From NCBI GenBank assembly GCA_017615355.1, contig JAGAAJ010000067.1, positions 1 through 38,284 of the forward strand: a DNA stretch of 38,284 nt, given 5' to 3'. Position numbers and translations under genes: made by a program. This stretch comes from Prevotella sp. (lineage in GTDB: Bacteria; Bacteroidota; Bacteroidia; Bacteroidales; Bacteroidaceae). The notes under the pieces are model-generated. The model did not search any database. It had not been told where the DNA came from and saw nothing but the letters and a program-made list of their open reading frames with translations. Positions 1 to 38,284 of the stretch are shown here, one piece after another. Position 1 is the stretch's first letter. The number at the start of each line of letters is the position of its first letter.

Positions 1-172
1 AAGCAACATGCGCGAGCAGTATATGGACATGCTCCTCAACCAGGACGTCCACTCTCCCAACATGATTCGTGTCAATGGTGCCCTTCCCCAGATTGACGAG
101 TGGTACGATGCTTTCGGCATCAAGAAAGGCAAGCTCTTCATTCCCAAGAAAAAGCGTGTCAGAATCTGGTAA
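1..172 (+). CDS. M13 family metallopeptidase, C-terminal end (5' truncated by window)
   Basis: The open frame runs in from the window edge and stops with TAA at 170-172, giving the last 56 residues. The piece contains HSPNMIRVNGALPQ and ends KKKRVRIW. M13 (neprilysin/PepO) zinc peptidases end in just this way: an H-S-P..RVNG segment that lines the substrate pocket, an acidic-aromatic helix, then a short basic tail ending in an invariant Trp. The zinc ligands (HExxH and the downstream Glu) lie outside the window. M13 enzymes are secreted or envelope endopeptidases that cut short peptides. A clear terminator follows 28 bases after the stop, so this is the last gene of its transcript. The family call is fairly secure; the N-terminal signal and anchor cannot be judged. 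Confidence 0.8.
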   Translation, partial: SNMREQYMDMLLNQDVHSPNMIRVNGALPQIDEWYDAFGIKKGKLFIPKKKRVRIW

Positions 173-199
173 CCATCGTGGAGACCACAAAATAAAAAG

Positions 200-236
200 A
201 CATATCGCTGACAAACTTCAGCGATATGTTTTTTTA
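200..236 (+). terminator. Rho-independent terminator of the M13 peptidase gene
   Basis: A perfect 12-bp stem (ACATATCGCTGA, 200-211, pairing with 218-229) with a 6-base loop is followed by a run of T. It ends plus-strand transcription from the M13 gene. The A-run on its left side could also help stop minus-strand transcription coming from glnN, whose stop is at 318. Confidence 0.88.
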
Positions 237-317
237 TTTCACCAGCGACGTATTTCCAGACTATTATTTGGTTCAAACCAGAACGAGGCAACTGACTAAA
301 GCCTTGTAGGTTAAACC

Positions 318-2630
318 TTATCTGATGAACAGCAGCTCGCGGTACTTGGGGAGGGTCCAGAGGCCGTCCTCGACGATCATCTCGAGGTGGTCGGCCTCGC
401 TGCGGATGGCCTGCATGTGGGGACAGACGGTGTCGTGATAGGCGATGGCACGCTGATGGATGTCGGCGATGCGATTGGCCACGCGACGGGCCTCGGTGAG
501 CTCCTCGACCAGCTGCTCGATACGCTCGGTGCGCTCGGCAATCTCCTCAATAAGCTTCATATTACGAGCGGAGAGGCGAAGGCCTTTGTCGGCGGTTGGC
601 TCTTGGCCGTTGGTAGTCGGCTGCTGACAGGAGAAGATGTCCTTCATGCCCTGCACATTCTTGATGAGCTGGCTCTGATAATGGGTGGAGACGGGGATGA
701 TGTGGTTCATGGCGAGGTCGCCAAGGACACGGGCCTCTATCTGCACGGTCTTGACGTACATCTCCCACTTCACTTCGTTGCGGGCCTCCAACTCCTTGCG
801 GGTCATGACGTTGGTGCTCTCGAAGAGACGGACGCTGGCCTCGTCGAGGTAGTGTTCGTAAATGACGGGACAAGACTTCTCGACATCCAATCCACGGCGT
901 GCTGCCTCCTGCACCCACTCATCGCTATAGCCATTGCCGTCGAAGCGTACGGGACGACTGGTCTTGATGTCGTCGCGCAGCACATCGATGATGGCATGAT
1001 ACTTGGCGGTGTGGCCTTCGCCGAGGGCGAACTCAGGACGCACGGCATACTCGGCCATACGCTCGTCGACACGACGCTTGAACGACGTAAGGGCCTCTGC
1101 CACAGCGGTGTTGAGGGCTATCATGGCCGATGCACAGTTGATGCTGGAGCCAGGGGCACGGAACTCGAAGCGGTTGCCGGTGAAGGCGAAGGGCGACGTG
1201 CGGTTGCGGTCGGTATTGTCGACGATGATATCAGGAATCTGCGGGATGTCAATCTCTCGTGAGAGATGAGAGGTGAGGGGTGAGAAGTGAGAGGTTTGTT
1301 CGATGGTGTCGAGCAGGTCGGACACATACTTCCCCAGGAAGGAGCTGATGATGGCGGGCGGTGCCTCGTTGCCTCCCAGACGATGGGCATTGGTGGCCGA
1401 CATAATCGAGGCTTTGAGCAGGCCGTTGTGCTTGTATACGGCCATCAACGTCTCGACAATGAAGGTGACGAAACGCAGCGTCTCGTTGGCAGCTGCCTCG
1501 GGATTGTTGGCGTCGGTCTTGCCAGGAGCGTAGAGCAGGATGCCATTCTTGGACGAGCCAAGCGGCGAAGCCGAGCGATCGGCGGTGAGGCTCCAGTTGT
1601 TATGCTTGCCCGAACCGTTGATGCCATCGAAGGGTTTTTCGTGGAGCAGCACACGGAAGCCGTGCTTGCGGGCCACTTTCTTCATCAGCGACATGAGGAG
1701 CATGTTATGGTCGACGGCGAGATTGCACTCCTCGAAAATAGGAGCAAGCTCGAACTGGTTGGGTGCCACCTCGTTGTGTCGCGTCTTGCAGGGAATGGCC
1801 AGCTCGAGAGCCTGTATCTCCAAGTCCTTCATAAAGGCCTGCACACGATCGGGGATGGTGCCGAAGTAGTGGTCGTCCATCTGCTGGTTCTTGGCACTCT
1901 CGTGGCCCATCAGGGTGCGGCCGGTGAGCATGAGATCGGGACGGGCGCTGTAGAGCCCCTCGTCGACGAGGAAGTATTCCTGCTCCCATCCGAGGTTGAC
2001 ATGTACCTTGGTCACATCATCGTAGAACAGCGAGCAGACGTCGGTGGCGGCTTTGTCGACAGCGTGGAGGGCTCGCAGCAAGGGAGCCTTGTAGTCGAGG
2101 GCCTCACCCGTATAGGCGATAAAGATGGTGGGAATACAGAGGGTATCGTCGATGATGAAGACAGGCGACGTGGGATCCCATGCGGAGTAGCCGCGAGCCT
2201 CGAAGGTGTTACGGATGCCGCCGTTGGGGAAAGAACTGGCGTCGGGCTCCTGCTGTACGAGGAGCTTGCCGCTGAAGGCCTCCATCATACCGCCCTTACC
2301 ATCGTGTTCGACGAAGGCATCGTGCTTCTCGGCTGTGCCCTCGGTGAGCGGCTGGAACCAATGGGTATAGTGGGTGACGCCCATCTCCTGTGCCCACTGC
2401 TTCATTCCGGCAGCTACGGCATCGGCGATGGAACGGTCGAGACGTGCACCGTTGTCGATGACGTCGATGAGTTTCTCGTAGACATCCTTCGGCAGATACT
2501 TGTACATCTTCTCGCGATTGAAGACATACTTGCCGAAATACTCCGACGGACGCTCTTTAGGCGCCTCTATCTCCAAGGGGCGTTTCTTGAACGCCTCCTC
2601 CACGACTTGGAATCTCAGGTTTGCTGACAT
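318..2630 (-). CDS. glnN: Type III glutamine synthetase (GlnN)
   Basis: Ammonia assimilation in the cytoplasm: glutamate + NH3 + ATP to glutamine. The 770-residue chain is full length for the GSIII class, which is typical of Bacteroidota. It starts with the GSIII-specific N-terminal region (EAFKKRP, YFGKYVFN), followed by the catalytic core with GWEQEYFLVDE (metal-binding Glu), NGSGKHNNWS (ATP/glutamate site) and DRNRTSPFAFTGNRFEFRAPGSS (split here only by reading: DNTDRN, then RTSPFAF, then NRFEFRAPG). It is slightly longer than common GSIII proteins (about 730) because of two low-complexity inserts: residues about 446-457, and about 670-681 just before the C-terminal helical region. Both coincide with 7-bp repeat arrays. 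The ATG follows a 57-base spacer from the small gene upstream, most of it another 7-bp array, so glnN may be cotranscribed with it. I see no obvious TAnnTTTG promoter in the spacer. Confidence 0.97.
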   Translation of the reverse strand: MSANLRFQVVEEAFKKRPLEIEAPKERPSEYFGKYVFNREKMYKYLPKDVYEKLIDVIDNGARLDRSIADAVAAGMKQWAQEMGVTHYTHWFQPLTEGTAEKHDAFVEHDGKGGMMEAFSGKLLVQQEPDASSFPNGGIRNTFEARGYSAWDPTSPVFIIDDTLCIPTIFIAYTGEALDYKAPLLRALHAVDKAATDVCSLFYDDVTKVHVNLGWEQEYFLVDEGLYSARPDLMLTGRTLMGHESAKNQQMDDHYFGTIPDRVQAFMKDLEIQALELAIPCKTRHNEVAPNQFELAPIFEECNLAVDHNMLLMSLMKKVARKHGFRVLLHEKPFDGINGSGKHNNWSLTADRSASPLGSSKNGILLYAPGKTDANNPEAAANETLRFVTFIVETLMAVYKHNGLLKASIMSATNAHRLGGNEAPPAIISSFLGKYVSDLLDTIEQTSHFSPLTSHLSREIDIPQIPDIIVDNTDRNRTSPFAFTGNRFEFRAPGSSINCASAMIALNTAVAEALTSFKRRVDERMAEYAVRPEFALGEGHTAKYHAIIDVLRDDIKTSRPVRFDGNGYSDEWVQEAARRGLDVEKSCPVIYEHYLDEASVRLFESTNVMTRKELEARNEVKWEMYVKTVQIEARVLGDLAMNHIIPVSTHYQSQLIKNVQGMKDIFSCQQPTTNGQEPTADKGLRLSARNMKLIEEIAERTERIEQLVEELTEARRVANRIADIHQRAIAYHDTVCPHMQAIRSEADHLEMIVEDGLWTLPKYRELLFIR
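589..623. repeat. In-frame 7-bp repeat array inside glnN (array 2)
   Basis: Five 7-base units in phase (plus strand TCGGCGG, TTGGCTC, and so on), each with GG at the third and fourth base. On the coding strand they read as a Q/P/T/N-rich stretch (QQPTTNGQ, then EPTADK) at residues about 670-681. The frame is kept although five units is 35 bases, so neighbouring bases must have adjusted. Same design as the intergenic arrays. Confidence 0.6.
1259..1293. repeat. In-frame 7-bp repeat array inside glnN (array 1)
   Basis: Five 7-base units (plus strand GTGAGAG, ATGAGAG, GTGAGGG, ...) in exact phase. The coding strand is CTCTCAC-like and encodes TSHFSPLTSHLS at residues about 446-457, in a loop just before the conserved IPDIIVDNTDRN segment. 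Three units make 21 bases and so seven codons, which gives the heptapeptide L-T-S-H-x-S-P. The same unit is found in the GH92 and tatD genes. Confidence 0.8.
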
Positions 2631-2636
2631 ATAATT

Positions 2637-2690
2637 GGTTGATGGTTGACGGTGGATGGTGGATGGTTGATTGTGGATGGTAGAAGGTTA
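2637..2690. repeat. Intergenic 7-bp repeat array upstream of glnN
   Basis: Seven full 7-base units and a partial eighth, consensus GGTKGAT (for example GGTTGAT, GGTGGAT), occupy nearly all of the spacer between glnN and the small gene at 2688. The last partial unit covers the stop codon of that small gene. The reverse complement of the unit (ATCCACC) is the one found in frame in the pectate lyase at 14377. Confidence 0.85.
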
Positions 2691-2819
2691 TAGTGCCTCG
2701 TCATCAGGACGCTGGAGCTGTCGGCCCTTGAGAGGCGGCAGGTGACGTTTGCGACGCAAGTAGGCCTCACGCCGCTCTTCGTATTCCTGCTGGTGTTTCT
2801 CTATATAGCCGTCGGCCAT
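2688..2819 (-). CDS. Small 43-residue charged protein
   Basis: A short open frame missed by length cut-offs: ATG at 2819, TAA at 2690-2688. The product begins MADGYIEKHQQEYEERREAY and ends GRQLQRPDDEAL; it is rich in Glu and Arg, predicted to be one amphipathic helix, with no signal or membrane segment. A good Shine-Dalgarno-like AAGGAG lies about 9 bases before the ATG, and the frame starts 21 bases after the DUF4270 stop, so it fits as the third gene of the minus-strand run GlgA-like, DUF4270, small protein, glnN. My recollection is that small charged proteins occur at this spot in Bacteroides relatives, but I cannot confirm it. Function unknown. Confidence 0.65.
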   Translation of the reverse strand: MADGYIEKHQQEYEERREAYLRRKRHLPPLKGRQLQRPDDEAL

Positions 2820-2840
2820 CTCCCCTACTCCTTTATATTC

Positions 2841-4337
2841 TTATTTGAATTTCGCGAACACCGCGTCGATCTTGATGGGGGAATTGGCATTGTCGGGGCC
2901 TCCCACCAGACGGGCGCTGCTGAGTGACATGTCGTGATGCACGCTGGTGACCTCATACGAAGTATTGGAAGAGAAGGTGATGGGCACCAGCACCATCTTG
3001 TTCCAGTCGGGGTGATGCTGCTCCCACAGGGGATCCTTGCTGAGTCCTTCCGCGCGAATGTTCCACAGGGCCGTGATAAGGGCCGAGAGGTTGTTGAACG
3101 TATAGGTATTCGTGTTGCTGGAGCCGCTACTGGTCACGGGATCGTAGTCATTGAAGCCCGTGATGTAGGACATGATATTGTCAGGCACGCCATTGTTCTC
3201 GAAGAAATGGTAGAGGCTGTCCTTCTGCACCATCAGCAGCGTCTGCGGTGCAGGCAGCATACGGCTGTCGCTCGACTGGTTGTTCAGTCGCTGCAGGGTG
3301 AGCTTGGCAGAGAGCAGGGAGTCGCCCTCGTGGCTTCGCTTCATATCAGCCACAGGCAGTGTCACCTCGGTAAAGAGGCCTGCGGGCGTCTTCAGATAGG
3401 TGTGCTGTGTCTCGGCAGCCATTGCCTTGAGTGTCTCGCGGTCGTTGGTGATGCAGGTTGTCTGCAGCACCTCGCGTGTGCCTGCCAGCACCAATGTGCC
3501 CACGGCAGTGGTAGTGTCGTCCTTGGCTGTGAAATAGGTGCGCAGGCCGATATTGGTCACCTTGGCGTGGAAGCCCATGCCGTCGGTAATCTGGAAGAAG
3601 AATCCCAGGCATACGTGATGGGCGAAGGTGTAGGAGTTGCGGAAGTATTCAGGATGATCATAATACTGCAGCATGAGGTAGGTGCCGTAGTTCTTATATA
3701 AAGTGCCGTCGGCAGCCGTGTAGGCATCGTTCAGCGGGATGCGGATACAATCCTGATAGGAGTCGTCGGAACGCACATCGTCGAGTTCGCCCAGGTTGGA
3801 ATAGCTGAACACGTGGTTCTTGCGGAGACCGCCATCGAGAATCATCCCTGCCTGTATGGGGTTGAAGTTGGAATAGTAGCGGATGCCTTCCTCCAAGGGT
3901 GCTGCCATCTCGCTGACACGCATCTTCATGGCCGTCAGGCTGTCGGCATCGCGGAAGGGCGAGGAAATGTAGAGGATGAGGTCGCACGAGTCGGCCGAGA
4001 CACGTCCGTTGAAGAGATTGGGTATCTGGCTCTCTTCCGGCATCGATATCCTTTCCAGAAGATGAAACTGCGTAGTGAACTCGCTGACGACATTGGCTCC
4101 CGTCTGGGGATCCCTGACGCTGCCGAGATAGCAGTCGGCAGAGAGCGAGAGGACGGAGTCGGCCATGATGGTGCGAGTGGTGACGTTGAAGCTCTCGGTG
4201 GCAACTACGAGTTTGTCGCTTTCGTTGGTGAGCGACTGACCGATGTTCAAACTGTCTTCTTCACATGAAGAAATGGCTACCAGCGCAAATGCTGCGGCAG
4301 CCATTAACTGAGATTTACAAAGCTTGTTGTTGATCAT
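2841..4337 (-). CDS. DUF4270 family lipoprotein
   Basis: 498 residues. A signal peptide ends in the lipobox AISSC at about residues 21-25, followed by EEDSLNIGQSL, the usual opening of Bacteroidota DUF4270 lipoproteins. The rest is beta-rich with a repeated pattern of Leu/Ile strands and no catalytic motif I recognise. The internal segments SDSYLGSVRDP-like (DCYLGSVRDPQTG) and SSPFRDADSLTAM fit the family. It is expected to be an envelope lipoprotein, possibly surface exposed. The gene starts 9 bases after the stop of the GlgA-like gene and is followed 21 bases later by the small gene, so the three are probably one transcript. This gene order next to panC recurs in Bacteroides relatives as far as I remember; the functional reason is not known. 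Confidence 0.85.
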   Translation of the reverse strand: MINNKLCKSQLMAAAAFALVAISSCEEDSLNIGQSLTNESDKLVVATESFNVTTRTIMADSVLSLSADCYLGSVRDPQTGANVVSEFTTQFHLLERISMPEESQIPNLFNGRVSADSCDLILYISSPFRDADSLTAMKMRVSEMAAPLEEGIRYYSNFNPIQAGMILDGGLRKNHVFSYSNLGELDDVRSDDSYQDCIRIPLNDAYTAADGTLYKNYGTYLMLQYYDHPEYFRNSYTFAHHVCLGFFFQITDGMGFHAKVTNIGLRTYFTAKDDTTTAVGTLVLAGTREVLQTTCITNDRETLKAMAAETQHTYLKTPAGLFTEVTLPVADMKRSHEGDSLLSAKLTLQRLNNQSSDSRMLPAPQTLLMVQKDSLYHFFENNGVPDNIMSYITGFNDYDPVTSSGSSNTNTYTFNNLSALITALWNIRAEGLSKDPLWEQHHPDWNKMVLVPITFSSNTSYEVTSVHHDMSLSSARLVGGPDNANSPIKIDAVFAKFK

Positions 4338-4346
4338 TGAGATATA

Positions 4347-5123
4347 CTAAATTTTCTCGTAGAATTCCTCGTATGCGTCGGCGAAATCCTCGATATAGGG
4401 CAGCAGGGGCACATTCTTGTCTGCTGCATACTTCATCAGCGTCTCGCTGACATCCTTGTGTGCCTGTATGACCCCGTCGCTGTAGTCGATGGCCAGCTTA
4501 CCCAGCTCCTCGAAGGTGAAACGGTGGTCATAGGCCGAGAGCAACTCTGGCTTGGCATCGCGGAAGGCGATATCCTGTGCGAACTTCTCACCCAGCTCCA
4601 CCGGTTGCAGCTCGTTGAAGAGCGACGTCACCACCTTGGCCTCGGCAAACGAAGGCTCGTCGGCATAGGCGGTCTTCACATAGAAGGGCACGGAAGCGCT
4701 CATCCACCCCTGGCAGTGAATGATGTCGGGCGTCCAACGCATCTTCTTTATAGTCTCAAGGACGCCACGGGCAAAGAAGATGGAACGCTCGCCGTCGTCG
4801 TCAATAATCTGACGACGCTTTGAGAAATAATCATCGTTGTCAATGAAATAGACGGCCACGTGAGATGACACGATGGACGCCACCTTGATGATCAGCGGAT
4901 GATCGGTGTCGTTGATGATAAGGTTCATACCCGACAGGCGCTGCACTTCGTGCAACTGGCCGCGACGTTCGTTGATGGTGCCCCATTTTGGCATGAAGGT
5001 ACGGATCTCGTGACCAAGGTCCTGCATAGCACGCGACAGCTCATGACCCATGAGGGAGAGGTCGTTGTCGGCCATGTAGGGCGAAACCTCTTGGTTGATG
5101 AACAGGATTTTCTTTTTTGCCAT
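4347..5123 (-). CDS. GlgA-like protein: isolated N-terminal GT5 starch-synthase domain
   Basis: 258 residues from the ATG at 5123 (MAKKKILFINQEVSPYMADN). The frame is open 37 codons further up, but that stretch is A/T-rich leader containing the promoter, so I take the inner ATG. The fold matches the N-terminal Rossmann half of glycogen synthase: a hydrophobic first strand, an E-V-S-P-Y turn, ELSRAMQDLGHEIRTFMPKWG, and PDIIHCQGWMSASVPFYVK, which matches the family's 'HxxDW' region. Two things are missing: the K-x-G-G-L ADP-glucose motif, replaced by ADNDLS, and the whole C-terminal GT-B half. It is therefore unlikely to polymerise glucose; a regulatory or carbohydrate-sensing role is a guess. 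Adjacent to the divergent panC. Confidence 0.8.
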   Translation of the reverse strand: MAKKKILFINQEVSPYMADNDLSLMGHELSRAMQDLGHEIRTFMPKWGTINERRGQLHEVQRLSGMNLIINDTDHPLIIKVASIVSSHVAVYFIDNDDYFSKRRQIIDDDGERSIFFARGVLETIKKMRWTPDIIHCQGWMSASVPFYVKTAYADEPSFAEAKVVTSLFNELQPVELGEKFAQDIAFRDAKPELLSAYDHRFTFEELGKLAIDYSDGVIQAHKDVSETLMKYAADKNVPLLPYIEDFADAYEEFYEKI

Positions 5124-5160
5124 TGCTCTTCGTTTAGGGTAAATGGTTGGAATTCCTTTG

Positions 5161-5168
5161 CAAAGGTA
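5161..5168 (-). promoter_or_regulatory. Promoter -7 element for the GlgA-like operon
   Basis: TACCTTTG on the minus strand (CAAAGGTA on plus) matches the Bacteroidota -7 consensus TAnnTTTG and lies 38 bases before the chosen ATG. No strong -33 TTTG is visible at the usual distance. Confidence 0.6.
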
Positions 5169-5265
5169 CGATTTTTTTTGCATAAAACCGAATAAAATGC
5201 GCAGAAAAAGCGTGTTTTTAGGAAAAAGTGACATTTTATAGGTTTATTTTTAGTCTTTTTTTTCC

Positions 5266-5292
5266 TTGTTTGCAAAAATTGTTGTTATTTTG
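5266..5292 (+). promoter_or_regulatory. Possible panC promoter
   Basis: TTG/TTTG at 5266-5272 followed by TATTTTG at 5286-5292. The -7 box is one base short of TAnnTTTG, and the spacing is 13 to 17 bases depending on which TTG is used, so this is a weak match in an A/T-rich divergent spacer. Confidence 0.35.
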
Positions 5293-5387
5293 CACCCGCT
5301 TTTTAACAAAAGCCGTTAGCAAAAACACACCGTTCGGCCCTTCCGCTTTCCAGAAGCGACAGCCGACTAAAAGAACACTCAACAAAA

Positions 5388-6239
5388 TTGAAAGTATTCA
5401 CAAAGATTGTTGACCTGCAGAATGCACTCTTCGACGAGCGCAAGGCAGGACGAAGCGTAGGCCTTGTGCCTACGATGGGAGCGCTGCACGAGGGTCATGC
5501 CTCGCTGGTACGCCGCTCAGTGAAGGATAACGACGTGACTGTGGTGTCGGTGTTTGTCAACCCCACTCAGTTCAACGACCAAAACGACCTCACCCGCTAT
5601 CCGCGGACCTTGGAGGCCGACTGCCAGCTGCTTGAGGATTGTAAGGCCGACTACGTGCTGGCTCCGGCTGTGGAAGAGATGTATCCCACACCCGACAACC
5701 GTCAGTTTGAGTATCCCCCTGTCTCCACCGTGATGGAGGGTGCCCACCGTCCCGGTCACTTCAACGGCGTGTGTCAGGTGGTGAGCCGTTTGTTCTACAT
5801 CGTACGTCCTGACCGTGCCTACTTCGGCGAAAAGGACTGGCAGCAGATTGCCGTTGTCAAGGCGATGGTCAGACAGCTGCAACTGCCCGTTCAGATTGTG
5901 GAGTGTCCCATTGTGCGCGAGGAGGATGGATTGGCCAAGTCGAGCCGCAACACCCTGCTGGCTCCTGACGAGCGAGCCATCGCACCGACCATCTATAAGG
6001 CGCTGAAAGGCAGCACGGAATACGCAAAGAAGCACACCCTGAAAGAAACACACGACTACGTTGTCAGCACCATCAACGCTGTGGACGGCTTAGACGTGGA
6101 ATACTTCTCGATTGTAGACGGCAACACGCTGCAGGACGTCGCCAACTGGGAGGACTCTCCCTACGTTGTGGGCTGCATCACCGTCTACTGCGGCAAGACA
6201 CCCATTCGCTTGATTGACCACATCAAGTATAAGGGTTGA
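5388..6239 (+). CDS. panC: Pantothenate synthetase (pantoate-beta-alanine ligase)
   Basis: ATP-dependent joining of pantoate and beta-alanine to form pantothenate, the CoA precursor. The 283 residues carry the class signatures: [14 protein letters not shown] (ATP-binding HIGH-like motif, residues about 24-37), [37 protein letters not shown] and the KMSKS-like [13 protein letters not shown]. The start is an unusual TTG at 5388: the translated [15 protein letters not shown] matches normal PanC N-termini, and the next ATG lies inside the PTMGALH motif. There is no strong Shine-Dalgarno sequence, as usual in the phylum. panD follows 33 bases later and makes the beta-alanine used here, so the two genes form one pathway operon. 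Confidence 0.96.
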
Positions 6240-6268
6240 AGGTAAAAGGTTAATAGTTAAAGGTTTAT
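6234..6268. repeat. 7-bp repeat array between panC and panD
   Basis: Five 7-base units in phase (GGTTGAA, GGTAAAA, GGTTAAT, AGTTAAA, GGTTTAT). The first unit contains the TGA stop of panC, and the array fills the spacer up to 4 bases before the panD ATG. Confidence 0.8.
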
Positions 6269-6272
6269 TGCA

Positions 6273-6617
6273 ATGATGATAGAAGTAATGAAGTCGAAGC
6301 TGCACTGCGTCCAGGTGACCGAGGCCAACCTGAACTATATGGGCAGCATCACCATTGACGAGGACCTGATGGACGCCGCCAACCTCATTGCCGGCGAGAA
6401 GGTGCAGGTGCTCGACAACAACAACGGCGAGCGCTTTGAGACCTATATTATCAAGGGCGAGCGCGGCTCAGGATGCATCTGCCTGAACGGAGCCGCAGCA
6501 AGGCGCGTACAGGTGGGTGACACCATCATCATCATCTCCTACGCCCTGATGGACTTCGAAGAGGCCAAGAGTTTCAAGCCCTCAGTAGTGTTCCCAAGGG
6601 ACAACAAGTTAGTTTGA
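6273..6617 (+). CDS. panD: Aspartate 1-decarboxylase (pyruvoyl enzyme)
   Basis: Decarboxylates aspartate to beta-alanine for PanC. The 114-residue proenzyme contains [20 protein letters not shown] and the self-cleavage site MGSITID: Gly24-Ser25 in this numbering, where Ser becomes the pyruvoyl group. [21 protein letters not shown] is the conserved C-terminal half (residues 74-94). The protein starts with two Met codons. It is the second gene of the panCD operon. Its last 9 bases overlap tail to tail with the convergent folK gene, leaving no room for a terminator between them. Confidence 0.96.
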
Positions 6618-6980
6618 CAATTCCGGCAGCAGCTGCTGAATATAGGGGCGCTGCCAGTCACGCAGATGGAAACGCTGCTGATCGTACTGCAGCAAATCCA
6701 AATCAACAGGCACAAGACCCTGACGACGAGCCTCGTCGTTGCGGCCTTGTGCTTTTTCCATCTCCTTTAGCCTGCTGTTCAGTTCATCGCAGTCAAGATC
6801 GGACTGCGCATAGACAAGTTGGTTGAGATAAAGACTGCCCTTCTTTTTGCCGTATGGCTCCGTCCAGATGGCAGACGTATAGACAGGAGAGACGAGAACC
6901 TGAGCAAGGGCTTCGCGGGCCTCACTCAGGTTCTTTTCCTGTTCATAATTGCTGGCTAAGGAAAGGAGTATGCTATGCAT
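6609..6980 (-). CDS. folK: FolK-like 2-amino-4-hydroxy-6-hydroxymethyldihydropteridine pyrophosphokinase
   Basis: Transfers pyrophosphate from ATP to hydroxymethyl-dihydropterin in folate synthesis. The 123-residue protein shows the HPPK outline: [14 protein letters not shown] for the usual ALGSNLGDR, then [31 protein letters not shown] (core helix) and [11 protein letters not shown], where the two Asp of the D-x-D bind Mg-ATP. It is shorter than E. coli FolK (about 160), and the G-S-N loop is degenerate, so it is a compact or divergent member; activity is likely but not certain. The gene is last in the argS-rnh-maeB-folK run, separated from maeB by a 57-base gap almost wholly made of 7-bp repeats, and it overlaps panD end to end. 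Confidence 0.75.
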
Positions 6981-7036
6981 CTTTTACCAATAACCAATAA
7001 ACTATAACCGATTGTCGATAGCTAAAGCCAATAGCC
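6981..7036. repeat. 7-bp repeat array filling the maeB-folK gap
   Basis: Eight consecutive 7-base units (plus strand CTTTTAC, CAATAAC, CAATAAA, CTATAAC, ...; minus strand GTTATTG-like) run from the base next to the folK start codon to two bases short of the maeB stop. The array is the whole intergenic region except one base. Confidence 0.75.
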
Positions 7037-7037
7037 T

Positions 7038-9341
7038 TTAAAACTTAAGCTTGTTGATTCGGTCCTTGATCTTAAAGACATATGCATCGATGACGGCAAC
7101 GGCAGTAATATTGAGCACATCGCGCACAGAGGCATCGAAGTCGACAAAGTGGATGGCCTTGTTCAAACCGATCTGGATGGGGCCAATGATCTCGGCATCA
7201 GTGCCCAGCATCTGCAGCATCTTGTAAGAAGAGCGAGCCGAGGTAAGGTTGGGGAACACCAGCGTGTTGACGTCCTTGCCATAGAGACGCGAGAACGGAT
7301 ACTGCTGGTCGCGCAGCTCACGGTCGAGGGCAAAGCCAATCTGCATCTCACCGTCGATGGGCAGGTCGGGATAGAGCTCGTGCAACTGCTCCACAGCGTG
7401 CTTTACCTTCAGGGCGCCGTCGCTCTGCGAAGAGCCGAAGTTCGAGTGACTAACCATTGCGATGACGGGTTTCTCGTTGAAGAAGCGTACAGCGGTGGAT
7501 GCCAGCTTGCCGATGTCGACTAGTGTATCGGTATCAGGATTCTCGTTCACCAGCGTGTCGACGACATAGAGTGTGCCACGTGGCGAGTTGATGATATGCA
7601 TGGCGCAGAAATGCTGGTACTCAGGACGGATACCAATGACCTCCTTCACTACCTTCACCGTGTTCGAATACTTCGTGTAGAGACCGGTAATGAAAGCGTC
7701 GGCCTCGCCTGTCTCCACCATCATCATGCCGAAGTAGTTGCGCTCAAACATCTTGTCGTTGGCCTCCTGGAAGGTGTAGCCCTCACGGCCGCGTTTCTCG
7801 GTGAGGATGCGGGCATAGCGTTCACGGCGCTCCTGCTCGTTGGGGTGACGCAGATTGACAATCTCGATGCCCTCCAGAGAGAGGTCGAGCTGAGCTGCCA
7901 TCTTCGTGATCACCTCGTCGTTACCCAAGAGGATGGGATGACAGATGCCTTCTGCCTTTGCCTGCACAGCAGCACGGAGCATCGTGGGATGCACGGCCTC
8001 AGCAAAGACGACACGCTGCGGGTGGGCGGCAGCGGTGGCATAGAGTTTCTGCGTGAGTTTCGTCTCCTGACCGAGGAGCACGCTGAGCGAATCCTTGTAC
8101 TGCTCCCAGTCGGTAATCTGCTTGCGGGCCACACCGCTGTCGATAGCGGCCTTGGCCACAGCAGCACTCACCTCAGAGATGAGTCGGGGATCGACAGGTT
8201 TCGGAATAAAGTAGTCGCGTCCGAACTTCAGGTTGTTCACCTTGTACACGTCGTTCACCACGTCGGGCACGGGCTGTTTCGCCAGATCGGCAATAGCGTG
8301 GACGGCGGCCAGCTTCATCTCCTCGTTGATGGCAGTGGCATGCACGTCGAGAGCTCCGCGGAAGATGTAGGGAAAGCCAATCACATTATTTATCTGGTTG
8401 GGATAGTCGGTACGACCCGTTGACATCAGCACATCAGGACGGGCATCCATTGCATCCTCGTAAGTAATCTCAGGCGTGGGATTGGCCAAAGCGAAGATGA
8501 CAGGGTCTTCAGCCATCGAACGCACCATATCCTTACTGAGCACATTGCCCTTCGACAAGCCCACAAAGACGTCGGCATCCTTCACGGCCTCGGCCAGCGT
8601 GTGAATATCGGTTCTCTCAGTGGCGAAGAATTTCTTCTGCTCGTTCAGATCCTTGCGTTCCACAGAGATGACTCCCTTGGAGTCGAGCATCACGATATTC
8701 TCTTTCTGCGCACCGATGGCCATATATAATTTGGTACATGAGATGGCAGCGGCGCCGGCACCGTTTACCACGATGCGCACCTTGCGGATGTCCTTGCCGA
8801 TGACCTCCAGCGCATTCTTCAGGCCTGCAGCCGAGATGATGGCTGTGCCGTGCTGGTCGTCGTGCATCACGGGGATGTCGAGCGTCTTCTTCAAGCGTTC
8901 CTCGATATAGAAACACTCAGGAGCCTTGATGTCCTCGAGATTGATGCCGCCAAAAGTGGGAGCGATTCGCTCCACGGCCTCGCAGAATTTCTCAGGGTCT
9001 TTCTCGTCGACCTCGATATCAAACACGTCGATGCCGCCGTATATCTTAAACAACAGGCCCTTACCTTCCATCACCGGCTTGCCGCTCATAGCGCCGATGT
9101 CGCCTAAGCCGAGCACAGCGGTGCCGTTGCTGATGACAGCCACCAGATTACCCTTGTCCGTGTACTTGTACGCGTCGTCAGGATTCTGCTGAATCTCCAG
9201 GCAGGGATAGGCCACGCCAGGCGAATAGGCCAGCGAGAGGTCTGTTTGTGTACGATAAGCCTTTGTGGGCTTCACTTCAATCTTACCGGGGCGCCCGCTC
9301 TCATGATAGGCCAGGGCTGCCTCCTTCGTAATCTTTACCAT
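7038..9341 (-). CDS. maeB: NADP-dependent malic enzyme fused to phosphotransacetylase domain (MaeB type)
   Basis: Oxidative decarboxylation of malate to pyruvate, giving NADPH. 767 residues in two parts. The malic-enzyme half, about 1-430, contains [42 protein letters not shown] (metal site) and the NADP Rossmann loop [10 protein letters not shown]. The C-terminal half, about 440-767, is phosphate-acetyltransferase-like ([44 protein letters not shown]). In the enterobacterial MaeB the PTA part is catalytically dead and serves acetyl-CoA regulation and oligomerisation; I infer the same here. Upstream, rnh ends 20 bases before the ATG, so the gene is likely read from the argS promoter. Confidence 0.95.
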
Positions 9342-9361
9342 CGTTGTCTAGTTTTTATCAA

Positions 9362-9829
9362 TTATTTTCTCCCAAAGTCGGCCGGAACCTCGCCCCACTT
9401 CGCCGTCTCCCATTTCACGATGGGATTACGGTAGTCGTGGGTGCGCAGCCAGTTCTCGGCACGGGCGATGATCTGATAGAGTTGTTCCGTCTGCGGCGTG
9501 CGCTCCAACTTCGTCTTGCATTGCCGTTTCTTCACCCAGAGGATAGCATTGTATGAGTCGCTGTAAATCGTCTTCGCGTGCAGGCCCTGCTTCCAGCAGA
9601 GGGCAAGTGCATGGACAATGGCCAGGAACTCGCCGATATTGTTCGTACCCTTCAGCGGGCCAAAGTGGAAGATGCGCGCCCCTGTAGCCAAGTCGATGCC
9701 CTGATATTCCATCGGCCCAGGATTGCCTGGACACGAGGCATCCACGGCGATAGCATCGGCCGTCACTTCCATAGGAAGGGGCAGCACGGTGTCGTGGCGG
9801 TAGTCAGGAGGGTTCTGCATCATCATCAT
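9362..9829 (-). CDS. Ribonuclease HI family protein
   Basis: Cuts RNA in RNA-DNA hybrids. The 155-residue chain is a minimal RNase H fold. The catalytic acids are placed as in the family: Asp30 in IAVDASCPGNPGP, Glu67 in TNNIGEFLAIVHAL, Asp91 in TIYSDSYNAILWVKK, and Asp151 in the terminal PADFGRK. There is no N-terminal hybrid-binding (viroplasmin) domain, unlike the longer RNase H common in Bacteroides. The start is uncertain within four consecutive Met codons, and the first catalytic strand begins only at residue 27. The gene lies between argS (32 bases) and maeB (20 bases) in the same direction. A small hairpin sits in the argS-side gap. Confidence 0.87.
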   Translation of the reverse strand: MMMMQNPPDYRHDTVLPLPMEVTADAIAVDASCPGNPGPMEYQGIDLATGARIFHFGPLKGTNNIGEFLAIVHALALCWKQGLHAKTIYSDSYNAILWVKKRQCKTKLERTPQTEQLYQIIARAENWLRTHDYRNPIVKWETAKWGEVPADFGRK

Positions 9830-9834
9830 TGTTT

Positions 9835-9853
9835 GTTGCGATGATATCGCAAC
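9835..9853. other. Short perfect hairpin in the argS-rnh gap
   Basis: GTTGCGAT and ATCGCAAC (8-bp arms) separated by three bases lie between the argS stop and the rnh start. There is no T-run, so this is not a standard terminator; it could be an operator, an RNA-processing or attenuating hairpin, or chance. Confidence 0.4.
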
Positions 9854-9861
9854 ATACTGAA

Positions 9862-11649
9862 CTACATTCGCTCAGGCACCTCGATGCCCAGCAGGTCCAT
9901 ACCGCTCTTGATGATCTTGGCCACGTTCTTGGCCAGCATCAGGCGCACGGCCTTCTTCTGCTCATCGGGCTCGTTGAGGATGCTGTAGTCGTGGTAGAAC
10001 TGGTTGAACACCTTCGTCAGCTCATAGCAGTAGTTGGCAATACCAGAAGGAGAATAGTCCTTGCCGGCCTGCTCTACGGCTGCGCCAAACTCGTTCATCT
10101 TCTGAATCAGCTCGACTTCTTTCTCGTTAAGACTAGTCGTACTAGTCATACTAGTAGAACTAGTCAAACTAGCTGCCTTGCGCAGAATAGAGCGGATACG
10201 GGCATACGTGTACTGGATGAATGGGCCCGTATTGCCGTTGAAGTCGATACTCTCCTCAGGATTGAAGAGCATGTTCTTGCGGGCGTCGACCTTGAGGATG
10301 AAATATTTCAGGGCACCCATGCCCACGATGCGGGCAATCTCGCGACGCTCCTCCTCGGTCATATCGTCAAACTTGCCCAGCTCCATCGAGGTTTTGTAGG
10401 CATCCTCGACCATCAACTCCATCAGGTCGTCAGCATCGACAACCGTACCCTCGCGGCTCTTCATCTTTCCGTTGGGCAGCTCCACCATTCCATAAGAGAA
10501 ATGTACGAGCTCCTTGCCCCACTTGAAGCCGAGACGGTCGAGCAGGATGGAGAGCACCTGGAAGTGGTAGTTCTGCTCATTGCCCACCACGTAGATCATC
10601 TTGTCGATAGGGAAGTCCTGGAAACGCATCTCGGCGGTGCCGATATCCTGTGTCATATAGACAGAGGTGCCGTCAGAACGCAACAGCAGCTTCTGGTCAA
10701 GGCCTTCGTTGGTGAGGTCGGCCCATACGCTGTTGTCTTCGTGGCGTTCGAAGAGGCCCTTGGCGAGTCCTTCCTCCACCTTCGCCTTACCCTTCAGATA
10801 GGTCTGCGACTCGTAGTAAATCTTATCAAACGAAACGCCCATCTTCTTATAGGTCTCGTCGAAGCCGGCATACACCCAGTTGTTCATCTTTTCCCACAGG
10901 GCACGCACCTCGGGGTCGTTCTGCTCCCATTTGACGAGCATCTCGTGAGCCTCCTTAATCAACGGAGCCTCCTGCTTGGCCTTTTCCTCGTCCATACCCT
11001 GGGCGACAAGCTGTTTGATTTCCTCGCGGTAGTGCTTGTCGAAGAGCACATAGTAGTCACCAATCAGGTGATCGCCCTTCTTGCCGCTGGTCTCAGGCGT
11101 CTCGCCATTGCCGTATTTCAGCCAGGCGAGCATTGATTTGCAGATATGGATGCCGCGGTCGTTCACGATGTTCGTCTTCACCACCTTGTTGCCGTTGGCC
11201 TCCATGATCTTGGCCAGCGACCAACCCAGCAGGTTGTTGCGCACATGACCGAGGTGCAGGGGTTTGTTGGTGTTGGGCGATGAGTATTCAATCATCACGA
11301 GGGGCGAACCCTCGTGTGCACTTTTCGTGCCGAAGTGTTCATCCTTGTCGATGGTCTGCAACAACTGCAACCAGGCACCCTCGCCCACGCTGAGGTTGAG
11401 GAATCCCTTTACCACGTTAAACTTCTCAACGGCCGAGCAGTTGTCCACCAGATAGTGGCCAATCTCCTGAGCCGTCTGTTCAGGACTCTTCTTCGCAGCC
11501 TTGACAAAGGGGAACACCACCAACGTCAGGTTACCCTCAAACTCGCTACGCGTCTTCTGCAACTGCAGCATCTTGTCTGTAGCCTCCATGCCATAGAGTG
11601 CCTTCACGGCCTCGCCTGCGGCTTGGCTTATCAATGTCTCAATATTCAT
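9862..11649 (-). CDS. argS: Arginyl-tRNA synthetase
   Basis: Class I synthetase charging tRNA-Arg. 595 residues: an N-terminal ArgS-specific additional domain (about 1-110), the HIGH motif in NKPLHLGHVRNNLLG, the catalytic Rossmann fold, a KMSKS-equivalent at NGKMKSREGTVVDADD, and the all-helical anticodon-binding C-terminal domain ending LLGIEVPERM. Residues about 493-506 are a Ser/Thr-only loop (SLTSSTSMTSTTSL) encoded by a 9-bp repeat; it lies near the start of the anticodon-binding domain and would be absent from most ArgS proteins. First gene of the minus-strand run argS-rnh-maeB-folK, with a TAnnTTTG promoter box 32 bases upstream. Confidence 0.97.
   Translation of the reverse strand: MNIETLISQAAGEAVKALYGMEATDKMLQLQKTRSEFEGNLTLVVFPFVKAAKKSPEQTAQEIGHYLVDNCSAVEKFNVVKGFLNLSVGEGAWLQLLQTIDKDEHFGTKSAHEGSPLVMIEYSSPNTNKPLHLGHVRNNLLGWSLAKIMEANGNKVVKTNIVNDRGIHICKSMLAWLKYGNGETPETSGKKGDHLIGDYYVLFDKHYREEIKQLVAQGMDEEKAKQEAPLIKEAHEMLVKWEQNDPEVRALWEKMNNWVYAGFDETYKKMGVSFDKIYYESQTYLKGKAKVEEGLAKGLFERHEDNSVWADLTNEGLDQKLLLRSDGTSVYMTQDIGTAEMRFQDFPIDKMIYVVGNEQNYHFQVLSILLDRLGFKWGKELVHFSYGMVELPNGKMKSREGTVVDADDLMELMVEDAYKTSMELGKFDDMTEEERREIARIVGMGALKYFILKVDARKNMLFNPEESIDFNGNTGPFIQYTYARIRSILRKAASLTSSTSMTSTTSLNEKEVELIQKMNEFGAAVEQAGKDYSPSGIANYCYELTKVFNQFYHDYSILNEPDEQKKAVRLMLAKNVAKIIKSGMDLLGIEVPERM
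10132..10172. repeat. In-frame 9-bp repeat inside argS
   Basis: Four and a half copies of ACTAGTnnn at exact 9-base spacing, each ACTAGT being a six-base palindrome. Nine bases are three codons, so copy number can change without shifting the frame. It encodes a Ser/Thr loop. Confidence 0.85.
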
Positions 11650-11680
11650 GCGATTTGTAATTACAATTCATTTCGGGGTG

Positions 11681-11688
11681 CAAAGGTA
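11681..11688 (-). promoter_or_regulatory. Promoter -7 element for argS
   Basis: TACCTTTG on the minus strand (CAAAGGTA on plus) ends about 32 bases before the argS ATG. The -33 region is only a T-run. Confidence 0.6.
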
Positions 11689-11729
11689 CTATAATTTTTC
11701 TAATTTTTGAAAAAATCACAGTTAGTTTT

Positions 11730-11759
11730 TTTGATTCCAGATTATTCTTTGTACCTTTG
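11730..11759 (+). promoter_or_regulatory. Promoter for the LolA-like/DUF5687 operon
   Basis: TTTG (11730-11733), 18 bases, then TACCTTTG (11752-11759). This is a textbook Bacteroidota sigma-ABfr pair, 45 bases before the ATG. It is divergent from the argS promoter. Confidence 0.78.
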
Positions 11760-11804
11760 CAGCCGTCTAATCTCATAGATTGACAACCCTAAATAGCAAA
11801 AACA

Positions 11805-12404
11805 ATGAAAAGATTACTATTGGCCATTGTGGCCATCCTGACAATGAGCGCCACACAGGCACAGACGGCACAGCAGGTGCTCGACAAGTGTGCCGCCCTG
11901 GTAAGCACCCCCGACGGCGCCAGCGCCAACTTCACGATGACGAGCGCCCAGTATGGCAACGCCAGCGGCACCATCAGCATCAAGGGACAGAAGTTCTACA
12001 TGCACAGCAACGCCACGACGATGTGGTTTGACGGCACCACCCTGTGGACTTATGTGGCCCAGAACGAGGAGGTGAACATCTCGACACCGACAGCTCAGCA
12101 GCTGCAGAGCCTCAACCCCTACCACTTCATCAACCTCTACAAGCAGGGCTACACCAGCACGATGACTACCAGCCCTACGGCCTATACCGTGCACCTGACG
12201 GCTACTGACACGCAGAAGAAGATCAGCGAGGCTTTCGTCACCATCAGCAAGGAGAACTATGCCCCGAAGGAAATCAAACTGCTGCAGGGTACGAAGTGGA
12301 CCACGTTCACCGTGAGCGGTCTGAAGGCTGAGCGCCAGGATGACGCGAAGTTCCGCTTCAAGAGCAGCGACTATCCCGATGCTGAACTCATAGACCTGCG
12401 CTAA
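11805..12404 (+). CDS. LolA-like periplasmic lipoprotein-carrier family protein
   Basis: 199 residues with a cleavable signal peptide (MKRLLLAIVAILTMSATQA, cut before QT). The mature part has the LolA half-barrel pattern: VLDKCAALVSTPDGASANFTM, GTISIKGQKFYMHSNATTMWFDGTTLWTY (split: GTISIKGQKF then MWFDGTTLWTY) and PKEIKLLQGTKWTTFTVS. LolA carries lipoproteins across the periplasm to the outer membrane; the Bacteroidota homologues are poorly tested, so the role is inferred. The next gene, DUF5687, begins directly after this stop codon (TAA then ATG with no gap), which implies translational coupling. It is not next to ftsK, as it is in some relatives. Confidence 0.8.
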   Translation: MKRLLLAIVAILTMSATQAQTAQQVLDKCAALVSTPDGASANFTMTSAQYGNASGTISIKGQKFYMHSNATTMWFDGTTLWTYVAQNEEVNISTPTAQQLQSLNPYHFINLYKQGYTSTMTTSPTAYTVHLTATDTQKKISEAFVTISKENYAPKEIKLLQGTKWTTFTVSGLKAERQDDAKFRFKSSDYPDAELIDLR

Positions 12405-13907
12405 ATGAACCGACTGCAAATCTATCGCGAACTGCGTCGCCACTCTAAGTTGGGCGAGAAGCGCCACCCTATGCTTGAGCAGAGCATGGTGGCCAAGGTG
12501 ATGATGTATATCGGTGCCGGCATCATGGCCATCTATCTTGTCTTCCTCGGCAGCCTCTTCGGCAAGATGGCCGCCGAACATGAAGTGCCCGCCATGATAT
12601 TGGGGCTGATGGTATTGCTGCTGATGCCCCTCGATTTCCTGATGCGTTTCATCGCCCAGCAGACGCCGATGATGTTCATCAAGCCCTACCTGCTGCTGAA
12701 CATGCCGAGAAAGACGGTGGTGGAGAGCTATCTGCTCAACCTCGTCACCAGCGGCTACAACTTCCTCTGGTTGGCCCTACTGATTCCTTACGCGTACATC
12801 TGTTTGGTATCGGGCATGAGCTTCTGGGCTTTGTTGGCCGTCGTGCTGTGCGGTCTGCTCATAGTGATGATCAACAGCCAGTGGTATCTGCTGGTGCGCA
12901 CGCTCATAAGCCGCTCACTCCTATGGTGGTTGCTGCCCATCGGCGTCTATGCCGCCATATGGGTGCCCCTGGTGCTGTTATTCAACGATCCCTTCGAACC
13001 CATTGAAGAATTCTTCGACACCTTCGACACGGCACCGATGCTGTGGCTCGTGGTGCTTGCAGCATTACTTGTGCTCGTCGCCATCTTGCTGATCAACCGC
13101 CAGCTGCAGCTGCGCTTTGTCAAACAGGAACTGTCGCGTGAGGAGAAGAAGGCTGCCGCCATCAAGCACGTATGGCAACTGTCATTCCTCGAGCGTTTCG
13201 GACAGGCCGGCGAATACCTGAAGCTGGAAATCAAGAGCATCCTTCGCAACAAGGCCATTCGCACCCGCGTGCTGATGAGCCTCGGACTCATCGTCATGTT
13301 CACGGTGCTCATTAGCTACACCGACATCTACGACAATCCCTGGATGCTGAACTTCTGGTGCTACTACTGCTTCGCCATCTACAGCATGACCACGTTGGTA
13401 AAAATCATGGGACCGGAGGGCAACTACATCGACCTGCTGATGACACAGCGCGAGAACATCCTCCTACTGCTGCGTGCCAAGTACTACTTCCATGCGGTCA
13501 TCCTGCTCATTCCCCTGCTCATCATGCTGCCTGCCGTCATAGCCGGCAAGTTCACCATCATGATGATGCTGGCGTTCCTGCTGCTGACCAGTGGCCTGAG
13601 TTTCTTCATCCTATTCCAGCTGGCCGTCTACAATAAGCAGACGCTGCCGCTCAACGAGAAAATCACGGGTAAGAACAATATGGAGAGCGGTTTCCAACTC
13701 ATCATCGAGCTGGTGGGCATGTTCCTGCCGCTGGCCCTGGTGGGACTCCTGCTGGGAATGACCGACGAGGACACAGCCTATACCATCATGGCTATCATCG
13801 GCCTGGCGCTCACCCTCGCCCACCCCATCTGGCTGCGAAACATCTACAACCGCATGATGCGACGTAAATACGTCAACATGGAAGGCTTCCATGCCTCGAG
13901 AAGTTAA
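12405..13907 (+). CDS. DUF5687 family multi-pass membrane protein (ABC-permease-like)
   Basis: 500 residues with about ten to eleven predicted membrane helices (for example around residues 32-55, 110-165, 190-225, 300-320, 350-385, 440-475). The opening MNRLQIYRELRRHSKLGEK and the motif YLKLEIKSILRNKAIR in the middle cytoplasmic region match the DUF5687 family, which I know as the membrane partner of a separate ABC ATPase in Bacteroidota. No ATPase gene lies on either side here; the next gene is a pectate lyase. The start is fixed by the stop-start junction with the LolA-like gene. The 3' end runs into a 7-bp array whose first unit contains the stop codon. Substrate unknown. Confidence 0.78.
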   Translation: MNRLQIYRELRRHSKLGEKRHPMLEQSMVAKVMMYIGAGIMAIYLVFLGSLFGKMAAEHEVPAMILGLMVLLLMPLDFLMRFIAQQTPMMFIKPYLLLNMPRKTVVESYLLNLVTSGYNFLWLALLIPYAYICLVSGMSFWALLAVVLCGLLIVMINSQWYLLVRTLISRSLLWWLLPIGVYAAIWVPLVLLFNDPFEPIEEFFDTFDTAPMLWLVVLAALLVLVAILLINRQLQLRFVKQELSREEKKAAAIKHVWQLSFLERFGQAGEYLKLEIKSILRNKAIRTRVLMSLGLIVMFTVLISYTDIYDNPWMLNFWCYYCFAIYSMTTLVKIMGPEGNYIDLLMTQRENILLLLRAKYYFHAVILLIPLLIMLPAVIAGKFTIMMMLAFLLLTSGLSFFILFQLAVYNKQTLPLNEKITGKNNMESGFQLIIELVGMFLPLALVGLLLGMTDEDTAYTIMAIIGLALTLAHPIWLRNIYNRMMRRKYVNMEGFHASRS

Positions 13908-13935
13908 AAGAGGAAAGAGGAGAGAGGAAAGAAAA
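13901..13935. repeat. 7-bp repeat array after DUF5687
   Basis: Five 7-base units in phase (AAGTTAA, AAGAGGA, AAGAGGA, GAGAGGA, AAGAAAA). The TAA stop of the DUF5687 gene is inside the first unit. A related purine-rich array occurs in frame in purL (24013-24040). Confidence 0.8.
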
Positions 13936-13961
13936 CTATATAGCAACTAATATACTAAACA

Positions 13962-16199
13962 ATGAGAAAAATTCTATCTGTGGCAGCAATAATGCTGCTG
14001 ACAGTTGTTTCGTGGGTTCGAGCAGACATTAGTCAGACGCTGACCATAAACGGCCAGACGATGCAGGGTATCGTCAACCGCATCACCTTCGACGGTGACA
14101 ATGTGGTGCTGCACTTTGCCAGCGGCGACAACCAGACAGCCGATATGGACGTTGTCGTGCTGAGCTTCGACTATTCTTCGTTGGTTTCCGTCGAAGAGCT
14201 CTCCAGCCTACACCTTGCATCCTCTACCGTTACCATCTACGATGCACAGGGCAAGCTCATCGCCACCACCACGGCCCAAAATGCGAAGGCCATGCTCGCC
14301 TCTCCGACAATGCGCAATGGTATCTACCTGCTCAAAAGCGGCCTGCAGACCATCAAGGTCAGCACCTCACAACCCTCCTCCATCCACCATACACCATCCA
14401 CCCTCATCACCCGTGCTGCCGGCACGGATGGCTCCGTACCTCGCAACACAACTGTCAGTCAGGCACTGCTCACGCTGACCGATGGCACTAACCGTTATTA
14501 TGACACGCAATCGCTGGAGGCCATCGACATCGACGGGCAGACGGGCCGCATTACGCTGACCGCCACCAGCCAGCAGCAGGATCTGTTCAATGCCACCCTC
14601 GCCACCCTCGCCTTCGCTAAAGGACAAACAGGCGAAGGCGTCGTCATCACAGAGGCACAGGGCTGGCAGGAATCGGCCTATGTGAAGTTCAACCTCTTCG
14701 AGGGCGCCACTGCTTACAATGTCTATGTGAAGGGCGGACAGTTTGCCGACTTCACCAAGATTGACGATGAGTTGGTGCGCAACTACGGCACCTACGGCCG
14801 TGCTGACGCTGTGGGCCTCAAAGCAGGCAGCTACACCATGAAGGTCGTACCCGTGATTGACGACAACGAGCTGACCGACAAGGCCACCACCACTGATGCA
14901 CTCACCGTCAAGAACTACGACCGCACGGGCTACGCCCATTTCAACTACAGCGGAGTGGGTGCCTACAACGATGACGGCACACTGAAGCAGGGTGCGAAGG
15001 TGTTCTACGTGACAAATGCCACCGCAAAGACCATCAGCACCGACGTGGTTGGAGCCACGAAGAATCCCTGTGTCGGCCTTCAAACCATCATCAATGCCTA
15101 CCAGAAGGGGAAGGACACCACGCCCATCGTCTTCCGCTTCATCGGACTTGTAGAGAAAAACGACCTCGATGCCATTGGTAGCTCAGCCGAAGGTTTGCAG
15201 GTGAAAGGCAAGAATGCCAATTCTGAGTTGAACATCACCTTCGAGGGTATTGGCGACGATGCCACCCTACGCGGCTTCGGTTTCCTTGTACGCAACGCCA
15301 AGAGCGTGGAGTTCCGCAACTTCGCCATCATGCGCTGCATGGATGACGGTATCTCCCTCGACACTGACAATTCTAATATCTGGATACACAACCTCGATTT
15401 CTTCTACGGCAAGCACGGTAGCGGCGACCATGAGAAGGGCGACGGAGCCTGCGACGCCAAGGCCGACTCGAAATACTGCACCTTCAGCTACTGCCGCTAC
15501 TGGGATACTGGCAAGACCAATATGTTTGGTATGAAGAGCGAGAGCGGGCCCAATTACCTCTCGTATCACCACAACTGGTTCGACCATAGCGACTCGCGTC
15601 ATCCCCGTGTGCGCACAATGACCGTCCACGTCTACAACAACTTTTTCGACAATGTAGCCAAATACGGCGTAGGAGCCACCTACGGCGCCAGCATCTTCGT
15701 GGAGAACAACTACTTCCTCAAGACCAAGAAGCCCATTCTCTCCTCGAAGCAGGGCACTGACGGCATGGGCAGCGGCACGTTCAGCGGCGAGGATGGTGGC
15801 ATGATCAAGGCATACGGAAACTATTTCGACCGCACCTGCAAGAACTTCAGCTACTACACACAGGAAGCCCCCTCGGCCAAGGGCTACGATGCCTACGAGG
15901 CAGCCACCCGCGACGAGCAGGTGCCTGAAACGGAGAAGACCCTTGCCGGTGGCACGACCTATAATAACTTCGACACCAATCCGCAGCTCATCTATAACTA
16001 CACACCAAATGCTGCCGAGGATGTGCCCGCCATCGTCACCGGTTATTACGGTGCAGGCCGCATCAATCACGGCGATTTCGAGTACACTTTCTCAGACAAC
16101 GTGGGCAACGACGATAACAACTCAGCCTATGACACCGTGCTGGGTAATAAGATTGACAACTACAAACCTGCCCTTATCGGATTCTTCGGCACACGTTAA
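13962..16199 (+). CDS. Secreted pectate lyase, family PL1
   Basis: Cleaves polygalacturonate by beta-elimination outside the cell. 745 residues: signal peptide (about 1-21), an N-terminal beta region, an Fn3-like segment (about 225-310), and a PL1 parallel beta-helix (about 330-700). Helix markers are FVEFRNFAIMRCMDDGISLD-like turns (SVEFRNFAIMR, DDGISLDTDN), the calcium site GDGACDAKADSKYCTFSYC, WDTGKTNMFGMKSE, and SDSRHPRVRTMTVHVYNNFF, whose RHPRVR holds the catalytic Arg. Residues about 85-135 (VTIYDAQGKLIATTT, NGIYLLKSGLQTIKV) look like a T9SS type A sorting tail but lie near the N-terminus. Residues about 139-148 come from a 7-bp array. Convergent with the GH43-like gene; no SusC/SusD pair is nearby. 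Confidence 0.92.
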   Translation: MRKILSVAAIMLLTVVSWVRADISQTLTINGQTMQGIVNRITFDGDNVVLHFASGDNQTADMDVVVLSFDYSSLVSVEELSSLHLASSTVTIYDAQGKLIATTTAQNAKAMLASPTMRNGIYLLKSGLQTIKVSTSQPSSIHHTPSTLITRAAGTDGSVPRNTTVSQALLTLTDGTNRYYDTQSLEAIDIDGQTGRITLTATSQQQDLFNATLATLAFAKGQTGEGVVITEAQGWQESAYVKFNLFEGATAYNVYVKGGQFADFTKIDDELVRNYGTYGRADAVGLKAGSYTMKVVPVIDDNELTDKATTTDALTVKNYDRTGYAHFNYSGVGAYNDDGTLKQGAKVFYVTNATAKTISTDVVGATKNPCVGLQTIINAYQKGKDTTPIVFRFIGLVEKNDLDAIGSSAEGLQVKGKNANSELNITFEGIGDDATLRGFGFLVRNAKSVEFRNFAIMRCMDDGISLDTDNSNIWIHNLDFFYGKHGSGDHEKGDGACDAKADSKYCTFSYCRYWDTGKTNMFGMKSESGPNYLSYHHNWFDHSDSRHPRVRTMTVHVYNNFFDNVAKYGVGATYGASIFVENNYFLKTKKPILSSKQGTDGMGSGTFSGEDGGMIKAYGNYFDRTCKNFSYYTQEAPSAKGYDAYEAATRDEQVPETEKTLAGGTTYNNFDTNPQLIYNYTPNAAEDVPAIVTGYYGAGRINHGDFEYTFSDNVGNDDNNSAYDTVLGNKIDNYKPALIGFFGTR
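14377..14404. repeat. In-frame 7-bp repeat array inside the pectate lyase gene
   Basis: Four 7-base units (CCTCCAT, CCACCAT, ACACCAT, CCACCCT) in phase, coding SSIHHTPST at residues about 139-148. It is the reverse complement of the unit that makes up the intergenic array at 2637-2690. It lies in the linker between the N-terminal region and the rest of the enzyme. Confidence 0.75.
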
Positions 16200-16242
16200 T
16201 ACACTAAGTTTTCCGTAAGGGTAGCGACAATGACGAGGCAAC

Positions 16243-17361
16243 TCAGCGGCGTTGCCGAGCTGACCACCGTTGCAGACGCTTGTACTCCTTCTTCGTCAAT
16301 CGGAGGAAAGAGCCGTGCTGTGGTCCTGTGACGCCCTCGATGTCGACGGGGTCGTGGAAGTTGCGCAGGTGCTCGTCGGCCTTGCAGATGCGATAGTGCT
16401 TCGGGCGATCGCTATACTGGATATAAGCCACACGCCAAGTCTTGTCGCCAATGAGCTGGAAGGCACTTGAGCCCTCACATTTCTTCTTCCCCTCGAAACT
16501 GACATAGTCGTTCTCTACCGGCTCGCCCCATCCATAGGTGAGGTGCTCGCTAGTGGCAGTGTAGATGCCAGGATGTCCACCCTCCTTCTTGATGAGCATG
16601 TGGTAGAGGCCATCGTCGAGCAGGTTGATGTCGGCATCGATAGTGGCGTAGCCCCAGTCGAAGAGCAACTTAGGCTGGGTCAGTTTGGTAAATGACTTAT
16701 CGGCGTAACTATAGTACATACGGTCGTAGGCCTCCTCGGCACTGTTCCACATCGAGTAGTAGATGAAATAACCACCCTTGTCGCCATCGGGCCACACATA
16801 GGCCGGGTCCCAGAAAATCTGCGGCGCCCACACGCGGTTGATGGTGCTCCAGTCCTTGTACACGCTCCCAATGGTGTCAGCGGGAGAACCGCTGAGCGCA
16901 CTATTTGCCTCGTTTTCGTTTTGGTTTTCGTTTTGGTTTTTGTTTTCGTAATAAAAGATCCCCGGCGCCTGCCTATAGTCGAAGGTGACACTCGTCCAGT
17001 GGATGAGGTCATCGCTCTTCATCAGGTCGATGCCGTAGTTATCCCACTTATGCGACTTCGCCACGCACATGTCGGTGGTCACCATCACGAAACCCTTGCC
17101 ATCCCATGAGCGGCAAACGTAGGCATCGCGCTGGCCACCCTCGATGCGGGCGTGTTCCTTTGGGTCGATGACGGCATTGCCGTCAATGATGTCCTCGTAG
17201 TGATAGCCATCGCGGCTCAATGCGTAAGCAGTGTACTCGCCGCGGTCGCTCATGTGGCAATAAAGGTAGCCATAGGTACCCTTTACAGGATTCTGTGCAG
17301 ATAACGTCAACGCAGACGCCATTGTTACGGCGATCAGACTAAGTTTGAAACGGTTTGGCAT
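16243..17361 (-). CDS. Secreted glycoside hydrolase, GH43-like
   Basis: 372 residues from the ATG at 17361 (MPNRFKLSLIAVTMASALTLSAQ, signal peptide). The longer open frame to 17538 crosses two promoters and was rejected. Five-bladed-propeller features: MSDRGEYTAYALSRDGYHYED, VNRVWAPQIFWDPAY (read INRVWAPQIFWDP), ATIDADINLLDDGLYHM with the pKa-tuning Asp, and KKCEGSSAFQL with the likely acid Glu. Relatives act on arabinose- or xylose-containing side chains, so it fits beside the pectate lyase; exact substrate unknown. Residues about 138-150 are an N/Q/E repeat (a 6-bp DNA repeat). It is divergent from the EEP-GH92 gene with overlapping control regions. Confidence 0.82.
   Translation of the reverse strand: MPNRFKLSLIAVTMASALTLSAQNPVKGTYGYLYCHMSDRGEYTAYALSRDGYHYEDIIDGNAVIDPKEHARIEGGQRDAYVCRSWDGKGFVMVTTDMCVAKSHKWDNYGIDLMKSDDLIHWTSVTFDYRQAPGIFYYENKNQNENQNENEANSALSGSPADTIGSVYKDWSTINRVWAPQIFWDPAYVWPDGDKGGYFIYYSMWNSAEEAYDRMYYSYADKSFTKLTQPKLLFDWGYATIDADINLLDDGLYHMLIKKEGGHPGIYTATSEHLTYGWGEPVENDYVSFEGKKKCEGSSAFQLIGDKTWRVAYIQYSDRPKHYRICKADEHLRNFHDPVDIEGVTGPQHGSFLRLTKKEYKRLQRWSARQRR
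16911..16949. repeat. In-frame 6-bp repeat inside the GH43-like gene
   Basis: On the coding strand six successive hexamers of form nAAAAC (GAAAAC, CAAAAC, AAAAAC) encode alternating Asn with Glu, Gln or Lys. The same unit recurs outside genes at 37809-37830. Confidence 0.8.
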
Positions 17362-17385
17362 ATTGACAAATACTAATTTTGGGGA

Positions 17386-17417
17386 CAAATTTACTGGTTT
17401 CTGCACATTTCCCCAAA
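17386..17417 (-). promoter_or_regulatory. Promoter for the GH43-like gene
   Basis: On the minus strand TTTG (17417-17414), exactly 20 bases, then TAAATTTG (17393-17386), 24 bases before the ATG at 17361. Perfect match to the phylum consensus. Confidence 0.78.
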
Positions 17418-17421
17418 TATT

Positions 17422-17453
17422 TTTGCAAGAATCTTCAGATTGTATTATCTTTG
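17422..17453 (+). promoter_or_regulatory. Promoter for the EEP-GH92 gene
   Basis: TTTG (17422-17425), 20 bases, then TATCTTTG (17446-17453), 20 bases before the ATG at 17474. Its -33 box is only 4 bases from the -33 box of the opposite promoter, so both cannot easily be occupied together. Confidence 0.75.
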
Positions 17454-17473
17454 TAGGCAATTTACTACAACCA

Positions 17474-20400
17474 ATGCTTATGACACGCAAGACATTCATC
17501 CCCTCCCTGCTGGCCCTGCTGTTTGCTGTGCAGGTCACAGCACAGGAACTCTACGTAGGGTCGTATAATATCAGATACAAAAACAGCGACGATGCCGCCA
17601 ACGGCAATGGCTGGCAGCAGCGTTGTTCCGTGGTGTGCGATCAGCTTAACTTCGAACATCCTGACGTGTTCGGAGCACAAGAGGTGCTGGAGCCGCAGCT
17701 AAAGGATATGCTCGCGCGACTCGACGGCTATGACTACATCGGCGTGGGGCGCGACGACGGCAAAACGAAGGGCGAGTATGCCGCTATCTTCTACGACAAA
17801 CAGAAGCTACGCCTTTTGGACAGCGGACATTTCTGGCTCTCGGATACACCCGACAAGCCCAGCCTCGGATGGGATGCAGCCTGCATCCGCATCTGCACGT
17901 GGGGATTGTTCAACATTAACGATAACCTTAACCCTAACCTCAACATTAACGATAACGAAAAGGGACTGCAGTTCTATTTCTTCAATCTGCACATGGATCA
18001 TGTGGGCGTGGTAGCACGGCGTGAAGCCGCCAAGCTGGTGGTGGAGCGTATCAAGGAGATGGCAGGCGACACCGTGCCTGTTGTGCTGACGGGCGACTTC
18101 AACGTTGACCAGAACGATGAGATATACAGCATTTTCACACAATCGGGCCTTCTGCGCGACAGCTACACAGCCACACGACTGCGCTTTGCTGAGAACGGCA
18201 CATTCAACGGCTATCATCAGGAGCGAAAGACCGACAGCCGCATAGACCACGTCTTTGTGTCGCCGCAGTTCACCGTCGACCGCTACGGCGTGCTGACCAA
18301 CACCTATTGGACTGACCGGCAGCGTCTGCCCTCGGATCATTATCCCGTGTTGGTCAGACTAGCCCCCCTCAATCCTCCAGAAGGGGAGAGGAGCACAGTC
18401 CCGCAGCCATTCCTTCCCCCCTCGGGGGGATTGAGAGGGGGTGTCAACCCCTTCATCGGCACGGGCGGCCACGGCCATGTGTTCCTCGGTTCTAACGTTC
18501 CCTTCGGCTTCGTGCAGCTAGGGCCGACACAGCACAACCAGGGATGGGACTGGTGTTCAGGCTACCACTACAGCGACTCCATTCTTGTAGGTTTCGGACA
18601 TCTGCACCTCAGCGGCACAGGTGTTGGAGATTTGGGTGACATCGCCTTCCTGCCCGTCCTTCACCCCAACCAGCAGGAGGTGAAGTTCTCGCATCGGTCC
18701 GAGTATGCACGTCCAGGCTATTATTCAGTAATGCTCGACAACGACATCCGAGTGGAGCTGACGTCGACGGAGCGTACAGGCCTGCATCGCTACACCCTGC
18801 CAGCCGACATGCCTGTCGGCTACATCAGGCTCGACCTCAATCAAGGCATCGGCTGGGATAAGGCCACTGACTGCGAGGCACATCAGGAGAGTCCGACCGT
18901 TATCAGTGGCTACCGTTTCTCTGAGGGCTGGGCCAACAACCAAAAGGTGTTCTTCGTGGCAGAGTTCTCAAAGCCCATTGCAATTGACAAAGACGAATCC
19001 ACCGCCAAGGTGCTCAGATTTGCCAATGGTGACCGACCACTATTAGTGCGTATTGGTCTATCGGCGGTGAGCATCGAGGGCGCCAAAGCCAACCTGCAGG
19101 CTGAACAGCCAGGCTGGGACTTTCAGTACACCGTAGCTGAGGCTGGCCGCAAGTGGGAGGAGCAGCTGCAGAAGATCCAGGTGACAGGTGGCACCGACGA
19201 CGAGCGTACCATCTTCTATACCGCACTCTACCATACAATGACCGCTCCATCGGTGTTCTGCGACGTTGACGGCAAATACCGAGGCTCTGACGGCGAGGTA
19301 CATCACCTCTCAGCTCTTACCTCTCACTACTCACCTCTCAATTATACCACCTTCTCGCTCTGGGACACCTACCGTGCTGCCCACCCGCTGATGACGCTCA
19401 TACACCCTGAGATGCAGGAGAACATCGCAACAACGATGCTGAATATATGGCGCGAGCAAGGAAAGCTGCCCGTCTGGCACCTCATGGGCTGCGAGACGAA
19501 CTGTATGGTGGGCAACCCTGCCATCCCTGTATTAGCCGACCTGGTATTGAAGGGACTGACGAAGCAGCAAGACACAGCCTTCGAGGCGATGAAAGCCTCG
19601 GCGATGATGGACGAGCGTGGTCTTAAGCTGCTAAAGGAGTACGGTTATATTCCCTGCGATCTCTTTGACGACAATGAGACTGTAGGTCGAGCTATGGAGT
19701 ACGCCTTGGCCGACTGGTGCGTGGCACGCGTAGCAGAAAAGATGAAACGCAAGGCCGACCAGCAATACTTCGACCAACGTGCTCAGAGCTACCGCAAGTA
19801 TTTCGACCCCGTCACCGGATTTATGCGCGGCGTCGACAGCAACGGGAAGTTCTCCTTCTCAGACGCAGCAAATCCTTTCAATCCTTTCCATTCTGCGCCA
19901 AAGAACCGCGACTACACAGAGGGCAACGCCTGGCAGTACACTTGGCTCGTACCCCACGACGTGCACGGATTGGTGTCACTTTTCGGCACAGAGCAGCGCT
20001 TCGTCTCAAAACTCGATTCGCTCTTCATCGTCGAGGGTGATTTAGGAGAAGAGGCACCGCCCGACATCACCGGTCTCATCGGTCAGTATGCCCACGGCAA
20101 CGAGCCCAGCCATCATGTGCTCTACCTATATAATTATGTGGGACAACCCTGGAAGGGAGCCAAGCTCATCCGCCGCACCCTGAGCGAGCTATACCACAAC
20201 GCACCCGACGGTCTCAGCGGCAACGAGGACGTGGGCCAGATGTCGGCATGGTACATCCTCTCGGCTATGGGTCTCTATCAGGTGGAGCCCGCAGGTGGCA
20301 AGTTTGTTTTCGGTTCGCCGCTGTTCCCCGAGGTGACGATGAACGTTGGCTGTGGCAAGGCCTTTACTATTCGTGCCCTTAACGTCAGTGATGAAAACAT

Positions 20401-20545
20401 CTACATCCAAAGTGCTCGTCTGAACGGCAAGCCCTACACCCGTTCCTACATCATGTACGACGATATCGTGCGCGGCGGCACACTCGAATTTCAAATGGGC
20501 CCGCAGCCCTCAGATTTCGGCACTAAAAAGAAGGACAGGCCATAG
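17474..20545 (+). CDS. Fusion of secreted EEP-family phosphatase/nuclease and GH92 alpha-mannosidase
   Basis: 1023 residues from the ATG at 17474 (a second ATG at 17480 is equally possible); the open frame further up lies in promoter DNA. Signal peptide about 1-22. Endonuclease/exonuclease/phosphatase domain about 23-295: VGSYNIRY, FGAQEVLEPQL (metal Glu), FNLHMDH, VLTGDFNVD, SRIDHVFVSP and SDHYPVLVRL, with all catalytic Asp/His/Asn positions present. Linker about 296-320, encoded by an inverted repeat. GH92 domain about 321-1010: VNPFIGTGGHGHVFLGSNVP, FSLWDTYRAAHPL, VWHLMGCETNCMVG, TEGNAWQYTW, HGNEPSHH and GNEDVGQMSAWY. GH92 enzymes remove alpha-mannose with inversion using calcium. EEP partners could remove phosphate, as on phosphomannan, but that is inference. 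The GH92 part lacks its own signal peptide. Confidence 0.9.
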   Translation: MLMTRKTFIPSLLALLFAVQVTAQELYVGSYNIRYKNSDDAANGNGWQQRCSVVCDQLNFEHPDVFGAQEVLEPQLKDMLARLDGYDYIGVGRDDGKTKGEYAAIFYDKQKLRLLDSGHFWLSDTPDKPSLGWDAACIRICTWGLFNINDNLNPNLNINDNEKGLQFYFFNLHMDHVGVVARREAAKLVVERIKEMAGDTVPVVLTGDFNVDQNDEIYSIFTQSGLLRDSYTATRLRFAENGTFNGYHQERKTDSRIDHVFVSPQFTVDRYGVLTNTYWTDRQRLPSDHYPVLVRLAPLNPPEGERSTVPQPFLPPSGGLRGGVNPFIGTGGHGHVFLGSNVPFGFVQLGPTQHNQGWDWCSGYHYSDSILVGFGHLHLSGTGVGDLGDIAFLPVLHPNQQEVKFSHRSEYARPGYYSVMLDNDIRVELTSTERTGLHRYTLPADMPVGYIRLDLNQGIGWDKATDCEAHQESPTVISGYRFSEGWANNQKVFFVAEFSKPIAIDKDESTAKVLRFANGDRPLLVRIGLSAVSIEGAKANLQAEQPGWDFQYTVAEAGRKWEEQLQKIQVTGGTDDERTIFYTALYHTMTAPSVFCDVDGKYRGSDGEVHHLSALTSHYSPLNYTTFSLWDTYRAAHPLMTLIHPEMQENIATTMLNIWREQGKLPVWHLMGCETNCMVGNPAIPVLADLVLKGLTKQQDTAFEAMKASAMMDERGLKLLKEYGYIPCDLFDDNETVGRAMEYALADWCVARVAEKMKRKADQQYFDQRAQSYRKYFDPVTGFMRGVDSNGKFSFSDAANPFNPFHSAPKNRDYTEGNAWQYTWLVPHDVHGLVSLFGTEQRFVSKLDSLFIVEGDLGEEAPPDITGLIGQYAHGNEPSHHVLYLYNYVGQPWKGAKLIRRTLSELYHNAPDGLSGNEDVGQMSAWYILSAMGLYQVEPAGGKFVFGSPLFPEVTMNVGCGKAFTIRALNVSDENIYIQSARLNGKPYTRSYIMYDDIVRGGTLEFQMGPQPSDFGTKKKDRP
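17912..17957. repeat. In-frame 6-bp repeat inside the EEP domain
   Basis: Seven hexamers AACnnn plus a partial eighth (AACATT, AACGAT, AACCTT, ...), coding alternate Asn residues (NINDNLNPNLNINDN) at about 147-161, between two conserved EEP strands. The first two hexamers are repeated at the end of the array. Confidence 0.85.
18363..18441. repeat. GC-rich inverted repeat pair at the EEP-GH92 junction
   Basis: Two about 28-base copies in opposite orientation (18363-18391 and 18413-18441). Each has CCCCCTC then AATCC then a GGGG tract; the second is the reverse complement of the first with a few differences. They encode the linker (NPPEGERS ... PPSGGLRGG). Each copy is itself nearly palindromic at its centre (CCCCTC/GGGG). 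I know similar CCCTCTCAATCCCC elements as intergenic sequences in Prevotella-like genomes, from memory only. Confidence 0.75.
19307..19341. repeat. In-frame 7-bp repeat array inside the GH92 domain
   Basis: Five 7-base units (CTCTCAG, CTCTTAC, CTCTCAC, TACTCAC, CTCTCAA), coding LSALTSHYSPLN at residues about 612-623, just before the conserved TTFSLWDTYRAAHP. Same unit and peptide as glnN array 1. Confidence 0.8.
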
Positions 20546-20554
20546 GAACCCTGC

Positions 20555-21055
20555 TCATGGAGCTGGAGGCAAATCTGTTAAGTCGCCATCAAAACTGATG
20601 GGATCGCGATGGATTGAGTTCACACGGATGGATGCCTTACCAGTAGTAAACACTTCGATGGTGTAATGGTACTGATCTTCTTGCGTCTTCACGTCAAGGT
20701 CAATCTGTCGGCTGTCATGCTTGGCACCCTTCTCCTGATAATTCAGTAGCGGTGCCTCGAAGTTCAGTCCCTGAGAGACTCCCATCAATGGTGCCCGATG
20801 AGCCTGCCCCAAATAGGGAAGATAGCTGCGCAATGTATCGCCCCGCAGTTCCAAGTAGAAATCAGAGGCCACCGTTCTGGTTCCATATCGCAGGGTACTC
20901 ATCGTTGTAATGTCAATGTGCCATTGGCGCTTTGCCACCGCCTCAGTCACCATCTGCTGTGTCAAAGCCTTCTGCTCAGCCCGCTGCTGTGATGTGGCAC
21001 AGCCGAACAACAAAAGAACGGCAACAGTACAAAGGATATAAAACTTTTCTTTCAT
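20555..21055 (-). CDS. DUF4251 family lipoprotein
   Basis: 166 residues from the ATG at 21055; the frame extends ten codons further but MKEKFYILCTVAVLLLFGCATS is a clear lipoprotein signal with lipobox LFGC. The mature part (VAKRQWHIDITTMSTLRYG, VASDFYLELRGDTLRSYLPYLGQAH read in pieces, PISFDGDLTDL) matches DUF4251, a Bacteroidota-only beta-barrel-like domain where a central glycine-rich YLPY.G motif is conserved. Function unknown; envelope location expected. Convergent with EEP-GH92 at 9 bases. A strong terminator separates it from the upstream ompA-type gene, so it likely has its own weak promoter. Confidence 0.83.
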   Translation of the reverse strand: MKEKFYILCTVAVLLLFGCATSQQRAEQKALTQQMVTEAVAKRQWHIDITTMSTLRYGTRTVASDFYLELRGDTLRSYLPYLGQAHRAPLMGVSQGLNFEAPLLNYQEKGAKHDSRQIDLDVKTQEDQYHYTIEVFTTGKASIRVNSIHRDPISFDGDLTDLPPAP

Positions 21056-21090
21056 TTCTGTCCTGCGGTAATACAAATAACTCAACTAAC

Positions 21091-21155
21091 TAATAAAAAA
21101 TCTGACGTTAGATTATTTCAGCAGAAGTTGCTATGGAAAATAATCCAACGTCAGA
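21091..21155 (-). terminator. Rho-independent terminator of the OmpA-family gene
   Basis: An 18-bp inverted repeat (21101-21118 with 21138-21155, one mismatch; outer arm TCTGACGTT) with a 19-base loop is followed on the minus strand by TTTTTTATTA. It lies 16 bases after the OmpA-type stop codon. Confidence 0.88.
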
Positions 21156-21170
21156 ACTTATGTGGACAAA

Positions 21171-22028
21171 TTACTTGTCTGTCTCAGGAGCCTCGCCGAT
21201 AAGCTCCATGAACTCGTCGAGCTTCGGTGTGATGATGATCTGGGTGCGGCGGTTGCGCTGCTTGCCCACCTCGGTATCGTTGGGCTGCAGGGGGTTGTAC
21301 TCGCCACGTCCACCGGCGGTGAGGCGCTTCGGATCAACGTTGTACTTGTTCTGCAGCTCCTGTACCACGCTGGAGGCACGCAGACATGAGAGGTCCCAGT
21401 TGTTACGGATGTTCTCACGAGAGATGGGCACGTTGTCGGTGTTGCCCTCGACCAGCACGTCGTAGTCCTTGTAGTCAGTGATGATCTTGGCAATCTTGCT
21501 CAGCGTCTCGGCAGCACGCGGGTTAATCTCGTAGCCTCCGCTACGGAACAGCATGTTGTCGGCCAGCGAGATATAAACAACGCCCTTCAGCACCTGCACG
21601 TCGACCTCCTTCAGTTCCTCGCGTGAGAGTGAGCGGGTGAGGTTGTTGGTCAGCACCATGTTCAGCGAGTCACTCTTCGACTTCACCTCTACCAAGTGGC
21701 GGATGTACTGGTTGCTTTCATTAATCTGGTCGACCAACTTCTCAATGCTGACATTGTTCTGGTTGGCATTACTAAGGCTCTTGTCAAGGCTCTCCTGCAG
21801 CTTGGCATACTTTTCCTCGGCGGCCTTCAGTGCCTGCTGCATACCCTTGGCCTGCTCCTCGAGGGCAGTGATGCGGGCGTTCTTGGCAGCCAGGTCCTCC
21901 TTGGTGGTCTGGAGGCTGCTGGTCAGGCTCTTGTTCTCCTCGCGACAGCCCACGAGTTCTTTTTTAGATGCGCAGCTGCTCAGGAGCAGACCTGCGGCTA
22001 ATGCTGTAAAAATAATGTTCTTTTTCAT
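21171..22028 (-). CDS. OmpA-family peptidoglycan-binding lipoprotein
   Basis: 285 residues. A lipoprotein signal (MKKNIIFTALAAGLLLSSCAS) precedes a long coiled coil from about 30 to 110 (KEDLAAKNARITALEEQAKG, LKAAEEKYAKLQESLDKSL). The C-terminal OmpA-like domain at about 150-265 holds LADNMLFRSGGYEIN, VLVEGNTDNVPI, NWDLSCLRASSVVQEL and GKQRNRRTQIIITP: the Asp and Arg that clasp diaminopimelate are present. It should anchor the outer membrane to the cell wall, with the coiled coil as spacer. Single gene with its own terminator. About 138 bases upstream are A/T-rich with a TAnnTTTG box. Confidence 0.93.
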   Translation of the reverse strand: MKKNIIFTALAAGLLLSSCASKKELVGCREENKSLTSSLQTTKEDLAAKNARITALEEQAKGMQQALKAAEEKYAKLQESLDKSLSNANQNNVSIEKLVDQINESNQYIRHLVEVKSKSDSLNMVLTNNLTRSLSREELKEVDVQVLKGVVYISLADNMLFRSGGYEINPRAAETLSKIAKIITDYKDYDVLVEGNTDNVPISRENIRNNWDLSCLRASSVVQELQNKYNVDPKRLTAGGRGEYNPLQPNDTEVGKQRNRRTQIIITPKLDEFMELIGEAPETDK

Positions 22029-22062
22029 ACGTTTTCTGCGTTTAGAGTGTAAAAATCACGTG

Positions 22063-22070
22063 CAAATTTA
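22063..22070 (-). promoter_or_regulatory. Possible promoter -7 element for the OmpA-family gene
   Basis: TAAATTTG on the minus strand, 34 bases before the ATG. No TTTG at the right distance upstream. Confidence 0.5.
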
Positions 22071-22166
22071 ATGATATGACACAGAAAACCACCATTTGCC
22101 TATACAATATTATAAATATTTAACCAGCAAACGCTACTTTTTTTCATTCTTTCAGCACTGCCCAAG

Positions 22167-22742
22167 TCAGTAGAGGAGCAATAGTCCAGCGAAACCTGCC
22201 ATCAAAATTAGCTTGATGGGATTGATTTTGAAGACCTTCGTACCGATAAACGTAGCGACAAAGAGGAAGACGCTAATCCAAAACTGCCAGGCATCCTCCT
22301 TCGGTGTGGAAAAGTTCTCCTTGGTGCACAGCAGTAGTGTGGCAGCAGCCAAGAGTCCCACCACGGCAGGACGCAGTCCGGCAAAGACACTCTGCACCGT
22401 GGGGTGCTTCATGTACTTGATGAAAAGCTTCGAGATGAGAATCATCAGGATGAGCGACGGCAGCACCAGTGCAAAGGTGGACACGCAGGAGCCAAGGACA
22501 GCTGCAGTCTCACCCATGCCTGCATTGTGCACGGCGGTGTAGCCACAATAGGTGGCACTATTGATGCCGATAGGGCCAGGAGTCATCTGACTGACAGCCA
22601 CGATGTCTGTAAACTCAGCCGTCGTCATCCATCCCCAGTGATGCACCACCTCGCCCTGAATAAGCGACAGCATACCATAGCCACCGCCAAAACCGAAGAG
22701 GCCTATCTGGAAGAACGTGATGAAAAGCTGAAGGAAGATCAT
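22167..22742 (-). CDS. Chromate transporter (CHR family), half-protein 2
   Basis: 191 residues, about six membrane helices, one of the two short subunits that together equal a full ChrA. It carries the family motifs FFQIGLFGFGGGYGMLSLIQ and VAVSQMTPGPIGINSATYCG (GGGYxM and the P-G-P segment). It starts with ATG directly after the TAA of the preceding subunit gene, so the pair is coupled and presumably forms a heterodimer with opposite topology. Known members export chromate, but many are of unknown substrate. It is the last gene of the purL transcript. Confidence 0.9.
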   Translation of the reverse strand: MIFLQLFITFFQIGLFGFGGGYGMLSLIQGEVVHHWGWMTTAEFTDIVAVSQMTPGPIGINSATYCGYTAVHNAGMGETAAVLGSCVSTFALVLPSLILMILISKLFIKYMKHPTVQSVFAGLRPAVVGLLAAATLLLCTKENFSTPKEDAWQFWISVFLFVATFIGTKVFKINPIKLILMAGFAGLLLLY

Positions 22743-23276
22743 TTATTCTGTTGGCTTAATGAGTGCACCGTAGACGTAACCTCCAATGGCAGCAAGGAGA
22801 ATGATGAGAATGGGTGAGACACCCATGAGCCAGATGAGCAGTGCGCCGCCGATGGGAATCCAGCAGGTAGCCCAGGTGATGCCGGCACTCTTTGCCAGAT
22901 TGAACGTCGGCACGGCGATGAGTGCCACCACGGCAGGACGGATGCCGCGGAAGATGCTGGCCACGACGGGGTTGTCCTGGAAACGATGGAAGAACATCGC
23001 GATGAGCAGGATGATGAGGAACGACGGCAGACACGTACCCAGACAGGTGATGATGGCACCGGGAATCTTCTTCAGCCTGTAGCCGATGAAGATGCTGATG
23101 TTGGCAGCGAAGACGCCCGGACAGCTCTGTGCGATGGCGATGAGATCGAGAAACTCCTCCTTCGTCACCCACTTATGCTTGTCCACCACCTCTGCCTCGA
23201 TAATAGGAATCATGGCATATCCACCACCAAGGGTGAACATGCCAATCTTGAAGAATGTGCTAAAGAGCTTAAACAT
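22743..23276 (-). CDS. Chromate transporter (CHR family), half-protein 1
   Basis: 177 residues from the ATG at 23276 (MFKLFSTFFKIGMFTLGGGY). The open frame goes eight codons further into purL, but the inner ATG gives the normal CHR N-terminus. Motifs: FTLGGGYAMIPIIEAEVV, LDLIAIAQSCPGVFAANISI and GIRPAVVALIAVPTF. The ATG overlaps the end of purL by 8 bases (purL stop 23271-23269), so it is translationally coupled to purL. The link between purine synthesis and an anion exporter is not obvious. Confidence 0.9.
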   Translation of the reverse strand: MFKLFSTFFKIGMFTLGGGYAMIPIIEAEVVDKHKWVTKEEFLDLIAIAQSCPGVFAANISIFIGYRLKKIPGAIITCLGTCLPSFLIILLIAMFFHRFQDNPVVASIFRGIRPAVVALIAVPTFNLAKSAGITWATCWIPIGGALLIWLMGVSPILIILLAAIGGYVYGALIKPTE

Positions 23277-26200
23277 GGGCCTCCACCCATTTGCGTGCAT
23301 TAACGAAGGCCTCGATCCACGGCGTCACCTCGTCGCTGCAACGATTAGCGGGATACCAGGCGTTCTGCCAGGGGAAGATAGCTCGCTCTAAGTGGGGCAT
23401 CATGCAGAGATGTCGTCCGTCGGCCGAGCAGATACCGGCCACATCGTAGTCAGAGCCATTGGGATTGGCGGGATAGCCGTGATAGTTGTACTTCGCCACA
23501 ATATTGTAGGCGCTTTCTGCCTCCGGCAACGAGAATTTGCCCTCTCCGTGGGCCACCCACAGGCCGAGTTTCGAACCGCTCAACGAGCCGAACATCACAG
23601 AGTTGTTCTGAGGAATGTTCAACGAGATGAACTCACTCTCAAACTTGTGCGAGTCGTTATGCAGCATCTTGGCACCCTTGGCACCAGTCAAGCCGAGTTC
23701 AACCATCAGCTGGCAACCGTTGCAGATGCCAAGTGAAAGGGTGTCCTTGCGGGCATAGAAGCGGTCGAGAGCCTCCTTTGCCTTTGGATTGTAGAGGAAA
23801 GCGCCTGCCCAACCCTTGGCCGAGCCAAGCACGTCGCTGTTCGAGAAACCGCCGCAGAAGACGATGAGGTTGACCTCGTCCAATGTCTCACGGCCCGTAA
23901 TAAGGTCAGTCATCATCACATCCTTCACATCGAAGCCGGCCAAGTAGAGGCTGTAGGCCATCTCACGCTCGCCGTTGGTACCTTTCTCACGGATGATAGC
24001 AGCCTTGGGAGTATTCTCTCCTCTCCCTTCTTTCCTCCACGAAAGCCCGTACTGAGCCAATGTTCCGGTAAAGTCCTTGGGGAATTTCATCTCGATGGGT
24101 TGCTGCTTATAGTTCTCAAAGCGCTCCTTGGCCTTGCCGTTGAAGCTCTGCTTACGGTCGAGCAGGTAGCTGGTCTTGTACCATACGTCACGTAGATGGT
24201 CGATGTCAAAAGTCAATTCATCTTCACCAGCCATGACTACAATGGTGCGGCTGTCCTCCACGGGGTAGCCAATCTTAGCATAGCCCACGCCCAAGTCCTC
24301 CATCAGCTCCTTGAATTCAAACTTGTGCTCGTCGCTCACCTCGATGACAACGCCGGGATTCTCGGCGAAGAGCGTCTTCACCACGTCGCCATCGGCACAG
24401 ATATCATGGAGATTGATATGCAGGCCTCCCTTGGTGTTGGCGAAGCACATCTCCAAGAGCGTGGTGATGAGACCGCCGGCAGAGATGTCGTGGCCAGCAA
24501 GAATCCACCCTTTCTCAATCATCTGCTGAATAGCCATAAAGGCATCGGCAAAATATTCGGGATTATCCACCGTGGGGACATCGTCGCCTACCCTGCCTAA
24601 GCTCTGGGCAAAGGCTGATCCGCCTAAGCGCTGCTCGCAGAATGAGAAGTCGATGTGATAGAGCGAGCAATGCTTGTCGTTCTTGATGACAGGAGAGACG
24701 ACCTTACGTACATCGCTCACCTCGCCGCCAGCACTGACGATGACCGTTCCCGGAGAGATGATCTTCTCGCCATTGGGATACTGCTGTGTCAGCGACAGCG
24801 AGTCCTTACCCGTAGGCACGTTGATATGTAGGGCACAGCAGAAATCGCTCAACGCCTGCACAGCCTGATAGAGACGGGCATCCTCACCCTCCTGCGAACG
24901 GCAGGGCCACATCCAGTTGGCACTCAATGACAACGAGTCCATTCCCTCGGTCAGCGGTGCCCACACGATATTCGTCAGCGCCTCCGCCACAGAGAGGACG
25001 GAGCCAGCAGCAGGATTGGCCAAACCAGCCTGGGGTGCATGGCCAATAGCGGTGGCAATGCCTTTCTTTCCACGATAGTCGAGGGCCACGACACCGCAGT
25101 CACTCAACGGCAGCTGTAACTCGCCCTGACACTGCTGGCGGGCAATTTTTCCCGTGACAGAACGGTCCACCTTATTGGTGAGCCAGTCCTTACAAGCTAC
25201 AGCCTCCAGCTGGAGCACGCGGTCGAGATACTCATTAATCTTATCCTGAGCGTACGTCACATCCCCATAGTGGCGTTCCACGGTGTTGTCGCGCATAATG
25301 GTCTTCGGTGAATGACCGAACATCTGAGCCACGTCAAGGTCGAAAGGTTTCACGCCATCGCCCTGCACAAAGCTGAAGTGGGCATCGCCAGTGGTCTCGC
25401 CGACGACATAGAGCGGAGCACGCTCGCGCTCGGCAATCTTACGGACGTGGTCGATATGCTTCTCGTCGATGAGCAGTCCCATGCGTTCCTGACTCTCATT
25501 AGCAATAATCTCCTTCGATGAAAGTGTGGTGTCACCAATGGGCAGTTTCGTCATATCGATGACGCCGCCACAATCTTCGACAAGCTCCGAGAGACAGTTC
25601 AGATGGCCGGCTGAGCCGTGGTCGTGGATGGAAACAACGGGGTTGACATCCTCTTCACATAGGGCACGTACCAAGTTGTAGGCACGCTTTTGCATCTCGG
25701 GATTGGCACGCTGTACAGCGTTCAGCTCAATACCGCTGCTGTAGCGGCCTGTGTCAACTGAGGAGACAGAGCCGCCACCGAGACCGATGCGGTAGTTATC
25801 GCCACCGACGACGACGACCTTATTGCCTTTCTGCGGCTCTTTCTTCAGGCAGTCGCGCTTGGTGCCATAGCCCACGCCGCCAGCCAGCATAATAACCTTG
25901 TCGTAGGCGTACTTGGTCTGGTTAGTTGCGGCTGAGTTGCTACTTACTGAACTTTCCTGGTGCTCAAAAGTGAGGACAGAGCCGCAGATGAGCGGCTGAC
26001 CGAACTTATTACCGAAGTCAGAGGCACCGTTGGAGGCCTTGATGAGTATCTGCTCAGGTGTCTGGTAGAGCCATTCGCGTACCGGCAGAATGTTTTCCCA
26101 GTCACGAGCCAGTTTCTCGTCATCAGTAAGCCTTGGATAAGCGGTCATGTAGACGGCCGTGCCTGCGATTGGCCAAGAGCCGACACCGCCACCCATACGG

Positions 26201-27003
26201 TCACGAATCTCACCGCCAGTGCCAGTAGCGGCACCGTTGAAGGGTTCCACGGTGGTGGGGAAGTTGTGCGTCTCGGCCTTCAGTGAGATGACGCTCTCGA
26301 TATCCTTTACCTGGAACCAGTCACTCGTCGACTGATCCTTCGGAGCAAACTGCTCCACGACGGGGCCCTGCGCAAAGGCCACATTATCTTTATAGGCGGA
26401 GAGAATCTTGTTGGGATTCTCCTGCGTCGTCTTCTTGATCATCGCGAAGAGCGAGCTTTCCTTCTCCTCGCCGTCGATGATGAAGGTACCACCGAAAATC
26501 TTGTGACGGCAGTGCTCGCTGTTGATCTGTGCAAAGCCAAAAATCTCCGAGTCGGTCAGCGGACGGCCGTTCTGCTTCTCAATGCCATGCAGGTATTCTA
26601 TCTCCTCTGGCGACAGGGCCAATCCTTCCTGCTCGTTATATTCTTCCAGATTCTCCACATATTTGATGGGCTCAGGCTGGATGTTGACAGTAAAGATGTT
26701 CTGGTCGAGTCCATTGTACTTGCGCTGCAGCATGGGGTCGAAATCTTCACTGCCAGGGAAGTATTCCTCGATACGCTTGATGCCCGTCATCGCCATGTTC
26801 TGCGTGATTTCGACAGCGTTGGTCGACCATGGCGTCACCATTTCTCGACGAGGGCCGATGAACTGTCCGCTGAGCGTCTCACCCTCAATGAGCGTAGCGT
26901 CGCCGTAGAGCCAGCAAAGTTTCTGCACTTCTTCTTCCGAGAGCTGGTGGTCGGTCTGTGTAGCAATCACGCTCTCTGTGGGAGTCTTAAAGAAAAAAAT
27001 CAT
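23269..27003 (-). CDS. purL: Phosphoribosylformylglycinamidine synthase, large fused form
   Basis: Fourth step of purine synthesis: FGAR + glutamine + ATP to FGAM. 1244 residues from the second of two Met codons (MIFFFKTPTESV); the first, at 27006, is possible. Order: N-terminal PurS-like domain, linker, FGAM synthetase core (HCRHKIFGG, KAETHNFPTTVEPFNGAATG with metal/ATP residues, GGGSVSSVD, HDHGSAGHLN, PTGKDSLSL), and a C-terminal glutamine amidotransferase with nucleophile Cys in LGICNGCQLMVELG, HGEGKFSLPE, and PHLERAIFPWQN. Two extra loops, about residues 349-363 and 988-997, sit in places where relatives are shorter; the second is a 7-bp array. chrA-type genes follow by overlap. Confidence 0.97.
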   Translation of the reverse strand: MIFFFKTPTESVIATQTDHQLSEEEVQKLCWLYGDATLIEGETLSGQFIGPRREMVTPWSTNAVEITQNMAMTGIKRIEEYFPGSEDFDPMLQRKYNGLDQNIFTVNIQPEPIKYVENLEEYNEQEGLALSPEEIEYLHGIEKQNGRPLTDSEIFGFAQINSEHCRHKIFGGTFIIDGEEKESSLFAMIKKTTQENPNKILSAYKDNVAFAQGPVVEQFAPKDQSTSDWFQVKDIESVISLKAETHNFPTTVEPFNGAATGTGGEIRDRMGGGVGSWPIAGTAVYMTAYPRLTDDEKLARDWENILPVREWLYQTPEQILIKASNGASDFGNKFGQPLICGSVLTFEHQESSVSSNSAATNQTKYAYDKVIMLAGGVGYGTKRDCLKKEPQKGNKVVVVGGDNYRIGLGGGSVSSVDTGRYSSGIELNAVQRANPEMQKRAYNLVRALCEEDVNPVVSIHDHGSAGHLNCLSELVEDCGGVIDMTKLPIGDTTLSSKEIIANESQERMGLLIDEKHIDHVRKIAERERAPLYVVGETTGDAHFSFVQGDGVKPFDLDVAQMFGHSPKTIMRDNTVERHYGDVTYAQDKINEYLDRVLQLEAVACKDWLTNKVDRSVTGKIARQQCQGELQLPLSDCGVVALDYRGKKGIATAIGHAPQAGLANPAAGSVLSVAEALTNIVWAPLTEGMDSLSLSANWMWPCRSQEGEDARLYQAVQALSDFCCALHINVPTGKDSLSLTQQYPNGEKIISPGTVIVSAGGEVSDVRKVVSPVIKNDKHCSLYHIDFSFCEQRLGGSAFAQSLGRVGDDVPTVDNPEYFADAFMAIQQMIEKGWILAGHDISAGGLITTLLEMCFANTKGGLHINLHDICADGDVVKTLFAENPGVVIEVSDEHKFEFKELMEDLGVGYAKIGYPVEDSRTIVVMAGEDELTFDIDHLRDVWYKTSYLLDRKQSFNGKAKERFENYKQQPIEMKFPKDFTGTLAQYGLSWRKEGRGENTPKAAIIREKGTNGEREMAYSLYLAGFDVKDVMMTDLITGRETLDEVNLIVFCGGFSNSDVLGSAKGWAGAFLYNPKAKEALDRFYARKDTLSLGICNGCQLMVELGLTGAKGAKMLHNDSHKFESEFISLNIPQNNSVMFGSLSGSKLGLWVAHGEGKFSLPEAESAYNIVAKYNYHGYPANPNGSDYDVAGICSADGRHLCMMPHLERAIFPWQNAWYPANRCSDEVTPWIEAFVNARKWVEAHV
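24013..24040. repeat. In-frame 7-bp repeat array inside purL
   Basis: Four degenerate 7-base units in phase (plus ATTCTCT, CCTCTCC, CTTCTTT, CCTCCAC); coding strand purine-rich, giving WRKEGRGENT at residues about 988-997, just before the conserved KAAIIREKGTNGEREMAYSL region. It resembles the intergenic array at 13901-13935. Confidence 0.6.
25915..25958. other. Likely low-complexity insert inside purL
   Basis: Encodes ESSVSSNSAATNQTK at residues about 349-363, between FEHQ and YAYDKVIMLAGG. Relatives usually join these parts directly. The DNA is rich in AGTTG/ACTT-like words but I cannot fix a period (7 or 8), so it is listed as a probable decayed array. Confidence 0.4.
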
Positions 27004-27033
27004 CATGATAGATACCTTGTTTGAATTTTGCTG

Positions 27034-27041
27034 CAAAATTA
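27034..27041 (-). promoter_or_regulatory. Promoter -7 element for purL
   Basis: TAATTTTG on the minus strand, 30 bases before the chosen ATG. The -33 box is not clear. No PurR-type palindrome or purine riboswitch was recognised in the 140-base spacer. Confidence 0.55.
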
Positions 27042-27133
27042 GACAAAAAAAACTAATTACGAGTTAATCTCTGTCAGTTTTTCTTAAATACATCTGAGTT
27101 TTTTGAGCCTGAATCATTTTTTTCCAGAAATAA

Positions 27134-27164
27134 TTGGCGTATTCAAGAAAATATACTAATTTTG
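27134..27164 (+). promoter_or_regulatory. Promoter for the TonB-like/polyprenyl synthetase/TatD operon
   Basis: TTG (27134-27136), 20 bases, then TAATTTTG (27157-27164). The ATG at 27181 follows only 16 bases after the box, so the 5' leader must be very short. Confidence 0.7.
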
Positions 27165-27180
27165 CGCGACAACAACGACA

Positions 27181-27873
27181 ATGGAGGTAAAGAAAAGCGT
27201 ACAAGCTGACTTGGAGCGCCGCCGTCCTCAGCGACTGCTGTTGGGACTGGTGGTAGCATTGGCTTGTGTCTTCGTGGCTCTGGAGTATACCGTTGAGCCC
27301 GACGACCCTCTGGACGACCCTGACCTATTGGCCCGTCTCGACAATGAGATGGAATTACCACCGCTATTGAACGACAACAACGAGAAGCTTCTGGCACCCA
27401 AGGCAGAGCCAAAGCCCGAGACAAAACTCGTCGTTGTGGAGGAAGAAGTGGAAGAGGTGCTGGATGACGACGAGGACGTAGAGACCGACGTAGACGATGA
27501 CATGGAGGCACAGGAGGAAGAGACCGAGATGGAGCCCCCTCCCCTACCCGACGAGGAAGCAGTCAGCCTACGTGTTGTTGAGGACGTGCCGCAATTCCCT
27601 GGCGGACTCACGGAGTTCATCAAGTGGCTCTCACGCAACCTGAAGTATCCCTCAGAGTTGCAGGAAAGGCAAGTGCAGGGGAAGGTAGTGGCCGAGTTCA
27701 TCGTCAACACCGACGGCAGCATCACCGATGTAAAAGTGGTCGGCTCGCTGCATCCGCTGTGCGATGCCGAGGTGCTGCGCGTACTTCGCATGATGCCCCG
27801 CTGGACGCCAGGCATCCTCAATGACGAACCTTGCCGTACCAAGGTGTGTATTCCCGTAGTATTCAAGATTTAA
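27181..27873 (+). CDS. TonB-like energy-transducer protein
   Basis: 230 residues: a short cytoplasmic N-terminus with basic residues, one membrane helix (about 19-36, LLLGLVVALACVFVALEY), a long acidic periplasmic spacer (about 65-130, with EEEVEEVLDDDEDVET and PPPLPDEE), and a C-terminal TonB domain (about 136-230): VVEDVPQFPGGLTEFIKWLS, LKYPSELQERQVQGKVVAEF, VNTDGSITDVKVV and VLRVLRMMPRWTPG. It passes proton-motive energy from ExbBD to outer-membrane transporters. The spacer is Glu/Asp-rich rather than the Pro/Lys type of proteobacteria. No exbB or exbD is nearby. The next gene starts 6 bases after the stop. Confidence 0.9.
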   Translation: MEVKKSVQADLERRRPQRLLLGLVVALACVFVALEYTVEPDDPLDDPDLLARLDNEMELPPLLNDNNEKLLAPKAEPKPETKLVVVEEEVEEVLDDDEDVETDVDDDMEAQEEETEMEPPPLPDEEAVSLRVVEDVPQFPGGLTEFIKWLSRNLKYPSELQERQVQGKVVAEFIVNTDGSITDVKVVGSLHPLCDAEVLRVLRMMPRWTPGILNDEPCRTKVCIPVVFKI

Positions 27874-27879
27874 CGACAT

Positions 27880-28854
27880 ATGTATAGCTCAGAAGAAATC
27901 CTCAAAATGGTGAACGAGGCACTCGACGCGCTGCCCTACGACCGCCGTCCCACCTCACTCTACGACCCCGTGAAGTATGTGCTCTCCCTGGGAGGCAAGC
28001 GTATCAGGCCTGTGCTCATGCTCCTGGCCTACAACCTCTACAAGGACAACCCTGCCGACATTATGATGCAGGCACTGGCCTTGGAGACCTATCACAACTA
28101 CACATTGCTGCACGACGACCTCATGGACAATGCCGACCTGCGCCGAGGCCACGAGACGGTGCACAAGCGCTGGGATGCCAACACAGCTATCCTCTCCGGC
28201 GACTCCATGCTCGTGCTCGCTTACCAGCGTATGCAGCAATGCCCGAAGGAGAAGCTGCAGGCCGTACTCGATGTCTTCACAGAGACAGCGCTCGAAATTG
28301 GTGAGGGACAGCAGTATGACATGGACTTCGAGACACGCAACGACGTCACTGAGGACGAGTACATCGAGATGATACGATTGAAGACCAGCGTACTCCTGGC
28401 CTGTGCTGTGAAGATTGGTGCCCTGCTGGCTGGAGCTCCCCAGGAGGATGTAGACAATCTCTACAAGTTTGGTGAGCAGCTCGGTCTGGCCTTCCAGTTG
28501 CAGGACGACCTGCTCGACGTCTATGGCGACCCTGCCGTCTTCGGCAAAGCCATCGGCGGCGATATCACCTCCAACAAGAAGACCTATATGCTCATCAACG
28601 CCGTTAACCGTGCCAACCCCGAGCAGCGCCAGGAGCTGATGCGATGGATAGAGGCAAAGGAATTTAACCGCGACGAGAAGGTACGTGCTGTCACTGCCCT
28701 CTACGACCAGATAGGCATCCGACAGCTGTGCGAGCGGAAGATCAACCACTACTTCGACGAGTGCCGCAAATACCTGGCCCGTGTCGGCGTCAGCGACGAG
28801 CGCAAGCAACAGCTCCTTGACTACACCGACGAGATGATGGAACGGAGAAAGTGA
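27880..28854 (+). CDS. trans-Polyprenyl diphosphate synthase
   Basis: Builds prenyl diphosphates from IPP (quinone tails, undecaprenyl precursors). The 324-residue all-helical protein has GGKRIRPVLMLLAYN, the first Asp-rich motif in LLHDDLMDNADLRRGHETVH (DDxxD, without the two-residue insert of bacterial FPP synthases), a GDSMLVLAYQRM helix, KTSVLLACAVKIG and the second motif LQDDLLDVYGD. A Tyr lies five residues before the first motif, a position that limits product length in known enzymes, so a C15-C20 product is possible, but chain length is not safely predictable. Middle gene of the operon between the TonB-like gene and tatD. Confidence 0.93.
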   Translation: MYSSEEILKMVNEALDALPYDRRPTSLYDPVKYVLSLGGKRIRPVLMLLAYNLYKDNPADIMMQALALETYHNYTLLHDDLMDNADLRRGHETVHKRWDANTAILSGDSMLVLAYQRMQQCPKEKLQAVLDVFTETALEIGEGQQYDMDFETRNDVTEDEYIEMIRLKTSVLLACAVKIGALLAGAPQEDVDNLYKFGEQLGLAFQLQDDLLDVYGDPAVFGKAIGGDITSNKKTYMLINAVNRANPEQRQELMRWIEAKEFNRDEKVRAVTALYDQIGIRQLCERKINHYFDECRKYLARVGVSDERKQQLLDYTDEMMERRK

Positions 28855-28858
28855 CTAT

Positions 28859-28886
28859 AGAAGGAAAGTAGAAGGAGGAATGTGGA
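28859..28886. repeat. 7-bp repeat array leading into the tatD start codon
   Basis: Four 7-base units in phase (AGAAGGA, AAGTAGA, AGGAGGA, ATGTGGA); the next unit would begin with the tatD ATG itself. The AGGAGGA unit (28873-28879) is a strong Shine-Dalgarno sequence 7 bases before the start. Confidence 0.7.
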
Positions 28887-29672
28887 ATGAAGATCGAATT
28901 CATTGACACACACTGTCACTTGGACGGCGAGGAATTTAATGCGGATCGTGCCGAAGTGATGCAACGGGCCCGTGAAGCTGGTTGTAAGGCCATTTTCCTG
29001 CCCGCCATCGACCTGGCGTCGTCAGAACGTATCCTGCAACTCTGCCAGCAACATCCCGACTTCCTCTACCCCATGATCGGCCTCCATCCCGAGGAGGTAC
29101 GTGCCGACTGGCGTGAGCAGCTGTCAGCCATCAAGGCCCTTCTCACCTCACAGCTCTCACCTCTTATCGCCATCGGCGAGGTTGGCCTCGACTTTTATTG
29201 GAGTCGTGAATTCGAGCAGGAGCAATTGTTGGCTTTTGAAGAGCAGGTGAAATGGTCGGTAGAGACACGTCTGCCGCTGATGATTCACTGCCGTAAGGCA
29301 CAGAACGAGATGGTTCAGATACTAAAGAGGTACGCGCGTGAGCTTCCTGGCGGCGTGTTCCACTGCTTTACCGGCAATGAAAAAGAAGCTGCCGAACTGT
29401 TGCAGTTCGACAACTTCGTTCTTGGTATCGGCGGTGTCTCAACGTTCAAGAAGAGCCATCTGCCAGAGGTCTTGCCTGCTGTAGTGCCGCTCGACCGTTT
29501 CGTCCTTGAGACGGATGCTCCTTATATGGCCCCTGTACCCAATCGCGGGCAGCGCAACGAACCGGCCTTCGTCATCCATGTCTTACAGCGGCTGGCTGAA
29601 GCCTACGGCGTCACTCCCGAAGAAATAGCTCATCGTACCAATGCCACCGTAGGCCGTATCTTCAAACGGTAA
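28887..29672 (+). CDS. tatD: TatD family metal-dependent DNase
   Basis: 261-residue TIM-barrel hydrolase; family members are 3'-5' exonucleases in DNA repair. Metal ligands are all there: IDTHCHLDGEEF (HxH), IAIGEVGLDFYW (Glu), LPLMIHCRKA (His), GGVFHCFTGN (His) and VLETDAPYMAPVP (Asp). Loop residues about 85-94 (LLTSQLSPLI) are encoded by a 7-bp array, just before the Glu-bearing strand. It starts at ATG 28887 behind an AGGAGG that belongs to another array. Last gene of its operon; it ends 15 bases from the convergent kinase-like gene with no clear terminator. Confidence 0.93.
   Translation: MKIEFIDTHCHLDGEEFNADRAEVMQRAREAGCKAIFLPAIDLASSERILQLCQQHPDFLYPMIGLHPEEVRADWREQLSAIKALLTSQLSPLIAIGEVGLDFYWSREFEQEQLLAFEEQVKWSVETRLPLMIHCRKAQNEMVQILKRYARELPGGVFHCFTGNEKEAAELLQFDNFVLGIGGVSTFKKSHLPEVLPAVVPLDRFVLETDAPYMAPVPNRGQRNEPAFVIHVLQRLAEAYGVTPEEIAHRTNATVGRIFKR
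29140..29167. repeat. In-frame 7-bp repeat array inside tatD
   Basis: Four 7-base units in phase (TTCTCAC, CTCACAG, CTCTCAC, CTCTTAT), coding LLTSQLSPL at residues about 85-94. Same unit as glnN array 1 and the GH92 array. Confidence 0.75.
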
Positions 29673-29687
29673 AAGTGCCGTTAAAGC

Positions 29688-31190
29688 CTACACATGCAGG
29701 TCGAGGATGAAGCGGACTCCTTTGGTGAAGGTGGGGTCAATGGTCAGATCGCCATTCATCTTCTGTGCCATCGCCTTACAGATGGGCAGTCCCAATCCGT
29801 CGCCCTGAGCGAGGTCTTTTACCTCGAGGAAAGGCTTGAACACGTCTTCGCGTTTCTCCTCGGGTATGCTGCTGCCAGTGTTTGACACGATGAACTGCTG
29901 GGTGTGAACGCTGCGTTTCTTGAAGTCAATAGTGATATGTTCTCCCTCGGGTGTGTAGAGGGCGGCATTGCCGAGCAGATGCTGCAGGATGTGTGTGACG
30001 TACTTCTTATTGATAGAGGCACTCGTCTTCTGTGCCTTCATCATCAGCTCCACATTGGGCTTCACCTTAGAGCGTATTTCTTCCAACATGCTCTCGCAGA
30101 ATGGCTGCACCTGCACATCTTCCATCTCCGAGCTCTCATCGGTATCCGTTTCAATGGCTGCCAGCGTCTGGATATGATCCGAAAATTCCGTAAGGGCTTT
30201 CACCTCAGGTATGCTGCTATCGAGTTTCTGCAACGATGGTGCCAGCTGTGCCGAGATGTTATTGATGAACTTCGCCTTCTGTGCGCTGCTCTCCTTCACC
30301 TGTTCGATGGTAGCCTTCTGCTTTCGTGTCAAGGCGATGAATCGCAACAGCACGATAGCTCCCAACACAAGCACTGCTGCCAATATGGCTGCCAGTATGG
30401 AGAGGCCTACGATGACAGTACTGCGCGACGACAGTGAACTATCCTTATCAGCGATAACGGTCTCGTTGGCTGCTATCTGCTGCTTCAGCGCGGCCACCTC
30501 TGCAGCTGCCTTCTGAGCGGCCAAAGAGTCTTTCCACGCCATGTAGTTGCAGTACGACTGTGCCACCATTGTAGCGCTGTTACTGCTGCGTCCATTGGCG
30601 ATGAGCGTCTGGAAAAGCTCGTCAATCTTCTCATTGTCCTCGTCGCTGGTGAGCTTGCGTGTCACCTCAGCCAGTATTTCATTTCCTTTCTCGTTCTGTC
30701 CCGTGGAGTAGTAGTAGTTGGCCTTGGTCAGGAGCAGGTCGTCCTTCACTTTCTCGTCACCCGAGGCATTGGCGTGGTTCTCCAGGATATTGAGCTGCTC
30801 GGCGGCATTGGCACTCTTCCTCAGCTTCATGTAAATCTTCAGACGCTCCTTGGTCACCATATAGTGCAGCGCACTTCTGGCAGCGCCCTGCTCCTTCGCA
30901 TCGATAGTTTGATCGACACGACGCAGCAGCTCGAAGGCTTCCTTGTAGTAGTTCTCCTTGTAATAGAGTGCTGTAGCCTTGGTTCCACAGTCCACGCCCA
31001 GACTCGACTGCCCTTTGTCGAAGTAGTCCTCAAAGGCACGAATGTACGTGTAGCGGGCGGTGGCCACGTGTCCTCTGGCGTCCTCGTCTTCAGCACGCTG
31101 TTGCAGCTCGCTCTTCTGAATCTCCTGTGCACCGACGGCTATCCAGCTGAAAAGCAGTGCAAAAAGTGTAATTAAAAATTTCCTTTTCAT
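29688..31190 (-). CDS. TPR-containing histidine-kinase-like protein lacking the phosphoacceptor His
   Basis: 500 residues from the ATG at 31190 (MKRKFLITLFALLFSWIAVGAQE, signal peptide). About 25-235: TPR-like helical repeats in the periplasm (ARYTYIRAFEDYFDKG, YYKEAFELLRRVDQ, NYYYSTGQNEKGNEIL). About 250-270: coiled coil. About 275-300: membrane helix (VIVGLSILAAILAAVLVLGAI). Then a kinase-like cytoplasmic part: KAKFINNISAQLAPSLQKLD stands where KxxFLxNxSHELRTPL is normal, with Ala314 in place of His; the ATPase domain has an N box (HILQHLLGNAALYT), a changed G1 box (SNTGSSIP for DxGxGIP) and an intact G2 box (GDGLGLPICKAM). This suggests a pseudokinase or a partner of a true kinase. No response regulator is nearby. 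Own promoter. Confidence 0.85.
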   Translation of the reverse strand: MKRKFLITLFALLFSWIAVGAQEIQKSELQQRAEDEDARGHVATARYTYIRAFEDYFDKGQSSLGVDCGTKATALYYKENYYKEAFELLRRVDQTIDAKEQGAARSALHYMVTKERLKIYMKLRKSANAAEQLNILENHANASGDEKVKDDLLLTKANYYYSTGQNEKGNEILAEVTRKLTSDEDNEKIDELFQTLIANGRSSNSATMVAQSYCNYMAWKDSLAAQKAAAEVAALKQQIAANETVIADKDSSLSSRSTVIVGLSILAAILAAVLVLGAIVLLRFIALTRKQKATIEQVKESSAQKAKFINNISAQLAPSLQKLDSSIPEVKALTEFSDHIQTLAAIETDTDESSEMEDVQVQPFCESMLEEIRSKVKPNVELMMKAQKTSASINKKYVTHILQHLLGNAALYTPEGEHITIDFKKRSVHTQQFIVSNTGSSIPEEKREDVFKPFLEVKDLAQGDGLGLPICKAMAQKMNGDLTIDPTFTKGVRFILDLHV

Positions 31191-31235
31191 TTTATTATTG
31201 ATTAATTGTTCTTCGTATTGGATGCAATGATAATG

Positions 31236-31264
31236 CAAAGGTACGCTTTTTTTTTATTTCGCAA
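31236..31264 (-). promoter_or_regulatory. Promoter for the kinase-like gene
   Basis: On the minus strand TTG (31264-31262), 18 bases, TACCTTTG (31243-31236), 45 bases before the ATG at 31190. Confidence 0.68.
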
Positions 31265-31303
31265 CCATAAAAACTAAAAAATAAGGAAAAAACACACGTT
31301 CAT

Positions 31304-31334
31304 TTTGCTATTCCGAACTTTCTTATTAAATTTG
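31304..31334 (+). promoter_or_regulatory. Promoter for the lipoprotein-CotH run
   Basis: TTTG (31304-31307), 19 bases, TAAATTTG (31327-31334), 24 bases before the ATG at 31359. Perfect consensus. Confidence 0.78.
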
Positions 31335-31358
31335 CGGCATCTAAAAAACGAATAAAAC

Positions 31359-31913
31359 ATGAAAAGGAATTGTTTTTTCCCAGTCAGCAAGCTGCCGATG
31401 CTGCTCATGCTGCTTTCCATGACATTGCTGGTGGCTTGCGGAGGCAGCGGCAAGAAGCATCATGCTGACGACGAAGACAGCGATGAGCTGGAAGAAGAGG
31501 CTGAGGCCCATATCGCTGAGGCCGACAACGAGGGCGCTGCCCTGTTTGACCTGTTGTACGACATCAACGCCCATGCCGACTACGCCTACACCGACCAGAT
31601 GCTGGTGGGAAACGGCTTCCAGCTAGAAAAGAAGGAGCTGTATGACGAAGGCATCAACGAATATGTATGCACATACAACCATCCTGACTATGGACAGGTG
31701 GTGGCAGGATGGTTTGGAGCCGTGGGCTACGGCCTTACCTTGACCACCGATGCTGAGCAGTTGGCAGAAGAAGTGATGGAACAGGCAGATGAGCGCGGCT
31801 TTAAGATGGAAGAAGGCACGGACTATATGTACACCGACGGCAAATGCTGGATCTGGAAGAACGACACCGGATTCTGGATGTATGGACGCGCCGAAAACGA
31901 TGAAGAAATATGA
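31359..31913 (+). CDS. Hypothetical lipoprotein with acidic N-terminal region
   Basis: 184 residues. Lipoprotein signal MKRNCFFPVSKLPMLLMLLS with lipobox LLVAC (Cys27), then GGSGKK and a strongly acidic stretch (DDEDSDELEEEAEAHIAEAD). The rest is a compact domain with two aromatic-rich segments (EYVCTYNHPDYGQVVAGWFG, GKCWIWKNDTGFWMYG). I do not recognise the family. Its stop overlaps the CotH start (ATGA), so the two are translationally coupled and probably work at the same place in the envelope. Confidence 0.78.
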   Translation: MKRNCFFPVSKLPMLLMLLSMTLLVACGGSGKKHHADDEDSDELEEEAEAHIAEADNEGAALFDLLYDINAHADYAYTDQMLVGNGFQLEKKELYDEGINEYVCTYNHPDYGQVVAGWFGAVGYGLTLTTDAEQLAEEVMEQADERGFKMEEGTDYMYTDGKCWIWKNDTGFWMYGRAENDEEI

Positions 31914-33937
31914 GGCGCTACACATTTCTCTTTATCCTGTCATTCATCATCTGCACAACAGCAACGGCGCAGAGCGACGCAGTATTCTTTGAAATGACCG
32001 ACTCGACGCTGATGGTATTCCCACATGATTGCATCGAGCAGCAGACCGACGACGGGCAAACCATCAGCCTACAGCTGAAGGGCGACACCACAATCAACAT
32101 CTCGAAGGCGCACATCAAGAGCCAGAGCGATGCCTATCAGGGCGACCTGCCAAGGCTGGAGAGTTTCAAGTTCAACAACAAGTACAACGACCAGCTCTTC
32201 ACCGACGCCATCGGCACGATTGACCAAGAGAACGGAACGGTGACGGCAACTGTGGGCTGCATCGGCAAATGGCTGACATCCTCGTTCCAGCTGACCAACG
32301 GCGCCAAGGCCTATGTCGACGGCAAGCGGCAGTACAGCAAGGAGAGCCGTCTGCGCTATGCCGAGCCTGTCGTCTACACCATCGCCTGGCCCAAGCAGTT
32401 CGTCTATCAATATAAAGAGGTAGAGACGGGCGAACATGAGAAAGGCTTCGTTCCCTACGGGCGAGAATACGAGGTGACGGTAGACTTCCTCACCGACCAT
32501 CCCACAGCTGAATATGGAGTGCCTCGCATCGACATCACCTTCGACGACGGCGTATCCTGGGACGACTACACATGGATAGGCCGCTATGGCAAGACCTATT
32601 ACGAGGAAGCCACCATCAAGATTGACGGCGGAGGTGTCTATCCCAACATGGCCGAGACGCCCGTATGGATCCGAGGACGCGGTAACTCCAGCTGGAGCGA
32701 CTCTCCCAACAGCAAGAACCCCTACCGCATGAAGTTCGCCGACAAGGTGAAGCCCTTCGGCATGACCAAAGGCCGCTCGTGGGTGCTGCTCAGCAATAAG
32801 CTGCACGGCTCGATGACCACCAACGCCATCGCCATGAAACTGGCTGATATGGTGGGCACTGAGGGCTGCAACCACATCATTCCCGTGGAGCTCTATATCA
32901 ACGGGCACTACCGCGGCTCCTACAATTTCACGGAGAAAATCGGCTTCCACAACAACAGCATCGACCTCGACGACGAGACGAATGCCGTGATGCTCGAGCT
33001 CGACCAATACTACGACGAGACGCACAAGTTCCGCGACAAGACCTACAGCCTCTACGTCAACATCAAGGAGCCCGACCTCGACGACGAGGAATCTGGGACA
33101 AACCTGAACGAGGACCAGATCAAGGAAGCCTTCAATGCCTTTACCAAAGACGTGAAGAGAAACTACGACAATGCCCTGATTGACGTCAACTCCGTCGTCC
33201 GCGCCATGTTCGTCACCGACCTCGTACGCAATGAAGAGCTCATGCATCCGAAGAGCTGGTTCATCTACAACGCCGACATCACCGCCGACTCGCTGTGGCA
33301 CCTGGGCCCCGTATGGGACTTCGACTGGGCCTTCGGCTATGAGCGTGGCCAGAACTACTTCCTCACAGCAGCCGACAAAGACCTCTTCTATTACATGAAC
33401 TCCTCAAACATCGGCTTCCCCTTCTTCAAGCAACTGCTGCGTGGCAGCGACGTGGTGAGGAAGGAATACTACCGCCTTTGGACACAGTTCATGAACAGCG
33501 GGATGCTGGAAGAGCTCCTCGACTACTGCGACGACTATTTTGAATATGCCCAGCCGTCGTTTGAGCACAACTACGACGGAGTGAGCTACGAGGAAAACAA
33601 CTGGTGGTGGGGCACTACAACAGTAATCGGATGGAGCGACGGCAATAACTACGCCACCCACACCGCCAATGCCAAGAGCTGGCTGCGGAAGCGGGCCAAC
33701 TACATCATCAACCACATCAAGGTCTTCGACCTCTCAGACGAGGACATCAACAATCCCGAGATCGACTATCAGCAGCCCAACAGCATAGATGTGGCAAAGA
33801 TCATGTCGCAGCCCGTCAACGTCTATTCCATCAACGGCGTCCTCGTTCGCAGCCGCGTGCCCTACGGTCAGTTCCACCTCGGCCTCCAGCCCGGCATCTA
33901 CATCGTCAATGGCCAGAAATACGTGATCGGTAACTAA
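31910..33937 (+). CDS. Secreted CotH-family kinase-like protein with T9SS-like C-terminal tail
   Basis: 675 residues. Signal peptide (RRYTFLFILSFIICTTATAQ), a beta-rich N-terminal part (about 25-250), and a CotH kinase domain (about 260-620): VWIRGRGNSSWSDSPNSKNP, YRMKFADKVKPFGM, IPVELYINGHYRGSYNFTEK, VMLELDQYYDE and WHLGPVWDFDWAFGYERG, whose D-x-D-W is the metal-binding motif of these atypical protein kinases. CotH proteins phosphorylate spore-coat proteins in Bacillus; in Bacteroidota the targets are unknown. The last about 35 residues (VYSINGVLVRSRV, LGLQPGIYIVNGQKYVI) resemble a T9SS type A sorting domain, so surface display is likely. It starts inside the lipoprotein stop and ends 22 bases before the pore/RyR gene. 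Confidence 0.87.
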   Translation: MRRYTFLFILSFIICTTATAQSDAVFFEMTDSTLMVFPHDCIEQQTDDGQTISLQLKGDTTINISKAHIKSQSDAYQGDLPRLESFKFNNKYNDQLFTDAIGTIDQENGTVTATVGCIGKWLTSSFQLTNGAKAYVDGKRQYSKESRLRYAEPVVYTIAWPKQFVYQYKEVETGEHEKGFVPYGREYEVTVDFLTDHPTAEYGVPRIDITFDDGVSWDDYTWIGRYGKTYYEEATIKIDGGGVYPNMAETPVWIRGRGNSSWSDSPNSKNPYRMKFADKVKPFGMTKGRSWVLLSNKLHGSMTTNAIAMKLADMVGTEGCNHIIPVELYINGHYRGSYNFTEKIGFHNNSIDLDDETNAVMLELDQYYDETHKFRDKTYSLYVNIKEPDLDDEESGTNLNEDQIKEAFNAFTKDVKRNYDNALIDVNSVVRAMFVTDLVRNEELMHPKSWFIYNADITADSLWHLGPVWDFDWAFGYERGQNYFLTAADKDLFYYMNSSNIGFPFFKQLLRGSDVVRKEYYRLWTQFMNSGMLEELLDYCDDYFEYAQPSFEHNYDGVSYEENNWWWGTTTVIGWSDGNNYATHTANAKSWLRKRANYIINHIKVFDLSDEDINNPEIDYQQPNSIDVAKIMSQPVNVYSINGVLVRSRVPYGQFHLGLQPGIYIVNGQKYVIGN

Positions 33938-33959
33938 GAAATAACAAGAGACCTAAGAC

Positions 33960-36143
33960 ATGAACATCCTGTTATACAAGTTCAAACTTTGGTTTGACCG
34001 TCTGTTATCAAAGAGTCTCTTAAGGCAATTTGCCATTCTGGGAGTTGCCCTTATTGTCATATTCCTTCTCTCATGGTTTTTCTTACATCTTTCCGGATGT
34101 GAATGGAAGGACTTTTGTAAAAACGGAAATATAGATGAATGGCTCCTACCCCTCTATCTGCTTATCGACTCAAATGCGCTGAACAATCTATACATGAATA
34201 GTGTCAATGGATGGGCACTATTCGTCAGCAGCGCTATATATGTAATTGGTCTGTTCATCTTTAATGGCATGATTATCTCAATCATGACCAATGCCATTGA
34301 ACAACGAGTAAAGAATTATCGCGAAGGACATATTCATTATCTGAAATCCGGTCATTATATTATCATGGGATATGATGAAATGGTACCTTCCATCATCACT
34401 CACATCTTCGATAAATGCAAGGAGGAAAAGAAGAAAGAGCCCTATATCTTAATGATGAGTGCTGCCGAGGCCGAATACATTCGTGAGAAACTGAGGAGAG
34501 TTTTCGACGAAAAGCAGTTGGGGCATATCATTATCAACTATGGGCACAGGATGTCGAAAAGCTATTATCAGGACATCCATGTGGAGACGGCAGAAGAGAT
34601 TTATATAGTAGGTTTACGCTCTCTGACCACACACGATGCCATCAACGTGGAATGTGTAGACAGCATTTGCTCATATCTGAAGTCATCTGATGTCAAGGAA
34701 CGGCCCAAACGCATAACCTGTGTTTTTGAAGATTTGGACACCTATGCAGCCTTCAAGACATCGGATATTTTCAACGATGTGAATGATTTGCAAATAGAGT
34801 TTATTCCTTACAATTTCTATTCAGGATGGGCCAAGCAGGTCTTTGTGAAACGTTTTCACAAGGATATGGATCATCCAGGTGAAGAAATCAAGTATCCGTC
34901 AGTTTTTGGAAAAGGCATCATAGAAGATGACAACAGGTACGTTCATCTGGTCTTTGTGGGAACCACCAACTTTGCGGTGGCCTTCGCAATGGAAGCAGCC
35001 AACGTATTGCATTTCCCCAATTTCAATCGTGACAACAATTTGAGGACCTTAATCACATTTATCGACAAAAACGCAGATAAGGAGAAAGACGAATTCATCG
35101 CACGCAATCATCATTTCTTTGAGATCCAATCCTACTATTATCAAGACCTTTCAGAGAAATCCCAATCAAATAGCCGTATACGAATAGAGCCCACTTACTT
35201 CAATAATGAACGGGGATACGGAGAGGAGGACAGAGACTTCCTCGATGTAGAGTTTGAATTCATTAAAGGCGATGTATTCTCAAAGAGTGTCCAGAACATA
35301 ATATGCGACTGGTCAAAAGAACACAACGAAAAGCAATATCTCTCCATCTTCCTTGCACAGACCGACCAAAGACAGAATTTCGCTTTCGGTATGAATATGC
35401 CGGATGAGGTGTATTACAGAGAAGTGCCCATATTCATTCGTCAAGACCGTTCTGACAATTTCGTCTCCAATTTAAGGACAGCAGACGAGGCTATACGAAA
35501 CAATGAAAAGAAGAACACCTATTGCGTGGTTAGGGAAGGGAAACTCATATCAGAGACACACAGTGGCAGATTCGCCAACATATACCCCTTCGGTATGAAC
35601 GAGACGGCCTTTAGTGCCGATGACAAATCTCTGGAACGTGCCAAGCTGATCAACTACCTCTATTGCACTATGTTGCCTGACAATAAATTCCAGAGCATTG
35701 AGGTGTTAGACGCGATGTCATCTGAGCAACTATGGAATGATGCGAATGAAAAGTGGAGTAAACTGAGCGTGGCATTGAAATGGTCAAACCTCTACAATGC
35801 CTATGCTATCAGAATCAAATTGGCCACATTGCGTGCCATGAGAGGCCTTAGCCTTGATGATACGAGCCAGGACACTTGTCCCCTTTCAGAAGAAGAGGCC
35901 TCAGCGATGGCTCGTGTTGAGCACAACCGTTGGAATGTAGAGAAGCTGCTCATGGGCTATCGAAAGCCACATCGTGATGAAGACAAGTACCAATACCCGC
36001 AATATGCCGCTGATCTCAAGAAGAACAAGGAGCGCTTCATCCATCACGACATCCGTCCCTTCGAGCAACTCGCTGGCATCACTGAGCTCGACAAGGAATT
36101 CTCTCTGTATATTCCGTGGATTATGAGGATGACAGAAGGCTAA
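33960..36143 (+). CDS. Two-helix pore protein with tandem RCK-like domains and C-terminal RyR-like domain
   Basis: 727 residues. TM1 about 22-44 (FAILGVALIVIFLLSWFFLH), a possible pore helix/loop about 60-78 (WLLPLYLLID), and TM2 about 85-109 ending NGMIISIMTNAIEQRVKNYREG (split after MTNAIEQ), which resembles the helix-to-RCK junction of CASTOR/POLLUX-type channels. RCK-like Rossmann domain 1 from about 130 (SGHYIIMGYDEMVPSIITHI); domain 2 from about 325 (VHLVFVGTTNFAVAFAMEAA). C-terminal RyR-like domain about 642-727: AMARVEHNRWNVEKLLMGYR, FIHHDIRPFEQLAG, ELDKEF. A ligand-gated ion channel or a membrane effector gated by a nucleotide is the natural inference; ion and ligand are unknown. The gene is visibly richer in A+T than its upstream neighbours, and the next gene encodes a second RyR domain. 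Confidence 0.83.
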   Translation: MNILLYKFKLWFDRLLSKSLLRQFAILGVALIVIFLLSWFFLHLSGCEWKDFCKNGNIDEWLLPLYLLIDSNALNNLYMNSVNGWALFVSSAIYVIGLFIFNGMIISIMTNAIEQRVKNYREGHIHYLKSGHYIIMGYDEMVPSIITHIFDKCKEEKKKEPYILMMSAAEAEYIREKLRRVFDEKQLGHIIINYGHRMSKSYYQDIHVETAEEIYIVGLRSLTTHDAINVECVDSICSYLKSSDVKERPKRITCVFEDLDTYAAFKTSDIFNDVNDLQIEFIPYNFYSGWAKQVFVKRFHKDMDHPGEEIKYPSVFGKGIIEDDNRYVHLVFVGTTNFAVAFAMEAANVLHFPNFNRDNNLRTLITFIDKNADKEKDEFIARNHHFFEIQSYYYQDLSEKSQSNSRIRIEPTYFNNERGYGEEDRDFLDVEFEFIKGDVFSKSVQNIICDWSKEHNEKQYLSIFLAQTDQRQNFAFGMNMPDEVYYREVPIFIRQDRSDNFVSNLRTADEAIRNNEKKNTYCVVREGKLISETHSGRFANIYPFGMNETAFSADDKSLERAKLINYLYCTMLPDNKFQSIEVLDAMSSEQLWNDANEKWSKLSVALKWSNLYNAYAIRIKLATLRAMRGLSLDDTSQDTCPLSEEEASAMARVEHNRWNVEKLLMGYRKPHRDEDKYQYPQYAADLKKNKERFIHHDIRPFEQLAGITELDKEFSLYIPWIMRMTEG

Positions 36144-36161
36144 TCAGGAAACGCAAGCACT

Positions 36162-36455
36162 ATGGAAACAAAGGACTACAATCCGCAACCTATTGATACA
36201 AGCGACATCAAACTGCCAGACGAGTTGGAGATGCTGGTGGAGCAGATGTCGAAGAACGTGCATGATGTATGGGCAGAGACGCGCATCCAGCAAGGCTGGA
36301 CGTATGGAGAGCAGCGCAATGATGAGCTCAAGACGCATCCATGCCTTGTTCCTTACGAGGAACTGCCAGAATCAGAGAAGGCGTATGACAGGAATAGTTC
36401 TATCGGCACCCTCAAGCTCATCATGAAGCTCGGCTTCACGATATCGAAGCAATAA
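36162..36455 (+). CDS. Stand-alone RyR-domain protein
   Basis: 97 residues, almost wholly one RyR (ryanodine-receptor repeat) domain: LEMLVEQMSKNVHDVWAETR, IQQGWTYGEQRNDELKTHPC, LVPYEELPESEKAYDRNSS, then TLKLIMKLGFTI. This is the classic sequence of the domain, with H-x-x-W, GW.YG, HP.LVPY and K.YDR all present. There is no signal or membrane helix, so it is cytoplasmic. It starts 18 bases after the pore/RCK/RyR gene and is surely cotranscribed. It could bind the same ligand as the RyR-like tail of its partner, or bind that tail. RyR domains in bacteria are thought to bind small molecules; this is inference. Confidence 0.9.
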   Translation: METKDYNPQPIDTSDIKLPDELEMLVEQMSKNVHDVWAETRIQQGWTYGEQRNDELKTHPCLVPYEELPESEKAYDRNSSIGTLKLIMKLGFTISKQ

Positions 36456-36478
36456 GATTCACTTTGTTCTTTTTGCTT

Positions 36479-36880
36479 TTATGCCGCAGCCAACTCTTCG
36501 CCTAATTTATGAATATGGTCGAGAATTTCCTGCTCACGCTCTTTTGAAGGCTTTTTGAACCCGTTTATATAGTTACGGAGCAACGTAGGGTTCATACCCA
36601 TGCGTCGTGCAAACTCAGCGACATTGATTTCCTTATGGGTAAGGAAGAAGCGTTGTAAACCACTCGGTTCAGCATCCTCATATTCAAAACTCTCAAAGCT
36701 GATATCCTCATCCAGTTCACGCCAATGAATACCACTAAAGCTAAACGTATATTTCATACGTTCTTCATCATTAGCTTGTCGCAGATGGGGATACCACAGC
36801 AACGACTGCTTATACTCCTTTCCTTCTTCATCTCTGCCATAAATGTAATTGGCATCAAACCAAATCTCCTTAATCTTCAT
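36479..36880 (-). CDS. DUF2442 domain protein with C-terminal XRE-like HTH
   Basis: 133 residues. N-terminal DUF2442 segment (KIKEIWFDANYIYGRDEEGK, FSFSGIHWRELDEDISFESF) and a C-terminal helix-turn-helix (INVAEFARRMGMNPTLLRNY, INGFKKPSKEREQEILDHIH). It follows the DUF4160 gene by 12 bases in the same direction. DUF4160 and DUF2442 genes are very often adjacent and are regarded as a likely toxin-antitoxin-type pair; here the HTH part would make this the DNA-binding antitoxin/repressor. Experimental support for toxicity is unknown to me. A/T-rich like the RyR genes; convergent with them. Confidence 0.85.
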   Translation of the reverse strand: MKIKEIWFDANYIYGRDEEGKEYKQSLLWYPHLRQANDEERMKYTFSFSGIHWRELDEDISFESFEYEDAEPSGLQRFFLTHKEINVAEFARRMGMNPTLLRNYINGFKKPSKEREQEILDHIHKLGEELAAA

Positions 36881-36892
36881 ACACAGTCCTCC

Positions 36893-37165
36893 TTATTTCT
36901 GGAAATGTTCCTTCCAACGTTTAACGATAATATCTGCATTCTCGTCAATAACCTTCTTTATCTTCTTATAGTCATTGGCTTTGATTCCTTGTTTTTCGAA
37001 CAACTCGAACTCCGCACCATTCCATATAAACTTAGCCATACCGCCATTACCCTCTACATATATGTGTAGCGGTTCGTGTTCTTTACTGTAAAAGAAAAAC
37101 GAGAATCCAAAGAATCTGAATACTTCTGGCTTATTTCTTACTTTTTTATCGTTTCTTTGGCGCAA
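36893..37165 (-). CDS. DUF4160 domain protein (putative toxin-like partner), start unclear
   Basis: Up to 90 residues. Core PEVFRFFGFSFFFYSKEHEP, LHIYVEGNGGMAKFIWNGAE and KKIKKVIDENADIIVKRWKE is a complete DUF4160 domain. The only standard start codon in the frame is a TTG at 37165, but it lies within the -7 box of a perfect promoter, hence upstream of the expected transcript start. The family normally begins Met-Pro at the place where this gene has AAG-CCA (AAG at 37132-37130), one base away from ATG-CCA. Either translation starts from a non-standard codon, the promoter is not used, or the start codon has been lost. Operon with the DUF2442-HTH gene. Confidence 0.7.
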   Translation of the reverse strand: MRQRNDKKVRNKPEVFRFFGFSFFFYSKEHEPLHIYVEGNGGMAKFIWNGAEFELFEKQGIKANDYKKIKKVIDENADIIVKRWKEHFQK

Positions 37166-37194
37166 ATGTAGGAATTATTTTCGATACCTCCAAA
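37163..37194 (-). promoter_or_regulatory. Promoter for the DUF4160-DUF2442 pair
   Basis: On the minus strand TTTG (37194-37191), exactly 20 bases, TACATTTG (37170-37163). It overlaps the only TTG start of the DUF4160 frame. Confidence 0.65.
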
Positions 37195-37363
37195 TTTTGG
37201 AGCAGCAAATGCAAAGAAAATCTCATTTTCTCTGCTGAGTCGCCCTCCGTCCTCCGCCGCCTCATCCGCTTTTATATGGACTAACGAGCTAACGCTCCTT
37301 GACCCAATACACCATGCCGTAGCTCCGGCGGGCGTTCTCGAAAAAAAAGCCCTGAAATTAGGC

Positions 37364-37405
37364 CTTAACGTCACCAACGTCACCGTCACCAACGTCACCA
37401 ACGGT
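37364..37405. repeat. Short direct repeat CGTCACCAA
   Basis: Three copies of CGTCACCAA with one shortened CGTCAC between them (9 and 6 base steps). Intergenic; same style as the other arrays, just upstream of the terminator on the plus strand. Confidence 0.7.
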
Positions 37406-37407
37406 AC

Positions 37408-37446
37408 ATAAAAGAAGAAACGCCGACCTTCACAGGCCAGCGTTTC
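37408..37446 (-). terminator. Rho-independent terminator of the HU/smalltalk transcript
   Basis: Arms 37417-37429 and 37434-37446 (outer GAAACGC/GCGTTTC). Two mismatches in DNA become G-U pairs only in minus-strand RNA, giving a continuous 13-bp stem, a 4-base loop and a T-rich tail (TTCTTTTA). This strand bias supports a minus-strand terminator. Confidence 0.75.
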
Positions 37447-37528
37447 CTTCACACGCAAAAGAATGTAACTAATAAACCTTAATGAAAAAGCTTAATGCAA
37501 TAATTCTTATCGAGATTGGCTATTTCGT

Positions 37529-37666
37529 TTATAGTGGGCCGTAGCCCATACACGAAGTGGTGGTCAGGGCGGTGATGGCGGCGGTCAGGATAGCGACAAT
37601 CACCTCCACAGCTTTGCGCTTGATGGCCTGCCATGCCTTTTCCTTGATTTTGTCGAAGAGATTCAT
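37529..37666 (-). CDS. Smalltalk family small protein
   Basis: 45 residues: ATG at 37666, TAA at 37531-37529. Basic/amphipathic start (MNLFDKIKEKAWQAIKRKAV), a hydrophobic helix (VEVIVAILTAAITALTTTSC) and a short tail MGYGPL. This is the pattern of the Bacteroidota 'smalltalk' proteins, which lie next to an HU-like DNA-binding gene, as here. The TTTSC before Met could be a lipobox-like site or just the helix end. Too short for ordinary gene finders. Role unknown. In relatives a peptidoglycan amidase gene often follows; none does here. Confidence 0.83.
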   Translation of the reverse strand: MNLFDKIKEKAWQAIKRKAVEVIVAILTAAITALTTTSCMGYGPL

Positions 37667-37695
37667 GATAATAAGACAATTGATTTTGTTTTGAA

Positions 37696-37800
37696 GACAA
37701 CCTGAACAACTTGGACAACTCTTGGCTGCCGCCTGCTTGCAAGAGCTTTATTGTTATCAATTGCATAAAAAAAGTTGTTCTAGTTGTTCAAGTTGTCGTC
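37696..37800. repeat. Two inverted 9-bp arrays between smalltalk and HU-like genes
   Basis: 37696-37722 has three units of RACAACnnn (GACAACCTG, AACAACTTG, GACAACTCT). 37774-37800 has three units of GTTGTTCnn in the opposite sense. Together they could fold as a long imperfect hairpin in the HU-smalltalk transcript. Confidence 0.7.
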
Positions 37801-37808
37801 TTAATTTT

Positions 37809-37830
37809 TCGTTTTGGTTTTCGTTTTCGT
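37809..37830. repeat. 6-bp repeat after the HU-like gene
   Basis: CGTTTT/GGTTTT/CGTTTT hexamers just after the HU-like stop codon. Same unit as the in-frame repeat in the GH43-like gene at 16911-16949. Confidence 0.75.
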
Positions 37831-37838
37831 AACGAAGT

Positions 37839-38284
37839 TTACGGATTCACCACAGGCTCGTCGCCCCAACCGCTGGAGTTGCCGGAGCCGCTGCCGCCGC
37901 CGGCGATGTACTCGCCCTTGACGCTGGAGAGGGTCAGCTCGCCCGTCTTGATCTTCTGTGCCAGGGAGGTGTAACCCAGCTGGGCATCCTCGGTCATGCG
38001 GGCCTGCTTGGCCTCGCCGGTGGCACGGCACTGCATGCGCACGCTCACGATGTTGCCGCCGCTGTAGGTGCCGTCGCCGGCACGGGTGGCACGGGTGAGG
38101 GTGAAAGCCTCGACGTCGTTGGCGGGACGGGTGGTCACGGCAGGAGTGAAGATGCACAGGTCGGCCAGCTTCACGGGAGTGCCGTCGAGCACCAGCTCGC
38201 GGATGCAACTTGCAGCCTTGGTCAGCACGCCCAGGATGACGTCACGGGTGTAGGGGGAGCCGTGCATGTGGATGTGCTTGGAGA
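37839..38284 (-). CDS. HU-like DNA-binding protein, C-terminal part (5' cut by window)
   Basis: 148 codons from the window edge to the TAA at 37841-37839; an in-frame Met at 38267 is internal, since coding sense continues past it. SPYTRDVILGVLTKAASCIRELVLDGTPVK is the HU/IHF helical dimer part, read as VILGVLTKAASCIRELVLDG; KLADLCIFTPAVTTRPAND is the beta strand. A variable tail follows (GYTSLAQKIKTGELTLSSVK) and a Gly/Ser-rich end (AGGGSGSGNSSGWGDEPVVN). This is the HU-like type with an extended C-terminus found in Bacteroidota, usually next to smalltalk. It may organise or regulate DNA. The N-terminal residues are outside the window. Confidence 0.78.
   Translation of the reverse strand, partial: SKHIHMHGSPYTRDVILGVLTKAASCIRELVLDGTPVKLADLCIFTPAVTTRPANDVEAFTLTRATRAGDGTYSGGNIVSVRMQCRATGEAKQARMTEDAQLGYTSLAQKIKTGELTLSSVKGEYIAGGGSGSGNSSGWGDEPVVNP

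Follow-up and report, generated by a model that had tools for sequence, protein, structure and literature searches.

Heptanucleotide tandem arrays in a Prevotella genome: a seven-base period, a genome-specific set of units and turnover between sister species

The question raised by this locus is what process could leave tandem arrays with a seven-base step, in many different units, both between genes and inside them. The window (the whole stretch of DNA that was analysed, 38 284 nucleotides of a Prevotella sp. contig) had been described in an initial annotation as carrying eleven arrays in strict seven-base phase. Arrays were scored by identity at lag 7 against a background of 30 Markov copies (order 3) of the whole stretch. 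At a score of at least 10, nine period-7 segments were found (0.37 expected), overlapping nine of the eleven arrays and missing those at 24013 and 29140; six of the eleven were called by Tandem Repeats Finder with a period of 7. Judged one by one by the number of equals expected by chance (Table 1), seven arrays stand clearly above chance and one is borderline, while two are at chance level when taken by themselves and the remaining one cannot be told from chance. The stretch at 29140 is nevertheless supported because TatD orthologues carry arrays there. Other periods were also seen in the window, with 11 segments of period 9 (0.33 expected) and four of period 6 (0.67 expected); no tRNA genes were found in it.

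Table 1. Arrays of the window and one array-free site, with the number of equal-scoring stretches expected per 38 kb and the state of the orthologous site in other genomes (G numbers).
Position	Strand	Site	Sequence feature	Expected equals	Orthologous site
589..623	-	Glutamine synthetase III (GSIII domains found), near C terminus	In-frame GCCAACN-type stretch (coding strand); borderline alone	0.37	21 bp longer here than in G060
1259..1293	-	Glutamine synthetase III loop	In-frame CTCTCAC array; peptide TSHFSPLTSHLS	0.00	CTCGCAC units instead in G060
2637..2690	+	Spacer directly upstream of glutamine synthetase start	GGTTGAT/GGTGGAT array	0.00	7 bp shorter in G060; unit differs in G061 (CTCAACC, other strand)
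6234..6268	+	Pantoate ligase stop codon and following spacer	GGTTGAA-type array overlapping both	0.07	15 bp longer in G060; just 7 bp in G061; period-7 plus period-8 arrays in G066
6833..6852	-	HPPK gene, array-free site	19 bp		19 bp replaced in G060 by 64-bp CTCTCAC/CTCACAC array
6981..7036		Spacer between HPPK gene and malic enzyme gene	CCAATAA/CCGATAA array filling the spacer	0.00	
13901..13935	+	End of one ORF and spacer before pectate-lyase-like gene	AAAGAGG array	0.00	7 bp longer in G060
14377..14404	+	Pectate-lyase-like protein	In-frame CCACCAT array	0.00	12 bp longer in G060
19303..19341	+	GH92 part of ORF	In-frame CTCTCAC array	0.00 (at 19307)	39 bp here; 18 bp in G060 and G062; 24 bp in G061
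24013..24040	-	PurL, directly before amidotransferase domain	Purine-rich stretch; not above chance alone	23.9	CTCTCTC array at same place in G065; unrelated sequence in G060, G061 and G062
28859..28886	+	Directly before TatD start codon	Weak 7-step purine stretch; chance level alone	1.1	
29140..29167	+	TatD DNase	In-frame CTCTCAC stretch; chance level alone	1.1	49-bp array in G060; 133-bp CTCAACY array in G061; none in G062

The family first described as window-wide proved to be genome-wide. A scan of 714 kb of this genome gave 71 period-7 arrays against 0 in the Markov control and against 0, 9 and 16 arrays of periods 5, 6 and 8, so that period 7 dominates its short tandem repeats. The same holds for genome G060 (48 arrays against 1, 13 and 12) and for 80 related loci (70 against 0, 3 and 22); in other Bacteroidales families period-7 arrays are hardly present. 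A pattern with GGT every seven bases matched 66 times genome-wide and its backward-read version three times, overlapping matches of one array being taken singly. The two outcomes that had been set in advance against a genuine family, a lack of period-7 excess over periods 5, 6 and 8 and conservation of the arrays in distant orthologues, were thus not those found: the excess exists, and distant orthologues do not keep the arrays.

Units were compared in a sample of 138 arrays from a third of this genome. They fall into 47 different consensus units; 27 arrays have the commonest unit in common and 12 another, and the earlier statement that each array has its own unit is therefore correct only in part. 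Unit sharing among the arrays is 0.059, compared with 0.005 when the letters are permuted (12-fold). Arrays of genome G009 share units among themselves at 0.245, and sharing between this genome and G009 is just 0.0039; the units form a genome-specific vocabulary. CpG occurs in one of the 138 period-7 units, in all 13 of period 6 and in 16 of 22 of period 8, and a GGG or CCC run in just five units of the sample. Units with both G and C are scarce in this genome (20 of 138; 94 expected) and in G060 (6 of 48; 32 expected); a rule that G and C lie on opposite strands was given up as it is broken in G009, in which 19 of 24 units have both. A universal motif was likewise rejected: when all units were aligned, rotation and strand being free to vary, each gained 0.4 to 0.7 bits over letter-permuted units, which is above the control spread but small. 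Within arrays the units are arranged in blocks, identity between units at lags 2 and 3 exceeding permutation here (4/1000), in G009 (6/1000) and more weakly in G060 (34/1000). Unit order is partly common to different loci: in this genome two- and three-unit words exceed permutation (2 and 11 of 300) and four-unit words do not (180 of 300), in G009 the excess extends to four units (6 of 300), and in G060 there is none.

An inverted partner lies within 130 bp of 30 of 134 arrays of this genome and a direct partner near 12, compared with 0 in the permuted-unit control, and the G-rich arm comes first in 28 of the 30. The sample holds 22 such hairpins, with cores of 9 to 84 bp, most of them unlike each other; among the cores of 20 hairpins, eight of 190 pairs score at least 12 and none does after shuffling. 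This recurrence of cores at several loci indicates that part of the arrays spread by copying, and the earlier view that simple copying of one element cannot account for the arrays, correct as to the many units, has to be qualified to that extent. In a second reading a transposase moves a small hairpin element (MITE- or REP-like), of which the arrays are mainly arms or remnants; those that stand alone would be decayed copies. The partnered arrays with their fixed polarity are what such an element would leave, and similar flanks are seen in 75 pairs of different arrays (the compared windows can include the partner arm), as is a core word, picked from the same data, in 19 of 122 inner flanks of skewed arrays and in no outer flank. 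Against this, the majority of arrays have no partner and the cores are mostly dissimilar; hairpins are scarce elsewhere although arrays are common (inverted pairs for 3 of 48 arrays in G060, 4 of 59 at other loci and 2 of 24 in G009, where 13 have direct partners), and the core word is absent from inner flanks in G060 (0/42) and at other loci (0/56). A scan of the sampled stretches for the Y1 transposase motif gave two matches, neither of them transposase-like by eye. Inverted arms with a recurring core thus characterize part of the arrays of this genome, not most of them and not those of G060, and a mobile hairpin is unlikely as the general explanation.

Turnover was followed at orthologous sites, where flanks are 75–98% identical and the length, unit or existence of the array differs. 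Thirty sites were resolved in both sister genomes (15 coding, 15 spacer), 18 of them with a 7-periodic stretch in both at a mild cut-off. Length differences at coding sites are multiples of 3 in 15 of 15 cases (10 non-zero) and in spacers in 5 of 15; whole-unit differences (multiples of 7) occur at five of 15 spacer sites (one zero) and six of 15 coding sites (five zero). Recorded steps in length were 7, 7, 7 and 56 bp for spacers and 21, 21, 21 and 105 bp for genes. All 15 coding differences keep the frame, so that frame switching of the phase-variation kind is not seen between the two species. Local slippage, suggested earlier as the source, agrees with these steps and with the unit blocks. 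In its strictest form slippage would act alone on chance seeds, with no exchange between loci, and the common vocabulary would reflect base composition and codon usage. Two-unit seeds are indeed present in array-poor orthologues (CCTCACG CCTCATA in GH92 of G061; AACAGCC AACTGCC in GSIII of G060). The strict form is nonetheless too narrow and decidedly unlikely: where both genomes have an array, the change departs from a multiple of 7 at 10 of 18 sites, units are shared far beyond permutation and differ between genomes, and hairpin cores recur. The CpG avoidance specific to period 7, the genome-specific vocabulary and the polarity of the hairpins are all left unexplained by it.

As had been claimed, arrays occupy both spacers and unrelated enzymes in frame: 80 of the 138 lie in predicted genes and 58 between genes, a between-gene share to be compared with 17% expected. 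Skewed coding arrays have C on the coding strand in 59 of 75 cases, as avoidance of stop codons predicts. Predicted peptides such as LTSHLSP, NHQPSTI and STLNSQL recur in unrelated proteins. The arrays could instead be selected regulatory or spacer elements, acting as unstructured leader RNA or as sites for RNA-binding proteins, as MacGregor proposed for TAACTGA repeats; among the 22 arrays in spacers of at least 120 bp, nine have an end no more than 10 bp from a gene edge (2.3 expected), and of all 58 spacer arrays 55 have less structure than random sequence of matched GC content. Such a role is improbable as the explanation of the arrays, because genes hold more of them than spacers do, unit and presence differ between sister species and spacer arrays have no strand preference (15 versus 21, p = 0.41).

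Templated synthesis with a seven-base step had also been suggested, and a dedicated machine (telomerase-like or a retroelement) writing 7-nt units would account for the step and for the genome-specific vocabulary. It is very improbable in view of the 47 consensus units counted over one third of the genome and of the rarity in viral contigs of the two words tried; the MutS survey described below and the scan for one transposase motif gave no pointer to a templating enzyme. A phage origin was rejected on the same search, in which three copies of CTCTCAC were found in 10 stretches of the viral collection and the CATCCAC-type word in none. Assembly artefact or chance, which might be suspected as the titles of most compared genomes mark them as metagenome bins, is already excluded by the counts against the Markov control, by five arrays in 14 kb at a locus of a named strain (Marseilla massiliensis An824) and by flanks that align cleanly across species.

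The reading that we favour, at a probability of roughly 0.55, is that the heptamer arrays are hypermutable and largely neutral, keep a 7-nt register and are born, slipped and rewritten quickly. Arrays would arise at poorly constrained sites and would grow and shrink by unit blocks through replication slippage with a preferred 7-nt register. Often, a whole array would be rewritten into another unit of the genome's vocabulary, for which template switching or repair synthesis would be the simplest route. About one fifth of the arrays in this genome belong to short hairpins, in which a G-rich array is followed by a core and then by a C-rich inverted array, and some of these hairpins appear to have been copied to several loci. 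Selection acts as a filter in genes: arrays persist in loops, linkers, tails and signal peptides, provided that the frame is kept and the strand is free of stops. Those between genes lie near stop and start codons. The data show the period, the vocabulary, the turnover between conserved flanks, the frame filter, the unit blocks, the inverted pairs of fixed polarity and the recurring cores; slippage, template switching, neutrality and the direction of copying are inferred from them. Weighing against this reading are the features that slippage alone leaves unexplained (CpG avoidance, the genome-specific vocabulary and the hairpin polarity), the length changes other than multiples of 7, the rarity of hairpin pairs outside this genome, the absence of the core word from inner flanks in G060 and at other loci, and the uneven sharing of unit order between loci.

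Of 35 genomes, 33 have a MutS1 that scores over the curated cut-off; G009 and G049 do not. During this check for MutS1 loss an association was noticed post hoc, namely that genomes lacking a MutS-like ATPase (MutS domains III and V) appear to have more arrays; it is offered as an exploratory lead. At 97% completeness the association gave p = 0.018 with a cut-off of 5 and p = 0.12 with a cut-off of 10 on an array index that is a biased proxy, built from counts of two patterns and the same two read backwards, each of them 7-periodic: G003 scores 0 yet has four arrays in 80 kb, and G010 scores 113 yet has none in the 60 kb sampled. A MutS1 tree of 19 genomes, short and poorly resolved, shows no clustering of the paralogue label (seven changes; 6.6 on average after shuffling); seven changes are needed for the array label as well, and just one independent pair lies on branches with good support, which is too little for a test. 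Marks of internal stops in the MutS-like paralogues of G010, G108, G170, G194, G196 and G230 are not taken as signs of broken genes; the mark in G010 is the terminal stop codon of the gene. A broader proposal, which we regard as a long shot, would have Prevotella rewriting poorly constrained DNA by period-specific grammars (CpG-free heptamers; ACG-bearing hexamers and octamers), with heptamers spreading partly as polar hairpin arms under the restraint of the MutS-like ATPase and the products feeding loops, linkers and signal peptides.

The STRR sequences of heterocystous cyanobacteria (Calothrix, Anabaena, Nostoc) are heptamer tandem arrays dispersed over the genome and built from few units. 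The present arrays resemble them in dispersal; they differ in their 47 consensus units, which are not a few defined families at many loci even though the commonest occurs in 27 arrays, and in that 80 of 138 lie inside predicted genes. For Calothrix, three tandem heptanucleotides are cited in PMC4692102 (Rehm 2015). That article also describes GGGAATC and GGGGAYT arrays of Xanthomonas and Nostoc, near ORF ends and in places as inverted pairs, that occupy the same spacers in sister species with extensive variation in length and sequence; these features are shared here. Those arrays consist of one G-quadruplex-forming unit and are under-represented in coding regions, whereas neither unit occurs in any of the 138 arrays and most of these lie in predicted genes. 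TAACTGA direct repeats of Beggiatoaceae, cyanobacteria and five Bacteroidetes (MacGregor 2015, PMC4679880) are described as adjoining start codons and differing between close strains by indels in 7-nt steps, which is again similar; there a single heptamer is involved, its relatives rarely being repeated, while here the vocabulary is broad and TAACTGA is found in 0 of 138 arrays. Among long simple sequence repeats of 5 to 11 nt, heptanucleotides were the most abundant in most genomes, and 7 nt was proposed to be the length contacted by the polymerase (Mrazek 2007, as cited in PMC4679880 and PMC4692102). The dominance of the heptamer class and its excess over neighbouring periods were found here too, both in this genome and at the related loci; the citing passages mention no Prevotella case. 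A Porphyromonas gingivalis (Bacteroidales) MITE with a minisatellite (PMC4596501) also ties a tandem repeat to an inverted-repeat element, a likeness by description only, as there the minisatellite sits inside the MITE. Heptamer arrays as such are therefore already known, in Xanthomonas and Beggiatoaceae as well as in the cyanobacteria that the initial annotation named; its remark that no description was known for this group stands in so far as no earlier account for Prevotella was found in the open-access literature, the available part of PMC4060949 not mentioning the genus. New here are the many units per genome, the in-frame abundance, the hairpin arms and the fast rewriting.

Prevotella is a common gut and rumen bacterium, and its arrays change between sister species in spacers and in enzyme genes. 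If the favoured reading is true, fast turnover of seven-letter arrays, and not ordinary point mutation, would account for a large part of what separates sister species in their spacers, enzyme loops and secretion signals. This would bear on annotation, as array peptides recur in unrelated proteins, and on strain typing. It would also bear on the old question of why seven is the favoured repeat length in bacteria, for which relatives whose array loads differ widely, hairpins showing copying and a candidate gene are offered.

The window belongs to genome G000 (147 contigs, 3.25 Mb, estimated completeness 89.7%). The best relatives of its glutamine synthetase III are records titled Prevotella or Prevotellaceae, with ruminant samples the source of many; L089, the closest (96% protein identity), is located in the sister genome G060, with 92% DNA identity to G000 across 1.7 kb, and farther relatives are G061 (stretch L090), G062 (L091), G063, G065 and G066. 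Six of the eleven heptamer arrays listed in the initial annotation, named here by start coordinate, lie within genes and five in spacers or at a gene end. The number of equals expected per 38 kb was 0.00 for six arrays, 0.07 for one, 0.37 for array 589, 1.1 each for arrays 28859 and 29140 and 23.9 for array 24013.

Genic arrays of the window and sites of change between G000 and G060
Site	Gene	Type of change	Detail
589	glutamine synthetase III
1259	glutamine synthetase III
14377	pectate-lyase-like protein
19307	GH92 ORF
24013	PurL		FGAR-AT domains by Pfam
29140	TatD
2636-2688		whole units	53 vs 46 bp (G000 vs G060)
13907		whole units	26 vs 33 bp (G000 vs G060)
L014:19098		unit replaced	GTGAGAG vs GGTTGAT; no array there in G061, G062
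HPPK site		array vs unrelated sequence	19 bp vs 64 bp
L073:4812		array vs unrelated sequence

In 59 stretches of G000 (714,308 bp) picked independently of arrays, 71 segments were found at lag 7 (identity of the sequence with itself shifted by seven bases) and 0, 9, 16, 9 and 1 at periods 5, 6, 8, 9 and 10; an order-3 Markov control gave 0 lag-7 segments. Periods 5-10 gave 0, 3, 70, 22, 23 and 3 segments in 80 glutamine synthetase loci (1,010,813 bp; some genomes contributing two, and the titles of a few naming just Bacteroidales or Bacteroidaceae), and other Bacteroidales families (20 genomes, 272,622 bp) gave 3 at period 7 and 7 at period 10. Array load in five congeners, sampled over 60 to 80 kb each, was 0 in G004 and G010, 4 in G003 and G006 and 24 in G009. 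After strict arrays had been masked, a lag-7 excess due to short runs, chiefly of 4 to 6 matches, persisted in the coding sequence of G000 (z 11.7) and at the other Prevotella loci (z 15.0); other Bacteroidales had none (z -1.0). The residual excess was still present in G004 and G010 pooled (z 4.7), with 0 strict arrays in the sample, and absent from G003 (z -0.9).

A home-made gene caller put 80 of the 138 G000 arrays inside genes and the other 58 between genes, where 17% were expected. Spacer arrays lay no more than 10 bp from a gene edge in 34 of 49 cases (25.9 expected), and in 9 of 22 where the spacer was at least 120 bp (2.3 expected). Recurrent peptides encoded by genic arrays were LTSHLSP, NHQPSTI, STLNSQL, RKEERGE and NGQWSMV, and in some genes the N terminus is signal-like and has an array as its hydrophobic core (MKRILLSLSFIICHFSFSVAQ). 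Signal-like ORFs were called by a crude hydrophobicity rule among all ORFs of at least 120 aa, shadow ORFs included; a lag-7 score of at least 12 in the first 105 nt occurred in 9/409 of these vs 12/977 other ORFs in G000, 5/131 vs 6/348 in G060, 7/390 vs 2/1198 in other Prevotella stretches and 0/74 vs 0/179 in other Bacteroidales.

The 138 arrays (1.083 Mb, 81 stretches, 20 of them selected for GGT-type matches on their contigs) comprise 47 consensus units, most commonly CTCTCAC (27 arrays), CTCTCAA (12) and CATCAAC (10). Two G000 arrays have the same unit with probability 0.059 (letter-permuted 0.005, random genomic heptamers 0.001). Sharing with G000 was 0.052 for G060, 0.022 for other Prevotella stretches and 0.004 for G009, and sharing within G009 was 0.245; vocabularies therefore drift among species. 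CpG is contained in 41% of genomic heptamers; consensus units contain it in 1/138 arrays at period 7, 13/13 at period 6 and 16/22 at period 8 in G000, and in 3/48, 11/13 and 7/12 in G060. The contrast is weaker in other Prevotella loci (period 7 0/64), where 1/3 period-6 and only 4/22 period-8 units carry CpG. Period-6 arrays are mainly ACGAAA/ACGATA (CGTTTT), and CGTTATNN is the unit of many period-8 arrays; places noted for arrays of these two periods are window 16910-16949 and 37806-37830 and L087:1-97. Each of these periods has a distinct repeat grammar. Period-9 arrays of the ACTAGT type are found repeatedly in both G000 and G060, and an in-frame period-9 ACTAGTNNN array lies in arginyl-tRNA synthetase (window 10132-10172).

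Mapped by their flanks, 19 of the 133 G000 arrays could be resolved in the G060 sample and, in reverse, 24 of 48; together these make up 30 distinct sites. Length differences were multiples of three at 15/15 coding sites (10 non-zero) and 5/15 spacer sites, the HPPK site (6842) being counted as spacer since the gene caller overlooked that short gene. The other genome was 7-periodic at 9/15 sites of each class by a mild cut-off, a few of the remainder resembling weak arrays by eye. Three types of change were seen: gain or loss of whole units, a different unit in the same place, and an array facing unrelated sequence. TatD is the clearest case of turnover, its array measuring 28 bp in G000, 49 in G060 and 133 in G061 and being absent from G062; the differences of 21 and 105 are both divisible by 3 and 7. 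The GH92 array was seen only in G000 (39 bp vs 18, 24 and 18 in relatives), and at the PurL linker G065 has an array where G000 has a weak stretch.

Among 274 G000 flanks compared, 75 similar pairs came from different arrays because a G-rich array is followed by a core and an inverted C-rich array. A partner within 130 bp was inverted for 30 of 134 arrays and direct for 12 (permuted-unit control 0), and the G-rich arm came first in 28/30. The paired arrays, which include none of the window's arrays, form 22 hairpins, the cores of which measure between 9 and 84 bp. Comparison of 20 cores gave scores of at least 12 in 8/190 pairs (shuffled 0) and of at least 10 in 12 (shuffled 4); the best pair (score 27) comes from hairpins on the same contig, 3.8 kb from each other, and some similar cores occur with differing arms (L011:4553, GGTGAGA; L015:10187, CCTCCAC). 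A core word picked from these same data, [AT]TTGTC (complement included), lay on the inner side of 19/122 skewed G000 arrays and the outer side of 0 (G060: inner 0/42, outer 1; other loci: inner 0/56, outer 3). Pairing is scarce elsewhere (G060 3/48 arrays, other loci 4/59, all seven G-rich first; G009 2/24, control also 2). Copying between loci therefore took place in G000, to which this claim is limited.

The unit of both hairpin arms is altered together between L010 and L174, suggesting fold-back copying. In L244 and L243 (G061) an array followed by its own reverse complement builds long hairpins. A palindromic element of ∼45 bp (CCCCC...GGGGG type, L014:17977-18022) has dozens of matches in G061, G062 and G065, many of them close to the end of a contig; the glutamine synthetase loop of L103 contains a similar palindrome. 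Window 17345-20545 is a single ORF in which an endonuclease/exonuclease/phosphatase domain (73-332) is fused to a GH92 enzyme (367-1053). The sequence at the joint, PPEGERSTVPQPFLPPSGGLRGG, resembles what a palindromic repeat of the CCCCCTCGGGGG type would encode.

Compared with permuted arrays, agreement was slightly lower between adjacent units (0.185 vs 0.221, sd 0.027) and higher between units at a distance of two or three; unit blocks have therefore been duplicated, as slippage would produce. Generic slippage offers no reason for the CpG difference by period. Most likely, slippage in a 7-nt register would lengthen and shorten arrays and template switching would rewrite them, with hairpin copying adding to their spread in G000. 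Mrazek's idea, as relayed in PMC4679880 and PMC4692102, is that 7 nt is a polymerase contact length.

A survey with the MutS1 model revealed that some congeners have a third MutS homologue (∼600 aa), with MutS domains III (scored in one of two proteins tested) and V, scores under the MutS1 and MutS2 cut-offs of NCBIfam and, by eye, N-terminal hydrophobic stretches. Of 200 genomes of the genus, 68 gave a match to it (that of G114 a fragment) and 132, G000 among them, gave none. An array index of at least 5 was reached by 20/68 congeners with it vs 95/131 without (Fisher 6e-9), by 12/48 vs 28/40 at completeness of at least 90%, by 8/34 vs 11/19 at 97% or more (p 0.018) and by 1/9 vs 8/10 of the 19 genomes, G000 included, with marker sequence, a post hoc association whose index is biased and whose statistics ignore ancestry. 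Strong exceptions are G206 (277 index matches) and G010 (113), both high in the index with the homologue present. Its absence with a higher array index is a lead. The same survey detected no full-length MutS1 in G049 or in G009, which is 99% complete and had the highest array load among the congeners sampled.

Heptamer arrays are of an already known kind, the STRR of cyanobacteria among them. Xanthomonas GGGAATC arrays vary between sister species in the same spacers (PMC4692102), and TAACTGA repeats lie near start codons, five Bacteroidetes included (PMC4679880). Searches of an open-access library turned up no account of Prevotella heptamer arrays. The Prevotella arrays are set apart from STRR, GGGAATC and TAACTGA by the large number of units, their abundance in frame, a grammar specific to each period, the polar hairpins and the pace of change.
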